From: Aliiruegeria haliotis | GTDB lineage: Bacteria; Pseudomonadota; Alphaproteobacteria; Rhodobacterales; Rhodobacteraceae | Assembly: GCF_003003255.1 (NCBI RefSeq) | Contig: NZ_PVTD01000016.1 | Coordinates: 1-58,035 of the forward strand | Direction: 5' to 3' | Length of the DNA stretch: 58,035 nucleotides | Shown here: piece after piece, positions 1-58,035 of the stretch | How positions within the stretch are numbered: the first letter of the stretch is position 1 | Layout of the letters: the number at the start of each line of letters is the position of its first letter | Made by a program: the position numbers and the translations under genes | The notes under the pieces: generated by a model | What the model was told of the DNA's origin: nothing | Seen by the model: the letters and a program-made list of their open reading frames with translations, nothing else | Databases searched by the model: none

Positions 1-132
1 GCAGGCATGAAGGATTCCAAGGTCATCGTCGCAATCAACAAGGACGAAGAGGCCCCGATCTTCCAGGTCGCAGACTACGGACTCGTCGCCGATCTGCACG
101 CCGCAATGCCCGAACTCACCGCTTGCTTCTAG
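1..132 (+). CDS. etfA: Electron transfer flavoprotein alpha subunit, C-terminal fragment
   Basis: The first 43 codons of the window read through in frame 1 to a TAG at 130-132. The peptide contains [15 protein letters not shown] and, a few residues later, [15 protein letters not shown]. These are the hallmark FAD-binding C-terminal blocks of ETF alpha. The start and most of the protein lie outside the window. ETF accepts electrons from acyl-CoA dehydrogenases and passes them to ETF-ubiquinone oxidoreductase, which fits the acyl-CoA dehydrogenase gene that starts 9 bases downstream. Confidence 0.93.
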
Positions 133-141
133 GAATCCCAC

Positions 142-1299
142 ATGATCCTGCTTCCGAAGAACGACGCTGAAACCTACGCGCAACTTGCCGATACCGTCCG
201 CGACTTCGCCGACGGCGAAATCCGCCCCATCACCGAAGAACTGGACCGATCCTCCGCCTTTCCACGCGATCTTTACCGGTCGATGGGCGCGCTTGGACTG
301 TTTGGCATCACAGTCCCTGACACTCTGGGCGGTGCGGGCATGGACGCGCTGGCCTATTCCATCGTCATGGAGGAGCTTGCCCGTGGCTATGCCTCCGTTG
401 CCGATCAGTGCGGTGTGATCGAGTTGATCGGCACCTTGCTGTCGCGATACGGAAGCTCCGAACAGCAAGCGCGCTACCTGAAGCCCGTTCTGAGTGCCGA
501 GACAATCATCGCCTATTGCATCACCGAGGAAGAGGCCGGGTCCGACGTGGCCGGGATCCGCAGCACCGCCACCAAAACCGACGATGGCTGGGTGCTGAAC
601 GGCTCTAAGCTGTGGATCCACAACGCGCCCGTGGCCGACCTTGGTTTTGTCCTGGCGCGCACCGATCCCGACGCCGGGCACCGGGGGATGAGCATCTTCA
701 TCGTCGATCTGCACAGCGAGGGCGTTGAACGCGGCCCCAAGGAACACAAGCTCGGCCAACGCTCAAGCCAGATCGGCGCCCTGAAGTTCAACGATGTGAA
801 GCTGCCGGAGGACGCCCTGCTGGGCGAGTTGAACCGGGGCTTCTACATCATGATGAGCGTGCTGGAGAAAGGCCGCGTGGGCATTGCCGCGCTCGCGACT
901 GGGATCGCGCAAGCAGGGCTCGAAGCCGCGCTGGACTATGCCCAACAGCGCAAGCAGTTCGGGAAGGCAATCATCGACAACCAGGGACTGCAATGGCTGC
1001 TGGCCGACATGGCCAAGGACATCGCCGCCGCCCGCGCACTGGTGCGCGATGCCGCGTTGCGGCTGGACAACGGGCAAACTGCCGGCAAGGCCTGCTCGAT
1101 TGCCAAGTGCTTTGCCGCCGACATGTGCGTGGCCCAGACATCAAACGCGCTGCAGGTGTTCGGCGGGTCGGGCTACATCCAGGGCTTTGAAGTAGAACGG
1201 CTCTACCGCGACGCCAAGATCACCCAGATTTATGAAGGCACCAACCAGATCCAACGCACGATCATCGGTCGCGAGTTGGTTCGGCACGGCGCCCGCTGA
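142..1299 (+). CDS. Acyl-CoA dehydrogenase
   Basis: A 385-residue flavoprotein of normal length for the acyl-CoA dehydrogenase family, which makes the alpha,beta double bond in acyl-CoA thioesters and hands electrons to ETF. Visible blocks are AYCITEEEAGSDVAGI (FAD/substrate region, about residues 125-140), the central beta domain with GSKLWIHNA, and the C-terminal IYEGTNQIQRTIIGREL with the probable catalytic Glu near residue 365. An AGGA motif precedes the ATG by 8 bases, just after the etfA stop codon, so co-transcription with etfA is likely. Acyl-chain specificity cannot be read from the sequence; short or branched-chain substrates are plausible. Confidence 0.93.
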   Translation: MILLPKNDAETYAQLADTVRDFADGEIRPITEELDRSSAFPRDLYRSMGALGLFGITVPDTLGGAGMDALAYSIVMEELARGYASVADQCGVIELIGTLLSRYGSSEQQARYLKPVLSAETIIAYCITEEEAGSDVAGIRSTATKTDDGWVLNGSKLWIHNAPVADLGFVLARTDPDAGHRGMSIFIVDLHSEGVERGPKEHKLGQRSSQIGALKFNDVKLPEDALLGELNRGFYIMMSVLEKGRVGIAALATGIAQAGLEAALDYAQQRKQFGKAIIDNQGLQWLLADMAKDIAAARALVRDAALRLDNGQTAGKACSIAKCFAADMCVAQTSNALQVFGGSGYIQGFEVERLYRDAKITQIYEGTNQIQRTIIGRELVRHGAR

Positions 1300-1323
1300 T
1301 TGTCACACAGGGAGGACACACAG

Positions 1324-2094
1324 ATGAAAAACGCATTCGTGACCGGCTCCAGCCGGGGCATTGGCCACGGCATTGCGCTGGCGCTGGCCGACAAGGGGTT
1401 CAACGTTGCCGTAAATGGGCTGAGTGAAAGCGACGCCATGGCCGATACCTGCACCGCGATCGAGGCAAAGGGAGTGCGGGCGGTGAAAGTGCCGGGCGAT
1501 GTGAGCAACCCGGAAAATCACGCCGCGCTGCTGGACCGCGCCGAAGACCTGCTGGGCGGGCCGCTCTGCGCCCTGGTGAACAACGCCGGTGTCGGCCCAT
1601 TGCGCAAGGCCGACATTCTCGAAACCGAGGCGGACAGCTGGGACCACGTGATGGAGAAGAACGCCAAGGCGGTTTTCTTCCTCACCCAGACCTTTGCCAA
1701 CCGCCTGCTGGCCCGCGAGCGTTCGGCAGACCTGCCGTGGACCATCACCAACATCACCTCTGTCAGCGCCTTTGCGTCATCCATCGACAAGGCGGAGTAC
1801 TGCGTCTCCAAGGCGGCAGCCGGCATGGTCACGAAGGCGTTCGCGCAGCGGCTGGCACCCGAAGGCATTCAGGTGTTCGACATTCAGCCCGGCATCATCG
1901 AGACCGACCTGTCCCGCCCGGTGCTGGAAACCTATGGCAAGATGATCGAGGATCACGGGATCACACTGGTCCCACGCTTCGGGCAGCCTGACGAGGTCGG
2001 GAAAGCTGCCGCAGCGGCGGCGAATGGCGAGATGCCGTACTGTGTCGGTCAGGCCATCCGCCCAGATGGTGGCCTGACCCTGCAAAGGCTCTGA
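1324..2094 (+). CDS. Short-chain dehydrogenase/reductase (3-ketoacyl reductase-like)
   Basis: A 256-residue classical SDR that oxidises or reduces a hydroxyl/keto group with NAD(P). It has the N-terminal cofactor motif TGSSRGIG, the NNAG motif, a catalytic Ser in ITSVSAF and the YCVSK (YxxxK) active site. It ends with a PDGGL block typical of 3-oxoacyl reductases. The chosen ATG at 1324 has AGGGAGG at 1309-1315. An in-frame TTG at 1300 would add eight residues but would place the Shine-Dalgarno inside the coding region. It lies 24 bases after the acyl-CoA dehydrogenase in the same direction. The substrate is unknown. Confidence 0.9.
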   Translation: MKNAFVTGSSRGIGHGIALALADKGFNVAVNGLSESDAMADTCTAIEAKGVRAVKVPGDVSNPENHAALLDRAEDLLGGPLCALVNNAGVGPLRKADILETEADSWDHVMEKNAKAVFFLTQTFANRLLARERSADLPWTITNITSVSAFASSIDKAEYCVSKAAAGMVTKAFAQRLAPEGIQVFDIQPGIIETDLSRPVLETYGKMIEDHGITLVPRFGQPDEVGKAAAAAANGEMPYCVGQAIRPDGGLTLQRL

Positions 2095-2613
2095 GCCAAA
2101 CACCGTGCCTTCGAGCGCGGCGCGGGCGGTCCGCGCTGTGCCTTTCCCTTGCTACAGCTCCAAGTCGCGCTGGATGGTATGCGGCGTCACACCGGACGTC
2201 TGCGTACTGCTCTGGCGCTGGATCGCCGGTTGCAATCACGCCAGAAGACTCTCCGCCATGCCGCCTCACACAGGCTGTGTTCGGCATCGCCTAGGCAACC
2301 TGAGTCTGAAATCCGGCGCTGTCATCGCTGTTGACCTTGACGGTTGCACATGCCCGCTCCGCCGACGTCGAGGGCACGAACGCGGTGAGGACCGCTTTCT
2401 GCATGGCATCAATCACCTGACCGACGAACCCAACCCTTGGGCTGCACGTGGTTCGCCGCCGCGCGATTGCAAACAGAACCGATCCCGGCCGTGGCCTGAC
2501 GAACCGGCGAGGCTACCCTCCGGCATCAACGAATGTCCCTGCGGCACCAGACTGACACTGCACGCCGAAACCACTGCGTGCCGGGCAGCGTTTACGGCGC
2601 AGGTGTCGCCTCG
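2095..2613. other. Intergenic stretch, no gene recognised
   Basis: About 520 bases between the SDR gene and the 3' end of the convergent GMC oxidoreductase gene. Both strands have open frames, but their translations are Arg/Pro/Cys-rich, lack a convincing ribosome binding site and resemble no family I know. No T-tract terminator is evident after either gene. The stretch may be decayed coding sequence, but nothing in it proves that. Confidence 0.5.
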
Positions 2614-4200
2614 TCAGCTTCCGTGAGCCTCCCGCACGAGGTCGGCGGCCTTCTCCGCAATCATGATCGTCGCGGCATTGGTATTGGATGAAATGAGCGT
2701 CGGCATCACGGAGGCATCGACCACGCGAAGCCCGTCTATTCCGCGGAACCGCAGCGAGGTGTCGAGCACCGCATCGTCGTCGATTCCCATTCGGCAGGTG
2801 CCGACCGGGTGGTAGTCTGTCTTGGAATGGTTGCAGGCGTAGTCGAAATAATCCTGATCCGTGGTCACTTCTGGCCCCGGCAGGCGCTCGGCCTTGACGA
2901 AGGGTTTCAGCGGTTCCTGAGCCATGATCTCCCGCGCCAGTTTCAGCCCACGGATGGACATTTCACGGTCGTATGGGTCCTGCCAATAATTCGGGTCGAT
3001 CAGGGGGGCTGCGGCCGGGTCGTCCGAAGCAAGGCGCACCGTCCCGCGGGAGCGCGGCCGCATGTAAGCGGAGTTCAGCGTCACGCCACCATTGGGCATG
3101 GCCTCCACACCCGCCTCGATGCCCGAGCCCAGCCCGAGATGGAACTGGATGTCCGGCGAGCGCGCATCCGGGTCGGCATACCAGAAGCCCCCCGTTTCAA
3201 ACAAACTGGACGCCACCGGCCCCTTGCGCGTCAGCAGGTATTGCAACCCGGCCACCACTGACATGTGGGGCTTCGAATAGCGGTCATAGGTATGCGGGCC
3301 GGTGCATTCAGCAATCAGGAACAGGTCGATATGGTCCTGCAGGTTCGATCCCACGCCCGGCTGATCGAACACCACCGGAATGCCAAGCTCTCCAAGGTGA
3401 TCCGCCGGCCCGATCCCCGACAGCATCAGCAAGCGCGGGCTGCCGATGGTGCCCGAGGAAAGGATCACCTCGGCCTCGGCCCGGATCACGCCCTCCCCGG
3501 CCAGTTCAACGCCGATCGCCCGCCCCTTCTCTACGACGATCCGCGTCACCTGTGCGCCGGTACGTATCGTCATGTTCGGCCGTTTGCGCGCCGGGTTCAG
3601 GAAGGCAACCGATGTAGAGCAGCGACGCACGTTCCTCTGGGTCAGTTGATAATACCCAACGCCATCCTGAGACGCTCCGGTCAGGTCGTGGTTGCGCGGG
3701 ATGCCCAATTTCCCGGCTGCCTCGAAATAGGCTTCGCAGATCGGGAGCGGCGCTGAAGGTTGACTGACACCCAACGGGCCCCCTTTTCCATGGTAGCGAT
3801 CTTCGAAGGTATCGTTGTCCTCGGACTTCCGGAAATACGGCAGCACGTCGTCATAGCCCCAGCCCGCGCACCCCATCTGCCGCCACTCGTCATAGTCCAG
3901 CGCATTGCCGCGCGTGTAGATCTGCGCGTTGATCGTGGAGCCGCCGCCCAGCACCCTGGCCTGGGTATAGGGGATCACCATGTCGTTCATGTGCTTCTGC
4001 GGCACCGTGCTCCAACCCCAGCTGCCGATGCCCTTGGTCATCTTCGCGAATCCTGCCGGCAGGTGATAAAGCGGATGCCGGTCGCGCGCGCCCGCCTCCA
4101 GAAGCAGAACCCGGGTGTCTGGGTGTTCCGTCAGGCGCGCCGCCATGACGGATCCTGCCGAACCGCCACCCACGATGATGAAGTCATATTGTATCGTCAT
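2614..4200 (-). CDS. GMC-family FAD alcohol/choline dehydrogenase
   Basis: A 528-residue glucose-methanol-choline oxidoreductase, which oxidises a primary alcohol to an aldehyde with FAD. It shows the N-terminal dinucleotide motif IVGGGSAGS, the GMC signature region around RVLGGGSTINAQIYTRG, and the C-terminal active-site blocks YHPVGTCRMG (His) and SNTNAATIMIAEKAADL (Asn). The ATG at 4200 follows a GGAG motif and gives the usual GMC start just before the FAD motif. An upstream in-frame start would add an unlikely tail. It is the last gene of the minus-strand set after an aldehyde dehydrogenase, which suggests stepwise alcohol-to-acid oxidation. Choline specificity is not established. Confidence 0.92.
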   Translation of the reverse strand: MTIQYDFIIVGGGSAGSVMAARLTEHPDTRVLLLEAGARDRHPLYHLPAGFAKMTKGIGSWGWSTVPQKHMNDMVIPYTQARVLGGGSTINAQIYTRGNALDYDEWRQMGCAGWGYDDVLPYFRKSEDNDTFEDRYHGKGGPLGVSQPSAPLPICEAYFEAAGKLGIPRNHDLTGASQDGVGYYQLTQRNVRRCSTSVAFLNPARKRPNMTIRTGAQVTRIVVEKGRAIGVELAGEGVIRAEAEVILSSGTIGSPRLLMLSGIGPADHLGELGIPVVFDQPGVGSNLQDHIDLFLIAECTGPHTYDRYSKPHMSVVAGLQYLLTRKGPVASSLFETGGFWYADPDARSPDIQFHLGLGSGIEAGVEAMPNGGVTLNSAYMRPRSRGTVRLASDDPAAAPLIDPNYWQDPYDREMSIRGLKLAREIMAQEPLKPFVKAERLPGPEVTTDQDYFDYACNHSKTDYHPVGTCRMGIDDDAVLDTSLRFRGIDGLRVVDASVMPTLISSNTNAATIMIAEKAADLVREAHGS

Positions 4201-4717
4201 GGCCAGTCTCCAGTTTTCGCGGATCTCAATGGCGCTCCCGCGCGCGATCGCTCGGGTGGAACTCAATCACCGCGAGCGGTTTCCGATAGATCGGTGGGTC
4301 GCGCCGCGCGAATGATGCGCCCGCCCCTCCGAACGGGTTCCGACCACCGTGGCCTGCAATGGCCCCGATGTCCGAGCGGCTCGGGCTGACAGGACCAACT
4401 CCGGCGCCAGCAACCCGGCCCTGACTGCCGAAAGCGGACGTCTGGACGGCGGTCGGCGGCTTTTCAGCCATGCGCTGGATGCGCGAGGGCCCCACCGACC
4501 TCCATGTCCGGCGCTCGGCTGCGCCATCCGGGCGGGCCATCCGGTCGGCACTTAGGCTTCGCCACATCTGGTGCACCGGTGAAGGACCTTGAGGTATCTG
4601 GATTTCAACATGCTGGTCATCGCGGCGTCGGCCGAGGCCGTTGTCGACGTCCTCCCAAGGGAACCACACATTCCAATCACCTCCATCTGGGATCGTTTCG
4701 TCGCGAGCGATGCCGGG
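4201..4717. other. Intergenic stretch upstream of the GMC gene
   Basis: About 517 bases separate the aldehyde dehydrogenase stop from the GMC start on the same strand. No conserved protein is recognisable in any frame. The gap is long enough for the GMC gene to have its own promoter, but no strong -35/-10 pair was identified. Confidence 0.45.
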
Positions 4718-6244
4718 TCAGCTTCCCCGAACCCAGGGCGAACGGGTCTGGCCGATCCGCATGGCGAGGGTCTTTACCTCCAGAAACTCATCGAGCCCGT
4801 ATGGTCCGATCTCCCGCCCCTGTCCGGATTGCTTCATGCCCCCGAAGGTCATTTCCGGGAAGCCGTCCATCCAGCTGTTTGTCCAGACCGTGCCCGCCTG
4901 CGCACGTCGTGCGAAATCGAGACAGGTGTGCACATCGTCGCTCCAGATCCCGGCCGACAACCCGTAGGTCGCATCGTTCACGATGGCCAGCGCCTCATCC
5001 AGCGTCCGGAACGTCAGGACCGAGAGCACCGGGCCAAAGACCTCTTCGCGGGCAATCGGCATGTCGGGTGTCACACCGACCACAACCGTCGGCTGGTAGA
5101 ACTGCCCGTCGGCGCCCGGCACCGTCAGCGATCCGCCGCCAAGGCAGATCCGCGCGCCCGCAGCCTCCGCCTCGCGGACATATCCGTCGATCTTCGCCTG
5201 ATGCTCCGGCGTGACGATGGCGCCGACCTGCGTGTCCGGGTCGAGCGGATCGCCAAAGGCGACCCTGCGCGACAGCGCCACAACATTCTCGACAAAGGTC
5301 TCCGCGATGTCCTCGTGCACGATGATCCGGCTGCTGGAGTTGCAGCATTCACCGGCGTTGAAATAGACGCCAAAGGTCACGGCATCCGCCGCGCCGTCCA
5401 GATCGGCGTTGGGGAATATCACCTGCGGGTTCTTGCCGCCAAGCTCCAGCGCGACCTTCTTTAGTGTGCCGGCAGCGGTGGCGGAGATCGTCTTGCCGAC
5501 CGCCGTGGAGCCGGTGAAGGTCACCATGTCGACCTCTGGATGCTCCGACATGCGGCTGCCCACCGGCTGACCGTAGCCCAGCACGATGTTCACCACCCCG
5601 GCGGGAATCCCGGCCTCGATCAACAACTCGCCCATGCGCACCGTCGTGGTCGGCGTCATCTCCGACGGTTTGATGACGCAAGTGCAGCCCGCCGCCAGCG
5701 CAAATGGCAGCTTCTGGCTCAGGATCCAGAACGGGAAATTCCATGGCGTGATGATCGAAACAACACCGATAGGCTCCTTCAGGATCACGCCCAGCATGTC
5801 CTCGCCCAGCGTGTTGTGGCTGTCGCCCTTCATCGTCCGCGCGAGCGAGGCCGCATAACGCCACAGGTCCCCTGCCCCGCCGACCTCTCCGCGCGACTGC
5901 GTGATGGGCTTGCCGCTTTCCAGCGTCTCCCATCGGGCAATCTCGTCGATGTTGGCTTCGATCAGGTCGGCCACTTTCAGCAGGATCGTCGCCCGCTCCT
6001 TGCCCGATATCCGGCTCCAGAGACCGGCGTCGAATGCCTTGCGGGCGGCCTCGATGGCGGCATCCGTTTCGGCCAGACCACCCTTGGCGGACTGGCTGAC
6101 CAGGATTCCGTGCGCCGGGGAATGACGCTCGAACGTCGCGCGATCCGCACTCTCGACCCACTCACCGTCGATCAGGTGACGCCCCCGGAATGGTTCGACC
6201 GGAAGTGGCCTGTCCGCGGCGGCGATTACTGTGAGCTCGGTCAT
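4718..6244 (-). CDS. NAD(P)-dependent aldehyde dehydrogenase
   Basis: A 508-residue aldehyde dehydrogenase that oxidises an aldehyde to a carboxylate. Visible blocks are PWNFPFWI, the Rossmann motif FTGSTAVGK, the general-base Glu in LELGGKNP, the nucleophilic Cys in NAGECCNSSSR, and the C-terminal EEVFGPVLSV and PYGLDEFLEVK. It resembles betaine/gamma-aminobutyraldehyde-type enzymes in layout, but the substrate is unknown. The ATG at 6244 lies 2 bases after the enoyl-CoA hydratase stop, so the two are in one operon. An upstream in-frame extension read from inside the hydratase gene was rejected. Confidence 0.93.
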   Translation of the reverse strand: MTELTVIAAADRPLPVEPFRGRHLIDGEWVESADRATFERHSPAHGILVSQSAKGGLAETDAAIEAARKAFDAGLWSRISGKERATILLKVADLIEANIDEIARWETLESGKPITQSRGEVGGAGDLWRYAASLARTMKGDSHNTLGEDMLGVILKEPIGVVSIITPWNFPFWILSQKLPFALAAGCTCVIKPSEMTPTTTVRMGELLIEAGIPAGVVNIVLGYGQPVGSRMSEHPEVDMVTFTGSTAVGKTISATAAGTLKKVALELGGKNPQVIFPNADLDGAADAVTFGVYFNAGECCNSSSRIIVHEDIAETFVENVVALSRRVAFGDPLDPDTQVGAIVTPEHQAKIDGYVREAEAAGARICLGGGSLTVPGADGQFYQPTVVVGVTPDMPIAREEVFGPVLSVLTFRTLDEALAIVNDATYGLSAGIWSDDVHTCLDFARRAQAGTVWTNSWMDGFPEMTFGGMKQSGQGREIGPYGLDEFLEVKTLAMRIGQTRSPWVRGS

Positions 6245-6246
6245 GG

Positions 6247-7014
6247 TCAGGTTCCCGGGAACTTGGGCTTTCGTTTTTCGGCGAAGGCGGACACGCCCTC
6301 GGCACGGTCTTCGGTGGCGGCAATCGCGGCCGCCCCGATGGCTTCGACCATCGCGCCACGGTCTTCGCCCTGCGCAGCATGGATCATGGATTTCGTGATC
6401 TCCACCGCCCGCGGCGACAGGCGCCCTGCCCGCTCGGCCATCTTGAGCGCCACCGCGCGCACGTCCTCGGCAACCTCGGCCACCAAACCAACCTGCAAGG
6501 CGCGCTCGGCCCCGATCCGACGCCCGAACAGCGCCATTTCCTTGAGCACGGGCTCGGGAACGAGCCGCGCAAGGCGCTGTGTGCCGGACCATCCGGGCAC
6601 GATGCCCACACCGGTCTCCGGCAGGGCAAGCGTCGCGTGGGGGGCCATGACGCGCACGTCACAGGCCGCCGCAAGCTCCAGCCCGCCGCCAAAGGCATGG
6701 CCATTCAGTACGGCAATGGTCGGCTTGGAGAGCCGCGCCAGCCGGTCGAACACCCGATGCCCGTCGCGCACCCAATGCCGCGCAAACTCCGAAGGCGACA
6801 ACGCCCCCCATGCCAGAATATCCGCCCCGGTGCAGAACGCACGCTCCCCTGTTGCCGTGACCAGCACACAGGAAACATCCGTCCGGCGCTCGATCTCTTC
6901 GAGATGCTGCCCAAGCTGCTCCACCATACCTGCGGTAAAGGCGTTCATCTTGTCCGGGTTGTCGAGCCGCAGCTCGGCGGTGGGCCCGGTGACACTCAGA
7001 ATGACATTGCTCAT
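6247..7014 (-). CDS. Enoyl-CoA hydratase/isomerase family protein
   Basis: A 255-residue crotonase-fold protein. The oxyanion-hole regions are readable as ACDVR after NGHAFGGGLELA and as LALPETGVGIVPG, followed by GTQRLARL. The Glu residues in GGGLELA and LPETGVG are candidates for the hydratase acid/base pair. The ATG at 7014 overlaps the TGA of the CoA-transferase gene as ATGA (7011-7014), which indicates translational coupling. A GTG three codons upstream is less likely. Hydration of an enoyl-CoA made by an acyl-CoA dehydrogenase is the simplest role, but isomerase or thioesterase-like chemistry is possible in this family. Confidence 0.9.
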   Translation of the reverse strand: MSNVILSVTGPTAELRLDNPDKMNAFTAGMVEQLGQHLEEIERRTDVSCVLVTATGERAFCTGADILAWGALSPSEFARHWVRDGHRVFDRLARLSKPTIAVLNGHAFGGGLELAAACDVRVMAPHATLALPETGVGIVPGWSGTQRLARLVPEPVLKEMALFGRRIGAERALQVGLVAEVAEDVRAVALKMAERAGRLSPRAVEITKSMIHAAQGEDRGAMVEAIGAAAIAATEDRAEGVSAFAEKRKPKFPGT

Positions 7015-8582
7015 GGCGCCCACCCCATCGGCCCGGTGGAGAGCAACGCAAGCGGCGCCGTCGTGGCATTCTCCGCGATCTGGATACGGCCCTCGGAGGC
7101 GCCGACGATATCAGCCTGCGGATCAATCCCCGGCATGATCTCGACCGCAACCGGCCCGCTCTCGGTCAGGCGCATCACGCAGCGTTCGGTGACATAGAGG
7201 ATCTCTTGCCCCAGCTCCCGCGCCCGACGACCCGAAAAGGTGACATGCTCGACCTTCTCGACCATCTTGGTGAACTTGCCCGGCTGGCGCACATGGATGC
7301 CCTGGTCCGACAGCTCGATCCCGGCCCCCGCCTCGAACCAGCCGGAGAAAACGATCTTGCGCCCATGCGAGGTGATATCGACAAAGCCGCCGCAGCCCGC
7401 CGTGAGGTACGGCTTCTTGCCCAGCTTCGACACGTTGACGTTGCCCTCCACGTCCACCTCCATGAACGACAGGAAGGCCACGTCGAACCCCCCGCCCTGG
7501 AAGAAGGTGAACTGGTTAGGAGCGGGCACAAAGGCATCGGCGTTGGAGGCGCAACCGAATGCGAATCCCGTGAGTGGCATGCCGCCGACCGCTCCCTGTT
7601 CAATGGCCCATGTCACCGCCCTTTCATGCCCTTCTTCCAGAAGAACACGCGGGACCATGGCGCTTATTCCAAAGCCGAGATTGGCCGTCATCCCGGCCTG
7701 CAGCTCCATCGCGGCACGTCGGGCAATCACCTTCTCCACACCGTGTTCCGGAATGGTGAAGCTGGACCACGGGCGCATGACCTGCCCGGAGATCGCCGGA
7801 TCGTAGATCGTCTCGCAGGTCTGTTTCTGGTCCGGGTCGATCACGACGACATCAACAAGGTGGCCGGGCACCCGAACGTCATGCGGACGCAAGGAGCCAG
7901 CCGCCGTGACCTGCTGCACCTGCGCAATCACCAGCCCGCCGTTGTTGCGGGTGGCAATCGCCTGCTCCAGCCCGCCCAGATAGGCGCCTTCGTATTCGTA
8001 TGTCAGGTTGCCCCGCTCATCCGCAGTCGTCGCCCGCAACAGGCAGACATCCGGGGCGATATTGGGGAAATGCAGCCAGGTGTGCCCACCGAACTCCGCG
8101 CGATGCACGATCGGAGCCGCCGCCGCGCGCGCATTCATCGCGCAGCCCTCGCGAACCGGATCGACGAACGTGTCCAGACCAACCTGTGTCAACACCCCGG
8201 GGCGGCCCGCAGCCGCATCCCGGTGCATGTCGAATACGATCCCGGACGGGACATTGTAGGCCGCAACCCGGTCCTCGACGATCATCTTCCAGATCTCGGG
8301 CATCGGCAGGCTCGACGGGCCGGACGGGAAGGATCCGGCAATGACCCGTTCGAGCAATCCGTCCCGCGCGATGTGGTCGATGCCCTTCACACCGTACATG
8401 TCGCCAGCGCCAATAGGGTGCAGCGTGGTCAGCCCGCGCGGATGTCCCTCGGCCTCGAACCGCTCCCCGATCCTTCGCAGCAGCAGATCCGGACAGCCCA
8501 GCGCCGAGGAAGACGACACCGTCACGACAGCGCGATCAGGAATACGCCTCACGGCCTCTTCAGCAGTTTTTGTCTTGCTCAT
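7011..8582 (-). CDS. Family I acyl-CoA:carboxylate CoA-transferase (YdiF/propionate CoA-transferase type)
   Basis: A 523-residue single-chain family I CoA-transferase, with alpha-like and beta-like halves fused. It activates a carboxylic acid by moving CoA from acyl-CoA. The probable catalytic Glu is residue 328, in AIEQGAVGG. The GxGxG-like loop is read as GFGISAMVP just before it, and the N-terminal half has FPSGPSSLPMPEIWKMI. A GAGG motif precedes the ATG. It is followed by an overlapping enoyl-CoA hydratase gene and an aldehyde dehydrogenase, so it probably activates the acid that the dehydrogenase makes. Donor and acceptor acids cannot be deduced. Confidence 0.92.
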   Translation of the reverse strand: MSKTKTAEEAVRRIPDRAVVTVSSSSALGCPDLLLRRIGERFEAEGHPRGLTTLHPIGAGDMYGVKGIDHIARDGLLERVIAGSFPSGPSSLPMPEIWKMIVEDRVAAYNVPSGIVFDMHRDAAAGRPGVLTQVGLDTFVDPVREGCAMNARAAAAPIVHRAEFGGHTWLHFPNIAPDVCLLRATTADERGNLTYEYEGAYLGGLEQAIATRNNGGLVIAQVQQVTAAGSLRPHDVRVPGHLVDVVVIDPDQKQTCETIYDPAISGQVMRPWSSFTIPEHGVEKVIARRAAMELQAGMTANLGFGISAMVPRVLLEEGHERAVTWAIEQGAVGGMPLTGFAFGCASNADAFVPAPNQFTFFQGGGFDVAFLSFMEVDVEGNVNVSKLGKKPYLTAGCGGFVDITSHGRKIVFSGWFEAGAGIELSDQGIHVRQPGKFTKMVEKVEHVTFSGRRARELGQEILYVTERCVMRLTESGPVAVEIMPGIDPQADIVGASEGRIQIAENATTAPLALLSTGPMGWAP

Positions 8583-8675
8583 CGATCAGCCTCGGCATTC
8601 GGACTCCGTCAAACGAGCCCCATTTCGGAGCCATCATCAGGAACGCGTCTAGTTGCTCCAAGTTTTAGTAGAACG

Positions 8676-8692
8676 TTTAACCTTCGGTCAAC
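8676..8692. promoter_or_regulatory. Candidate operator upstream of the CoA-transferase gene
   Basis: TTAACC (8677-8682) and GGTCAA (8686-8691) form a near-perfect inverted repeat with a 3-base centre, about 95 bases upstream of the CoA-transferase start and inside the 154-base gap after the flavoprotein gene. A related GGTTAACC palindrome lies upstream of the flavoprotein gene (11000-11007). This suggests one regulator for both transcripts. No regulator gene adjoins region 1 in this window. Confidence 0.35.
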
Positions 8693-8736
8693 CTAATTCG
8701 CTTTGCCACGCCAGGTTGATGGCGCGACAAAAGCCC

Positions 8737-10827
8737 TCAATCGTTGCCCGCGGGCCCTTTTTCATAGATCTGGCCGGTCAACCAATCTGGCCAGTCCCGC
8801 TCGAAGGCGGGCTTTTGGCTTGGGTCAAAGCGACGGTTCTCACGTTCCGATATTCGGATCTCTTCACCGTCCAGACGAACGTGGATCTGATTGGACTTGT
8901 GGCTCTCACGCTCGCGGCGGAACCGGTACTGCTCCAGCACCCCCTGTGGCGTGTCTGGCAAGCACTCGCCGTCGGGATCGCAAATCGCCCGCGCCCCACG
9001 GCTGCCACCGCCATTCCGAATGAAATGGTCGAGCGCGGCGAGAACCGCTTCCGACGCCAGGGCCATTTGCTGCCACTGAATGGCGCGCGGCACCTCCGCG
9101 GCGCGGTGATAGGCCATCCCCGCCCCCCGGATCTCCGCATTCAACGCCTGTGCCTCCGCAAGTGCCTCCGCCACATCCCCGGGCGTGCACAGAATTCCCG
9201 CCTTGTCGCTCATCCGCGCCTGCACGCTCTCGCGCACAATGTCCGGATCAGGCGCTCCTTCCGTGCGGAGGAACCCATTCAGCCAATCCACGGCATCCCG
9301 CAAGGGAGCTTCGAAGGCGGGTTCGGCCCCGCGCGTCGCCTCTGCGCTGCCCGCGATATGCTCCGCAACCCGCGTGCCAAACACCTGTCCGGCATTCAGC
9401 GCCGACCCTCCGGGTCGCGTCACGCCGTGCGTTCCCGCCGCCTCTCCAACAGCATAGCACCCCGGCAGCGAGCTTCGGCCCCAGATGTCGACAGCGACAC
9501 CGCCGTTCATGTGCTGGTTGTTGACCGCGAACTCCAGCGGTTCGACGGCGATGTCGATCTTGTATCGGCGGTACAACTCGATCGCGAGCGGGTTCATGTG
9601 CCGCAGCCTGTCGATCGGCATGTCCTGATTGGCGCCGGCCCGCCGCAGGTAGTGCGTGACGTCCTCGTCCAGCCGGTCGAGGCTGAACGGAAGGTCGCCA
9701 TCCACCGGCTCCGGGTTTCGGTTGAAGTTCATATAGACCGTGCGGCCTGCACTGGTTTCCCGGTGAATCGCAAGGTCGACAAGGCTGGAGCCGAAGTCCA
9801 GCATCCGGGTCGCGTGGAATGGCCACTGGTACCCCTTGCGGAACACATTGGACGCCAGTTCCTGTGTCGTGCGGTAGTATTTTGCCAGGAAGTTGTGTTC
9901 CTTTCCCTCCACATCCACCGAATAGATGTAGGGCATTGTCTGCACATAGGTGCCGGAGAGGTTCCACGGGAAGCCTTCGCGCCGCGTGCCTATGCCGAAC
10001 TGGCTTTCGGTGATGTTCACCAGGTCCACCCCGGCTTCAAGCGCGAGGCCAAGAGAGCCGAAACAGCCGTTGGGGAACACGCTGTCGCGATACAGCTCCC
10101 CCGGCCCGCCGGCGGCCAGCACGATCAGCGGGCACTGGAACACGGCCAGCCCGAACGGGTTCGTCTCGCTCCGCTCCCGCGCCCGGATCGTCAGGATGCC
10201 ACAGACCTTGCGGCCTTTGCCTTCGCCGTCGGTCAGGATGCGGATCGCCGTGGTCTGATTGTAGAACGGAACCTCAAGCCGCAGCGCCTCTTCGGCCAGA
10301 ACCTTGACCATCAGGCGCGACGTGCGCGGCCCGCAGCTTGTCGCGCGGCCGACCTCGTCGTGATCAGTCTGATACCGCAGGATTGCGCCGGTCTCGGCCT
10401 GCGGCAACGGCAACCCCATGAACTGCAACGACCCCATCGCCCGCTGCGATCCAACTGCCTCGATATAGGCCGTGTCCTCGTCCATCGCGCCACCGGCCCG
10501 GAGCGACTCGGCCATGGCAAGGAAGTTGTCCCCCTGATCCGCGGTATTGGCCGTATGGAGCGTCTGCTTGTCCGAGCCGGAACAGGCGGACGTGCCGCCC
10601 CACGCGCTCTGGCTGATGATCGTGACATCCACGTCGCGGCGTTTCATCTCCACTGCCGCGCGCAGGCCCGCCGCACCGCTCCCCACAACGACACAATCAG
10701 CCCTGAAGACAGGGATTTTTACCGCACCGGCCTCAACGACCGCGTCCGACGGCGGTTCCGGCGCCAGCTTGGGCATCTTGACATCTGTCAGCGCGTCCAG
10801 AATGTCCTGAGGAACGTTGATGGTCAT
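8737..10827 (-). CDS. FAD-dependent fumarate reductase/succinate dehydrogenase-like flavoprotein
   Basis: A 696-residue member of the FAD-binding-2 superfamily. The dinucleotide-binding motif VVGSGAAGLRAAVEM lies near residues 45-60, followed by SACSGSDKQTL. A second FAD block reads YAVGEAAGTHGVTRPGGSALNAGQVFGTR near residue 480. A C-terminal helical domain of about 190 residues resembles that of the SdhA/FrdA/AprA group. The ATG at 10827 has GGAGAG 6 bases upstream. It heads the minus-strand set, 154 bases before the CoA-transferase gene. No iron-sulfur or membrane-anchor subunit gene lies next to it, so it is probably not a respiratory complex II. It may be a soluble desaturase or reductase acting on an acid or thioester. 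Confidence 0.82.
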   Translation of the reverse strand: MTINVPQDILDALTDVKMPKLAPEPPSDAVVEAGAVKIPVFRADCVVVGSGAAGLRAAVEMKRRDVDVTIISQSAWGGTSACSGSDKQTLHTANTADQGDNFLAMAESLRAGGAMDEDTAYIEAVGSQRAMGSLQFMGLPLPQAETGAILRYQTDHDEVGRATSCGPRTSRLMVKVLAEEALRLEVPFYNQTTAIRILTDGEGKGRKVCGILTIRARERSETNPFGLAVFQCPLIVLAAGGPGELYRDSVFPNGCFGSLGLALEAGVDLVNITESQFGIGTRREGFPWNLSGTYVQTMPYIYSVDVEGKEHNFLAKYYRTTQELASNVFRKGYQWPFHATRMLDFGSSLVDLAIHRETSAGRTVYMNFNRNPEPVDGDLPFSLDRLDEDVTHYLRRAGANQDMPIDRLRHMNPLAIELYRRYKIDIAVEPLEFAVNNQHMNGGVAVDIWGRSSLPGCYAVGEAAGTHGVTRPGGSALNAGQVFGTRVAEHIAGSAEATRGAEPAFEAPLRDAVDWLNGFLRTEGAPDPDIVRESVQARMSDKAGILCTPGDVAEALAEAQALNAEIRGAGMAYHRAAEVPRAIQWQQMALASEAVLAALDHFIRNGGGSRGARAICDPDGECLPDTPQGVLEQYRFRRERESHKSNQIHVRLDGEEIRISERENRRFDPSQKPAFERDWPDWLTGQIYEKGPAGND

Positions 10828-11194
10828 GTGCACTCTCCATTCATGGCCTGGGGCTGCGTTCGGGCCGACGACGACAATGGGCATTCGGAGCCATCCCGAC
10901 CGATGTGCCGATCATGGTGCGCCCGGCCACGGAGTCGGTCCCGCCCGCTCAGGATCCTGTGGAATCCTCCACTATTGGGTTTCAAATCGCAGGTCAATCG
11001 GTTAACCAATATGGAAACGTCGTGAAACATTCCGGGCTGATGACAGCACGGGGCAAGCATAGGCCGGTTTCGGAATGGCGGAACGTCCTTCCGGGGCGTA
11101 GTTTCGGCACAACGCGGCAGGATCGAAGCAGGGAAACCACCTCGCCGGGCACGCCTGCCTGATACCCATTCCGGAACCACAAGGACATGTGAAA
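10828..11194. promoter_or_regulatory. Divergent promoter region with GGTTAACC palindrome
   Basis: A 367-base region between the divergent flavoprotein and UPF0303 genes. It contains the 8-bp palindrome GGTTAACC at 11000-11007 inside a near-palindrome ATCGGTTAACCAAT. A comparable TTAACC/GGTCAA repeat sits upstream of the CoA-transferase gene. No protein-coding frame with a convincing start is seen. Confidence 0.4.
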
Positions 11195-11665
11195 ATGAAC
11201 GCCTCGACCCCAATGCCAACCCAGGAAGAGTTGGAACGACAGGAAGAAACGCTGGTCTTGTCCCGTTTCGACGAGACCACCGCCGTCGCGCTTGGCAATG
11301 CGCTGGTCGCAGAGGCATCCGCGCAAGCGGCGCCGGTCGTGGTCAACATTCGCACGGCGGACCGAACGCTGTTTCACGCAGCCCTGCCCGGAAGCGCGCC
11401 GGACAACGATCACTGGGCGCGGCGCAAGAGCAATATCGTCCTGCGCAAGCACCAGTCCTCGATGCTGGTCGGCATTCTGTTCGAGGCCCAGGGTAAATCC
11501 GTTGGCCCCGACTTTGGCTTCGACCCGCTGGAGTTCGCCGCGCATGGGGGCAGCTTCCCGATCCGCGTCGCCGGTGTCGGTGTCGTCGGCGCAGTCACCG
11601 TTTCCGGCCTTGCGTCGGAAGACGACCACGCCATGATCGTTCGCGTGCTCGGCAAAATGCTGTGA
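11195..11665 (+). CDS. UPF0303 / heme-degrading-domain (HbpS-like) family protein
   Basis: A 156-residue protein that matches the UPF0303 family layout: a N-terminal LERQEETLVLSRFDETTAVALG, a middle HWARRKSNIVLR, and a C-terminal GSFPIRV followed by GVVGAVTVSGL. This fold (DUF336/HbpS-like) is linked to heme binding or degradation in some members, while most are uncharacterised. The ATG at 11195 follows AAGGA at 11181-11185; the upstream in-frame GTG has a poorer context. It is followed 14 bases later by a MaoC-type hydratase gene, so the pair is probably co-transcribed. The function here is unknown. Confidence 0.8.
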   Translation: MNASTPMPTQEELERQEETLVLSRFDETTAVALGNALVAEASAQAAPVVVNIRTADRTLFHAALPGSAPDNDHWARRKSNIVLRKHQSSMLVGILFEAQGKSVGPDFGFDPLEFAAHGGSFPIRVAGVGVVGAVTVSGLASEDDHAMIVRVLGKML

Positions 11666-11679
11666 AAAGGAATCCGACC

Positions 11680-12111
11680 ATGGACAGCGCCCCCTTCGCC
11701 ATCGGCGAAACCCACCGGTTCAGGAAAACCGTCTCCGAATCCGACGTCTACCAGTTCGCCGGGATCACGGGTGACTTGTCGCCCAACCATGTCGACGAAG
11801 ACATGATGTCGAACACGCCTTTCGGCGGCAGGATCGCCCATGGCGCGCTGACCATCGGGTACATGTCGACCTGCTCGTCCAAGGCCTGCGAAGGGCGCAT
11901 CGGCGGCGACTACGGCACCCCGGTGTCGCTCGGCTATGACCGCATCCGCTTCGTCGCGCCCGTTATGCTGGGGGACACCATTGAAGTCACATATGTGCTG
12001 GCGGCCTATGACCCTGACAAGCGCCGCTCGACTTCCGACGTGACGGTGACCAACCAGCGCGGCAAGACAGTCGCCGTCGCAACGCACATCATGACCTGGG
12101 TGCCCGACTAG
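11680..12111 (+). CDS. MaoC-family (R)-specific enoyl-CoA hydratase-like protein
   Basis: A 143-residue single hot-dog domain. The hydratase signature is clear: AGITGDLSPNHVDED provides the catalytic Asp and His, followed by PFGGRIAHGAL. C-terminal strands include GDTIEVTY and VTNQRGKTVAVATH. Enzymes of this type hydrate trans-2-enoyl-CoA to (R)-3-hydroxyacyl-CoA or act on related thioesters. The ATG at 11680 has AAAAGG about 10 bases upstream; the in-frame GTG at 11662 overlaps the end of the preceding gene and is less likely. Presence of both a crotonase and a MaoC hydratase in region 1 suggests two different thioester intermediates or stereochemistries. Confidence 0.88.
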   Translation: MDSAPFAIGETHRFRKTVSESDVYQFAGITGDLSPNHVDEDMMSNTPFGGRIAHGALTIGYMSTCSSKACEGRIGGDYGTPVSLGYDRIRFVAPVMLGDTIEVTYVLAAYDPDKRRSTSDVTVTNQRGKTVAVATHIMTWVPD

Positions 12112-12552
12112 CGGCATTCTAGATATTTGCGGGGATTTCCGATCTCGCGGGAGGCGTTCGACCGGACGCTGACAGTGGCGTGCCCCACGTTTCCACCGGC
12201 CATTTCTGACTGGAGGATTGAAGCGGCCTAGCGATCCAGGCGTGGCCTCTGCTGTCGGGTGCAAAATCGCCCCATATCGCCATGCCTGTCTTCGGTCGAA
12301 AGGGGGCGGAGCGCTATAGGGTGTGCGTTGGTGGCGATCACTCTCCCGGAAATCCGTAGCCCTAGCCCCACCTATGGCTGGACCTGACGGCAGGTTGTCT
12401 TCGGACCCCGCAACATCGCCTGCCATTTGATCGCATTCCCATCAGGTCGCGGCAATTTTCAATCTTTCCCGAAAGGAGTTGCTTCCCGATGGCGGGTGGT
12501 GGCCATACGCAAACGCAACGATACTGGGAGGCCAGAACCCAGAGGAGCCTCC
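12112..12552. other. Intergenic region upstream of allE
   Basis: About 440 bases between the MaoC gene and the ureidoglycine aminohydrolase gene. No conserved reading frame is recognised. It probably holds the promoter for the cupin gene; the Shine-Dalgarno AGAGGAG is at 12541-12547. No strong inverted repeat was found by eye. Confidence 0.45.
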
Positions 12553-13425
12553 ATGCCACCGAGCTACTACGCCCCCACGGGAGGGCATCCCGGCCAGGAC
12601 CAACTGCTGACCGATCGGGCTGTCTTCACGGATGCCTATGCGGTTATTCCCAAGGGCACGATGCGGGATATCGTGACAAGCTTTCTGCCGTTCTGGGAAA
12701 AGACACGGCTCTGGGTCTTGTCGCGGCCATTGAGCGGGTTTGCCGAGACCTTCTCGCAATACATCATGGAAGTCGCGCCGGGCGGCGGGTCGGACCGTCC
12801 GGAAACCGATCCGATGGCCGAAGGTGTGCTGTTCGTGGTGGAGGGGTCGGCGGTGCTGTCTGTTGATGGCGCGGAACACGTGCTTGCGCCGGGCGGCTAT
12901 GCCTTTCTGCCTGCCGGAACGGACTGGGCCCTGCACAATACGGGCAGCGACATGCTGCGCTTCCACTGGATCCGCAAAGCCTATGAGCCGGTGCCCGGCC
13001 TGCCCCATCCCGATGTTCTGATCACCAATGAAAACGACATCGCCCCAACACCGATGCCCGGCACGGATGGCAAATGGGCCACCACCCGGTTCGTCGATCC
13101 GGCGGACCTGCGCCATGACATGCATGTCACGATCGTGACCTTCCAGCCGGGCGCGGTGATCCCCTTTGCCGAAACCCATGTGATGGAGCACGGGCTCTAC
13201 GTTCTGGAAGGTAAGGCGGTGTACCGGCTCAATCAGGATTGGGTGGAAGTGGAGGCCGGAGATTACATGTGGCTGCGCGCTTTTTGCCCGCAGGCTTGTT
13301 ATGCAGGCGGGCCAGGCAAGTTCCGGTATCTGCTATACAAGGACGTGAACCGCCATATGGCCCTGCGCCCGCCCGGCACGCTGTCTCACCAATCCACGTC
13401 GAGCGTCAGGCCGGCGGCAGAATAG
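12553..13425 (+). CDS. allE: (S)-ureidoglycine aminohydrolase (double cupin)
   Basis: A 290-residue bicupin that matches the AllE/YlbA family, which hydrolyses (S)-ureidoglycine to ureidoglycolate and ammonia with Mn in purine catabolism. Family blocks include YYAPTGGHPGQ at the N-terminus, RDIVTSFLPFWEKTRLWVLSRP, and the first cupin GVLFVVEGSAVLSVDG. The second cupin reads THVMEHGLYVLEGKAVYRLN with metal-ligand-type Glu and His, and the end reads ACYAGGPGKFRYLLYKDVNRH. The ATG at 12553 has AGAGGAG 5 bases upstream; an earlier in-frame start adds a non-conserved tail. Its 3' end overlaps the convergent bhcR gene by 20 bases. The product is the substrate of AllA, encoded at 26714-27199. Confidence 0.92.
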   Translation: MPPSYYAPTGGHPGQDQLLTDRAVFTDAYAVIPKGTMRDIVTSFLPFWEKTRLWVLSRPLSGFAETFSQYIMEVAPGGGSDRPETDPMAEGVLFVVEGSAVLSVDGAEHVLAPGGYAFLPAGTDWALHNTGSDMLRFHWIRKAYEPVPGLPHPDVLITNENDIAPTPMPGTDGKWATTRFVDPADLRHDMHVTIVTFQPGAVIPFAETHVMEHGLYVLEGKAVYRLNQDWVEVEAGDYMWLRAFCPQACYAGGPGKFRYLLYKDVNRHMALRPPGTLSHQSTSSVRPAAE

Positions 13426-14254
13426 CACTGCCGCCGATTGCGTCAGTCAGGTTTTTCGCGGCGGTCAGAACGGCCGCGCTCAGAGCCGGGATCTGCTCCG
13501 GGCTGACCCGAGAGGTCGGCCCGGACACCGAAATTCCCGCCACGGCCTCGTTGTGAACGTCAAAGATCGGCGCAGCAATGCAACGCATGCCGAGGTTACG
13601 CTCTTCCCCGTCAAGGGCGAAGCCGCGCTGGCGGGTCGCTTCCAGATCTTCCAACAACTCGTCCCGCCCGGTCAGTGTGAATTCGGTGAAGCGCTCCAAC
13701 GGCGCCGCATTCAGAAACCGTTCGATACGGTCGGGTGCCATCTGCGCCAGCAACGCCTTGCCGATGCCGGAGGCGTGCAGCCGCGACAGCGTGCCAGGCG
13801 GAAAGAACGCGCGGATGCTAGCGTGGGTTTCCACCTGGCTGACAAACAGCACGCGGCCGTTTTGCTCAATCCCCAGATTGGCGGTTTCGCCGGTGTCTTC
13901 CATCAATTGGCGCAGTACCGGCCGCGCCCGATCCACAAGGCTGGTGCGCCGCAGGAACCGTGCGCCAATCACGAAGGCGCGGGGGCCGATGTACCAAACC
14001 TGGCTGGTCGGATCGAACTCCACCAACTTGCGCCCTTCCAGGGTGATCAGGATGCGATAGATCGTGGCCGGGGCCTGATCCATCTCAGCCGCAAGCTCCG
14101 ACAGGGCCCTGCCCTGCGTGGTGCTGAGATATTCGAACACCTCCATCGCTCGATCCAGCGACTTGATCGTGTTCTGTGGCGTCTTGTCGTGGAAATCACG
14201 GGGCCGCCCACGCGATTTTCGGATCGCCCGCCCCCCATTATTCGGTGATTTCAT
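13406..14254 (-). CDS. bhcR: IclR-family regulator of the beta-hydroxyaspartate cycle
   Basis: A 282-residue IclR-type protein. An N-terminal winged helix (TIKSLDRAMEVFEYL, then LSELAAEMDQAPATIYRILITL) is followed by the IclR effector domain with GMRCIAAPIFD and AVAGISVSGPTSRV. It is divergent from bhcA, the arrangement described for BhcR, which senses glyoxylate and controls bhcABCD in Paracoccus. The start is taken as the ATG at 14254; an upstream in-frame ATG at 14290 would add 12 residues. The gene name rests on family and position, not on a sequence comparison. Confidence 0.88.
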   Translation of the reverse strand: MKSPNNGGRAIRKSRGRPRDFHDKTPQNTIKSLDRAMEVFEYLSTTQGRALSELAAEMDQAPATIYRILITLEGRKLVEFDPTSQVWYIGPRAFVIGARFLRRTSLVDRARPVLRQLMEDTGETANLGIEQNGRVLFVSQVETHASIRAFFPPGTLSRLHASGIGKALLAQMAPDRIERFLNAAPLERFTEFTLTGRDELLEDLEATRQRGFALDGEERNLGMRCIAAPIFDVHNEAVAGISVSGPTSRVSPEQIPALSAAVLTAAKNLTDAIGGSAILPPA

Positions 14255-14422
14255 AAGATGCGCCCTACTTTTCAAGAAAATCAAATTCACGATATGAAAA
14301 ATTCAACCACTTGACAACACGTTACTTTTTGAGTTCACCCGAAATCTGAAAGGCGATTTCAAAAAAGTATCGCGATCCGTTGGCCGCCCCTAGTGTCGGG
14401 AACAGCCCCATAGGAGACCACC
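14255..14422. promoter_or_regulatory. bhcR-bhcA divergent promoter/operator region
   Basis: An AT-rich 168-base region in an otherwise GC-rich window. It holds a TTGACA hexamer at 14311-14316 facing bhcA, though no good -10 follows at 17 bases. A perfect inverted repeat GAAATC (14341-14346) / GATTTC (14355-14360) has an 8-base centre. A direct repeat AAATTCA occurs at 14283-14289 and at about 14299. IclR-type regulators bind such repeats, so this is the probable BhcR site. Confidence 0.6.
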
Positions 14423-15613
14423 ATGAGCTTCCAGAATCCCGTCTTCATTCCCGGCCCGACAAACATGCCCGAGGCCGTGCGCCAGGCCTGCTACATGCCG
14501 ACAATCGACCACCGCTCCCCGACCTTCGGCAAGATCCTGCATCCCTGCCTTGATGGCGTGCGCAAGGTTCTGAAGTCTGACAGCGCACATATCTTCATTT
14601 TCCCCTCCACCGGCACCGGCGGCTGGGAAACCGCGCTGACCAACACGCTGAGCAAGGGCGACAAGGTTCTGGCGGCGCGCAACGGCATGTTCTCGCATCG
14701 CTGGATCGACATGTGCCAGCGCCACGGGCTGGACATGCAGATCGTGGAAAGCCCGTGGGGCAACGGCCTGCCGGCGGATCACTACGAAGAGATCCTGCGC
14801 GCCGACACCGGCCACAAGATCAAGGTTGTGCTGGCCACACACAACGAAACCGCGACCGGCGTGAAATCCGATATCGCCGCCGTGCGCCGCGCGCTGGATG
14901 CCGCCGGGCACCCCGCGATGCTGTTTGTCGATGGCGTGTCGTCCATCGCCTCGATGGATTTCCGCTTTGACGAATGGGGCGTGGATGTTGCCGTGACCGG
15001 CAGCCAGAAGGGTTTCATGCTGCCCGCCGGTCTGGCCATCGTCGGCTTCTCGGATCGCGCCGTGGCGGCCTCGAAAACCGCCGAATTGCCGCGCACCTTC
15101 TTCGATATCAAGGACATGCAGAACGGCTACAACGCCAGCGCCTTCCCCTACACGCCCCCCGTCGGGCTGATGAACGGGCTGAAGCTGTCGCTGGACATGC
15201 TGCTGTCGGAAGGGCTGGAAAACGTTTTTGCCCGGCATCATCGCATCGCCGAAGGGGTTCGCGCCGCTGTGCGTGCCTGGGGGCTGGAGCTGTGCGCCAC
15301 CTCGCCCGATGTCTACTCTGATACGGTCAGCGCCATCCGCACGCCGGAAGGTTTCAACGCAACCGATATCGTCACCCATGCCGCCGACACCTTTGGCGTT
15401 GCCTTCGGCGTTGGCCTGGGCGAGGTGGCCGGCAGGGTGTTCCGCATCGGCCATCTGGGCAGCCTGACCGACGTGATGACCCTCAGCGGGCTGGGCGCGG
15501 CGGAGATGTGTATGGCCGATCTTGGACTGAACATTCCGCTTGGCTCGGGCGTTGCGGCCGCGCAGGAATACTATCGCTCGCACCCGTCGGCCGCGCTCAA
15601 ATCCGCTGCCTGA
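14423..15613 (+). CDS. bhcA: L-aspartate:glyoxylate aminotransferase
   Basis: A 396-residue fold-type I PLP aminotransferase of the serine-glyoxylate/alanine-glyoxylate class. The PLP lysine is residue 196 in VTGSQKGFM. Other blocks are FIPGPTNMPEAVR at the N-terminus, FPSTGTGGWETALTNTL, and FVDGVSSIASMDF with the cofactor Asp. Next to bhcB, bhcC and bhcD it is assigned as BhcA, which makes glycine and oxaloacetate from glyoxylate and aspartate. Serine-glyoxylate aminotransferase is the alternative reading from sequence alone; gene context decides. A GGAGA motif precedes the ATG. Confidence 0.93.
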   Translation: MSFQNPVFIPGPTNMPEAVRQACYMPTIDHRSPTFGKILHPCLDGVRKVLKSDSAHIFIFPSTGTGGWETALTNTLSKGDKVLAARNGMFSHRWIDMCQRHGLDMQIVESPWGNGLPADHYEEILRADTGHKIKVVLATHNETATGVKSDIAAVRRALDAAGHPAMLFVDGVSSIASMDFRFDEWGVDVAVTGSQKGFMLPAGLAIVGFSDRAVAASKTAELPRTFFDIKDMQNGYNASAFPYTPPVGLMNGLKLSLDMLLSEGLENVFARHHRIAEGVRAAVRAWGLELCATSPDVYSDTVSAIRTPEGFNATDIVTHAADTFGVAFGVGLGEVAGRVFRIGHLGSLTDVMTLSGLGAAEMCMADLGLNIPLGSGVAAAQEYYRSHPSAALKSAA

Positions 15614-15626
15614 GGAACCTGCCAAG

Positions 15627-16577
15627 ATGTATATCCCAACCTATCAGGACATGCTGGACGCCCACGAGCGGATCAGGCCCCATATAAACCGGACGCCGGT
15701 GCGCACATCGGCCTATCTGAACGAGCTGACCGGCGCCCAGCTGTTCTTCAAATGCGAGAACTTTCAGGAGCCCGGCGCCTTCAAGGTGCGGGGCGCTTCC
15801 AATGCCGTGTTCGGGCTGAGCGATGAACAGGCGGAAAAGGGCGTTGCTACTCATTCGTCGGGCAACCACGCCTCGTGCCTGAGCTATGCCGCCAACCGCC
15901 GGGGCATCCCCTGCAACGTTGTGATGCCGCGCACGGCCCCGCAGGCCAAGAAAGACACGGTGCGCCGCTATGGCGGCAAGATCACCGAATGCGCGCCCTC
16001 GACCTCGTCGCGCGAGGAAGCATTTGCCCGTGTTCAGGCCGAAACGGGCGGCGATTTCGTGCATCCCTATAACGACCCGCGCGTTATCGCCGGGCAAGGC
16101 ACCTGCGCCCGCGAGTTCATGGAGCAGACCGACGGGCTGGACATCGTGGTGGTCCCGATCGGCGGTGGTGGGATGATTTCGGGCACCTGCCTGACGCTGG
16201 CCCATCAGGCGCCGGAAACGCAGATCATCGCGGCCGAGCCCGAACAAGCCGACGATGCGTATCGTAGCTTCAAGGCCGGGCACATCATTGCCGACGACGC
16301 ACCGAAAACCATCGCCGACGGGCTGCTGGTGCCGTTGAAAGATCTGACATGGCATTTCGTTTCCAACCACGTCACGGATATCCTGACAGCCTCGGAAGGC
16401 GAGATCGTCGACGCGATGAAGCTCACCTGGAAACATCTGCGGATCGTCATGGAGGCCAGCTCCTCGGTGCCCCTGGCGACCATTCTGCAAAACAAGGACC
16501 GGTTCGCGGGCAAGCGGGTCGGGATCATCATCACCGGCGGCAATGTCGATCTCGACCGCCTGCCATGGATCAAGTGA
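15627..16577 (+). CDS. bhcB: beta-Hydroxyaspartate dehydratase
   Basis: A 316-residue fold-type II PLP enzyme of the serine racemase/threonine dehydratase family. The Schiff-base Lys is residue 53 in EPGAFKVRGA, the Asn loop reads SSGNHASCLSYAA, and the phosphate-binding loop reads IGGGGMISGT. In this operon it is BhcB, which converts (2R,3S)-beta-hydroxyaspartate to iminosuccinate. The ATG at 15627 follows GAGGA at 15612-15616, overlapping the bhcA stop; an earlier in-frame start inside bhcA was rejected. A threonine/serine dehydratase role cannot be excluded by sequence but is unlikely here. Confidence 0.93.
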   Translation: MYIPTYQDMLDAHERIRPHINRTPVRTSAYLNELTGAQLFFKCENFQEPGAFKVRGASNAVFGLSDEQAEKGVATHSSGNHASCLSYAANRRGIPCNVVMPRTAPQAKKDTVRRYGGKITECAPSTSSREEAFARVQAETGGDFVHPYNDPRVIAGQGTCAREFMEQTDGLDIVVVPIGGGGMISGTCLTLAHQAPETQIIAAEPEQADDAYRSFKAGHIIADDAPKTIADGLLVPLKDLTWHFVSNHVTDILTASEGEIVDAMKLTWKHLRIVMEASSSVPLATILQNKDRFAGKRVGIIITGGNVDLDRLPWIK

Positions 16578-16591
16578 AGGACACTCAAGCC

Positions 16592-17755
16592 ATGAACACA
16601 CATGTGGATTTCCAAGACCTCGACGTTGGCTTCGACGTTCCCGCCCTGCCTGGCATGGACGAGGCCGACATTCAAACGCCCTGCCTGGTCCTCGATCTCG
16701 ATGCGCTGGAGCGCAACGTGAAGAAGATGGGCGATTTCGCAAAGGCCGCCGGGATGCGCCACCGTAGCCACGGCAAGATGCACAAATCAGTCGATGTGCA
16801 AAAGTTGCAGGAATCGCTGGGCGGCGCCTGTGGTGTGTGCTGCCAGAAGGTGTCGGAGGCGGAAGTTTTCGCCCGCGGGGGCATCAAGGACATTCTGGTG
16901 TCCAATCAGGTGACGCAACCGACCAAGATCAAGCGATTGGCCAACCTGCCCAGGCTTGGCGCCCGCACGATCTGTTGTGTGGACGATCTGGCCAATGTGG
17001 CCGCGCTGTCTGCCGGTGCCGTCGCGGCCGGAACGAAGATCGAATGCCTTGTGGAGATCGATTGCGGCGCCGGGCGCTGCGGCGTCACCACCACGCCGCA
17101 GGTTGTCGAGATCGCAAAGGCTATCGACGCCGCCGAAAACCTGACCTTTTCCGGCATTCAGGCCTATCAGGGCGCGATGCAGCACCTCGACAGCTACGAG
17201 GACCGCAAAGGCAAAACACAGATCGCCATCGACATGGTGGTCGACGCGGTGGAGGCGCTGAAGGCCGAGGGGCTGGAATGCGACATCGTCGGCGGCGGCG
17301 GCACCGGCAGCTATTACTTCGAAAGCGCGTCGAACGTGTTCAACGAGCTGCAATGCGGCTCCTACGCTTTCATGGATGCCGACTACGGCCGCATCCTCGA
17401 CAAGGACGGCAAGCGCATCGACGATGGCGAATGGGAGAACGCGCTGTTCATCCTGACGTCCGTCATGTCCCACGCCAAGGCCGACAAGGCGATTGTGGAT
17501 GCCGGGCTGAAGGCGCAATCGGTCGACAGCGGTTTGCCAACCGTATTCGGCCGCGACGACGTTGACTACGTCAAGTGCTCCGACGAACACGGCGTGGTGA
17601 TGGACCCGACCGGCGCGCTGAAGGTGAACGACAGGCTGCGCCTTGTACCCGGCCATTGCGATCCGACCTGTAACGTCCACGATTGGTATGTGGGGGTGCG
17701 GGGCGGCAAGGTTGAAACCCTGTGGCCGGTCTCGGCCCGCGGCAAAGCCTACTGA
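16592..17755 (+). CDS. bhcC: beta-Hydroxyaspartate aldolase
   Basis: A 387-residue fold-type III PLP enzyme of the D-threonine aldolase/DSD1 family. The N-terminal TPCLVLDLDALERNVKKM leads to RSHGKMHKS with the probable PLP Lys at 62. The C-terminal domain carries DEHGVV and VPGHCDPTCNVHD, whose His, Cys and Asp are candidate metal ligands. BhcC condenses glycine and glyoxylate to (2R,3S)-beta-hydroxyaspartate. The ATG at 16592 follows a GAAGGA motif 9 bases upstream and lies 14 bases after the bhcB stop. Together with BhcB and BhcD it leaves little doubt about the pathway. Confidence 0.93.
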   Translation: MNTHVDFQDLDVGFDVPALPGMDEADIQTPCLVLDLDALERNVKKMGDFAKAAGMRHRSHGKMHKSVDVQKLQESLGGACGVCCQKVSEAEVFARGGIKDILVSNQVTQPTKIKRLANLPRLGARTICCVDDLANVAALSAGAVAAGTKIECLVEIDCGAGRCGVTTTPQVVEIAKAIDAAENLTFSGIQAYQGAMQHLDSYEDRKGKTQIAIDMVVDAVEALKAEGLECDIVGGGGTGSYYFESASNVFNELQCGSYAFMDADYGRILDKDGKRIDDGEWENALFILTSVMSHAKADKAIVDAGLKAQSVDSGLPTVFGRDDVDYVKCSDEHGVVMDPTGALKVNDRLRLVPGHCDPTCNVHDWYVGVRGGKVETLWPVSARGKAY

Positions 17756-17792
17756 TCCCCAAACATCCGGCAGCCTTGCTGCAAAAACGACT

Positions 17793-17829
17793 GTCCGCGC
17801 GCCAGCCAAGCTGAGCGCCGCGCGCGGAC
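17793..17829 (+). other. Strong stem-loop between bhcC and bhcD
   Basis: GTCCGCGCGC (17793-17802) and GCGCGCGGAC (17820-17829) form a perfect 10-bp stem with a 17-base loop in the 96-base gap between bhcC and bhcD. No T tract follows, so it is not a standard intrinsic terminator. It could protect the bhcABC message from 3' decay or adjust bhcD expression relative to bhcABC. Confidence 0.7.
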
Positions 17830-17851
17830 CTTTGCCTGAAGGAACTCCCCC

Positions 17852-18820
17852 ATGCTGATCGTCCCCGAACGCGAAATTGGCAATCTGATGACCCGCGCCG
17901 CCGCCTTTGACGCGGTGGAGGGCGTGTTTGCCGCCATGGCATCGAAAAATGCCTATAACTTCCCGGTCGTCCGCGAGGCTATCGGCTACGAGGATGCGCT
18001 CTACGGGTTCAAGGGCGGCTTTGATCGCGCGGGCAAGACGCTGGGCCTGAAGGCCGGTGGCTACTGGCCAAACAACCTGGAAAAGTTCGATCTGATCAAC
18101 CACCAATCCACCGTGTTCCTGTTCGATCCGGACACCGGCCGGGTGAAGGCCATCGTGGGCGGCAACCTGTTGACCGCGCTGCGCACCGCCGCGGCGTCTT
18201 CGGTGTCGATCAAGCATCTGGCGCGTGAGGACGCGAAGGTGCTTGGCATGATCGGCGCCGGCCATCAGGCCACCTTCCAGCTGCGCGCGGCGCTTGAGCA
18301 GCGCAGCTTCGAAAAGGTTGTCGGCTGGAACTACCACCCGGAGATGCTGCCCAATATCGAGAAGGTGGCGGCAGAGGCCGGGTTGCCCTTCGAGGCGGCC
18401 CAACTGGACAGGCTGGGGCAGGAGGCGGATGTGGTGATCTCGATCACCTCCGCCTTTGCGCCCTCGCTGATGGCCGATCACGTCTCGCCCGGCACGCATA
18501 TCGCCTGCATGGGCACCGACACCAAGGGCAAGCAGGAGCTAGACGCCGCCCTGCTGCCCCGCGCCACCGTGTTCACCGACGAGGTGGCCCAATCCGTCAG
18601 CATTGGCGAGGCGCAGCACGCGGTGGCCCAGGGGTTGATCGCCCAAAGCGACGTGCAGCAGATCGGCGCGGTTATCAACGGCACCCATCCGGGGCGGACG
18701 TCGGCCGAGGAAATCACACTGTTCGACGGCACCGGCGTGGGCCTGCAGGATCTGGCGGTTGCTGCCAGCGTGGTTGACCTTGCCGTGCAACAGGGCATCG
18801 CGATCGAAGTTGATTTCTGA
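17852..18820 (+). CDS. bhcD: Iminosuccinate reductase
   Basis: A 322-residue member of the ornithine cyclodeaminase/mu-crystallin family. The Rossmann motif reads MIGAGHQATFQLRAAL near residue 130, and family blocks include GNLLTALRTAAASSV and DEVAQSVSIGEAQHA. In the bhc operon it is BhcD, which reduces iminosuccinate to L-aspartate with NADH and so regenerates the amino donor for BhcA. The ATG at 17852 has GAAGGAA at 17838-17844. It is separated from bhcC by a gap that contains a perfect hairpin. Confidence 0.92.
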   Translation: MLIVPEREIGNLMTRAAAFDAVEGVFAAMASKNAYNFPVVREAIGYEDALYGFKGGFDRAGKTLGLKAGGYWPNNLEKFDLINHQSTVFLFDPDTGRVKAIVGGNLLTALRTAAASSVSIKHLAREDAKVLGMIGAGHQATFQLRAALEQRSFEKVVGWNYHPEMLPNIEKVAAEAGLPFEAAQLDRLGQEADVVISITSAFAPSLMADHVSPGTHIACMGTDTKGKQELDAALLPRATVFTDEVAQSVSIGEAQHAVAQGLIAQSDVQQIGAVINGTHPGRTSAEEITLFDGTGVGLQDLAVAASVVDLAVQQGIAIEVDF

Positions 18821-18890
18821 TGCACCCGGCCCCGATCACCCGGCCGCGGTTTGGCCAATGCACGCCCGCCTGCGCAGGAGCGACCATCTG

Positions 18891-19877
18891 ATGAAAGTGG
18901 CAATCAACGGGTTCGGGCGGATCGGGCGCACCGTTCTGCGGCAGATCCTGTCGCGGCCCGACACCGCAGACATCGAAGTAACCGCCATCAACGACATCGC
19001 GGCGTTGGAAACCTGCGCTTACCTGTTTCAATACGACAGCGTCTTTGGCCCCTACCCTTCCCGGGTTGAAGCGGATGGCGCCTGCCTGACGGTTGGCGAC
19101 AGGCGCATCCCGTTTTCCGGAGCATCCAACCTTGCAACGCTTGATCTGGCTGGAACCGATGTTGTGCTGGAATGCACCGGCCGGGTGGACAGCCGCGAGA
19201 TCGCCAAACGCGGGCTGGCCGCAGGGGCGCGGGCGGTTCTGGTGTCTGGCCCGTCGGGTTTCGTGGATGCCACTGCCGTATTCGGCGCCGGCGCGGACGT
19301 GCCGGACACCGCAAGCATCGTGTCCAATTCGTCCTGCACAACCAACGCCATCGCGCCGCTGCTGCAAGCCATTGATGCCACATTCGGAATCGAGCGCGCG
19401 CATGTGACGACCATTCATTGCTACACTGGCAGCCAGCCCATCGTGGACGGGCCGCGCAGCGATCTGGCGCGGGGGCGGGCCGGTGCGGAATCGATGGTGC
19501 CAACCATGACCAGCGCGGCAGACGACCTGTCAAAGGTTCTGCCGTCGATCGGGCCGCGCACAAGCGTTGCGGCGGTGCGGGTGCCCTGCCTCAGCGTCTC
19601 GGCCATCGACGCAACATTGCAACTGACCCGCCCGCCGGGGGCCGACATCCGGCGCCGGTTGCGCGAGATCGCGGCGCGTTCGCCCGTTCTTGGCCTGACC
19701 GAAGATCCCTGCGTTTCTCGCGACATGCGCGAACGGCCAGAGTCGCTGATCCTCGCCTTGCCGGAAACGATTGTCCAGCAGGACAGCCAGCTGCGGTTGC
19801 TCGGCTGGTACGACAACGAATGGGGCTTTTCGGCACGGATGATCGACATGGCGCGGAGGCTTTGCGCGCGCCGCTAG
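18891..19877 (+). CDS. gap: Glyceraldehyde-3-phosphate dehydrogenase (type I), divergent paralogue
   Basis: A 328-residue phosphorylating GAPDH. It shows INGFGRIGR at the N-terminus, Asp35 in AINDI (NAD preference), the catalytic Cys149 in SNSSCTTNAIAP, His176 in TTIHCYTG, and C-terminal LLGWYDNEWGFSARM. The segment after His176 reads HCYTGSQPIVDG, which departs from the usual HxYTxDQ of housekeeping GAPDH. It lies 70 bases after bhcD and 20 before the malic enzyme gene, all on the same strand. A role in gluconeogenesis from glyoxylate-derived C4 carbon is an inference. Erythrose-4-phosphate dehydrogenase is a less likely alternative. Confidence 0.88.
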   Translation: MKVAINGFGRIGRTVLRQILSRPDTADIEVTAINDIAALETCAYLFQYDSVFGPYPSRVEADGACLTVGDRRIPFSGASNLATLDLAGTDVVLECTGRVDSREIAKRGLAAGARAVLVSGPSGFVDATAVFGAGADVPDTASIVSNSSCTTNAIAPLLQAIDATFGIERAHVTTIHCYTGSQPIVDGPRSDLARGRAGAESMVPTMTSAADDLSKVLPSIGPRTSVAAVRVPCLSVSAIDATLQLTRPPGADIRRRLREIAARSPVLGLTEDPCVSRDMRERPESLILALPETIVQQDSQLRLLGWYDNEWGFSARMIDMARRLCARR

Positions 19878-19897
19878 GGAATTTGGGAGAGGGGACC

Positions 19898-22177
19898 ATG
19901 GCCACAAACACGGACAACGCGGCAGCCGAAAGGCAGGCGGCGCTCGACTATCACGAGTTTCCGCGGCCCGGAAAGCTGGAAATCCGCCCGACAAAACCTA
20001 TGGCCACCGGCCGGGATCTGGCACGCGCCTATTCACCGGGCGTGGCCGAGGCCTGCACGGAAATTGCCGCCAATGGCCTTGATGCGGTGCGCTACACGGC
20101 CAAGGGTAATCTGGTTGGCGTGGTCTCGAATGGCACGGCGGTGCTGGGGCTGGGAAACATAGGCGCGCAGGCGTCGAAGCCGGTGATGGAAGGCAAGGCG
20201 ATCCTGTTCAAGAAATTCGCCGGGCTGGATTGCTTTGACATCGAGGTCAACGAAGCCGACCCCGAAGCGCTGGCCGATCTGGTGTGCCGTTTGGAACCCA
20301 CCTTCGGCGCGATCAACCTGGAGGATATCAAGGCCCCCGATTGTTTCACCGTCGAACGGATCTGCCGCGAGCGGATGAACATCCCGGTGTTTCACGACGA
20401 TCAGCACGGCACGGCGATCGTCGTTGCGGCGGCGGCCAGCAACGCGCTGCGGCTGGCGGGCAAGCGGCCGAAGGACATTCGCGTGGTTGGCCTTGGCGCC
20501 GGTGCCGCGGGCATCGCCTGCCACACGATGCTACGCAAGATGGGAGTGCCCTCCGCCGCGATCACCCTCTTTGACAAGGACGGCGTGCTGCATGATGGCC
20601 GGACAGACCTGTGCCCCGAGCAGATGGCCTTTGCCTCGGCCCGCAAGGGCACAACCCTGGCGGAGGCGCTGAAGGGGGCCGATCTGTTCCTTGGCCTCTC
20701 GGGCCCCGGCCTTCTGCCCGCCGATCTGGTGCGCAGCATGGCGCCGAAACCGATCATCTTCGCGCTGGCCAACCCGGTGCCCGAGATCATGCCCGACGCG
20801 GCGCAGGCGGCCGCACCGGGCGCCATGATCGCAACCGGGCGTTCCGATTTTCCCAATCAGGTCAACAACGTGCTGTGCTTTCCGTTCATCTTCCGGGGGG
20901 CGCTGGACGTGGCCGCGCGCGACATCAACGACGAGATGAAACTGGCCTGTGTCGAAGCCGTCGCCGCGCTGGCCCGGGCAACCACCTCTGCCGAAGTGGG
21001 CGAAGCCTATCAGGGCGAGCAGTTGACCTTCGGGCCGGATTACCTGATCCCGAAACCCTTCGATCCGCGCCTGTTGCCAACCATTGCGCTAGCGGTAGCC
21101 CGGGCGGCGATGCAAACCGGCGTGGCCCAGAAGCAGATTGACCTGGACGAATACAGGCAATCGCTGGAAGCGCAGGTGTTCAAGTCGTCGCTGATCATGC
21201 GGCGGGTGTTCGACGCCGCCCGCCAGAAGGATGCGCGGATCGTCTTTGCCGAGGGCGAGGACGAGCGCGTGATCCGCACGGCGCAGGCCATGATCGAGGA
21301 AACCGGCGATTTTCCCATCCTTGTCGGACGACCGGACGTGATCCAGACCCGGCTGGACCGGGCCGGCCTGAAAATCCGCACCGATCAGGATTTCGCCATC
21401 GTCAATCCCGAGAACGACCCGCGATACAACGACTACTGGCAGTTCTATCATCACCACCTGGAACGCCGCGGCGTGACCCCGGATCTGGCCCGCGCGATCA
21501 TGCGCACGAACAGCACCGCAATCGCCGCTGTCATGGTGGCACGAGGTGAGGCCGACAGCATGATCTGCGGCACCTTCGGCCAATACCTCTGGCACCTCAA
21601 ATACGTGCAGCAGGTCCTTGCCACGCAGCAGCTGAAACCCACCGCCGCGCTTTCTCTGACAATTCTGGAGAACGGGCCCCTGTTCGTGGCCGACACCCAT
21701 ATCAATACCGAGCAAACGGCCGAAACACTTGCCGACACGGTGATTTCCGCCGCCCGTCATGTCCGGCGTTTTGGCATCGAGCCGAAAATTGCCCTGTGTT
21801 CGGGCTCGCAGTTCGGCAACAGGGACTGCGCCTCCGGCCGGGTGATGCGCGGCGCGCTGGAGCGGCTGAACATCGCGAACGCCGATTTCGTTTACGAAGG
21901 CGAGATGCACACGGATGCGGCGCTGGACCCGGAACTGCGAAACCGCCTGTTCCCGGGTAACCGTCTGACCGGGCGGGCCAACGTTCTGGTTTACGCCAAC
22001 ACCGACGCCGCCGGCGCCGCGCGCAACCTGCTGAAATGCGAGGCAGGCGGGCTCGAAGTGGGCCCGATCCTGATGGGCATGGGCAACAAGGCCCATATCG
22101 TCACCCCCGGCGTCACCGTGCGCGGGCTGTTGAATGTCGCGGCGCTCGCCGGGTCGGACGTGTCCAGCTACGGCTGA
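19898..22177 (+). CDS. maeB: NADP-dependent malic enzyme with C-terminal phosphotransacetylase-like domain
   Basis: A 759-residue MaeB-type enzyme that decarboxylates malate to pyruvate. The N-terminal malic domain (about 1-415) carries [27 protein letters not shown] with metal-binding Asp residues, and the NADP motif VVGLGAAGIA-like block [16 protein letters not shown]. The C-terminal part from about residue 430 ([18 protein letters not shown] onward) is the PTA-like domain that usually regulates MaeB and is not catalytic. The ATG at 19898 follows GAGAGGGG. Its place after bhcABCD-gap suggests it drains oxaloacetate-derived malate to pyruvate during growth on C2 substrates. Confidence 0.93.
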
Positions 22178-22242
22178 TCGTATCGGCCATTCCCCACCTC
22201 ATCAAACCCCGAAAACCTCACCCGACATTTGGAGGAGCAAAT

Positions 22243-23736
22243 ATGTCGACCATGGAGATGACCGACGCGGTCAATGAGCAACTGCCGCCAGGAAAGCTTT
22301 TTACCCTTGGATTACAACACGTTCTGGTAATGTACGCCGGTGCCATCGCGGTACCGCTGATCGTTGGCCGGGTGCTGAAACTGAACCCCGAGCAGGTGGC
22401 CTTCCTGATCTCGGCTGACCTGTTCGTTTGCGGCGTGGTCACCATCATCCAGTCGCTGGGCGCCTCGAAATGGTTTGGCATCAAGCTGCCGGTGATGATG
22501 GGCGTGACCTTTGCCTCCGTTGGCCCGATGGTGTCGATTGCCGTGGCCAATCCGGGAACCGAAGGCGCGCGGATGATCTTTGGCGCCATCATCGGCGCGG
22601 GCCTGATTGCGATGCTGATCGCCCCGCTGATCAGCCGGATGCTGCGGTTCTTTCCACCTGTAGTGACTGGCACGATCATTCTTGTCATCGGCGTCACGCT
22701 GATGCGGGTTGGGATCAACTGGATCTTCGGCCTGCCCTTCGGCCCGACCGCGCCAAAGATCGTCGATCCGGCGCATCTGGCCTGGCTCGATGAGGTCAAG
22801 GCGCTGCTTGCCGCCGGCACCATTCCCGAGATCCCCGAGGGCCTCAAGGTTGCCCCGAGCGTCGACAACGTGAAATACGCCTCGCCCGTCAACATGCTGA
22901 TTTCAGGCGTTGTTCTGACCACCATCGTGGTGATCATGAAGTTCACCACCGGCTTCTTATCCAACATCTCTGTGCTGATCGGCATCATCGTCGGCGCGAT
23001 TGTCGCCGCCCTGCTGGGCATGATGCATTTCGACGGTGTCAGCCACGCAGGCTGGTTCGCGCTGATCACGCCCTTCCGCTTCGGGCTGCCAATCTTCGAT
23101 CCGATAATGATCCTGACGATGACGCTGGTGATGATCGTGGTGATGATCGAATCCACTGGCATGTTCCTGGCGCTCGGCGAAATGTGCGGCAAGAAGATCG
23201 AACGCCCGTCGCTTTCCGCCGGCCTGCGCACCGATGGCCTTGGCACCGTGATCGGCGGACTGTTCAACACCTTCCCCTACACCTCGTTCAGCCAGAACGT
23301 GGGCCTTGTGGGCGTCACCGGCATTCGCTCGCGTTTTGTGTGTGTGGCCGGGGGGGCGATCATGATCGTGCTTGGGCTGGTGCCCAAGATGGGCGCGCTG
23401 GTCGAAGCGCTTCCGGTTGCCGTTCTGGGCGGCGCAGGGCTGGTGATGTTCGGCATGGTCGCCGCCACGGGCGTGCGGATCCTTGGCGCGGTGGATTTCA
23501 AGGACAACCGGTTCAACGGGTTGATCGTGGCAATTTCGCTGGGCCTGGGGATGATCCCGCTGATCGCGCCGAATTTCACCATGTGGCTGCCGCATTCGAT
23601 CGAACCGCTGATCCATTCGGGCATCCTTCTGGCGGCGATCTCTGCCGTGGGCCTGAACCTGATCCTGAACGGCGCGAAAGAGATCACCGAAGAAGAGTTG
23701 CGCGAGGCGGCCAAGCAATCCGACGGTGGCCACTGA
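22243..23736 (+). CDS. NCS2-family purine (urate/xanthine) permease
   Basis: A 497-residue integral membrane protein with about 12-14 hydrophobic segments. NCS2 signatures are LGLQHVLVMYAGAIAVPLIVG at the start, a carboxyl-bearing TM8 block VMIESTGMFLALGEM, and the NCS2 motif near FNTFPYTSFSQNVGLVGVTG. It belongs to the urate/xanthine branch (UacT/PucJ-like), although substrate prediction is tentative. The ATG at 22243 has GGAGGAG 5 bases upstream. It is the last gene of the bhc-gap-maeB run, 65 bases after maeB, and is followed by a terminator. Purine uptake in this transcript supports the view that purine-derived glyoxylate feeds the cycle. Confidence 0.9.
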   Translation: MSTMEMTDAVNEQLPPGKLFTLGLQHVLVMYAGAIAVPLIVGRVLKLNPEQVAFLISADLFVCGVVTIIQSLGASKWFGIKLPVMMGVTFASVGPMVSIAVANPGTEGARMIFGAIIGAGLIAMLIAPLISRMLRFFPPVVTGTIILVIGVTLMRVGINWIFGLPFGPTAPKIVDPAHLAWLDEVKALLAAGTIPEIPEGLKVAPSVDNVKYASPVNMLISGVVLTTIVVIMKFTTGFLSNISVLIGIIVGAIVAALLGMMHFDGVSHAGWFALITPFRFGLPIFDPIMILTMTLVMIVVMIESTGMFLALGEMCGKKIERPSLSAGLRTDGLGTVIGGLFNTFPYTSFSQNVGLVGVTGIRSRFVCVAGGAIMIVLGLVPKMGALVEALPVAVLGGAGLVMFGMVAATGVRILGAVDFKDNRFNGLIVAISLGLGMIPLIAPNFTMWLPHSIEPLIHSGILLAAISAVGLNLILNGAKEITEEELREAAKQSDGGH

Positions 23737-23750
23737 TATCCCCGCTTCGG

Positions 23751-23768
23751 GGCCGCCAAAGGGCGGCC
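23751..23768 (+). other. Small GC-rich hairpin after the NCS2 gene
   Basis: GGCCGCC (23751-23757) pairs with GGCGGCC (23762-23768) around a 4-base loop, 15 bases after the permease stop. It precedes the T-tailed hairpin at 23785-23814 and may assist termination or protect the 3' end. Confidence 0.5.
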
Positions 23769-23784
23769 TCGGGCATTAAAACTG

Positions 23785-23814
23785 CGGGGAAGGGCATCGG
23801 CCGTTCCCCGTTTT
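23785..23814 (+). terminator. Rho-independent terminator of the bhc-maeB-permease run
   Basis: CGGGGAA (23785-23791) and TTCCCCG (23804-23810) form a 7-bp stem with a 12-base loop, followed directly by TTTT. It lies about 50 bases after the NCS2 permease stop and before the convergent TauE/SafE gene. Confidence 0.75.
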
Positions 23815-23875
23815 CGTGTGTCACCCCTGCCCCGGGCCGAGGATTACCCGATACGACCCTGCGTGCCAGCGCCCG

Positions 23876-24628
23876 TCAGCCCGCCACCAACCGCCAGAAA
23901 AACACCGCGCTCATCCCGAAGCCAATCACCGCCACAAAGGCCCGCACGCACCAGGCCGGCACCGCACGGGCGATCGGCGCGCCGGCATAGCCGCCGACAG
24001 AGGCCGCGACCATCATCACGATCGCCTGCGGCCATTCAACGATGCCCGCCACGGAAAATGTCAGCACGGAAATCGAGGACAAAACGAAGGACAATCCGGT
24101 CTTCAACCCGTTCATACTGTGGATCGAGGTCATTCCCCACAGCGAGAACAGTGCCAGCAGCACGATCCCGAGCCCACCGTTGAAATAGCCGCCATAAACG
24201 CTGACCGCGAACAACCCGACCGCTCCTTCCGGCGTCACATCCCGCGCGTGCCGCGCCGCCCAACTGCGAATTTCGGCGCCAAACAGGAACACGAGCGTCG
24301 CGAACAGCAACAGGAACGGAACAACCGCGCTGAACGCCTCGTTCGAGGACACCAGCAGCAGCAGCGAGCCCACAAGCCCGCCGGCCAGCGTGATCCCAGC
24401 CAGACGCAGCAGGGCGCGCCGCTCGAACGTGGCCATGTCCTCCCGGAACCCCAGCGCGCCGCCAAGGTAGCCGGGGAACACGGCAACGGTGCTTGTTGCA
24501 TTGGCCACCACGGGCGGCAGGCCGGTGAACACCAGAGCTGGAAAGGTCAGGAACGTGCCGCCCCCCGCGATGGTGTTCACGATCCCTGCTCCGAAGGCGG
24601 CAACGAACAGCAGGATGTAGTCGATCAT
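23876..24628 (-). CDS. TauE/SafE-family sulfite/anion exporter
   Basis: A 250-residue membrane protein with the TauE/SafE layout of two repeats. The N-terminal segment GAGIVNTIAGGGTFLTFPAL is the family's glycine-rich motif, followed by VVANATSTVAVFPG. The C-terminal half has SVYGGYFNGGLGIVLLALFS and NGLKTGLSFVLSS, then GGYAGAPIARAVP. About eight hydrophobic segments are visible. The ATG at 24628 is where the family normally starts; Shine-Dalgarno matching is only a weak GAGG. Members move sulfite, sulfonates or organic anions; the substrate here is unknown. It stands between the two purine permeases without an obvious partner. Confidence 0.87.
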   Translation of the reverse strand: MIDYILLFVAAFGAGIVNTIAGGGTFLTFPALVFTGLPPVVANATSTVAVFPGYLGGALGFREDMATFERRALLRLAGITLAGGLVGSLLLLVSSNEAFSAVVPFLLLFATLVFLFGAEIRSWAARHARDVTPEGAVGLFAVSVYGGYFNGGLGIVLLALFSLWGMTSIHSMNGLKTGLSFVLSSISVLTFSVAGIVEWPQAIVMMVAASVGGYAGAPIARAVPAWCVRAFVAVIGFGMSAVFFWRLVAG

Positions 24629-25213
24629 TCGTAGCCTCGAATCTGGTCTGACGTTGCCATCGGTCCCGTCGGGGCTTGCCCCAGTTTTCCCGGTTGTCGC
24701 AACCAGAACGGAACCGCCACGGGGGGGGGGCCTCCGGGGGCAGCAATGCGCAACAAGCTGCGGCGCCTTTGCTCGCTCGTCCGGGGGCATGCGGTCTGTG
24801 ATGCTGCATTCGAGCAACTCCACCGCGGCGATGACCCTTCCCGAGAGCATCGGGCGCGGATGGTTTTCTGACACCGCGCAGTCGAGGCAAAACGGCAGGC
24901 TGGCACCGGTGGCGCCGATATGTTGAAGGCCCTTTTCGCGCAGGACCCGCGAGCGGTCTGGGCCGTCGCGACTGACCACGTCCCTCACAGCATTCTGCCC
25001 CCCGGGTTCGATCAGGTCGGTGCCGCACGCTTTGGAGATATTTGCACGTGTGCGAATTGGCGAAACCACACGACATCGCCGGACAGTTCACTCGCGGCGT
25101 CGCCTGTGCCTGCTTCAGGATCGGCACTCAAAGATTGGTGTCTGCCGACAGGATGGGCCGTCGAAGGCCGTCACCCCGGCGCCGAGTGGCCGGTGCCGGG
25201 GTGCCTTTTCAGG
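24629..25213. other. Intergenic region with a G10 tract
   Basis: About 585 bases between two minus-strand genes. No recognised protein is encoded. It contains an uninterrupted run of ten G at 24721-24730, about 95 bases upstream of the TauE/SafE start, and an inverted repeat next to the NCS2 stop (listed separately). The promoter of the TauE/SafE gene should lie here. Confidence 0.5.
25172..25203 (-). other. Stem-loop at the 3' end of the second NCS2 gene
   Basis: CACCCCGGC (25172-25180) and GCCGGGGTG (25195-25203) form a 9-bp stem with a 14-base loop about 10 bases beyond the permease stop. On the minus strand no T tract follows; the plus side has CCTTTTC. It may be a 3' stabiliser or a weak terminator. 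Confidence 0.5.
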
Positions 25214-26656
25214 TCACACGTGGCTGTCCTTGACCAGTTCGCCCTCGGCATGGCCGGCATGGCCGCCCGAGACCTCTTCGGTGGCTTCGTCCGACAGCTC
25301 TTCCGGCAGGATGAGGTTCAGGACGATGGCGATCAACGCCGCCGGCAGCAGGCCGCTGGTCATCAGGATGCGCAACGTGTCCGGCAGGTATTGCACGGCC
25401 TTTGGCTCCAATTGCAGGCCAAGCCCGATCGACAGCGCGATGGCGAAGATCACCATGTTGCGGCGGTTCCAGCGCACGTCCGACAGCATCGAGATACCGG
25501 CGGCCACCACCATGCCGAACATCACGATCACGCCGCCGCCCAGCACCTCGATGGGGATGGTGCGGATCACGGCACCCACTTTCGGCACCAGCCCGCACAG
25601 GATCAGGAACAGCGCGCCGATGGTCACCACATGCCGGCTCATCACGCCGGTCATGGCGATCAGGCCCACGTTCTGGCTGAAGGATGTGTTCGGAAACCCG
25701 CCGAAGATCCCGGCCACGGCGGTGCCCACACCGTCGGCATAGGTTGCGCCGGTGATCTCCGCTTCCGTGGCTTCGCGGCCCGCGCCGCCCTTCGTGATCC
25801 CTGACACGTCGCCCACGGTTTCAACCGCCGAGACAAAGGCCATGAGGCAGAAGCCGACAATCGCCGCCACGCTCATTTCGAAGCCGTATTTGAACGGAAC
25901 CGGGAAAGAGACGGTTGCGGCACGGCTCCAGCTGGTTGCAATGCCCTCGACCGTGATCATGCCGACCATCATCGCATAAAGGTAGCCGACCAGGATGCCG
26001 ATCACGACCGCCGAAACCGCCAGCATGCCCCGCGCGTAGAACTTCAGGCCCAGAGTCACAAAGACCACGATCAGCGCCGCCGACCAGTTCAGGAGCGAGC
26101 CATACTCAGGTTTGTCCATTGCGGGAACACCGCCCGCCGCATACTGGATGCCGACCTTGACCAGCGCGAGGCCGATCATCGTCACCACAAGACCCGTCAC
26201 CAGCGGAGGCAGGGCAAAGCGGATCTTGCCGATAAACGTTGCAATGAAGGCATGGAACAGGCCGCCGATCACAACGCCGCCGAACAGCGCTGGCAGCGCC
26301 TCGACGCCCTTGCCCGCTACCAGCGGGATCATGATCGGAATGAAGGCAAAGCTGGTGCCCTGCACGATCGGCAGCCGGGCACCAACCGGCCCCAGCCCGA
26401 TGGTCTGAAACAGCGTCGCGATGCCGGCAAACAGCATCGACATCTGGATCAGGTATGTCATGTCCGGGAAACCCTGTGCCCCGGCGTCAGACCCGAAGCC
26501 AAACCCGGCCGCCCCGGAAATGATGATCGCCGGCGTTACGTTCGAGACGAACATGGCCAAAACGTGCTGAATTCCCAGAGGAACGGCGCGTTGAATCGCT
26601 GGCATGTAATTTGGATCCCGGAGCTGCTCCGGAGTTCCGATGGATGTGTCTGCCAT
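25214..26656 (-). CDS. NCS2-family nucleobase (xanthine/uracil) permease
   Basis: A 480-residue multi-spanning permease of the NCS2 family. Blocks include VPLGIQHVLAMFVSNVTPAIII, RLPIVQGTSFAFIPIMIPL, a TM8-type carboxylate in MAFVSAVETVGDVSGI, and the motif FGGFPNTSFSQNVGLIAMTG. The C-terminal tail is His/Glu-rich. It differs from the NCS2 gene at 22243 in loop lengths and N-terminus, so the two probably carry different purines. The ATG at 26656 has GGGGAGGAC about 10 bases upstream. It lies 57 bases after allA on the same strand, which ties it to ureide/purine catabolism. Confidence 0.9.
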   Translation of the reverse strand: MADTSIGTPEQLRDPNYMPAIQRAVPLGIQHVLAMFVSNVTPAIIISGAAGFGFGSDAGAQGFPDMTYLIQMSMLFAGIATLFQTIGLGPVGARLPIVQGTSFAFIPIMIPLVAGKGVEALPALFGGVVIGGLFHAFIATFIGKIRFALPPLVTGLVVTMIGLALVKVGIQYAAGGVPAMDKPEYGSLLNWSAALIVVFVTLGLKFYARGMLAVSAVVIGILVGYLYAMMVGMITVEGIATSWSRAATVSFPVPFKYGFEMSVAAIVGFCLMAFVSAVETVGDVSGITKGGAGREATEAEITGATYADGVGTAVAGIFGGFPNTSFSQNVGLIAMTGVMSRHVVTIGALFLILCGLVPKVGAVIRTIPIEVLGGGVIVMFGMVVAAGISMLSDVRWNRRNMVIFAIALSIGLGLQLEPKAVQYLPDTLRILMTSGLLPAALIAIVLNLILPEELSDEATEEVSGGHAGHAEGELVKDSHV

Positions 26657-26713
26657 AGTGGTTGTCCTCCCCTGACCGACAAGTATGTGCTGACCCATCG
26701 CCAGCAGCGCGCT

Positions 26714-27199
26714 TCAGTGTTCGATGATGTACGGCTCGCTGAACCAGTGTTCTTCAAGGTTGTCGCCCGCGCCGATCCGATCCACGACAGCAAAAAGCCC
26801 GGGCTCCGCCAGCGGCGTAAGAACGCCGTGCCATGTGCCCCGGTGAAAGTTGATCGCCTGCCCCTGTGCCGTCAGAAACGCCCGTGGCGACACCGGCACA
26901 CCGGCGTCATCGGCCGCAACAACCACCAGGAACGGGTCGGCAGACATCGGCACGAACGCCTGGCTGCCGGCGGGGTGCCGCTCGACCATTTTCAGCTGGA
27001 GCGGCAAGGTTTCCCGCTCGCCCCGGAAAATGCTGATCCCGGCCCGCCCGTCCGAGAAATCCAGCCGCGCCCTGTCGTGAAAGCGGCCGCATTTTCCCCG
27101 GTTGATCCACTTGTCCGGCGTTCCCGATGCCTCCAGCAGATCGCCATAGGGGGCGAAGGCATCGGCAGTAAGCGCCTCGATCTTCACCACACGGGTCAC
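26714..27199 (-). CDS. allA: Ureidoglycolate lyase
   Basis: A 161-residue AllA-type protein, which splits ureidoglycolate to glyoxylate and urea. Typical blocks are ALTADAFAPYGDLLEA at the N-terminus, ISIFRGERETLPLQLKMVERHPAGSQAF-type strand (read in two parts around residues 55-80), PFLVVVAADD, and INFHRGTWHGVLTPL. The start is a GTG at 27199 whose last bases overlap the TGA of puuE-uraD as GTGA (27196-27199). This implies translational coupling. The product glyoxylate is the substrate of the bhc enzymes encoded at 14423-18820. Confidence 0.93.
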   Translation of the reverse strand: MTRVVKIEALTADAFAPYGDLLEASGTPDKWINRGKCGRFHDRARLDFSDGRAGISIFRGERETLPLQLKMVERHPAGSQAFVPMSADPFLVVVAADDAGVPVSPRAFLTAQGQAINFHRGTWHGVLTPLAEPGLFAVVDRIGAGDNLEEHWFSEPYIIEH

Positions 27200-28608
27200 G
27201 ACGGCAGGTTCTCCATCAGCCGCAGTTCGGCGATCCGCTCCACTTGCCGGCAGGCTTCGGCAAACTCGGTGTCCCTGTCGTGCTGAATGCGGCGCTCGAA
27301 GGCGTCCATGATGCTTGCCTTGGTGTTGTCCCGCACCGCGATGATGAAGGGAAAGCCAAATTTCGATGTGTAGGCGTCGTTCAGACGGGTAAAGGCCGTG
27401 CGTTCGTCGTCGGTCAGTTCGTCCAGTCCGACAGATGCCTGTTCCGCCGTCGATTCCGCCGTGAGGCGCTTGGCCGCGGCCAGCTTTCCGGCAAGATCCG
27501 GGTGCGCCGTCAGCACGCCAAGGCGCTGGTCTTCGCTGGCGCTGCGGAACACCCGCGCCAGCGCCTGATGCACGCCCCGAGCGGTGTCATGGGTTGGCCC
27601 AAGTTCCAGCGCATGGGCGCCTTCTGCTATCCACGGGCTGTGCTCGAAGATGCCACCGAACTCGGCGACAAAGGTGTCACGGTCCATCTCGGAGGGGCGA
27701 GAGAACGACACTGGCGGATTCTCCCTGGCCCAGTGCTCGGCAATCTGAAGGCGGGTGGCGAACCAGACGCCATCGTGCCCCATGAAATGCTCCAGCACCC
27801 GCTTCAGCGCAGCGGCCCGGCCCGGCCGGCCAATCAGGCGGCAATGCAGCCCAATGGACATCATCTTCGGCGCTCCGGCCACGCCTTCGGCATAGAGCGT
27901 GTCGAAACTGTCCTTGAGATAACTTTCGAATTGATCGCCATTACTAAAGCCCGCCTGGATCGCAAAACGCATGTCATTGCAGTCCAGTGTGTAAGGCACC
28001 ATCAGCTGATCCTTGCCACCGGCCCGAACCCAATACGGCAAATCGTCGGCATAGCTGTCTGAAATATATTCAAAATTTCCGACCTCTGCTGCCAAATCTA
28101 CCGTATTCAGAGAGCAGCGCCCGGTGTACCAGCCGCGCGGCGCCGCGCCGGTGGCCTCGGTGTGCAGCCGGATCGCTTCGGCAATCTGGGCGCGTTCCTC
28201 GTCCTCGGGCATGTCCTTGTGTTCGACCCACTTCAGGCCGTGACTGGCGATCTCCCAGCCCGATGCTTTCATCGCCGCTACCTGCTCCGGCGCCCGCGCC
28301 AGCGCTGTCGCCACGCCGTAGACCGTTATCGGCAAGTCGCCCAAAAGGCGATGCACCCGCCAAAACCCGGCGCGCGCGCCGTATTCATAGATCGATTCCA
28401 TGTTCCAGTGGCGTTGCCCCGGCCAGGGCTGCGCGCCGGTGATCTCGGACAGAAACGCCTCCGAGGCCGGATCGCCGTGGAGAATATTGTTCTCTCCGCC
28501 TTCTTCATAGTTCAGCACGATTTGCACGGCGATCTTCGCGCCGTTCGGCCAATTGGCTGCCGGGGGCGTGGGGCCGTATCCGGTCAGATCACGGGGGTAG
28601 CGAGTCAC
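27196..28608 (-). CDS. Fused allantoinase (PuuE type) / OHCU decarboxylase
   Basis: A 470-residue bifunctional protein. The N-terminal polysaccharide-deacetylase-like domain (about 1-300) carries the PuuE allantoinase blocks VLNYEEGGENN, GWEIASHGLKWVEH, RGWYTGRCSLNT and MMSIGLHCRLIGRPGR. The C-terminal UraD domain (about 305-465) has the conserved EHSPW at 322-326 with the catalytic His, and FGFPFIIAVRDNTKASI near the end. It decarboxylates 2-oxo-4-hydroxy-4-carboxy-5-ureidoimidazoline to (S)-allantoin and then opens the ring to allantoate. The GTG at 28608 has AGAGGAAG upstream. An upstream in-frame start would run into the promoter region shared with uraH. Confidence 0.92.
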   Translation of the reverse strand: MTRYPRDLTGYGPTPPAANWPNGAKIAVQIVLNYEEGGENNILHGDPASEAFLSEITGAQPWPGQRHWNMESIYEYGARAGFWRVHRLLGDLPITVYGVATALARAPEQVAAMKASGWEIASHGLKWVEHKDMPEDEERAQIAEAIRLHTEATGAAPRGWYTGRCSLNTVDLAAEVGNFEYISDSYADDLPYWVRAGGKDQLMVPYTLDCNDMRFAIQAGFSNGDQFESYLKDSFDTLYAEGVAGAPKMMSIGLHCRLIGRPGRAAALKRVLEHFMGHDGVWFATRLQIAEHWARENPPVSFSRPSEMDRDTFVAEFGGIFEHSPWIAEGAHALELGPTHDTARGVHQALARVFRSASEDQRLGVLTAHPDLAGKLAAAKRLTAESTAEQASVGLDELTDDERTAFTRLNDAYTSKFGFPFIIAVRDNTKASIMDAFERRIQHDRDTEFAEACRQVERIAELRLMENLPS

Positions 28609-28755
28609 GGTTCTTCCTCTCAGGTTGCCAACCACAATATTCCAAAACAATCACAAGAATTATCAAAATTTCCAGAAAGGAGTATCTTGCCCGCCGTGCT
28701 TTGCGAACCGCAAGCAGACACGCCATAACCCCCGCAAACGAGAGGAGACCGACCC
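28609..28755. promoter_or_regulatory. Divergent promoter between puuE-uraD and uraH
   Basis: A 147-base gap with an AT-rich core at about 28634-28678 in GC-rich surroundings, placed between two divergent ureide genes. It probably holds both promoters and a regulator site. No perfect inverted repeat longer than 5 bp was identified by eye. The likely regulator is the LysR protein encoded just beyond uraH. Confidence 0.5.
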
Positions 28756-29109
28756 GTGACTGGATATCTGACAACCCATGTGCTCGACACGGCCCGCGGC
28801 TGCCCCGCCGAGGGTCTGAAGATCGACCTCTTCCGGATCGACGGTGACACCCGCCAGCACCTCAAGACCGTGGTAACCAACAACGATGGCCGCACCGACG
28901 CGCAGATCCTGCCGGCCGAACAGTTTGAAACCGGGGTCTATGAACTGGTGTTCCATGCCGGCGCCTATCTTGATGCAATCGGAACGCCGCCGGAGAGCCC
29001 GCGGTTCCTCGATGTCATCCCGTTGCGGTTCGGCATGTCGGAGGCGTCGCATTATCACGTCCCGCTATTGCTCTCGCCGTTCGGATATTCCACCTATCGC
29101 GGCAGCTGA
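28756..29109 (+). CDS. uraH: 5-Hydroxyisourate hydrolase
   Basis: A 117-residue transthyretin-like protein, the usual length for HIU hydrolase. It has the N-terminal [15 protein letters not shown] motif with the catalytic His, a central Arg in RTDAQIL, and the diagnostic C-terminal tetrapeptide YRGS. It converts 5-hydroxyisourate, the PuuD product, to OHCU. The start is GTG at 28756 with GAGAGGAGA upstream. Its end overlaps the convergent LysR gene by 16 bases. Confidence 0.94.
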
Positions 29110-30026
29110 GCCTGTAGCGAGCTGTCCCGCACCACATCGCCGATCCGGCCAACGACATATTCCATGAACAGCCGGGTTTTCGGATCTTGCCGCCGACGAT
29201 GGGTGTAAAGACACGCCATCTGGATTGGTTCCGGGGGGGTGCCCGTTGCCACGGGCACAAGCCGGCCCGCCGCGATATGGTCGGCCACCTCGAACACCGG
29301 TTTCATCGCGATGCCCTGCCCCGAAAGCGCCCAGTCAGTCAGCACATCACCATCGTCGGATTCGTACCGCCCGGACACACGGAAGCGCCGCGGGCCCTCG
29401 GCTGTCATGAGCCGCCATTGAAACTCTTGCGCGCCGGGAAAACGCAGGCTCAGGCATTCGTGCCCCTTCGACACCAGCTCTTCCCCCGTGGCCGGGTTGC
29501 CGCGCGCCGCCACATAGGCCGGTGAGGCGCAGAGTACACGTTCCACATCGGCGATCTTGCGAATGCGCAGATTGCTGTCTTCCGGCTGGCCGAGGAAGAA
29601 CGCAAGGTCCAGTCCCTCTGTCGTCAGGTCCACCTTGCGATCCGTCAGCCGCAGCCTGACCTGTACCTCGGGATATTCACCCAGGAAGCCGGGAACCTGC
29701 GGCGCGATCAGCCGACGCCCAACCCCAAGCGGCGCTGCGACATACAGCGAGCCCCGCGGATTGTCGGTGATGTCGACGATCTGCGCCTCTGCGCTTTCCA
29801 CCGATTCAAGGATCTCGCAGGCCCCGCCGTAAAAGGCCTTGCCTTGCTCTGTCGGGGTCAGGCTGCGTGTGGTGCGCTGAAACAGACGCACGCCAAGGTG
29901 GCTTTCCAGCTGAGAGATCCGGGACGACGTGACCGCCGGTGATATCCTCAAATCCCGCCCGGCCGCCGACATGCTGCCAAGTTCGTAGACACGGACGAAT
30001 GTGCGAATGTTGTCCAGGTACGACAT
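29094..30026 (-). CDS. LysR-family transcriptional regulator (ureide/urate genes)
   Basis: A 310-residue LysR protein. The helix-turn-helix is in the first 65 residues ([21 protein letters not shown], then [29 protein letters not shown]). The remainder is the substrate-binding-like effector domain. It is divergent from puuD with a 99-base gap and convergent with uraH, which makes control of urate breakdown its likely job. The ATG at 30026 gives the usual LysR start; an upstream in-frame ATG at 30071 would add 15 residues. Confidence 0.9.
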
Positions 30027-30125
30027 TGTTTCGATTTTTTTGATACAGCTTGGCGTCTTGCGACAATACACGAATAATTATAGCTCGCCTAGGGTGCATG
30101 AGAACTCGAATCTAGGGAGGTTGCC
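30027..30125. promoter_or_regulatory. LysR-puuD divergent promoter
   Basis: A 99-base gap that is AT-rich between about 30030 and 30085. It contains the 8-bp palindrome ATAATTAT at 30074-30081 and, at 30114-30120, the AGGGAGG Shine-Dalgarno of puuD. LysR sites usually overlap such divergent promoters. Confidence 0.5.
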
Positions 30126-31358
30126 TTGTACGACTTGGCATTGTTCTGGGACTGGATCGCCTTCGCGGTTCGTTGGCTCCACGTAATCACAGCGATGGCC
30201 TGGATCGGCGCGTCGTTCTATTTCATCGCGCTCGACCTGATGCTGAAACCCAACCCCGCCCTGCCCGATGGCGCCTATGGCGAGGAATGGGAAGTGCATG
30301 GCGGCGGGTTCTATCATACCGTCAAGTACCTCGTCGCGCCGGCGGAGATGCCCGAGCACCTGACCTGGCACAAATGGCAAAGCTACACCACGTGGTTGTC
30401 GGGCGCGGCGCTTCTGATGATCGTCTACTGGCTGGGCGGCGAGCTGTTCCTGATCGACCCCACGAAGGTCGCCATGCCGCTGTGGCTGGGCATCCTGATC
30501 TCCGGTGGATCGCTCACCATCGGCTGGCTGGCCTATGACCAGCTCTGCAAATCAAAGCTGGGCGAAACGCCCACAAAGCTGATGCTGATCCTGTTTGGAA
30601 TCCTCGTGATCATGGCCTGGGGCTACAACCAGATCTTCACCGGCCGCGCCGCACTACTGCATCTCGGCGCCTTCACCGCCACGATCATGACAGCCAACGT
30701 GTTCTTCATCATCATGCCGAACCAGCGCATCGTGGTGCAGGATCTGAAGGAAGGCCGCACGCCGGATGCGAAATACGGCAAGATCGCCAAGCTGCGCTCG
30801 ACCCACAACAACTACCTCACGTTGCCGGTGATCTTCCTGATGCTGAGCAACCACTACCCGCTCGCCTTCGGCACGCAATATGCCTGGGTCATCGCCAGCC
30901 TGATCTTCCTGACCGGCGTCACCATCCGCCACTACTTCAACACCATGCACAAGACCGGCAAGGGCCCGATCTGGACATGGTTCGCCACCGTGGGCCTGTT
31001 CCTGCTGATCGTGTTGCTGTCCACAATCCCCGTTGCCGACACCTATGAACAGGCTGAAACCCGCGCCCTCACACCCTATGAGCAAAAGTTCGCTTCGGCC
31101 GCGCATTTCGAGGACGCCTATGACACGGTGTTCAGCTATTGCTCGATGTGCCACGCCCGCGAACCGGGCTGGGAGGGGATCATCGCCCCGCCCAAGGGGG
31201 TCGTTCTGGAAACCGAAAGCGACGTGGCCCGCCACGCAGAACAGATCTTCCTGCATGCCGGGGCCAGCAACGCAATGCCTCCGCCCAATGCGGTCGAGAT
31301 GGATCGGGAGTCCCGCAACATAATTGTCGCCTGGTATCGCGCCGGAAAGGCCAACTGA
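30126..31358 (+). CDS. puuD: Membrane-bound urate oxidase with cytochrome c domain
   Basis: A 410-residue PuuD-type urate hydroxylase that oxidises urate to 5-hydroxyisourate in the inner membrane without releasing H2O2. The N-terminal domain (about 1-310) has some eight hydrophobic segments with conserved blocks WLHVITAMAWIGASFYFIALD, GGGFYHTVKY and RSTHNNYLTLPVIFLMLSNHYP. The C-terminal part carries one CxxCH heme-c motif, CSMCH, near residue 340. The start is TTG at 30126 with AGGGAGG 5 bases upstream; no ATG fits the family start. It is followed 26 bases later by an aspartate dehydrogenase gene. Confidence 0.94.
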   Translation: MYDLALFWDWIAFAVRWLHVITAMAWIGASFYFIALDLMLKPNPALPDGAYGEEWEVHGGGFYHTVKYLVAPAEMPEHLTWHKWQSYTTWLSGAALLMIVYWLGGELFLIDPTKVAMPLWLGILISGGSLTIGWLAYDQLCKSKLGETPTKLMLILFGILVIMAWGYNQIFTGRAALLHLGAFTATIMTANVFFIIMPNQRIVVQDLKEGRTPDAKYGKIAKLRSTHNNYLTLPVIFLMLSNHYPLAFGTQYAWVIASLIFLTGVTIRHYFNTMHKTGKGPIWTWFATVGLFLLIVLLSTIPVADTYEQAETRALTPYEQKFASAAHFEDAYDTVFSYCSMCHAREPGWEGIIAPPKGVVLETESDVARHAEQIFLHAGASNAMPPPNAVEMDRESRNIIVAWYRAGKAN

Positions 31359-31384
31359 AACCCGTGGCCGCGAAAGAGAAAACC

Positions 31385-32194
31385 ATGCACCTTGGGTTGA
31401 TCGGATACGGCAGCATCGCGCACTCACTGATCGGGATGCTGCCGGCCGACCGCGTGCCCCGTGTCACCGTTCTGGTCCGGCCCGCCTCTCTCGACAAAGC
31501 CAAACACGACGCACCGCCCACAGGCTCTGGTCCGGCGGTGCAAGTCGTTTCAACGCTGGAGGGTCTGCTGGCCGCCCGCACCGGCGTAGTCGTCGAATGC
31601 GCGGGGCACGCCGCAGTGGCTCGCTTCGGCGCCGACATCCTTCGCCGCGGCATCCCCTTCATTCCGGCATCCCTCGGCGCCTTAGCCGATGCGGATCTGC
31701 ACGAGAACATGCTGCAAGCCGCCCGCACCGGCGGCGCCCGCCTCACCATCCCCGCCGGGGCCATTGGCGGGCTCGACCTGTTGCAGGCATTGGCGCTGAA
31801 CGGGCCGCCGCGCGTTACCTATCGCGGCATCAAGCCACCCGCCGCGTGGAAAGGCTCGCCCGCAGACGCGATTGTCGACCTCGACGCGCTGGCCACACGC
31901 ACAGTCTTCTTCTCCGGCACGGGCCGGGAAGCGGCCTCTGCCTACCCGAAGAATGCCAATGTGGTGGCCGCGATCGCCTTGTCCGGCGGCGGTTTCGACC
32001 ACATGAAGGTGGAACTCGTCGCAGACCCCGAAGCGCGGGCAAACAGCCACAGCTACGAGGTGATCTCGCCGATCTGCACCTACACCATCGAGATCGCCAA
32101 TTCGCCAAACCCCGCGAATCCGCGGACCTCGATGACCACCGTGGCCAGCCTGCTGCTCGAAATCCTCAGACACGATCCCCAGGAACCCCTGTAG
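31385..32194 (+). CDS. L-aspartate dehydrogenase family protein
   Basis: A 269-residue protein of the aspartate dehydrogenase (NadX-like) family. The Rossmann motif is LIGYGSIAHSLIG at the N-terminus. Family blocks include VVECAGHAAVARFG, IPAGAIGGLDLLQAL, and YPKNANVVAAIALSGGGFDHMKVELVADP. The family interconverts L-aspartate and iminoaspartate with NAD(P). That is the same reaction as BhcD in reverse. It is downstream of puuD with a 26-base gap and probably in its operon. Whether it supplies aspartate to BhcA, drains it or serves NAD synthesis is open; no nadA or nadC lies nearby. Confidence 0.85.
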   Translation: MHLGLIGYGSIAHSLIGMLPADRVPRVTVLVRPASLDKAKHDAPPTGSGPAVQVVSTLEGLLAARTGVVVECAGHAAVARFGADILRRGIPFIPASLGALADADLHENMLQAARTGGARLTIPAGAIGGLDLLQALALNGPPRVTYRGIKPPAAWKGSPADAIVDLDALATRTVFFSGTGREAASAYPKNANVVAAIALSGGGFDHMKVELVADPEARANSHSYEVISPICTYTIEIANSPNPANPRTSMTTVASLLLEILRHDPQEPL

Positions 32195-32650
32195 CGCTAC
32201 CCGGCCCTCACCCCGACACACACCCGGGTCAACGCATCGGCTGCCCCGGTGCTACGGAATTGCCGGAGTGTTGGCAGGCGTTGTCGGGGCGACGGATCGG
32301 CCCACGTTTCATGCATGCTCAATCAGAGGACAGCGAGCGCGGTGCCGGGCTGCGGCCACTTCGAAGGTCGCGAAACGGCGGATCCAATGCTGACGTCGGC
32401 GCCATTGATCCGCGCTCAAGAACGATGGGCCTATGCTGCACCGGGCTCTGGCGATCCGGCTCTTTCCTGCGTTGAAGAGGACACAGCCACCGACAGACAG
32501 GCGCGGTCAGAGAGCCCCCTGCAACTGGTGCGGACGTGCGAGACGCGGTTCCGACCGCGCTCGGTACACCATTCATGAAAGCTGCGGGTTGATGCCTCGC
32601 AGGATGGGGACGTCCGGCGGTCGCCTGGCTCGAGCAACAGTTCCGGCTGT
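32195..32650. other. Intergenic boundary between purine block and sulfatase island
   Basis: About 456 bases between two convergent genes. Frames on both strands are open but give low-complexity Arg/Ser/Pro-rich peptides with no recognised family. No T-tailed terminator is seen. It marks the boundary between the ureide genes and the first sulfatase module. Confidence 0.45.
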
Positions 32651-34150
32651 CTACACAACCGGGGCTCTCTCCGGATCGACACTGCGTCGGACGGCCCGAA
32701 ACACGATAACCGCTGCAAGCAAAGCGACCACGGCAAGGATCGTGGCGCTGATGGGCCGTTGCAGAAAGATCCACATTCCATCGTCGGAGATTAGCAGAGA
32801 GCGACGGAAGTTTGCCTCGCAGATCGGCCCGAGGATCGCGCCCATGACAATGGGGGCCAGCGGGTAGTCAGCGCGGCGCAGGAAATAGCCGACGATTCCG
32901 AAACCGAACATCACCCAGAGGTCGAAGACCGCGGACTGGATGGCAAAGACACCAACGGTGGAGAGCAGCATGACTGCCGGGATCAGAAACGCCTTTCGTA
33001 GCCTCAGGACGGACACGAAAACGGGTGTCAGCACCACGCCGAGGACGAGCAGGAACAGGTTCGACGACATATAGGCGAGGAAGATACCGCCGGCGACATC
33101 CGCATTGTATTCAAACAGTTCCGGACCAGGGAAGAAGCCGAGCAGGAACAGCGCTGCCATCAGGACGGCGGTAGAACCGTCACCGGGAATACCGAGCGAC
33201 AGGGTTGGAATCAGCGCACCCCCGCAGCAGGCATTATTGGCGGACTCCGTCGCGACAACGCCCCCTTCCGCACCCTCGCCATAGACCTCGCCACGCTTGG
33301 GACGAGCCTTGGCAATGGCATAGGCTGTGAAGGCGCTGATGACACCACCGGCCCCCGGCAGTGCTCCGAACGTGCTGCCGAGCAGGCTCGACCGCACGAG
33401 GTTGGGCACATGCCGGGACACGATCCCGAGCGCCCTGAACGGTGCGCGGACTGGAGGGATGTCGGGCTTGGTCAGGAAGCTGCCGCCACGGATCTGGTAG
33501 ATGACCTCGGAGATTCCGAACAGACCGACCACGATGGCGACGATGTGGAAGCCGTTGTACAGGTTGTGCGTGCCGAAGGTGAAGCGATAGGCATTGGTGA
33601 AATCATCGGTGCCGATGGTGGCGAGCAGGAGGCCGAACGCACCCGTGATGAACCCTTTCACAGCGGATTCCCGGGCCACGACCACGATTGCCATCAACCC
33701 CAGTAAGGTCATGGCAAAGTATTCCGGAGGTGCAAAACTCAACGCGAACTCCGCGAGGAAGGGCGAAAAGAAGATCAGCACTGCCCCGCCGATCAGCCCG
33801 CCGATTGCCGAGGCCGAGATGGCGATGCCAATCGCGTCCTGTGCCCTTCCGTTCCGGGCCATCGGGTAGCCGTCGAGAAGGGTCGCGGCCGCCAGCGGTG
33901 TACCGGGAATGCGCAGCAGGATCGCGGAAATCGCCCCGCCGCAGGAGCCGCCGACATATACAGCGATCAGCAGGCCCATTCCCGCGACGGGTTCCAGGTG
34001 GAAAGCCACAGGCAAAAGCAGGATGATCCCCATCAGCGGGCCGAGGCCGGGCAAGACGCCGATCATCAATCCCAGGAAGCAGCCAGCCGCCGTGAGAAAA
34101 ACCGTGAGGGGTGATAGAAACAGGCTGGCGCCAGTGGTCAGAAGTTCCAT
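32651..34150 (-). CDS. Tripartite tricarboxylate transporter large permease, module 1 (TctA family)
   Basis: A 499-residue TctA-family protein with about 11-12 hydrophobic segments. Family motifs visible are GVLPGLGPLMGIILLLPVAF, VGGSCGGAISAILLRIPGTP, GALPGAGGVISAFTAYA and the block ESANNACCGGALIPTLSLGIPGDGSTAVL. It is the main channel of a secondary transporter that works with a periplasmic binding protein to import carboxylates. The ATG at 34150 has GAGAGGAGAGA directly upstream and lies 9 bases after tctB. It is the last gene of the sulfatase-tctC-tctB-tctA operon. Confidence 0.93.
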   Translation of the reverse strand: MELLTTGASLFLSPLTVFLTAAGCFLGLMIGVLPGLGPLMGIILLLPVAFHLEPVAGMGLLIAVYVGGSCGGAISAILLRIPGTPLAAATLLDGYPMARNGRAQDAIGIAISASAIGGLIGGAVLIFFSPFLAEFALSFAPPEYFAMTLLGLMAIVVVARESAVKGFITGAFGLLLATIGTDDFTNAYRFTFGTHNLYNGFHIVAIVVGLFGISEVIYQIRGGSFLTKPDIPPVRAPFRALGIVSRHVPNLVRSSLLGSTFGALPGAGGVISAFTAYAIAKARPKRGEVYGEGAEGGVVATESANNACCGGALIPTLSLGIPGDGSTAVLMAALFLLGFFPGPELFEYNADVAGGIFLAYMSSNLFLLVLGVVLTPVFVSVLRLRKAFLIPAVMLLSTVGVFAIQSAVFDLWVMFGFGIVGYFLRRADYPLAPIVMGAILGPICEANFRRSLLISDDGMWIFLQRPISATILAVVALLAAVIVFRAVRRSVDPERAPVV

Positions 34151-34159
34151 TCTCTCCTC

Positions 34160-34669
34160 TCAGACGGGCAAGGCGATGCCAAAGATGCCGACGGGCAGCA
34201 CGACGTTCAGAAGCACCTCGAAAACGAAGGCGGTTGCCAGCGACAAAGCGAGCGCGAAGGCCGCCGCCTGCACGAGCCGAACGCCAAACATCATAAGGAT
34301 GGCGAAGATGAAGGCCGGAGTGGTGATGTGATAGCCAAGTACGGGCAGCGCCAGCAGGTATCCTGCAAGACCCACCACCGAGGCGACCGGCATCCAGGCC
34401 GGCGCATTCGCTGCGTCGTCACGGGATTTGCCCGCCGGTAGCCCCCGCAGGGTCGCGAGCAGAACCGATCCGAGGTGCCAAAGTGCGAGAACTCCAAGAA
34501 GCGCCGCCACGATCTGCGGGTAGAGCGCTGCGTTTGTCATCGCGTCGCCCGATGCGACGTCCTGCTCGGCGAGCGAGGTTCGGCTCTGCTGGACCACGAC
34601 AATGGGCGGGACCAGCAGAGCGAGGGCAACGCCGATTTCGATCCAGTCGGGAGGTCTGGTATCTGACAT
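34160..34669 (-). CDS. Tripartite tricarboxylate transporter small permease, module 1 (TctB family)
   Basis: A 169-residue TctB-family protein with four hydrophobic segments (near residues 11-25, 50-70, 95-120 and 130-165). It is the small membrane subunit of the TTT transporter. TctB sequences are poorly conserved, so the assignment relies on length, membrane topology and position between tctC and tctA. A GGGA motif precedes the ATG. Confidence 0.87.
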   Translation of the reverse strand: MSDTRPPDWIEIGVALALLVPPIVVVQQSRTSLAEQDVASGDAMTNAALYPQIVAALLGVLALWHLGSVLLATLRGLPAGKSRDDAANAPAWMPVASVVGLAGYLLALPVLGYHITTPAFIFAILMMFGVRLVQAAAFALALSLATAFVFEVLLNVVLPVGIFGIALPV

Positions 34670-34689
34670 CGGCGTTTCCCTTTTCTCCG

Positions 34690-34706
34690 CGCGCTACTTC
34701 AGCGCG
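34690..34706 (-). other. Stem-loop at the tctC stop codon, module 1
   Basis: CGCGCT (34690-34695) and AGCGCG (34701-34706) form a 6-bp stem with a 5-base loop that includes the tctC stop codon. Stronger hairpins follow the binding-protein genes of the other two sulfatase modules, so this may help keep binding-protein mRNA more abundant than permease mRNA. Confidence 0.5.
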
Positions 34707-35689
34707 TCGAGTTGCTCTTTTTCCCAGGCGATGGCGTCGATCCCGCTCTGCAGTTGCTCTGCAACCGGGGCGACAATCTCGTCATACTGGTCCGGAGAGT
34801 AGCCGAGCGGAACGAAACCCACATTTAGGATCTTTTCCTTCACCTCGGGGTCATTCACCGCCGCGCCCATCGCGGTGCGCAGTTTTTCCACAACATCCTC
34901 TGGCGTGCCCTTTTTGACCAGCCACCAGTTCCAGCCCATCGGTGCAAGGCCGGACATGCCCAGATCGACACCAAAATCCATCACACGTGGCGCGCCGTCA
35001 TAGACTTCGGAGGCGGCGTCCAGTTCGGAGAGAACCGCGATCACCTTCAGGTGGTCCTTGTTGGTCTTGTAGAAGCCGGGATTTGAAGTCAGGAAGTCGA
35101 GCACGCCTCCGCGCAGATCCTTCACGCCATCCTGCATCTCCGGATAGGGAACCGGCTTGGCAACGATGTTGGAGGTCTGCATGACCTTGGCCAGAACCAT
35201 ATGCGGAAGGTTGCCGGTGCCACCGGTGGTGTAGCGCATCTTGCCCGGGTTCTCCTGGGCGTATTTCACAAAGCCCTCGAAATCATCGAAGCGGTCTTCG
35301 TCAGCACGAACCACGATGGCAAAGGCGTTCGAGGTGCCCGACCAGAGCGGGACGAAGTCCTTGTAGGTCCAGTCGGCCTTGCCAAGCAGCGGCTGAAGCA
35401 CCAGCGGCGCAACATATCCGTCGAACAGCGTGTAGCCGTCAGCGGGGCGCTCCATCGCCGTCTTGAACGCCTTGGTTCCGGCCGCGCCGGGCGTCGAGAC
35501 AACCGAGACGTTCACGCCCAGCTCATCGCCCATGGCATCGGCTATGATCTGGCTCACGCCCATCGTCGCGCCGGGGCCCCAGGGATAGATGTCCTCGATA
35601 TTGCGCTCCGGGAACTCCGCCATCGCCGATTGCGCGACGGCGAAGGTTGATACGGCCGCAGCGGCCAAAATTGTCAGTGGTTTACGCAT
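34694..35689 (-). CDS. Tripartite tricarboxylate transporter solute-binding protein, module 1 (TctC family)
   Basis: A 331-residue periplasmic binding protein. The signal peptide is MRKPLTILAAAAVSTFAVAQ with a likely AMA-E cleavage at about residue 24. The mature protein has the TctC/Bug layout: DIYPWGPGATMGVSQIIADAM, STPGAAGTKAFKTAMERPADGYTL-type segment (around residues 65-90), and YTTGGTGNLPHMVLAKVM. The ATG at 35689 overlaps the end of the sulfatase gene by 8 bases and has GGGAGGAG upstream, within that gene. The ligand is probably an anionic organic molecule; a sulfated carboxylate is suggested by the neighbouring sulfatase. Confidence 0.92.
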   Translation of the reverse strand: MRKPLTILAAAAVSTFAVAQSAMAEFPERNIEDIYPWGPGATMGVSQIIADAMGDELGVNVSVVSTPGAAGTKAFKTAMERPADGYTLFDGYVAPLVLQPLLGKADWTYKDFVPLWSGTSNAFAIVVRADEDRFDDFEGFVKYAQENPGKMRYTTGGTGNLPHMVLAKVMQTSNIVAKPVPYPEMQDGVKDLRGGVLDFLTSNPGFYKTNKDHLKVIAVLSELDAASEVYDGAPRVMDFGVDLGMSGLAPMGWNWWLVKKGTPEDVVEKLRTAMGAAVNDPEVKEKILNVGFVPLGYSPDQYDEIVAPVAEQLQSGIDAIAWEKEQLDALK

Positions 35690-37232
35690 ATGCACTCCTC
35701 CCATGCGTGGTTCGCTTCGGCATGGACAGCCCATACCAGTCATAGACACTTTGTGGCGTGTCGTGGTCGGCCAGCGTTTGCTCGATGAAGTGGCGAAGTT
35801 GCGCCGTGACAAGTTCATCCTTGATCGGGTTTTTCTGACCCGGGTCGGCAACGAGGTCATAGAGCCTTGTGCCGATATCGCCGAAGCCTTTGCCATCGTT
35901 CATCGGCACACGCTTGGCATCCTTCAGCGCCGCATAGCTGACCAGCGGCACACCCTTGGTGAAGTCGAAGGGCGGCACCAGTTCGGCTGTAGCGAGCTCC
36001 TCAGCGGTGAAGTATTCGGTCATGTGAGCGGGAACGAGCGTGTGTTCTCGCAGCCCGTCCCGCTCGACATCGTCCGGGTATAGATACATCACATGTGTGC
36101 CGTCGGTGACACCGATGGCACCGCCAAAGATACCGAAGATTGCCGAAGCCCGTCCGCATGCAGCGTTGCCATTGGCGACCCGTGCGAGGTCGATGGAACG
36201 TGCCTCCGGCGGTGGGGCGATGCCGTGCAGACCGAGCAGGGTTGGCATCAGATCTGTCGACTGGGTCAGCGCATCAACCTTGCGTCCACCCGGCTCGGGA
36301 TGGCGCGGATCGTGGATCATCAGCGGGATGTGCGAGATCTCTTCGAAATAGGGCATCCGGCACTTGCCCCACCAATCCTGTTCGCCGAGCAGGAATCCAT
36401 GATCCGTGGTCAGGACTAGGGCAGTGTCCTTCCACATGTCATGTTCATCGAAATAGTCGAGCAGCTTGCCGAAATAGTGGTCGCACATCGCCACCAGCGC
36501 ACAGTAGTTGGCCCGGATCGCATCGATTTCTGCGTCGCTCTCGACCACTTTGTCGTAGTGTGGCCAGTCGAGGATCTTGCCGGTGTAGCGCGTTTCTTCG
36601 GTATGGAAACGTTCGGGCGCGAAGAAGGGTTCGTGCGGATCGAAGCATTCCAGCATCATCATCCAGTCTTCCGATCCGCGATTCAGGTCGAGAAACTCGA
36701 AGGCGCTGTTGAAGCACTTGACCGCCGGGAAATCCTCCTCGGTTTTAATGAATTGCCGGTTGATCGCGTAGTTCAGGCGCTTCGGGGCACGTTCGAAATC
36801 GTAGTGCTTCTCGGAAAAGGTCTCGCGGATATGGTCCATCGGCGGTTCGACCAGCGGTTTCCATGGATCGTATTCTTGGCCACGATGAAACTCGTAGCTG
36901 CTGAAGCGAGTGTGAAAGCCGCTGCCGCCATCCTCCATGTAATGCAGGTGATCGGTGATCAGATGCGTATAGACGCCCTTTGCCCGCAGCATTTCCGAGA
37001 AGGAATTGTCATAGGGCTCCAGCGGCCCCCAGCTGCGGTGCATGAAATTGAGCCGACCCGTGTGCATGTCGCGTCTCGCCGGCATGCAGGGCATCGAACC
37101 GACATAGTGCTTGGAAAAGCGGGCCGACCTTGCGGCAAACCTGTCGAAGTTGGGCGTGGCAACGGCCGTGCCACCATAGCATTGCAGCGCGAGGCGATTC
37201 AGGCTGTCAAACAGAACGAAAACAGTACGCAT
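35682..37232 (-). CDS. Cytoplasmic sulfatase, module 1
   Basis: A 516-residue type I sulfatase. The formylglycine motif CxPxR is read as CMPAR with Cys49, within HYVGSMPCMPARRDMHTGR. Metal-binding regions are Asp9 in VLFDSLNR and the later TTDHGFLLGE. No signal peptide is present: the chain starts MRTVFVLFDSLNR directly, so it should act in the cytoplasm. The ATG at 37232 follows GGAGGACT. It heads an operon with tctC, tctB and tctA and is divergent from a LysR gene. It is clearly a relative of the sulfatases at 46310 and 54732. The substrate is unknown. Confidence 0.92.
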   Translation of the reverse strand: MRTVFVLFDSLNRLALQCYGGTAVATPNFDRFAARSARFSKHYVGSMPCMPARRDMHTGRLNFMHRSWGPLEPYDNSFSEMLRAKGVYTHLITDHLHYMEDGGSGFHTRFSSYEFHRGQEYDPWKPLVEPPMDHIRETFSEKHYDFERAPKRLNYAINRQFIKTEEDFPAVKCFNSAFEFLDLNRGSEDWMMMLECFDPHEPFFAPERFHTEETRYTGKILDWPHYDKVVESDAEIDAIRANYCALVAMCDHYFGKLLDYFDEHDMWKDTALVLTTDHGFLLGEQDWWGKCRMPYFEEISHIPLMIHDPRHPEPGGRKVDALTQSTDLMPTLLGLHGIAPPPEARSIDLARVANGNAACGRASAIFGIFGGAIGVTDGTHVMYLYPDDVERDGLREHTLVPAHMTEYFTAEELATAELVPPFDFTKGVPLVSYAALKDAKRVPMNDGKGFGDIGTRLYDLVADPGQKNPIKDELVTAQLRHFIEQTLADHDTPQSVYDWYGLSMPKRTTHGRSAYA

Positions 37233-37324
37233 TCGAGTCCTCCGTGGCGACAGCATCTGCTTGCATTGCGATAAAATCTAATTGAAAATTGTCATATCGT
37301 GATAACTACAGGTAATCACCGATC
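37233..37324. promoter_or_regulatory. Sulfatase-LysR divergent promoter, module 1
   Basis: A 92-base AT-rich gap. TATC (37295-37298) and GATA (37301-37304) form a small inverted repeat, and a second GATA lies at 37270-37273. A LysR-type site would be expected here, overlapping both promoters. Confidence 0.5.
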
Positions 37325-38257
37325 ATGTTTCATCCGTTCTACTCGCGCCCAATGGTGTTGTTTCAGGCAATTTACGAGACTGGCAGTTTGCGAAAGGCCG
37401 CCGAGACGGTCGGACTGACGCAGCCGGCCCTCACCAAGAGCCTGCAGCAACTCGAGGAGCAACTCGAAGCCGCACTCTTTGTCCGAACACCGAAAGGAAT
37501 GGTGCCGACCGAGGCGGGCGATGCGCTTTACCGGTATGCCTACAACCTCAAGAAAAGTGCGGAATACGCACAGTTGGAAATCGCAGGGCTGGAGACGGGA
37601 GAACGCGGGCTGCTGCGTATTGGCGGCGGAGTAACCTGGGCAACGACCGTGCTGCCCAAGGTTCTGAGCAACATGCGCTACGAGTTTCCCGACCTTGCAT
37701 TGGACCTGGTGACAGGGATCACTGACCAACTCTGGCAACAGCTTGAGAACGGTCGCATCGACATCATGATTGCCGCCGAAGGGCACAATGTCCCGCTGGA
37801 CCCCGAGTTCGTGACAATCCCGCTAGCCCGAGTGCCCATGACCGCTGTCGCAAGTGTCGACCATGTTCTTGCGCAAGGCGGGCCCTTGCCTGTAAGCCGG
37901 CTTCTCGATCACGACTGGTCAGGCTTCTACGAAGACGATGCGCTTATCCAGCGCGCCCAGTTCCACCTTGGCAAATTCGGGCTGCAACCGCCTGCATTTG
38001 TCCTCCGCTCCAACTCTTTCACAGCATTGATGCAAATGGTTCGTCTGTCGGGATCCATAGCAATCATCAGCGACATCCTGGTCGAACAGGCCGAATTGAT
38101 GGGGATTTGCAGGATACCGCTGGACGCGCCGCTCTGGTCGCTTCAGACCAATATCCTGCTTCGGCGATCAGCCCTCTCACTCAAGTCCATTCAGCGTTGC
38201 ATCGAGATCACGCGAATGGCGATCTCCCACCATCGCCCGGAATACCTGATCTCGTGA
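37325..38257 (+). CDS. LysR-family regulator of sulfatase module 1
   Basis: A 310-residue LysR protein. The N-terminal winged helix reads MVLFQAIYETGSLRKAAETV, then GLTQPALTKSLQQLEEQLEAALFVRTPKG. The rest is the effector domain with LLRIGGGVTWATTVLPKVL. It is transcribed divergently from the sulfatase-TTT operon and is the natural candidate for its activator. The ATG at 37325 has only a weak AGGTAA upstream, but no better start exists. Confidence 0.9.
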   Translation: MFHPFYSRPMVLFQAIYETGSLRKAAETVGLTQPALTKSLQQLEEQLEAALFVRTPKGMVPTEAGDALYRYAYNLKKSAEYAQLEIAGLETGERGLLRIGGGVTWATTVLPKVLSNMRYEFPDLALDLVTGITDQLWQQLENGRIDIMIAAEGHNVPLDPEFVTIPLARVPMTAVASVDHVLAQGGPLPVSRLLDHDWSGFYEDDALIQRAQFHLGKFGLQPPAFVLRSNSFTALMQMVRLSGSIAIISDILVEQAELMGICRIPLDAPLWSLQTNILLRRSALSLKSIQRCIEITRMAISHHRPEYLIS

Positions 38258-38708
38258 AACCGGGAGAGGTCTGCCGGTGGCAGAGGCATGCAAATCGACT
38301 GATGCCCCGAGTGTTCGTTGATGGACCCGGTTGCGAGTGTTCCAGATCGGGAGTTCGGCGACCCGCCGGTCGAAACCCATCGACACGAAGTGTTCGCAGA
38401 GGAGTTTCACACAGGCGTTGTTCGTCCCGAAGCCGTGTCGCCAGTACGATCGGCCGTCCGGTCGCATTCATGTGGGCCATGTCTGAATAGAGTTTCCGCC
38501 GCCGGTGAGAGCATGTTGAGCGCGACGATCTAACGAGCGTGGTTGCACCTGCGGATACCTTGTCGGCAATGATTTTTGCCCGTCAGATCGCCATGAGTTC
38601 CATGACGTTCAGCCCCCCGGACTGAAGGCGGTTGAATCGTCCGCTGACTCCGTTCCCCCATGCACCGCCCGACAGGCGCATTCAGGCGTGCGCCGGGTCG
38701 GGCGCTCT
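38258..38708. other. Intergenic region between modules 1 and 2
   Basis: About 450 bases between two convergent genes. A short hairpin TCTGCC (38270-38275) / GGCAGA (38279-38284) follows the LysR gene. Another, stronger stem-loop precedes the ABC gene end (listed separately). Open frames on the minus strand at about 38180-38480 look like decayed sequence but match no family that I recognise. Confidence 0.45.
38667..38703 (-). terminator. Large stem-loop after the ABC transporter operon
   Basis: GCCCGAC (38667-38673) pairs with GTCGGGC (38697-38703), and inside it GGCGCA (38675-38680) pairs with TGCGCC (38689-38694). This gives a 13-bp stem with a small bulge and an 8-base loop, 5 bases past the ATPase stop on the minus strand. 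No T tract follows, so it is either a factor-assisted terminator or a 3' stabiliser. Confidence 0.6.
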
Positions 38709-39803
38709 CTACGAAACCAAGCGCGGCAGGGCCTTCCCGGTGGGAATGTCAAACGCGTGCAGCAGGGGTGTCGGCAAGGTGGCTTGCACGCGATCCCCTG
38801 CCCTTGAATGCCCCGTACCGCCAACGCGCGCCGTCAGACGGCATCCTTCAATGTCGAGATTGAGCAGCGCATCCGCACCGAGCAATTCCGCGAGACGGAC
38901 CTCTGCCTCGAAGGAACCCCCGTTCGCACCGGTCTCCGCGTGCGGTGTGATTACGACGTGTTCGGGCCGGATTCCGAGACGTATCTCCGAGCGGTCCCCC
39001 AAGGAGAATGGCAGAGACTCGAACCTCAACCCGCCTTCGGTGGAAGACCAACCGCCGCCGGCGCCACGCCGCAGGTCGATGAAGTTCATCGACGGGCTGC
39101 CGATGAAGCCTGCCACAAACTCGTCGGCCGGACTGTCATAGACCTCGCGCGGAGAGCCGACCTGCGCAACGACGCCGCCGTTCATGATGACGATCCGGTC
39201 GGCCAGCGTCATCGCCTCGATCTGGTCGTGGGTGACGTAGATCGAGGTCACACCGAGGCTGTCGTGCAACTCCTGCAACTCCATCCGCATCTTGACCCGG
39301 AGCTTGGCGTCAAGGTTCGAGAGCGGCTCGTCGAACAGGAACACCTTCGGCGTGCGGACAATGGCGCGGCCGATTGCGACGCGCTGGCGCTGGCCGCCCG
39401 AAAGCGCGGCCGGCTTGCGTTCGAGATACTCGGTCAGGCCGAGCATTTCAGCGGTGCGTCCGACACGATCTCTGATCTCCTCCACCGGCACCTTTTGAAG
39501 CTTGAGCGCCATGGCCATGTTGTCGAAAACCGTCTTGTGCGGATAGAGCGCGTAGTTCTGGAACACCATGGCCACGCCGCGGTCCTTGGGATCCACATCG
39601 TTCATCCGCGTGCCGCTGATCGTGAGGTCGCCGGTGGTGATGCTCTCCAGCCCGGCGATCATCCGCAGCGTGGTGGACTTGCCGCAGCCGGACGGGCCGA
39701 GCAGCACCAGGAACTCGCCATCCTCGATGGTCAGATCGAACTCCTGAACGGCCTCGACCGCGCCATAGGATTTGCCGATGCGTTCCAGTTTCACTTCGGT
39801 CAT
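38709..39803 (-). CDS. Carbohydrate ABC transporter ATP-binding protein (UgpC/MalK type)
   Basis: A 364-residue ATPase of the MalK/UgpC/MsmK group. It has Walker A GPSGCGKST, the Q-loop FQNYALYPHKTV, the signature LSGGQRQRVAIGRA, Walker B VFLFDEPLSNLDA, and the switch His in YVTHDQIEAM. A C-terminal OB-fold regulatory domain (from about 240) starts near FIGSPSMNFI. It energises uptake of a sugar or polyol by the two permeases encoded upstream. It starts 10 bases after the second permease gene and ends the operon. Confidence 0.95.
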   Translation of the reverse strand: MTEVKLERIGKSYGAVEAVQEFDLTIEDGEFLVLLGPSGCGKSTTLRMIAGLESITTGDLTISGTRMNDVDPKDRGVAMVFQNYALYPHKTVFDNMAMALKLQKVPVEEIRDRVGRTAEMLGLTEYLERKPAALSGGQRQRVAIGRAIVRTPKVFLFDEPLSNLDAKLRVKMRMELQELHDSLGVTSIYVTHDQIEAMTLADRIVIMNGGVVAQVGSPREVYDSPADEFVAGFIGSPSMNFIDLRRGAGGGWSSTEGGLRFESLPFSLGDRSEIRLGIRPEHVVITPHAETGANGGSFEAEVRLAELLGADALLNLDIEGCRLTARVGGTGHSRAGDRVQATLPTPLLHAFDIPTGKALPRLVS

Positions 39804-39813
39804 TGGGTCTGTC

Positions 39814-40641
39814 TCACTTTCCGGTGCCAGCGGTCAGCCCGCCGACGATCTGTTTCTGGAAGATGGCCGTGATCACAAGGATCGGCACGATGGCGATGAC
39901 GGTGGCGGTCGAGATCGTCTCCCAGGGGAAGGCGTATTCACCCGGGTAGAGCGAGATCCCCACCGGCGCGGTGCGCATGGCGTTTTGCGTCATCAGCACA
40001 AGCGCCAGCGGGAATTCGTTCCAGGAGTGGATGAAGACGATCAGGCCGGTGGCCACGAAGCCTGGCCACGAGAGCGGGATCACGATGGACCAGAAGATGC
40101 GGAAGAACCCCATCCCATCCATCCGCGCGGCTTCCTCGATCTCTTTCGGCAGCGTCGCAAAATAGCTCGCCAGCATCCAGACCGAGAAGGGCAGGAACAG
40201 CCCGGTATGGGCAATGATCAGGCCGGTATAGGTGTTGAGCAGGCCAAGGTTCAGGAAGGTCTGGAACAGCGACGGCAGCAGCGAGACCGGCGGGAACATC
40301 GACACCGCGAGGATGAACACCATCAGCACGCCGGCGCGCCGCATCCCGAGCCGGGAGAGCGCATAGCCCGCCATGCCGCCCAGCGACAGTGAGACGATGG
40401 TGGTGCCAAGCCCGACGATTAAGCTGTTGAGCACGTACAGCAGCAGCTCCGGCGACTTGGTGAAGATGTCGATATAGTTCTGGAAGGTCACCGGCGCGGG
40501 CAGGTATTGCGGCGGCCATGCATAGATGCCGGCGGTGGTCTTGATCGATGTCAGGATCAGCCAGATGATCGGCAGGAATGAGATCACCGAGGCTATGATG
40601 GCCAGCGTGTAGAGGCCGATGCGAGGGCGGTTCCTGGTCAT
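39814..40641 (-). CDS. Carbohydrate ABC transporter permease (MalG type)
   Basis: A 275-residue inner-membrane permease with six hydrophobic segments. The MalG-type EAA loop is readable as EIEEAARMDGMGFFRIFWSIVIPL (ATPase-contact helix, residues about 183-206), and the N-terminus starts with a membrane segment after TRNRPRIG. It pairs with the permease encoded just upstream. The ATG has AAGGA about 8 bases upstream and lies 4 bases after the previous stop. Confidence 0.94.
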   Translation of the reverse strand: MTRNRPRIGLYTLAIIASVISFLPIIWLILTSIKTTAGIYAWPPQYLPAPVTFQNYIDIFTKSPELLLYVLNSLIVGLGTTIVSLSLGGMAGYALSRLGMRRAGVLMVFILAVSMFPPVSLLPSLFQTFLNLGLLNTYTGLIIAHTGLFLPFSVWMLASYFATLPKEIEEAARMDGMGFFRIFWSIVIPLSWPGFVATGLIVFIHSWNEFPLALVLMTQNAMRTAPVGISLYPGEYAFPWETISTATVIAIVPILVITAIFQKQIVGGLTAGTGK

Positions 40642-40645
40642 CGGC

Positions 40646-41542
40646 TCAATCCTTGTTTCTCAGGGTGAGGATGTAGATCAGGCTCATGGCGAAGATCACG
40701 AGGAACTGGACGACGACAATCGCCGCGCCGAAGTTGAACTCGATGAAGTCGAACATGACCTTGTAGGCATAGAGCGAGAGGCTTTCCGTGGCCGTAACCG
40801 GCCCGCCGTCGGTCAGGTTGAAGGGCAGTTCAAAGGTGCGCAGCGCATCCATCGAGCGGATGATCAGCGCGACGAGGATCGGCCCCTTGAGCAGCGGCAG
40901 CGTGATCTCGCGGAACTCCTGCCAGCGGGTCATGCCGTCCATCCGACCGGCCTCGTAGAGCTCTCGCGGAATGGATTGCAGGCCGGCCAGGATGATGAGC
41001 GCCATGAAAGACGAGGTTTTCCACACGGCAACGACGACCATGGACAGCATCGCCAGCGTCTCGTCGCCGAGCCAGTTGATCGGCCGGTCGACGACGCCCG
41101 ATTGAAGGGCGACGGCGTTGAACAGGCCGTAGTCGGTGTTGTACATCCAGCGCCACATCAGCGTGTTGAGCGCCGTCGGCAGCGCCCATGGGAAGAGCAC
41201 CGCGAGGCGCGCGATCCCTTTTCCGCGGAAGCTCTCGTTCAGAAGCACCGCAAGACCGATCCCCATGATCAGTTCGAGCGGGATCGACAAAGCGGTGAAG
41301 GTCAGCGTCACACCAAGCGCGTTCCAAAACCGCTCGGTCTGGGCCAGCGCCGCATAGTGCTTGAGACCAACAAACTGGTAGGGCTCGGAGCCATCGAGGC
41401 TCGACGTGCCGAAACTCAGGACGATGGACTGAAGGATCGGGTAGACGAGGATCGCCGTGATCACCAGCAAGGTGGGGGTCACGAAGGCCATACCGGTCAG
41501 GTGGCGGCGCCGATCGAGCGGAGAGGTGACGCTGGTGGTCAT
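40646..41542 (-). CDS. Carbohydrate ABC transporter permease (MalF/UgpA type)
   Basis: A 298-residue permease with six hydrophobic segments and the EAA loop read as IPRELYEAGRMDGMTRWQEFREITLPLL (about residues 195-222, split across the coupling helix). The ATG at 41542 is chosen because it starts a short polar tail before the first membrane segment (LTGMAFVTPTLLVITAILVYP). It also leaves a stem-loop between this gene and the binding-protein gene intact. Upstream in-frame ATG codons exist, one of them in that loop. The Shine-Dalgarno is weak with this start. Confidence 0.9.
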   Translation of the reverse strand: MTTSVTSPLDRRRHLTGMAFVTPTLLVITAILVYPILQSIVLSFGTSSLDGSEPYQFVGLKHYAALAQTERFWNALGVTLTFTALSIPLELIMGIGLAVLLNESFRGKGIARLAVLFPWALPTALNTLMWRWMYNTDYGLFNAVALQSGVVDRPINWLGDETLAMLSMVVVAVWKTSSFMALIILAGLQSIPRELYEAGRMDGMTRWQEFREITLPLLKGPILVALIIRSMDALRTFELPFNLTDGGPVTATESLSLYAYKVMFDFIEFNFGAAIVVVQFLVIFAMSLIYILTLRNKD

Positions 41543-41567
41543 GTCATGCCTGTCGGTTGGAGAGGTT

Positions 41568-41592
41568 CCCGGCGGCATGGTGGACCGCCGGG
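41568..41592 (-). other. Stem-loop between the ABC binding-protein and permease genes
   Basis: CCCGGCGG (41568-41575) and CCGCCGGG (41585-41592) form a perfect 8-bp stem with a 9-base loop in the 76-base gap. Hairpins at this position in sugar ABC operons commonly protect the upstream binding-protein message from 3' decay. Confidence 0.65.
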
Positions 41593-41618
41593 ACTTGCCT
41601 GTCGGGAGGTCGCGGCCG

Positions 41619-42875
41619 TCAGTCGGCCAGGACTGCCTCAATTTCCGCCTGGGCGTCGTTCAGCGCGTCTTCGACGGTTTTCTGGCGATGCAGCGCATTG
41701 GTGACGGCGAGCTGCATGATCTCGGACACCTTGGGATAGTTGCTGCCCGTGCCGGCCGACGGACGCACCACGCCCAGATCATAGTTCTTGCCGAACTTGG
41801 CGAGCACTTCCGCTTCTGACATTTTCGGATCGTCATAGACGGCCGGGATCGTCGGCGCACGGTTGTCTTCGACGGCGGCAGTGAGTTGCTGCTCGTAGGC
41901 GGTGAAGTGGGTGAGGAATTCCGCAGCGGCTTCCTTGTTTTCCGAGTTTGGATTGATGCCAAGGAACCATCCGCCCATCGTGGTGGTGTTGGCGTCTTCG
42001 TTGCCCTCAAAATACGGGATGCGCGCGAAGTCGAACTTGCCGGCCACGGGGCTGTCATCAGCGCTCAGCGGCGCATGGACAAAGCCCTGCACCATCAGGA
42101 AGGCGGCGCGGCCCTGCTGGAACAGCGTGCGGGCATCATCCGGCCGCATGTTCAGGATCGAATCCGGCGCATAACGGTGCTCGTGCAACAGGTCGACCAT
42201 GTATTGCGTGGCCGCGATATTGGCAGGCGAGTTGACGGCAACATTGCCGTCGGCATCATAGAAGCCGCCGCCATTGCCATTGGTGAAGGCCAGCCAGTTC
42301 ATGAACAGACCCTCGATCTTGGCCCACATGGACACGAAGCCGTAGAACTGCGGGTTCTTCTCGCCCTCGGTGATGGTTTTCGATGCTTCCAGCACTTCTT
42401 CCCACGTTTTGGGCACGTCCAGCCCGTACTTCTCAAGCAGGTCGCTGCGATAGAAGAAGTGGATGCCGTCCGTGTAGAGCGGCAGGGCATGCACCTTGCC
42501 GTCCACGGTCGATGCCGTGAGCAGCGACGGGTTAAAAGCGGCGATGGTCTCGTCCGCCAGCAGGCCGCCCAGCGGCTCAAGCCAGCCCCGCTGGGCAAAC
42601 TCACCAGCCCAGATCACGTCCAGCGCATAGACATCGGGCGTCGGGCTCTTGGCGGACAGGCCGGTAACATAAAGCTTGCGGGTCTCTCCCGGGACGTCGG
42701 AAACCTTGTTCCACTCGATGCTGACATCCGGGTTCACCTCGGCATATCGAGCGAGATTGCGTTCGACTGCCGGGCCGTAGCCCCGCGAGCCGATCGACAG
42801 GACAAGGTCCTCGGCCATGGCCGGAACCGCGGTCAGCATGGCCGCCGTGGCCAATGCGATTGCTGTTGGTTTCAT
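41619..42875 (-). CDS. Carbohydrate ABC transporter solute-binding protein
   Basis: A 418-residue extracellular binding protein of the sugar class (MalE/UgpB type). A signal peptide spans about residues 1-21 (MKPTAIALATAAMLTAVPAMA) with cleavage before EDLVL. Typical blocks are ALDVIWAGEFAQRGWLEPL, GIHFFYRSDLLEKYGLDVPKTWEEVL and GGWFLGINPNSENKEAAAEFL. GGGAGGAG precedes the ATG. It heads the ABC operon, downstream of an IclR gene on the same strand. The ligand is probably a sugar; the two sulfatases encoded divergently suggest a sulfated one. Confidence 0.94.
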   Translation of the reverse strand: MKPTAIALATAAMLTAVPAMAEDLVLSIGSRGYGPAVERNLARYAEVNPDVSIEWNKVSDVPGETRKLYVTGLSAKSPTPDVYALDVIWAGEFAQRGWLEPLGGLLADETIAAFNPSLLTASTVDGKVHALPLYTDGIHFFYRSDLLEKYGLDVPKTWEEVLEASKTITEGEKNPQFYGFVSMWAKIEGLFMNWLAFTNGNGGGFYDADGNVAVNSPANIAATQYMVDLLHEHRYAPDSILNMRPDDARTLFQQGRAAFLMVQGFVHAPLSADDSPVAGKFDFARIPYFEGNEDANTTTMGGWFLGINPNSENKEAAAEFLTHFTAYEQQLTAAVEDNRAPTIPAVYDDPKMSEAEVLAKFGKNYDLGVVRPSAGTGSNYPKVSEIMQLAVTNALHRQKTVEDALNDAQAEIEAVLAD

Positions 42876-42912
42876 AGTCTCCTCCCTACTGAAACTCTGG
42901 TGTCTTTCACGA

Positions 42913-43692
42913 TCAGCCGGTGTCCACCGCCAGATCCGCGTTCTGTTCGATACGATTCTTCTGTTCCGTCAGCAGCGCCCGGATCTCGGCCACATGCGCG
43001 GCTTCGTCCCGCACGGGCATCGCGCCCTCGGCCACTGTCAAAAGGCACGACAGCGCCCCGGCCTTGTCGTGGATGGCCATGCAAAAGCGGCGGATACCTT
43101 TCGAATTCCCCATCATGTCGAACTGCATGTCCTTCCGATCCACGGCGGCGATCAGGTCGCGCGCACCGTCCGGATCCAACTGCTCGCGGTTGACCCCGGC
43201 GGTGTAAAAGGCGTGCATGTCCCAGTTCTTCTCCAAGTCGGGCACCGGCACATGGGCCAGCGCCAGCCGCGAGATGGAATCCAGTTCGTAGGATGTCCGG
43301 GTGAAACCGGGAAAGGCTCGCAGGCGGATCACCTGCTCGGAATGCTGCTCGACGATGTGCCACAACATGTTCTGACCGCTGAGAACAACAATCTCGGAGG
43401 CCGCGATGAGATTCCGGGACAGCTCTGAACACGCAATGGCAAGTTGCTCGGGGTCGAGCGTTGGATGGGTGAGCCGACGCTCGAATATGAAGTTCGCCTG
43501 CAACTTGCGCTGTGCCGTGCGGTGAACCAGCCCGAGGTCCTGCAACTCGGTGAGGATCCGATAGCCCGTGGATGCGGGCAAACCAGAGCGTTCGACAACC
43601 TCCTGAGAGGTCATCCCGCCTTCGGCATCACCGGCGCCGGAGACCCGCAGGGCCTCCAGTATCGCCACCACTCTCTTGACCGATCCGGACAT
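42913..43692 (-). CDS. IclR-family regulator of sulfatase module 2
   Basis: A 259-residue IclR protein. The winged helix spans about residues 1-70 (SVKRVVAILEAL, then MTSQEVVERSGLPASTGYRILTELQDLGLV), followed by the effector domain ending in LTVAEGAMPVRDEAAHVAEIRALL. It lies between the divergent sulfatase gene and the ABC operon, 37 bases upstream of the binding-protein gene, and could be co-transcribed with the latter. A strong inverted repeat sits directly upstream of its start. No strong Shine-Dalgarno precedes the ATG. Confidence 0.9.
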   Translation of the reverse strand: MSGSVKRVVAILEALRVSGAGDAEGGMTSQEVVERSGLPASTGYRILTELQDLGLVHRTAQRKLQANFIFERRLTHPTLDPEQLAIACSELSRNLIAASEIVVLSGQNMLWHIVEQHSEQVIRLRAFPGFTRTSYELDSISRLALAHVPVPDLEKNWDMHAFYTAGVNREQLDPDGARDLIAAVDRKDMQFDMMGNSKGIRRFCMAIHDKAGALSCLLTVAEGAMPVRDEAAHVAEIRALLTEQKNRIEQNADLAVDTG

Positions 43693-43696
43693 TCTT

Positions 43697-43737
43697 GAAT
43701 CCCATATTTAAAGTTGTTACTACCATATATGGGAATT
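43697..43737. promoter_or_regulatory. Probable IclR operator, module 2
   Basis: TCCCATAT (43700-43707) and ATATGGGA (43727-43734) form a perfect inverted repeat with a 19-base centre. The right arm lies within a self-complementary CCATATATGG (43723-43732). The repeat fills the gap between the divergent IclR and sulfatase genes and is AT-rich relative to the surroundings. Such placement would allow autoregulation plus control of both transcripts. Confidence 0.7.
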
Positions 43738-43782
43738 GCGTCAACACATCTGACGCCAGCCAGACGACCCGGGGAGCCGCAG

Positions 43783-45327
43783 ATGAGACCTAACATCCTG
43801 TTTATCATGTCAGATGATCACGCCTCGAAGGCTATCTCGGCCTATGGGCACGGATTGAACCACACGCCCAATCTCGACCGAATCGCCAACGAGGGGATGC
43901 GGCTCGATCATTGCTACGTAACGAACTCGATCTGCACGCCAAGCCGTGCCTCGATCCTCACCGGCACCTATAACCATGTGAACGGCGTCACCACGCTGGA
44001 CACCCATATCGACAACCGCTGGCCCAATGTCGCCAAACATCTGCGCCGCGATGGCTACCAGACGGCCATGATCGGCAAATGGCATCTGGGCGAGGGCAAG
44101 CCGCACGAGCCGACAGGGTTCGACTTCTGGTCGGTCGTGCCCGGACAGGGCGTCTATTTCGACCCGGTGATGATCGAGATGGGCGAGGAAACCGTGGAGC
44201 CGGGCTATGCCACCGACGTCATCACCGACAAGAGCCTGAACTGGCTGGAAAACCGTGACAAGGATCGCCCCTTTTTCCTGATGTGCCACCACAAGGCGCC
44301 GCATCGTCCCTTCGAGCCGCATCCGCGCGACCGAGACATGTTTGAGGGGCAGGACATCAAGGTGCCGGAAACCTACAACGACACCTACGAGAACCGCGCC
44401 CGCGCTGCCGAAGCCGCGAAAATGCGCGTGCGGATGGACATGACCTACACCGATCTTGGCCTTGTCCAGCCCGAGGGCGGCTCCGAAGTGGGCGAGTTGA
44501 GCGTGCCCTATTGGAGCACCCGCCGCGTGCCGCATCCGGACGATCCGCGCGGTCTGGTGCTGATCGACAAGCACACGGGCGAAAACTTCACCTTCGAGAC
44601 CGAAGAGGAACTGGCGCTCTTCAAGTACCAACGGTATCTGAAGCGCTACCTCGCAACCATCCACGCCATCGACGAGAACGTGGGCCGGATGCTGGACTGG
44701 CTGGACGAACAGGGCCTCGCAGAAAACACCATCGTCATCTACACCTCCGATCAGGGCTTTTTCCTTGGCGACCACGGCTGGTTCGACAAGCGGTTCATGT
44801 ACGAGGAATCGCTCCAGATGCCCTTCCTGATCCGTTATCCCGACGGCATCCGCCCCGGCAGCACCTGCACCGACATTGCCACCAATGTCGATTTCGCGCC
44901 GACCTTTCTCGACTACGCCGGGTTGCCGATGCCGTCCTACATGCAGGGCCGCTCGATGCGCCCGATCCTCGAACAGGAGGCGCCGGAGGATTGGCCCGAT
45001 GCCGCTTATCACCGGTACTGGATGCACAAGGACGAGCATCACAACGCCTGGGCGCATTACGGGCTGCGCACCCATCGCTACAAGCTGATCTACTGGTACA
45101 ATTCGGACCTCGGTCAGCCCGGTGCGCATGGCCCCGACGAGCCACCGGAATGGGAGTTGTTCGATTGCGAGAAGGACCCGCTGGAGCTTCTCAACGTTGC
45201 CTGCGATCCGGCCTACTCGGAGGTCTTTGCCGACATGTTGGCCCGTCTGGACGCGCGCATGGCCGAGATTGGTGACGTGCCAGAGCATGACAGTGCCGCC
45301 GCTCTTGCAGAGCACTGCGGCGCGTGA
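43783..45327 (+). CDS. Sulfatase, module 2 (N-acetylglucosamine-6-sulfatase/iduronate-like)
   Basis: A 514-residue type I sulfatase of a different branch from the other three. The calcium-binding pair is Asp11-Asp12 in FIMSDDHAS and the formylglycine Cys is residue 51 in ICTPSRASILTG. A second metal/sulfate region is YTSDQGFFLGDHGWFDKRFMYEES, and GKWHLGEGKPHEPTGFDFW is also typical. The C-terminal part (YHRYWMHKDEHHNAWAHYGLRTHRYKLI-type, around residues 405-435) resembles glucosamine-6-sulfatase relatives. No signal peptide is seen. The ATG at 43783 has GGGGAG upstream. Its stop overlaps the next gene as GTGA. Confidence 0.92.
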   Translation: MRPNILFIMSDDHASKAISAYGHGLNHTPNLDRIANEGMRLDHCYVTNSICTPSRASILTGTYNHVNGVTTLDTHIDNRWPNVAKHLRRDGYQTAMIGKWHLGEGKPHEPTGFDFWSVVPGQGVYFDPVMIEMGEETVEPGYATDVITDKSLNWLENRDKDRPFFLMCHHKAPHRPFEPHPRDRDMFEGQDIKVPETYNDTYENRARAAEAAKMRVRMDMTYTDLGLVQPEGGSEVGELSVPYWSTRRVPHPDDPRGLVLIDKHTGENFTFETEEELALFKYQRYLKRYLATIHAIDENVGRMLDWLDEQGLAENTIVIYTSDQGFFLGDHGWFDKRFMYEESLQMPFLIRYPDGIRPGSTCTDIATNVDFAPTFLDYAGLPMPSYMQGRSMRPILEQEAPEDWPDAAYHRYWMHKDEHHNAWAHYGLRTHRYKLIYWYNSDLGQPGAHGPDEPPEWELFDCEKDPLELLNVACDPAYSEVFADMLARLDARMAEIGDVPEHDSAAALAEHCGA

Positions 45328-46286
45328 ACGAGATCGCCGACACCTTCCGGCCGCTTCCGGATCTGCCGAGACCGGCCCGGGAGCGTCTGCCGTCGCTGGT
45401 GGGAGACCTGCGCCAGCTGGCCCATACCCGCCGGATCGTCCTCGCGGACGGTCCCGACAGCGGCCAGAAGCTGATCGAGATGTCGACCGGCGGCGGGCTG
45501 GATCTGACGATCAAGGAAACCGGCGCCTTCGACATTGCATCGGTCCGGTTCAGGGGGCTGCCCGTCGGCTGGCGGCACCCGTCGGGCGACGTCGGCAACG
45601 CCGAACGGGCGCTGACCGGATTTCTGGTGACCTGTGGGCTGGAGAACGTCCGCGCGCCGCGAAACGGCCTGCCCAAACACGGTACGCTCGCGCTGTCGCC
45701 CGCGCGGCTGCTGGGGCTGGGCGAGGATTGGGATGCCGCCCGGCCGGAGCTATTTGCCGAAGGCGAAGTGACCCGCCCGCATCCCGGCGGCGGCGTCCTG
45801 CGGCTGCACCGCCGGATCGCGGCCCCCATCGGCGGCACCGCCCTGACGATCACCGACACGATCCGCAGTATCGGCGCGGCGCCGGCGGAGATGTTTATTC
45901 TCTACCATGCCAATTTCGGCTTCCCGCTCGCCGCCCCGGGCTGCACCGTGACGCTCGGCGAGGCCACCATCGAACAGCTCGGCGAAGCGCTGTTCGGTAC
46001 CGCCCCCGGCGCGCCGCGATGCCATGCCAACACGACCGGCCAGCGCGTGACAATTGCCCGGCCGCCGCGCGGCGACTGGCCGGGGCTGACCGTGTCCATG
46101 GATGTCTCCGCGGACACCCTGCCCTGGCTCCAGATCTGGCGCGATCCGCGCCGCAGGCGCAATATCCTTGCTGTCGAGCCATGCAACTGCGGCCTCGCCG
46201 CCGATGGCACCAGCCTGTCCGGCACCCTGCTCGCCCCCGGCGAAACCTGGAAATCCAGCCTCCATTTCCAGTTCCGGCACCCCTGA
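45324..46286 (+). CDS. Aldose-epimerase-fold protein (DUF4432 family)
   Basis: A 320-residue protein with the DUF4432/galactose-mutarotase-like fold. Recognisable parts are GLDLTIKETGAFDIASVRFRG, then GFLVTCGLENVR, PKHGTLALSPARLL (His in the mutarotase-like PxHG motif), ILYHANFGFPL and LAVEPCNCGL with a conserved Glu. Members are thought to interconvert sugar anomers or bind sugars; few have been assayed. The start is GTG at 45324, overlapping the sulfatase stop as GTGA. It sits between two sulfatase genes, so a desulfated or sulfated sugar is the expected ligand. Confidence 0.82.
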   Translation: MNEIADTFRPLPDLPRPARERLPSLVGDLRQLAHTRRIVLADGPDSGQKLIEMSTGGGLDLTIKETGAFDIASVRFRGLPVGWRHPSGDVGNAERALTGFLVTCGLENVRAPRNGLPKHGTLALSPARLLGLGEDWDAARPELFAEGEVTRPHPGGGVLRLHRRIAAPIGGTALTITDTIRSIGAAPAEMFILYHANFGFPLAAPGCTVTLGEATIEQLGEALFGTAPGAPRCHANTTGQRVTIARPPRGDWPGLTVSMDVSADTLPWLQIWRDPRRRRNILAVEPCNCGLAADGTSLSGTLLAPGETWKSSLHFQFRHP

Positions 46287-46309
46287 GCCGACGCAACCAG
46301 GTGGCCCAC

Positions 46310-47824
46310 ATGCGCACCGTTTTCCTCTTGTTCGACAGCCTCAACCGCCACATGCTCGGCCCCAATGGCGGCACGCAGATCGAGACGCCCAATTTCGACC
46401 GGCTGGCAGAGCGCTGCGCAACTCTCGACAGGCACTATGTCGGTTCCATGCCCTGCATGCCGGCGCGCCGCGACATTTTCACCGGCAGGCTGGGCTTCCT
46501 GCACCGCTCCTGGGGCCCGATCGAGCCGTTCGATATCTGCTTCACCGAGACCCTGTTTCGCGAAAAGGGCACGTACTCGCACCTTGCGACCGACCATTTT
46601 CGCTACTGGGAAGACGGCGGCGCGACCTACCATTCGCGCTACGACAGCTACGACCTCATTCGTGGGCAAGAAGGCGATCCTTGGGTGCCCGTCGTGGAGC
46701 CGGACACAGACGACCTTCAGGCCCGGTTCCACCCGATCCAGTATGCCGACGTTCGACGGCGCTACAAACGCCAGAACATGCTCAACCGAGAGCGGATCAT
46801 AGCCGCGAAGGATTTCCCCTCCAAGCGGACGATAGACGCCGGCCTGGCCTTCATTGACCGCAACAAGAGCGCCGACAACTGGTTCCTCCAGATCGAGTGT
46901 TTCGACCCGCACGAGCCCTTCCATGCCCCACAGAAGTACCGCGACAGGAGCCGTTCGGACTGGGACAGTGCGATCCTCGACTGGCCCCGCTACGGCCGGC
47001 TCGAAGACAGCCCCGCCGAGAATGCCAAACTGCGAGCGAACTACGAAGCCTCGATCCGCCACTGCGATGCGCTTCTGGGCGATCTGCTCGACCGGTTCGA
47101 CGCGGAGAACCTCTGGCAGGACACTGCGCTCGTCGCCACCACCGATCACGGCTTCCTGCTCGGGGAGCACGAGTTCTGGGCCAAGAACCGGATGCATCTT
47201 TATGAGGAGATTGCTCATATTCCGCTGTTCCTGCACGATCCACGCAGACCCACGCCCGGCCAGCGCGTCGATGCGCTGACCCAGACGCCCGACCTCTGCG
47301 CGACCTTCCTCGACCTCTTCGACGGGCCGCCGCCGGACACAGAGGCGCGCTCGCTCCTGCCGATGCTCGATGGGGCTCCGGGGCACAAGACAGTCATCTT
47401 CGGCTATTTCGGCGGGCCGGTGAACATCACCGATGGACGGTATACCTATTTCCGCGGCGTGATCGACGAGGAGTGCGGGCAGTTCCAACACACGCTGATG
47501 CCGACGCATATCTTCGATTTCTTCTCGCGGCACGAGCTTTCCGCGGCCAGCCTGTACGGCCCCCTGCCCTTTACCGATGGCGTCCCGGTTCTCAGGGTCC
47601 CGGTGCGGTCGGATTCGGCGATGTTCAACACCTATGGCCCCGGTGCGCACGTGGAAACGGATACGAGGCTCTACGATCTCGCCACCGATCCGCAACAGAT
47701 CCAGCCCATCGACGCCCCCGAGATCGAAGCCCGGCTGGTTGCGGATCTCGCCCATTGGTTCAACGACCTGAGCGCCCCGGAGGAACAGTTCCGCCGATAT
47801 GGAATGTCGTCGCATGTTGGGTGA
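46310..47824 (+). CDS. Cytoplasmic sulfatase, module 2 (second)
   Basis: A 504-residue sulfatase closely related in layout to those at 35682 and 54732. Cys49 lies in the CMPAR motif (HYVGSMPCMPARRDIFTGR), Asp9 in LLFDSLNRH, and later TTDHGFLLGEHEFWAKNRM provides the second metal region. FGYFGGPVNITDGRYTY precedes the C-terminal domain. No signal peptide. The ATG at 46310 has AGGTGG upstream; a long in-frame upstream extension overlaps two other genes and is rejected. It is the third gene of the sulfatase-epimerase-sulfatase run. Confidence 0.92.
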   Translation: MRTVFLLFDSLNRHMLGPNGGTQIETPNFDRLAERCATLDRHYVGSMPCMPARRDIFTGRLGFLHRSWGPIEPFDICFTETLFREKGTYSHLATDHFRYWEDGGATYHSRYDSYDLIRGQEGDPWVPVVEPDTDDLQARFHPIQYADVRRRYKRQNMLNRERIIAAKDFPSKRTIDAGLAFIDRNKSADNWFLQIECFDPHEPFHAPQKYRDRSRSDWDSAILDWPRYGRLEDSPAENAKLRANYEASIRHCDALLGDLLDRFDAENLWQDTALVATTDHGFLLGEHEFWAKNRMHLYEEIAHIPLFLHDPRRPTPGQRVDALTQTPDLCATFLDLFDGPPPDTEARSLLPMLDGAPGHKTVIFGYFGGPVNITDGRYTYFRGVIDEECGQFQHTLMPTHIFDFFSRHELSAASLYGPLPFTDGVPVLRVPVRSDSAMFNTYGPGAHVETDTRLYDLATDPQQIQPIDAPEIEARLVADLAHWFNDLSAPEEQFRRYGMSSHVG

Positions 47825-48195
47825 ACGAGCGGTTTCTGACGGTTCAGTTCGGCGTTCTGTGACCTCCCGATCCGGCGAGTTTGCGGCCCGTGCATCAAAA
47901 CAACCCGTTTCCTTGAAAAACGAGGGCATCGCTCTCTTCAAACGAAACCGCACGACAGGGCAGCTTGCCTTCTGGGGGCTAAATGTGTCTGTTGTTCAAG
48001 GGAAAAACGACAACGGATCATGCCGCGCTGCGATACAAAGGCACTTCCGAACGGCACCCACATTCTGGAGGTGTTCCAGACGGAAATGCCTTTCTCGGTC
48101 CGCGAGCGTCCGCGGTCTTAAAACGGGCGGCGTGCATTGCGCCGTGAAACTGGAAACCCACGTGTGATGCCACCCGAGTCCGGCAGAGATCCAGA
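47825..48195. other. Intergenic region before the membrane protein gene
   Basis: About 370 bases downstream of the module 2 sulfatase. No recognisable coding frame, terminator or repeat was seen. It probably contains the promoter of the membrane protein gene. Confidence 0.45.
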
Positions 48196-49533
48196 ATGAG
48201 AGCCCTCCGCGCCACGCTTGCACTGGCAGGTGTTGGTCTTCTGCTTCTTGATGTTCTTGCCGGAACGCGGTTTGCGCCAATCAGCGCCGCGCTGTTCACG
48301 CTGCTCGTGGCCCTGAGCTTTTTTAAGTTGAACCGCATCGCGCGCGTGTTTTTTCTGTCGGCGGTTGTGGTCTGCACCGCGGAGATGGCCACAGGGGCCA
48401 TACCGGCAAACCTGCTGGCAGCCATCTTTCCCGCCGCATTCCTGCTTGTCAGCGGCAGCCTGCGCACGGCCGCTAGCCACGATCCCGCTATCAATGCTCT
48501 CGGCCAGGCGTTGTCGCAGGCACGCCCAAACCGGCAGTTCGCGGTTGTTTCGCTCAGCACGGGCCTGTTGGCAGTGGTGTTTCTGAACGGGGCCTTGCAG
48601 TTTGTCTCCGGTACCTTCGCCCGCAAGGTCACGGCGCCGTTGCCGGAACGGCTTACGATAGCGCGAACGATCATTTCGGGGTTCGCTCTCAACCCGATCC
48701 TGTCGCCGCTTGCGATCCCGTCGGTGGTCATCACCAGCATGCTACCGGCTGTCTCATGGCTGGATTTGGCGCCCTACCTTCTTGGATGCGGGTTGGCGGT
48801 CTGGCTTGCCGGGCGTTTGCAGATATGGATGACGGATCAAAATCTGCGCCCCCATGCCGGGAATGCTCAGAGCCAAGCAGCCCGCCCCAACCCATCGCTG
48901 AAATTCGACGCAAGCCTGCTGACCGGAACGGGCCTCATCCTGGCGCCGATCCTTGCTACCATCGCGCTTGCCGTGGTGTTCGAAATGCCCCCGAGTCGCG
49001 CCGCCTTCACATGTATCTTCGCGACGTCACTGGTCTGGCCAGTGTGGCGCCTGCGACGGCCCGACCTCGTTTCAGAAGGGTATTCCGTCTCGATAAACGA
49101 GGCCACGATTCTGGGGTCCTCGCTTGTTCTCGGAAGCTTGTTGCTGACTCATTTCCCGCCCGAGTGGAGCGATATGGCAACCGGACTCCTCTCCAAGTCT
49201 GGCGGCCTGGCGCCAGCACTCATCCTTCTATTCCTGGTCTCCGTCGGGTTCATTGGCGTGCAGCCGGCAATCGCCTTCCTGCTCGCCTACCCGGTGGTGG
49301 GTCCCTACGTTTCCACGTTGGGAGCAGATGCGCCGCCGATCTACGCAGCGCTGATACTCGGCTGGGCGCTCAACTCCCTGTGCTCGCCGATCGGGCTGCC
49401 GGTCATGATCGTGTGCAGTGCCTTCTCGATCCGGTCACTTGCCTTCACGATCACCCATGGCTGGGTGGTCCTGCTACTGGGAGCGTTCGGTGGCGCCCTG
49501 TCACTCCTGTTGGTCTCGGCATTCGTCGGGTAG
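48196..49533 (+). CDS. Multi-spanning membrane protein, putative transporter of unknown substrate
   Basis: A 445-residue protein with about 11-12 hydrophobic segments and few charged loops, e.g. LALAGVGLLLLDVLAG at the N-terminus, TGLILAPILATIALAVVF mid-chain and ALILLFLVSVGFIGVQPAI near the end. A central cytoplasmic loop (about 215-235) is polar. The layout resembles dicarboxylate/ion-transporter superfamily carriers, but no family-specific motif could be named. It lies between modules 2 and 3 and could export sulfate or another end product. That role is conjecture from context. The Shine-Dalgarno is weak. Confidence 0.7.
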   Translation: MRALRATLALAGVGLLLLDVLAGTRFAPISAALFTLLVALSFFKLNRIARVFFLSAVVVCTAEMATGAIPANLLAAIFPAAFLLVSGSLRTAASHDPAINALGQALSQARPNRQFAVVSLSTGLLAVVFLNGALQFVSGTFARKVTAPLPERLTIARTIISGFALNPILSPLAIPSVVITSMLPAVSWLDLAPYLLGCGLAVWLAGRLQIWMTDQNLRPHAGNAQSQAARPNPSLKFDASLLTGTGLILAPILATIALAVVFEMPPSRAAFTCIFATSLVWPVWRLRRPDLVSEGYSVSINEATILGSSLVLGSLLLTHFPPEWSDMATGLLSKSGGLAPALILLFLVSVGFIGVQPAIAFLLAYPVVGPYVSTLGADAPPIYAALILGWALNSLCSPIGLPVMIVCSAFSIRSLAFTITHGWVVLLLGAFGGALSLLLVSAFVG

Positions 49534-49645
49534 GTGCCCCACCGTTTCACCATTGGAGGATCTCAGAAGGCAAGCGATACGTCCGCCATTCCCGGCCATA
49601 CTTCTCCAGCAGAGGCAAACTCGCCCCGCCCTGTCAGTAGGCCAG

Positions 49646-50554
49646 TCAAGCAACAGAGAATATCGCGGTTCCTGTCAGGCTCTCTCCGCCCGAAAGCACA
49701 CGGGTGCCTGTTCCCGGAACACCGGTTTCTTGAAGATTGAAGGCATTGATCGTATGGCTGATCGGCTCGATGCAAAAGAACGGCAGACCAGGGACGACAT
49801 GAAACAGGATACGGTCCAGTGCACCGGTGGCCGATACGGTCAAGGCGCGCCCATGTTCCGGCCATTGGATTGCGGCCTTCCGATCCCACTGATCGAGGCA
49901 GTGGGTGAAGCGATTGGCGGGAAGGTCACGGAAATCGCTGTAGTCGAGATCTTCGGACGCGGGCTCCATCGCCAGCGGGATCAGGTCTTCCGGAGCGGGC
50001 CACCAAGCGCCAACCCCCATCTTCACGAGCGGGTTTCCAATGCGCGGGAAATAGGGGTGAAGCCCGATCCCTCCTGGCATTGGATCCGGTCCGGTATTTG
50101 TCAGATTGAAATCAATTGTCAGCGCGGTGTCAGTCAGCGAAATCGACTGGCGCGCGCGGTAGGGAAAGGGCCATGTTCCGTGGCCCGGTCTGTGATCGAA
50201 TGTGATTGTGACATGGGATAGCCCCTGGTCGGCGACATCCCACTCCGCGAGGTGGCCGTCACCGTGCATGGCATGCGGCGGACATTGCGGATGGGCAGCA
50301 AGCGGATAGTTCCGGCCCCGGTAGTTCAACTGCCCGTCGCGCAACCGGTTCGAGAATGGCACCAGCGGATAGCACCCGGCTTTCTGCGGCGCCTGCCGGT
50401 CCATCGGCGCAGCAGGATCGGTTGGAAGGAACCAGTCCCACGTTCCCTGCGCATCGATGGTCGAAAAGCGAAGAATTCGCCCGCCGTACTCCGGCCGCAC
50501 CGTTGCCGATAGTTGCCCGGCGCGCAGTTCGATGTTGCCCGAGCCATATTTCAA
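49646..50554 (-). CDS. Aldose 1-epimerase family protein
   Basis: A 302-residue mutarotase-fold protein. Family blocks are ATVRPEYGGRILRF, PLVPFSNRL, the catalytic-type His in HAMHGDGH, GIGLHPYFPR with a second His, and LPFFCIEPISH with the conserved Glu. The chosen start is TTG at 50554, with AGGAG 8 bases upstream, overlapping the tctA stop as TTGA (50551-50554). Longer in-frame versions read far into tctA with no conserved sequence. It is the last gene of the module 3 operon and would equilibrate anomers of the imported or desulfated sugar. Confidence 0.87.
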   Translation of the reverse strand: MKYGSGNIELRAGQLSATVRPEYGGRILRFSTIDAQGTWDWFLPTDPAAPMDRQAPQKAGCYPLVPFSNRLRDGQLNYRGRNYPLAAHPQCPPHAMHGDGHLAEWDVADQGLSHVTITFDHRPGHGTWPFPYRARQSISLTDTALTIDFNLTNTGPDPMPGGIGLHPYFPRIGNPLVKMGVGAWWPAPEDLIPLAMEPASEDLDYSDFRDLPANRFTHCLDQWDRKAAIQWPEHGRALTVSATGALDRILFHVVPGLPFFCIEPISHTINAFNLQETGVPGTGTRVLSGGESLTGTAIFSVA

Positions 50555-52071
50555 GGGGATGGCTCCTGCGCCGAGGCGTTGGCCGCCTTCCAGCGTGTGC
50601 GGATCGTCCAGAGGATCGAGCCCAGTGTCAGGACCATGAACATCAGCGCGATCGGTTGCGTAAAGAGCGGCCAGACATCGCCATATTGCCCCAGCATCTT
50701 GCGGAAGTTGCCTTCGATCAGCGGGCCAAGAACGAAGCCGAGCACAAGTGGCGCGAGCGGATAGCGCATGCGTTCGAGGATATAGCCAAGACAGCCGAAG
50801 CCGCACATCACGAGGATGTCGAAGACGCGGTTGTTGGTGGAGTAGACGCCCGTCGCCGCCAGAACGAACAGCAGCGGCAGCAGGATCTCCTTGGGGAGTT
50901 CCATCACCTTTGCCAGCGGCCGCATGAAGGCCAGCAACACGAACATCATGAAGAACGCGCCGAGGAACACGGTGAGGTAGATCGCGTAGAGCACCTCCGG
51001 GTAGCTCATGAAGAGCCGCGGGCCTGGCTCCAGGCCGTGGATCATCAGCCCCCCGATCAGAACCGCCGTCGCCGGATCACCGGGGATGCCGAGCGTCAGC
51101 ATGATGATGAGTGCCCCGCCGATCGCAGCATTGTTGGCGGTTTCGGAGGCGACGATGCCAGGTATGTGGCCGGTGCCAAACTTCTCGCCTTCCTTGGAGG
51201 CGTTCTTGGCCTGAGCATAGCTGATGAGCCCCGCGGTGGCGCCGCCAACCGCTGGGATCACGCCAATCACTGTGCCGATCAGCCCCGACCGCAGGTAGTT
51301 CCCGAGGTTCTGGCGAATGGACGTCAGGCTCGGCAAAATGCTCTCGATTGAGATGGCCTTGACCTTCTTCGCGCTTTTCATGTTTGCGACCTCGACCATG
51401 ATCTGGGAGACCGCGAAAAGTCCCATCAGGGCAGGCAGAAAGGTGAAGCCGCCGAGGAACATGTCCGAGCCGAAATTGAAGCGCGGCACGCCGTCTTCCT
51501 CGGAAATCCCGAACGTCGCCAGCAACACGCCGAGCATGCCGGTCAGCAACCCCTTGGCCATCGATGAGCCGGACACGGCAGAGATTGCCGTGAGCGCGAA
51601 GACACAGACGGCGACATATTCCGCGAAGTGGAACTTCAGAGCGAAGGCCGCAAGGAGTGGCGCGGAGAAGATCAGAATGATGCCGGAGATGATCGTGCCA
51701 AAGAAGGAGGCCACAACCGCATTGCTGATAGCTTGCCCGGCCTTACCCTGGGTGGCCATCGGAAAGCCGTCTAGCAAGGTGGCCACCGAAGCGGGTGTGC
51801 CGGGCAATCGGATCAGGATGGCCGTCAGGCAGCCGCCCGAGACGCTGCCGATATAGACGGCGACCAACAGCGCCATGCCGGTCTCCGGCAACATCGTGAA
51901 GGTAAAGGGTATAAGGATGGCAATGGCCATCGTCGCGCCCATGCCGGGGATGATGCCGATGATGATACCGCCGGCGACCCCCAGAAAGACGATGAGGATA
52001 TTGAACGGGTCGAGGACACGTGACAGCGCTTCCAGGAGAACCGCGGAGTCGAAACCGATCATTTCACCCAT
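50551..52071 (-). CDS. Tripartite tricarboxylate transporter large permease, module 3 (TctA family)
   Basis: A 506-residue TctA protein with about 11-12 hydrophobic segments. Motifs are GIIPGMGATMAIAILIPFTF, SVSGGCLTAILIRLPGTPASVATLLDGFP (two adjoining blocks near residues 60-90), GVIPAVGGATAGLISYAQA and ASETANNAAIGGALIIMLTLGIPGDPATAVL. The ATG at 52071 has GGAGAG upstream, which overlaps the tctB stop. It belongs to a different TctA subgroup from the module 1 paralogue, judging by the many differences, so the two transporters probably differ in ligand. Confidence 0.93.
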   Translation of the reverse strand: MGEMIGFDSAVLLEALSRVLDPFNILIVFLGVAGGIIIGIIPGMGATMAIAILIPFTFTMLPETGMALLVAVYIGSVSGGCLTAILIRLPGTPASVATLLDGFPMATQGKAGQAISNAVVASFFGTIISGIILIFSAPLLAAFALKFHFAEYVAVCVFALTAISAVSGSSMAKGLLTGMLGVLLATFGISEEDGVPRFNFGSDMFLGGFTFLPALMGLFAVSQIMVEVANMKSAKKVKAISIESILPSLTSIRQNLGNYLRSGLIGTVIGVIPAVGGATAGLISYAQAKNASKEGEKFGTGHIPGIVASETANNAAIGGALIIMLTLGIPGDPATAVLIGGLMIHGLEPGPRLFMSYPEVLYAIYLTVFLGAFFMMFVLLAFMRPLAKVMELPKEILLPLLFVLAATGVYSTNNRVFDILVMCGFGCLGYILERMRYPLAPLVLGFVLGPLIEGNFRKMLGQYGDVWPLFTQPIALMFMVLTLGSILWTIRTRWKAANASAQEPSP

Positions 52072-52074
52072 CTG

Positions 52075-52539
52075 TTACTCTCCGAAGGCTTCGAGGACGC
52101 CGCCGGGAAACTCGACCAGCAGACCGTAGTGAAAAACGATGTAGATTGCGGCGGTTCCCAGCACCGCCGACAGCGCCGCGACGGTTAGGCCACGGCGATC
52201 CGTGGATCCCAGATAGGCGGTAAAGACAAAGACGAAGAGTGGCGTCAGCACCAGATATCCGACGCTTCTCAACAGGAAGTAGTACGCCAGCCCGCCCGCC
52301 AGAAAAACGAATGAACGACCGCAGAAGGTGACCTCTTCCCCCGGCTCGAGCGTGCCCTTCCAGACCATGAAAAGTGCGAGAACGCCCAACCCAATCAGGA
52401 CCAGCCGGGGCCAGAAGGCGACGCCGAGCTGCTCCCAGTCTGTCGAGGGGAAACTGTAGGTCTCCAGATACAGGAAAGCACCCACGAGGATGACGACGAT
52501 TGCCAGAGCCCTGTCCGGCGCTGTAAGCCAGTTCTTCAT
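52075..52539 (-). CDS. Tripartite tricarboxylate transporter small permease, module 3 (TctB family)
   Basis: A 154-residue protein with four hydrophobic segments, e.g. ALAIVVILVGAFLYLE and SVGYLVLTPLFVFVFTAYLG. TctB assignment is based on length, topology and position between tctC and tctA. A GGGGAG motif precedes the ATG; the stop is 3 bases before the tctA start. Confidence 0.87.
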   Translation of the reverse strand: MKNWLTAPDRALAIVVILVGAFLYLETYSFPSTDWEQLGVAFWPRLVLIGLGVLALFMVWKGTLEPGEEVTFCGRSFVFLAGGLAYYFLLRSVGYLVLTPLFVFVFTAYLGSTDRRGLTVAALSAVLGTAAIYIVFHYGLLVEFPGGVLEAFGE

Positions 52540-52558
52540 TCCGCGCTCCCCGACTGAC

Positions 52559-52601
52559 GTGTCGCCGGCCGGGGCGCCTTTGGTCTTCCCCCGGCCGACA
52601 C
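52559..52601 (-). other. Strong stem-loop between tctC and tctB, module 3
   Basis: Plus-strand GTGTCGCCGGCCGGGG (52559-52574) pairs with CCCCGGCCGACAC (52589-52601) to give about 13 bp with a 3-base bulge and a 14-base loop. It occupies most of the 75-base gap between the binding-protein and small-permease genes. A differential mRNA stability role is likely. Confidence 0.7.
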
Positions 52602-52614
52602 TGCTACACGGTTC

Positions 52615-53571
52615 CTAGAAACCGAGGTTCTTGCCGGTTTCCAACGTTTCGGCGCGGATCTTGTCCATCGCCTTTACGGTGTCTTCGGTACCCAGGTAGT
52701 CGAAGGCAAAGCTCACGTTTGCGATTGCTTCCTGGTACTCCGCATCATCCGCCAACGCGGCGATGGCATCCGAGATGACCTTGACGCGCTCGGGATCCAT
52801 ACCCTTGGGCCCGATCACGGCATAGGTGTTCGCCGCCACAACGTCCGCGCCATAATCGCGCGCGATGGGCAGGTCCTCGAAGCCGGGGATGGTCAGGCGC
52901 TCGGGCGCGAACACCGCCAGGATCCTGAGCTGGTCGGCCCGGTGCTGACCGATGGTGCCAGGAAGAGGCTCGATCCCGGCAGCGACGTGTTCGCCGAGAA
53001 CCGCGGCCTTCTTTTTCTGCCCTGCGCCAACGTTGACAAGCTGTACGTCAATGCCAAGCGCGTCGCGGATCTGCCCCGAAACGAAGTGTGCCGGCGTACC
53101 ATAGCCCATGGCGATGCCGAGTTGACCCGGATTTGCCTTCGCGTCGTTGGCGAAGTCTTCCAGCGTTTCGTATTTGCCGCCTTCTCCCTTGGCGAACATG
53201 GTGACATACATCGCGCCCCATTGGGAAATCGGCTCAAACTGCTCGTGCGTCAGTTGGTGCTTGCCAGTGGACTCGCCGACAGCCATGGAATTGACCCACA
53301 TCGACAACGTGTAGCCGTCATTGCGCGCCTGTTTCAGCTCGTTCCAGGCCAGCGCACCGCCGGCACCGTCGACGTTGACGACTGCGATGTTGGTATCGAG
53401 GATCGGGCCAAGATGCTTGGCCAGAATCCGGCAGACAACGTCGGATGCGCCGCCCGGTCCGTAGGGCACGATGAACTTGATCGGCTTTTCGGGGTAGTCC
53501 GCAAGGGCTCCCATTGCCGAGCCCATTGCCAGTATGGCGGCAAGTCCCAGGGTCTTTAGCGTCTTCTTCAT
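52615..53571 (-). CDS. Tripartite tricarboxylate transporter solute-binding protein, module 3 (TctC family)
   Basis: A 318-residue periplasmic binding protein. The signal peptide (MKKTLKTLGLAAILAMGSAMG) is cleaved before about DYPEKPI (ALA-D). Family blocks are IKFIVPYGPGGASDVVCRILAKHL, NVDGAGGALAWNEL, and QLGIAMGYGTPAHFVSGQI. GGGAGGAG precedes the ATG. It lies 66 bases after the enolase-superfamily gene. Only about one third of positions look shared with the module 1 TctC, so different ligands are probable. Confidence 0.92.
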   Translation of the reverse strand: MKKTLKTLGLAAILAMGSAMGALADYPEKPIKFIVPYGPGGASDVVCRILAKHLGPILDTNIAVVNVDGAGGALAWNELKQARNDGYTLSMWVNSMAVGESTGKHQLTHEQFEPISQWGAMYVTMFAKGEGGKYETLEDFANDAKANPGQLGIAMGYGTPAHFVSGQIRDALGIDVQLVNVGAGQKKKAAVLGEHVAAGIEPLPGTIGQHRADQLRILAVFAPERLTIPGFEDLPIARDYGADVVAANTYAVIGPKGMDPERVKVISDAIAALADDAEYQEAIANVSFAFDYLGTEDTVKAMDKIRAETLETGKNLGF

Positions 53572-53637
53572 GTCGGTTCTCCTCCCATGTCATGATGAAG
53601 TCTTTCGGCACGCATGGTTGCGCACCGCCGTGAGTGG

Positions 53638-54735
53638 TCAGAAGTCGTCGTAGGTCAGCTCCAACCCGAGGCCGGGTTTCTCCAGCGGCGCAACATGGCC
53701 ATCCTTCACGTCGAAAGCGCCCTCCGGAGCCATGTCGAACAGCCATTGCTGGATCTGGTGAAACTCGACCGACTCGCAATTGGGCAGCGATGCGGCCATG
53801 TGGATGCTGGCAGACATCAGCACGCAGCTTCCGGCGGCGTGCAGCGTGAAGGGCACGTGCCAGGCCTCGGCCAGTGCCGCGATGCGCCGCGCTTCGCTGA
53901 TGCCGCCGCAGATGCTGAGATCGGCTTGCGCAAAAGACACCGCGCCGGTTTCAAGGTAGCGCCGGAATGCATCGACACCGAAGATGTTCTCGCAGCCCGC
54001 CAGCGGGGCTGGTCCGCTCTGATTGATCCGCGCCATACCGTCAACAGAGCGCGGAGAGACCGGTGCCTCGAACCAGTAGAGATCGTAGGGCGCCATCGCC
54101 CGCTGGTACCGCAGTGCCTCGGTCGTGGTGAGCATGTAATTTGCGTCGATCATGAAACGGGCGTCCGGGCCAATCGCTTCCCGGACAGCCGCCACCCGCT
54201 GCACGTCCACCGCAAGCGGCCCGCCGGCGACCTTGATCTTGGCGCCGGTAAATCCTTGCGACAGCCAGCCCGCGACTTCCCGCCCCTGATCCTCCGGTGT
54301 CTTTCCATCCGCGTAGAGTCCGGCGCTGGCGTAGGTGTAGACCTTGTCGCGCGACGCCCCGAGCGCCTTGTAGAGCGGCTGCCCCATGGCGCGGGCGACC
54401 AGATCCCACAGCGCCATGTTCACCGCGCTCATCGCCGCGCCGACGATGCCACGGCGGTTGCTCTCTTCCGTGCGGGACATCACATCCGACCAGATTGCCT
54501 CAAGAAAGAACGGGTCCTGCCCGACAACCATCGGCTTGATGTCGTCCTCCCAGATCGAGACAAGCGCCTCCGGGCTGCCGAACTCCGTCCAGGCCTCACC
54601 GACACCAAGTAGCCCGGTGTCGGATTCGAGGAACACCAGCGCCACGGTCTTCTTGGTCATCGCGCGCCGGGCGTTCTTGACCCCAGGGGGGAAGTCGCGC
54701 CGGACCAGCCGGCAGACCATTTTGGTGATCCTCAT
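53638..54735 (-). CDS. Mandelate racemase/muconate lactonizing enzyme family dehydratase
   Basis: A 365-residue enolase-superfamily enzyme with all active-site parts of the mandelate racemase subgroup. Lys166-x-Lys168 is in AKIKVAGG, the Mg ligands are Asp197 (MIDANY), Glu223 (WFEAP) and Glu249 (GCENIFG), and the Asp272/His299 dyad is in ADLSICGG and TLHAAG. Such enzymes usually dehydrate acid sugars (aldonate or aldarate) to 2-keto-3-deoxy acids. The ATG at 54735 overlaps the sulfatase stop as ATGA (54732-54735). The link to a sulfatase and a carboxylate transporter suggests a sulfated or desulfated sugar acid as substrate. Confidence 0.92.
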   Translation of the reverse strand: MRITKMVCRLVRRDFPPGVKNARRAMTKKTVALVFLESDTGLLGVGEAWTEFGSPEALVSIWEDDIKPMVVGQDPFFLEAIWSDVMSRTEESNRRGIVGAAMSAVNMALWDLVARAMGQPLYKALGASRDKVYTYASAGLYADGKTPEDQGREVAGWLSQGFTGAKIKVAGGPLAVDVQRVAAVREAIGPDARFMIDANYMLTTTEALRYQRAMAPYDLYWFEAPVSPRSVDGMARINQSGPAPLAGCENIFGVDAFRRYLETGAVSFAQADLSICGGISEARRIAALAEAWHVPFTLHAAGSCVLMSASIHMAASLPNCESVEFHQIQQWLFDMAPEGAFDVKDGHVAPLEKPGLGLELTYDDF

Positions 54736-56282
54736 GCCGCGGTTTCCTCCTGCATCTCCGCCGCGAGCTCGACGAGGTCGAACCGCCGATACGCCTCGGC
54801 TGGCGCGTCATGGTCCGCCATCAGCCGCACCATCGATCGCAGCAGCCGCGCCTCGACCTCCGGATCGTCAACGGGCATCGTCTGACCCGGGTCGCTCTGG
54901 AGGTCGTAGAGAACCGTGTGGCAATCCTCGATCGTCGCACCTTTCAGGAGCCCGTCCGCAGCGCCCATGTTGGACGGCAACCGCAAGAGCCGCACGCCCT
55001 TGGAGAATGCGAAGGGCCCGGCGAGTTCAGCACCATCGAACTCCCTGACCGCAAAACGCGAGCGCAAATGCGTCGGCATCAGCGTGTACTCGAACAGTTC
55101 CTGTTCCGGGATGGAGTTGGGATAGCGGAAATAGGTGTAGCGCCCGTCGGTGATGTTAAGCGCCGCGCCGAACATGCCAAAGAGGCATGCCTCGCGACCC
55201 GGCACATCCTCGCGCAGCACGTTCAGAAGCGAGGCGCCCTGCACATCCGCCGGGACGGGCTGGCCGAATGTGTCGAGGATCGTCGGCATCACGTCCATAG
55301 TCTGGGTCAGCGCAGACCGCCGCGTGCCGGCTTGGTCGGCAAAATCCGGGTGGTGGAGGAACAGTGGTATGTGGCTGATTTCCTCGTAGAACGGCATCCG
55401 GTTCTTGCCGAACCAGTCATGCTCGCCAATCAGGAAGCCATGGTCCGAAGTCACGATGAGCGCCGTGTCCTTCCAAAGATCATGTTCATCAAAATAGTCC
55501 AGCAGCCGCCCGAGGTTTTCGTCACACATGGCGATGAGTGCTGCGTAGTTGGCCCGCATCTCGGCCACTTCCTCCGGCGCCTCATCGCTTAGGCGATCAT
55601 AGCGGGGGCAGTCGAGGATCGGCCCGTCATATCCCGTTGGATAGTCCTTGCGGAAGCGCTCGGGTGCGGTGAATGGCTCGTGCGGGTCGTAGCACTCGAC
55701 CTGAAGGAACCAGTTGTCGGCCATGCGGTTCCGGTTGAGGAAGTCGATTGCCCCATCGAGCACCCGCACCAGCGGATAGTCCGGTTCCTCCTGGATCCTG
55801 GTACGATTTGAATAGTTTATGAGTTTTGAGTTGCCATTCCGGAATTCATCAAACTGAATTCGGCTATACTGCGCGCGCCAATCCTCCTTGGGGATTTCCA
55901 CCATCGGCACCCAGCCATCCTTTTCCTGCCCGCGAACGAACTCGTAGGAGTTGAACCGCTGGTGGTAGCAGACACCCCCATCCTCCCAGTAGTGGTAGTG
56001 ATCGGTCACAAGGTGGGTGTAGGTTCCGCTGCTGCGCAGGATCTCGGCATAGGAATCGTCAAAGGGTTCCAGCGGACCCCAGCTCCGATGCAGGAAGTTC
56101 AACCGTCCTGTGTGCATGTCGCGCCGGGCCGGAATGCAGGGCATAGAACCGACATAGTGGGTATCGAAGGTTACGGACCGCCGTGCGAGTCTGTCGAAGT
56201 TTGGCGTGCGAACCGACTGGAATCCATACGCGCCCAGCGAGTGGCGGGACAGGGAGTCCATCAAAAAGAAGACCGTACGCAC
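54732..56282 (-). CDS. Cytoplasmic sulfatase, module 3
   Basis: A 516-residue sulfatase, the same length as the module 1 enzyme and clearly its relative. It has Asp9 in FLMDSLSRH, Cys49 in CIPAR (HYVGSMPCIPARRDMHTGR), then TSDHGFLIGEHDWFGKNRM as the second metal region, and GMFGAALNITDGRYTYFR. No signal peptide. The start is GTG at 56282 with GGGAGGGG upstream; an in-frame extension to 56384 lies in the regulator gap and is not conserved. It heads the six-gene module 3 operon (sulfatase, dehydratase, tctC, tctB, tctA, epimerase). Confidence 0.92.
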   Translation of the reverse strand: MRTVFFLMDSLSRHSLGAYGFQSVRTPNFDRLARRSVTFDTHYVGSMPCIPARRDMHTGRLNFLHRSWGPLEPFDDSYAEILRSSGTYTHLVTDHYHYWEDGGVCYHQRFNSYEFVRGQEKDGWVPMVEIPKEDWRAQYSRIQFDEFRNGNSKLINYSNRTRIQEEPDYPLVRVLDGAIDFLNRNRMADNWFLQVECYDPHEPFTAPERFRKDYPTGYDGPILDCPRYDRLSDEAPEEVAEMRANYAALIAMCDENLGRLLDYFDEHDLWKDTALIVTSDHGFLIGEHDWFGKNRMPFYEEISHIPLFLHHPDFADQAGTRRSALTQTMDVMPTILDTFGQPVPADVQGASLLNVLREDVPGREACLFGMFGAALNITDGRYTYFRYPNSIPEQELFEYTLMPTHLRSRFAVREFDGAELAGPFAFSKGVRLLRLPSNMGAADGLLKGATIEDCHTVLYDLQSDPGQTMPVDDPEVEARLLRSMVRLMADHDAPAEAYRRFDLVELAAEMQEETAA

Positions 56283-56434
56283 AATTCCCCTCCCGCTTTT
56301 TCTCCGCATCCGACCTGCACCGGCCAATGCGCCCGCCCCAACCCGGCATATACCCTGAAGACGCAACCCACCTGGCCTAACCAATGTCGTTGCGACCCTC
56401 GGTCAGACCCGAAGTGTCGCACCTTCTCTTGCAT

Positions 56435-56502
56435 ATTGGACAAACCAATTCAAGAAAAAACGGACCAATATGAAAAAATTGGTTCATTTGGACAGACCAG
56501 TT
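56435..56502. promoter_or_regulatory. Paired GntR/FadR-type operators, module 3
   Basis: Two copies of a TTGGACA(A/G)ACCA motif occur at about 56436-56447 and 56488-56499; the first is part of a perfect ATTGG (56435-56439) / CCAAT (56445-56449) repeat. Between them ACCAAT (56464-56469) and ATTGGT (56478-56483) form another inverted repeat. These TTGG/CCAA half-sites fit FadR-subfamily GntR operators and lie between the divergent sulfatase and regulator genes. Confidence 0.75.
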
Positions 56503-56560
56503 GAGCGCTGACGACGATTGGTTTATCTTTCCGGGAGCCCCTGAGAGAGGAACGCCCCCG

Positions 56561-57313
56561 GTGGAAGAGCTTCGCAAGGATGGCAGTCGGTTGTTTCTCA
56601 CCGTTGCCGAGCAGATAAAAAACAGAATCGACACAGGCGAATTTGCCCCCGGCGAGCGGCTTCCATCGGAGCGTGAACTGGTCAAACAGCATGGCGTCAG
56701 CCGCGGTGTGGTCCGCGAAGCGCTGGTGTCCCTGCAACTCCGTGGCGTCGTGGACATTCGTGTCGGGTCTGGCGCCTATGTGACCGAGGCAAAAGCTCGC
56801 GCCAACGTGGGCGTCGACCTCGACCTGGACGACTGGACCTCCGAGCCATTTGATCTGATCGCGGTACGGAAGGTCGTCGAATGTGCTGCCGTTCGCCTTG
56901 CCGCGCTCACCGCCACGGATGCGGAGATCAGCTTGATTGGGGAGGCCGTGGACGGCATGAAGCGGGAACAGCGCCCGTTCGTCAGAAGGCATACCTTCGA
57001 TCGCCAGTTTCACGTTACAATTGCCGAGAGCACTCACAATCCGTACTACGCCCTGCTGATCAACGCGTTCTGGGATCGTTGGTTCCGGTTGCTGGACGAC
57101 GCGCCCAGCAGGCTCGCTCGGCAGCCGGAGAACCGCGATGCTGCGATCAAAGATCACGAGGTCATTTACCAGTGCCTGCGCATGCGAGATGGCGACGGTG
57201 CAGCGATCGCCATGGAACGCCACCTGGAACGCGTAAAGTGGCTATTTTCGCCAGTCGAGAAAGAACCCACAAAAGGGAGCGAGCGGTTCCCCAGTTCAGT
57301 GTCATCGCCGTGA
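56561..57313 (+). CDS. GntR-family (FadR/FCD type) regulator of module 3
   Basis: A 250-residue regulator. The N-terminal GntR winged helix is clear (LTVAEQIKNRIDTGEFAPGERLPSEREL, then GVSRGVVREALVSLQLRGVVDIRVGSGAYV). The all-helical FCD domain follows, with metal-ligand-type Asp/His in FDRQFHVTIAES and KDHEVIYQC. The start is taken as GTG at 56561, which has AGAGAGG at 56544-56550. An in-frame TTG at 56501 overlaps the operator repeats and lacks a Shine-Dalgarno. The last dozen residues (TKGSERFPSSVSSP) are not typical of the family and may be a changed tail. Confidence 0.87.
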   Translation: MEELRKDGSRLFLTVAEQIKNRIDTGEFAPGERLPSERELVKQHGVSRGVVREALVSLQLRGVVDIRVGSGAYVTEAKARANVGVDLDLDDWTSEPFDLIAVRKVVECAAVRLAALTATDAEISLIGEAVDGMKREQRPFVRRHTFDRQFHVTIAESTHNPYYALLINAFWDRWFRLLDDAPSRLARQPENRDAAIKDHEVIYQCLRMRDGDGAAIAMERHLERVKWLFSPVEKEPTKGSERFPSSVSSP

Positions 57314-57657
57314 GGCTGAACTGAACCTGGTTCTTCCTTGCCGCTCCCGAAGAGCGCTTCGCGTGGGTTTGAGGTACGGTGCCTCCGACGACATAGAGCG
57401 CTGGCCGCATCCCTGACACCCGGTTCATGCGGATCGTCAATGCGCCTTGCGACCTTCATCTTCCTCCATGAGCGGCAGGCGTCGACCCCGCGCACAGTTC
57501 AGGCTCAAGCCCCATTCGCAGATCCGTCCCTCGTGGCCACTTTCACGAACAAAGGCGGGTAACCCCAGCGAAAGTAGATTCTACCGCGAGATCCGGCTTT
57601 GTTTCACAAATGAGTTGAGGGATTCATCTTGCGAATCCAGCATGATAACTCGAGCAC
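57314..57657. other. Intergenic region between the GntR gene and the IS element
   Basis: About 344 bases with no recognised gene. A small hairpin CGAAG (57348-57352) / CTTCG (57357-57361) lies shortly after the regulator stop but has no T tract. The inserted element probably begins near 57616-57620 (see the mobile element entry). Confidence 0.45.
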
Positions 57658-58035
57658 ATGAGCAGTTGGGCCCCTACGAAGTACAAGACCTCGAACTGGT
57701 CGGCTTACAATGTCAGCTTGAAGCGACGTGGGTTGCTATCAATCTGGTTTGAACCCCAGATGGTCAGAATACCGCCGCCGACGGGCAAACGCGGTCGGCG
57801 GCAACATTTCAGTGATGCCGCGATCCAAACCTGCCTGACGATGAAGGTGTTGTTCGGCCTGACGATCCGGCAGACGACAGGCTTCATTGAGAGCTTGCTG
57901 AAGTTGGTCGGGTTGGGCCGGGAGGTGCCGGATTTCAGCACCCTTTGCCGCCGTCAGAAGACGCTGAACGTAAACCTGCCGTATCGTGGTGGGACTGGCC
58001 CTCTGAACCTTCTGATCGACAGCACGGGGATCAAG
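57616..58035 (+). mobile_element. IS5-family insertion sequence, left part
   Basis: The window ends inside an insertion sequence. The transposase start is at 57658. Just upstream, GGATTC (57620-57625) and GAATCC (57633-57638) form a small inverted repeat in a GAGGGATTC... context that probably belongs to the left terminal inverted repeat. The exact left end and target duplication cannot be fixed without the right end. Confidence 0.65.
57658..58035 (+). CDS. IS5-family transposase, N-terminal part
   Basis: An open frame of 126 codons running off the window end, starting ATG at 57658. It begins MSSWAPTKYKTSNWSAYN, followed by SLKRRGLLSIWF. It continues with PTGKRGRRQHFSDAAIQTCL, MKVLFGLTIRQTTGFIESLL, VPDFSTLCRRQKTL and LNLLIDSTGIK. 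These are the conserved N-terminal blocks of IS5-group DDE transposases, and the LIDSTG Asp is the first catalytic residue. No frameshift is seen in this part. The remaining DDE residues are outside the window. Confidence 0.92.
   Translation, partial: MSSWAPTKYKTSNWSAYNVSLKRRGLLSIWFEPQMVRIPPPTGKRGRRQHFSDAAIQTCLTMKVLFGLTIRQTTGFIESLLKLVGLGREVPDFSTLCRRQKTLNVNLPYRGGTGPLNLLIDSTGIK

Follow-up and report, generated by a model that had tools for sequence, protein, structure and literature searches.

Three adjacent sulfatase and transporter modules in Aliiruegeria haliotis as candidate routes for small sulfated carbohydrates

Algae and mucus are rich in sulfated carbohydrates, and the breakdown of polysaccharides is the task of many carbohydrate sulfatases described so far. 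On a 58,035-nucleotide stretch of Aliiruegeria haliotis DNA (contig NZ_PVTD01000016.1; hereafter the window), four sulfatase genes, S1 to S4, lie among importer genes. The locus raises the question of what these gene sets bring into the cell and what their sulfatases do with it.

Layout of the three modules

A preliminary description had placed three sulfatase and transporter sets side by side, and this was borne out: each gene that it named, in the sets LysR-S1-TctCBA, IclR/ABC-S2-DUF4432-S4 and GntR-S3-dehydratase-TctCBA-epimerase, had at least one Pfam match above cut-off (Table 1). Both tripartite tricarboxylate transporter (TTT) sets are complete, with TctA, TctB and TctC above cut-off. 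The claim that no polysaccharide-degrading enzyme is present holds for the module genes, none of which encodes a secreted glycoside hydrolase or lyase, the first 32 kb of the window being only partly annotated. The modules had also been called self-contained. Each does have a regulator, an importer and a sulfatase, but the FGE, which activates sulfatases, is encoded on another contig (one was found in the genome), and neither an FGE nor a complete catabolic route was seen in the window.

Table 1. Features of the three modules and their surroundings (scores in bits)
Feature	Position	Strand	Matches and remarks
TctA1, large permease	32651..34150	-	PF01970, 463
TctB1, small permease	34160..34669	-	PF07331, 52
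TctC1, binding protein	34694..35689	-	PF03401, 79; lacks D of usual PxxxGGxxD
S1, branch sulfatase	35682..37232	-	PF00884, 125; CMPAR motif
LysR-type regulator, divergent from S1	37325..38257	+	PF00126, PF03466
ABC ATPase (MalK type)	38709..39803	-	PF00005, PF17912, PF08402
ABC permease	39814..40641	-	PF00528
ABC permease	40646..41641	-	PF00528; ORF limits, true start may be internal
ABC sugar-type solute-binding protein	41619..42875	-	PF01547, 154
IclR-type regulator	42913..43692	-	PF09339, 35; no IclR_C match
Inverted repeat, candidate operator, IclR/S2 intergenic	43700..43734	.	8-base arms, gap 19; equalled by 1/300 shuffles
S2, sulfatase outside the branch, GlcNAc-6-sulfatase-like	43783..45327	+	PF00884, 188; PF16347, 165
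DUF4432 protein (aldose-epimerase-like)	45324..46286	+	PF14486, 122
S4, branch sulfatase	46310..47824	+	PF00884, 98
Orphan membrane-like ORF, 445 aa, between modules 2 and 3, outside modules	48196..49533	+	no Pfam/NCBIfam match
Aldose 1-epimerase family protein	49646..50806	-	PF01263, 92, residues 92-380
TctA3	50551..52071	-	PF01970, 470
TctB3	52075..52539	-	PF07331, 57
TctC3	52615..53571	-	PF03401, 78; motif PYGPGGASD
Enolase-superfamily (mandelate-racemase type) sugar-acid dehydratase candidate	53638..54735	-	PF13378, 210
S3, branch sulfatase	54732..56282	-	PF00884, 136; model pLDDT 92.7
TTGGACAAACCAA, possible GntR/FadR-type site	56436..56448	.	pattern only
GntR/FadR-type regulator (GntR + FCD), divergent from S3	56501..57313	+	PF00392, 71; PF07729, 91

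The IclR and ABC genes of module 2 lie on the minus strand, divergent from S2, DUF4432 and S4; S4 starts at 46310, the 45122 start of the long ORF being wrong. The probable start of S3 is a GTG at 56282, and the aldose-epimerase ORF overlaps TctA3, so that its true start lies downstream of the ORF start, inside the ORF. The IclR-type label reflects only a DNA-binding domain, and NanR/ExuR-type NCBIfam matches of the GntR/FadR-type regulator stayed below cut-off, as did the best NCBIfam match of the dehydratase candidate, archaeal arabinonate dehydratase (189 bits, cut-off 650). The nearest solved chains of the ABC binding protein are MalE3 and a trehalose/maltose-binding protein, and SmoF matches too. 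S2 matches 5g2v with an E-value of 3e-133, and the DUF4432 protein matches 3ty1 weakly (E 3e-4).

A 21-base repeat, GTGAT-N11-ATCAC at 37299-37319, was rejected as LysR operator: its arm length was reached by 237 of 300 shuffles, and a perfect T-N11-A repeat with 5-base arms occurred in only 1 of 23 other LysR-sulfatase intergenic regions. In the GntR region, too, inverted repeats did not rise above shuffles (133/300). The orphan ORF had no match in 197 other genomes of the family, and its candidacy as a sulfate exporter was dropped.

Profile search found seven TctC matches in the genome, one of them below cut-off. Two TctC genes lie within four genes of a branch sulfatase, against roughly 0.03 expected for seven TctC and three sulfatases by our own estimate, with the genome taken as about 4,900 genes. 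No other genome carried three branch members on one contig (295 genomes at E <= 1e-80; 390 at E <= 1e-120), many of these assemblies being fragmented. Elsewhere in the studied genome there are two further clusters of sulfatase, ABC and dehydratase genes. Plasmid pPABY1 of Salipiger abyssi holds an independent cluster of like kind, and such clusters are thus not unique.

The sulfatase branch and its active site

S1, S3 and S4 had been assigned to one paralogous group. They are indeed 50% (S1/S3), 47% (S1/S4) and 52% (S3/S4) identical and have the blocks MRTVF..DSL (VRTVF in S3), SMPC(M/I)PAR and HRSWGP in common; among the 19 sulfatase matches of the genome they are the sole members of their branch. 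Their PF00884 scores exceed the cut-off of 25 bits and, with CxPxR, place them in the FGly-dependent sulfatase family S1; the three proteins would be expected to carry FGly. The predicted model of S3 has a sulfatase/PMH fold.

Across 120 aligned rows, the Cys and Arg of CxPxR were invariant, and the metal-site Asp (one gap) and an Asp-His pair were kept in 119-120. The branch signature is HLx(T/S)DHxHY and HRSWGPxEP; within DHxHY, S4 carries R where the other 119 of the 120 rows carry H. The column of choline sulfatase Lys102 is D in 120/120 rows and that of Asn75 is P in 118/120, and S1, S3 and S4 accordingly lack both canonical sulfate-binding residues. These columns come from one MAFFT alignment, in which a possible off-by-one would give H and G, neither restoring K or N. 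Since the lysine and asparagine to which sulfate binding is ascribed in choline sulfatase are exchanged in the branch, the ester cleaved is one that we infer.

Judged by eye, the N-termini of S1, S2, S3 and S4 have no visible signal peptide, and those of TctC1, TctC3 and the ABC binding protein are signal-like. This agrees with the earlier idea of an importer coupled to a desulfating enzyme, in which import would precede desulfation. The proposal that the targets are small sulfated molecules fared less evenly: the sugar-type neighbours fit small carbohydrates, but desulfation is presumed for a branch whose active site is changed.

At E <= 1e-60, 12 of the 16 genomes that carry the branch had an FGE match, against 56 of the 279 that do not (counted by hand, Fisher test applied); one of the 16, G061 (91% complete), had no FGE match. 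An FGE gene lay within six genes of the sulfatase for 7 of the 120 tree rows and for 6 of 11 held-out members, and anSME and TauE were each near 1 of 120 rows. The presence of FGE cannot tell sulfatases from FGly phosphodiesterases.

Partner genes across the branch

The 120-row tree puts S1 and S4 in two different clades, both supported and with similar gene sets in other genomes, and S3 stands alone, in no small supported clade. The three do not look like recent duplicates. The expectation that the modules recur as units was upheld for modules 1 and 2, but for module 3 in gene content only; module 1 is found in Salipiger abyssi and in Chelativorans. Since S1, S3 and S4 differ in lineage and in partners, different substrates are plausible, and in this measure the notion of a related but different molecule for each module may stand.

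The transporter type tracks the tree, with 11 changes where shuffling gave a mean of 38.2 (minimum 30), as does the divergent LysR gene (5 changes; mean 22.2, minimum 18). DUF4432 (11 changes; mean 15.3, minimum 12) and the enolase-superfamily gene (14; mean 18.8, minimum 15) track it weakly. The neighbour labels behind these counts miss some genes; a Marinovum DUF4432 gene was recognised only through Pfam. Among held-out members, the transporter type was that of the nearest tree row in 6 of 8 scored, and 2 of 8 break the rule. Relatives are flanked by sugar-acid genes (sugar kinase, IlvD/Edd, mandelate-racemase-type, DHDPS-family, ketoglutarate-semialdehyde dehydrogenase and SMP-30), and in enterobacteria and Enterococcus relatives the partners are PTS sugar transporters. 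Of 5,426 complete E. coli genomes, 552 carry a PTS-sulfatase set of the branch. A pattern scan returned at least 593 matching stretches; among the matches listed, 585 encode a relative.

In 390 genomes, 8 of the 9 places with a TctC1-type binding protein have a branch sulfatase next to it, and so do 3 of 4 such places on plasmids. Against the linkage, one TctC1-type locus (G328) has no adjoining sulfatase, and a partial TctC1-type stretch in Chelativorans is separated from a branch sulfatase by about 19 kb. The motif P-F-x-A-G-G-x-x-D is mainly fitted by TctC3, whereas in TctC1 (PWGPGATMG) neither the second G nor the D is present. In the same genome, G-G-x-x-D was kept in all three readable TctC of the five matches outside the window.

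Readings of the locus and known systems

The main rival to a sulfatase function is a reading that we hold to be unlikely, in which the branch consists of FGly phosphodiesterases or PMH-type phosphonate monoester hydrolases and the modules import phosphodiester- or phosphonate-bearing sugars. A GDPD-type phosphodiesterase gene adjoins the branch gene in five Rhizobiales relatives, which counts against sulfatases, but the PehA scores of 94-158 bits fall short of the cut-off of 900, a few relatives have TauE/SafE and aryl-sulfate sulfotransferase genes nearby, which indicates sulfur, and the sulfatases of neighbouring modules on Salipiger pPABY1 keep the K-x-H pattern. True sulfatases might also act on imported esters that are not carbohydrates (alkyl or aryl sulfates, sulfated hydroxy acids) and supply the cell with carbon or sulfur. 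Choline sulfatase offers a precedent, TTT proteins are known to handle chiefly carboxylates, and sulfolactate too (available part of PMC5812351), and CoA-transferase and AMP-ligase genes adjoin four relatives (L026, L028, L062, L076). The ABC partners are nevertheless of carbohydrate type, and the PTS, DUF4432, aldose epimerase, enolase-superfamily dehydratase, IlvD/Edd and sugar kinase neighbours indicate sugars; we regard non-carbohydrate esters as unlikely too. That the window holds one system duplicated in tandem, with a single substrate and differences due to drift, would suit three paralogs on one contig and none elsewhere in the genome. It appears very improbable, given that S1 and S4 are each 64% identical to genes of other genomes (S1 in Salipiger, S4 in a species of the same genus) against 47% to each other and lie in different supported clades, that TctC1 and TctC3 are 27% identical, and that another genome of the genus (G007) has three branch members on three contigs.

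We consider it probable that the locus comprises three nutrient modules that share a design but descend separately, each pairing an exchangeable importer with a cytosolic sulfatase for small sulfated carbohydrates. The regulator would control the divergent operon, and the small sulfate ester would pass the inner membrane intact through an importer of high affinity, which is a TTT system in modules 1 and 3 and a sugar ABC transporter in module 2. The cytosolic FGly enzyme of the branch, activated by the FGE of the genome, would then strip the sulfate, and the freed sugar or sugar acid may pass through the epimerase-type and dehydratase enzymes into pathways elsewhere in the genome. If true, such a modular cytosolic route, with TTT, ABC, TRAP or PTS importers, would explain how small fragments could be used by bacteria that have no polysaccharide-degrading enzymes. 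The branch itself is widespread, uncharacterised and unusual in its active site, and raises the enzymological question of what lets an FGly enzyme function when the usual sulfate-binding lysine is missing.

More tentatively, and with some doubt, the branch might be a functionally distinct class of FGly hydrolases in which the invariant Asp-His replaces the sulfate-binding lysine, and around which Proteobacteria, Firmicutes and Actinobacteria have an exchangeable-importer system for sulfated sugars; the LysR-linked TctC1-type proteins would have lost the carboxylate-pincer Asp because they bind a sulfate ester. A receptor of this type binding a sulfate ester, not a carboxylate, would to our knowledge be the first such TTT receptor.

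In titles and abstract openings of the papers searched we found no description of TTT and sulfatase modules, of a cytosolic sulfatase with an ABC transporter, or of enolase-superfamily enzymes with a sulfatase; the available part of a study of SAR202 sulfatases and enolase-superfamily paralogs likewise describes no such module (PMC10444878). In a marine bacterium, TctCBA imports alginate oligosaccharides, and D26A of the motif Asp abolishes binding (PMC13390454, available part). That TctCBA serves carbohydrate acids, as those of modules 1 and 3 may do; no sulfatase is described in that part, and the Asp essential there is absent in TctC1. An island of S. pneumoniae combines ROK, PTS, sulfatase, FGE and TauE genes and gave no activity on 4-methylumbelliferyl sulfate (PMC3283741, available part), which would count against desulfation if its enzyme belonged to the branch. 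Sugar importer, sulfatase, FGE and TauE stand together there as in the E. faecium relative; the importer is a PTS as against TTT and ABC here, and the likeness drawn here is one of gene content. Polysaccharide utilisation loci differ in having a secreted glycoside hydrolase or lyase. PehA/PMH (SulfAtlas S1_0) has the same fold and type of CxPxR motif, and is the best profile match and among the best structural matches, but the branch enzymes reach only 115, 94 and 158 bits on NF045661 and have their own two signature motifs. The choline sulfatase BetC (SulfAtlas S1_12) is likewise an FGly sulfatase for a small sulfate ester, with the same fold and with CxPxR and the metal-site residues kept. 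BetC acts in the cytosol on an ester that has been imported. A true BetC is encoded separately in the studied genome (869 bits, no visible signal peptide), and S1, S3 and S4 differ from choline sulfatase in scoring 91-100 bits on TIGR03417 (cut-off 433.45), in lacking Lys102 and Asn75, and in having transporters of their own.

Sulfatase modules of the window genome

Annotation of the window, a complete contig of 58,035 bases from a 5.04 Mb genome, bore out the preliminary description of three sulfatase-plus-transporter modules and their layout: LysR, sulfatase S1 and TctCBA (module 1); IclR and ABC transporter, S2, DUF4432 and S4 (module 2); GntR, S3, dehydratase, TctCBA and epimerase (module 3). 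The genome contains 19 sulfatase-family matches. A search with S3 returned S1 at 554 bits, S4 at 552 bits and the next best match at 77 bits, which shows that, as judged by similarity, only S1, S4 and S3 are members of the S3 branch (hereafter the branch). S2 is another type of sulfatase, nearest to GlcNAc-6-sulfatases, and a true choline sulfatase (869 bits) is encoded elsewhere in the genome. Contig C7 carries two more clusters of sulfatase, sugar ABC transporter and enolase-superfamily dehydratase genes (L140 and L141); one of the two also includes genes of the DHDPS family and an ORF that combines IclR and SMP-30 domains.

An inverted repeat in module 2, reached by 1 of 300 shuffles, is a candidate operator. 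An orphan protein encoded in the window had no Pfam or NCBIfam match, and no match in 197 other genomes of the family.

Positions of individual features in the window and in compared loci
Feature	Record	Position	Remarks
Inverted repeat TCCCATAT-N19-ATATGGGA	window	43700-43734	between IclR and S2
Orphan 445-aa membrane-like protein	window	48196-49533	between modules 2 and 3
Three tandem sulfatases (L146)	window genome, contig C4	~27.8-32.7 kb	secretory-type N-termini; outside the window branch
PTS IIC-IIB-sulfatase set (L104)	E. coli	8303-11482	flanked by rlmC and artJ on the record studied
Held-out branch member (L162)		3468-5252	sole nearby transporter on the opposite strand
Independent sulfatase-module cluster (L169)	Salipiger abyssi pPABY1	182-208 kb	within ~26 kb

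Distribution and gene neighbourhoods of the branch

A pattern-based scan covering a single genome for each species found relatives encoded in at least 585 stretches, from which 79 loci were retained. The branch occurs in 16 of 295 genomes of the window's family (E <= 1e-80), including three (G024, G109 and G257) with weaker matches only, E 1e-83 to 1e-94, which may belong to a sister branch. It was also found in 14 of 390 genomes of the order sample (E <= 1e-120), where three of the five species listed from the window's own genus have it; the branch is therefore accessory. Sixty-three plasmid records carry it, among them records from Streptomyces, Enterococcus, Paenibacillus and E. coli; 15 were hand-picked for study. 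A PTS IIC-IIB-sulfatase set of the branch is present in 552 of 5,426 complete E. coli genomes, chromosomal every time.

Together, the window, the 79 pattern-scan loci, 15 plasmid stretches and 16 family-genome stretches made up 111 loci with 121 branch members; one short fragment was left out, giving a tree of 120 rows that includes some same-record or near-duplicate entries and one member (L126_6339) on a very long branch. Neighbouring genes were labelled by means of phmmer and an in-house ORF caller. Each row was classed by the closest transporter on its own strand, up to four genes away: 33 rows had ABC, 28 TTT (tripartite tricarboxylate transporter), 16 TRAP and 4 PTS, with S4 assigned manually to ABC since its transporter is divergent; 32 rows had no transporter within that distance and 7 had one on the opposite strand only.

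The view that the modules are conserved as units held for two of the three. Module 1 (LysR-sulfatase-TctC with TctB and/or TctA) recurs in L055, L061, L068, L107, L110, L119, L120, L124, L127 and L128, and module 2 (ABC-sulfatase-DUF4432) in, for example, L044, L064, L071, L079, L108 and L118. Module 3 is found elsewhere in content only (TctC, sulfatase and dehydratase in L003, L008, L024, L059 and L129), in differing gene orders.

Mapped onto the tree, transporter type (81 rows) required 11 changes versus a shuffled mean of 38.2 and minimum of 30 (200 shuffles), and divergent LysR 5 changes versus a mean of 22.2 and minimum of 18; the dehydratase and DUF4432 track the sulfatase tree weakly. 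S1 belongs to a five-member starred clade whose loci are mostly of the LysR-TTT kind (64% to Salipiger). S4 forms a pair, also starred, with the sulfatase of an ABC-DUF4432 locus (64% to same-genus genome G007), and S3 falls in no small supported clade of the 120-row tree, so the three sulfatases represent separate lineages. In a Rhizobiales clade of branch sulfatases (L039, L042, L051, L054 and L065) the sulfatase gene adjoins one for a GDPD-type phosphodiesterase, and most of these loci have a LacI regulator; this arrangement may mark a phosphodiester substrate.

Twelve further, held-out regions yielded 13 members, two identical to rows already in the tree. L167 and L168, whose nearest rows have no transporter label, and the L162 member, with its one nearby transporter (ABC, like its nearest row) on the opposite strand, were left unscored. 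Six of the eight scored members share the transporter type of their nearest row; L160 and L164 break the match, the TTT genes of L164 also lying on the opposite strand.

Binding proteins and sulfatase maturation

Proteins of the type of TctC1, the module 1 binding protein, occur (E <= 1e-60) at 9 places in 8 of 390 genomes. A branch sulfatase adjoins them at 8 of the 9, divergently in G518; at the ninth, in G328, LysR, TctC, TctB and TctA stand beside SMP-30, SDR and dehydratase genes, without a sulfatase. On plasmids, with 4 places in 3 records, a full-length protein directly follows a branch sulfatase at 3, and a Chelativorans plasmid has a partial stretch with a stop, ~19 kb from a second branch sulfatase. 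The TctC1-type protein and the branch sulfatase are thus linked, G328 and Chelativorans excepted.

The motif P-F-x-A-G-G-x-x-D is described in a review as almost ubiquitous in TTT binding proteins, with a role at the ligand's proximal carboxylate (PMC5812351), and in a paper on TphC as highly conserved (PMC8556258); in an alginate-binding TctC, D26A is reported to abolish binding (PMC13390454). Its D is absent from all 11 TctC proteins encoded at LysR-sulfatase loci, and also from that of L126, where the gene set is the same but no LysR is visible. The final D is retained by 21 of the 22 other TctC near branch sulfatases (exception L016), but four of these 21 (L009, L015, L021 and L123) lack other motif letters; D-loss was compared with locus type by Fisher's test, the related proteins not being independent. 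TctC1 reads PWGPGATMG, without D, and TctC3 of module 3 PYGPGGASD, with D. We infer that TctC1 would grip its ligand in another way, perhaps via a sulfate group.

The window genome has one gene of the FGE family, whose products activate sulfatases (FGly), on contig C6. By hand counts from the table, any FGE match was present in 15 of 16 genomes with the branch (none in G061) versus 144 of 279 without it (Fisher p 1e-3), and a match at E <= 1e-60 in 12 of 16 versus 56 of 279 (p 8e-6). Within six genes, FGE was found at only 7 of the 120 tree rows, anSME at 1 and TauE at 1 (examples of such FGE or sulfur-gene neighbours are in E. faecium, Serratia, Streptomyces, Chelativorans, Salipiger and Neorhizobium), and FGE at 6 of 11 held-out members. 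If the branch were instead made up of phosphonate monoester hydrolases, FGE would serve these as well, so the FGE evidence supports FGly, not sulfate.

Cellular location and substrate

As assessed by eye, the catalytic domain starts right at the N-terminus in S1, S3, S4 and S2, whereas the N-termini of TctC1, TctC3 and the ABC binding protein resemble signal peptides; secretory-type starts also occur on several further sulfatases of the genome. These N-termini agree with import of an intact ester that would then be desulfated in the cytosol.

The pPABY1 cluster comprises TctC-sulfatase-TctB-TctA-TauE (TauE/SafE), an IlvD/Edd dehydratase with a PfkB sugar kinase, LysR-branch sulfatase-TctCBA, FGE and LysR-ABC-sulfatase; one sulfatase of non-branch type likewise lies inside a TctC-TctB-TctA set. 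In Marinovum algicola pMaD4, an ABC-branch sulfatase-DUF4432 set neighbours genes for a mandelate-racemase-type enzyme, a DHDPS-family enzyme and ketoglutarate-semialdehyde dehydrogenase. These two clusters and those of contig C7 point to sugars or sugar acids. None of the NCBIfam matches of the module 3 dehydratase was above cut-off; among solved structures it is closest to putative mandelate racemases and a galactonate dehydratase, which makes an acid sugar its probable substrate.

Taken together, the modules likely serve to take up small sulfated carbohydrates and to remove their sulfate in the cytosol. The kinds of part that make them up are already known; what is new is an uncharacterised sulfatase branch with a changed active site and the swapping of importer types around it.
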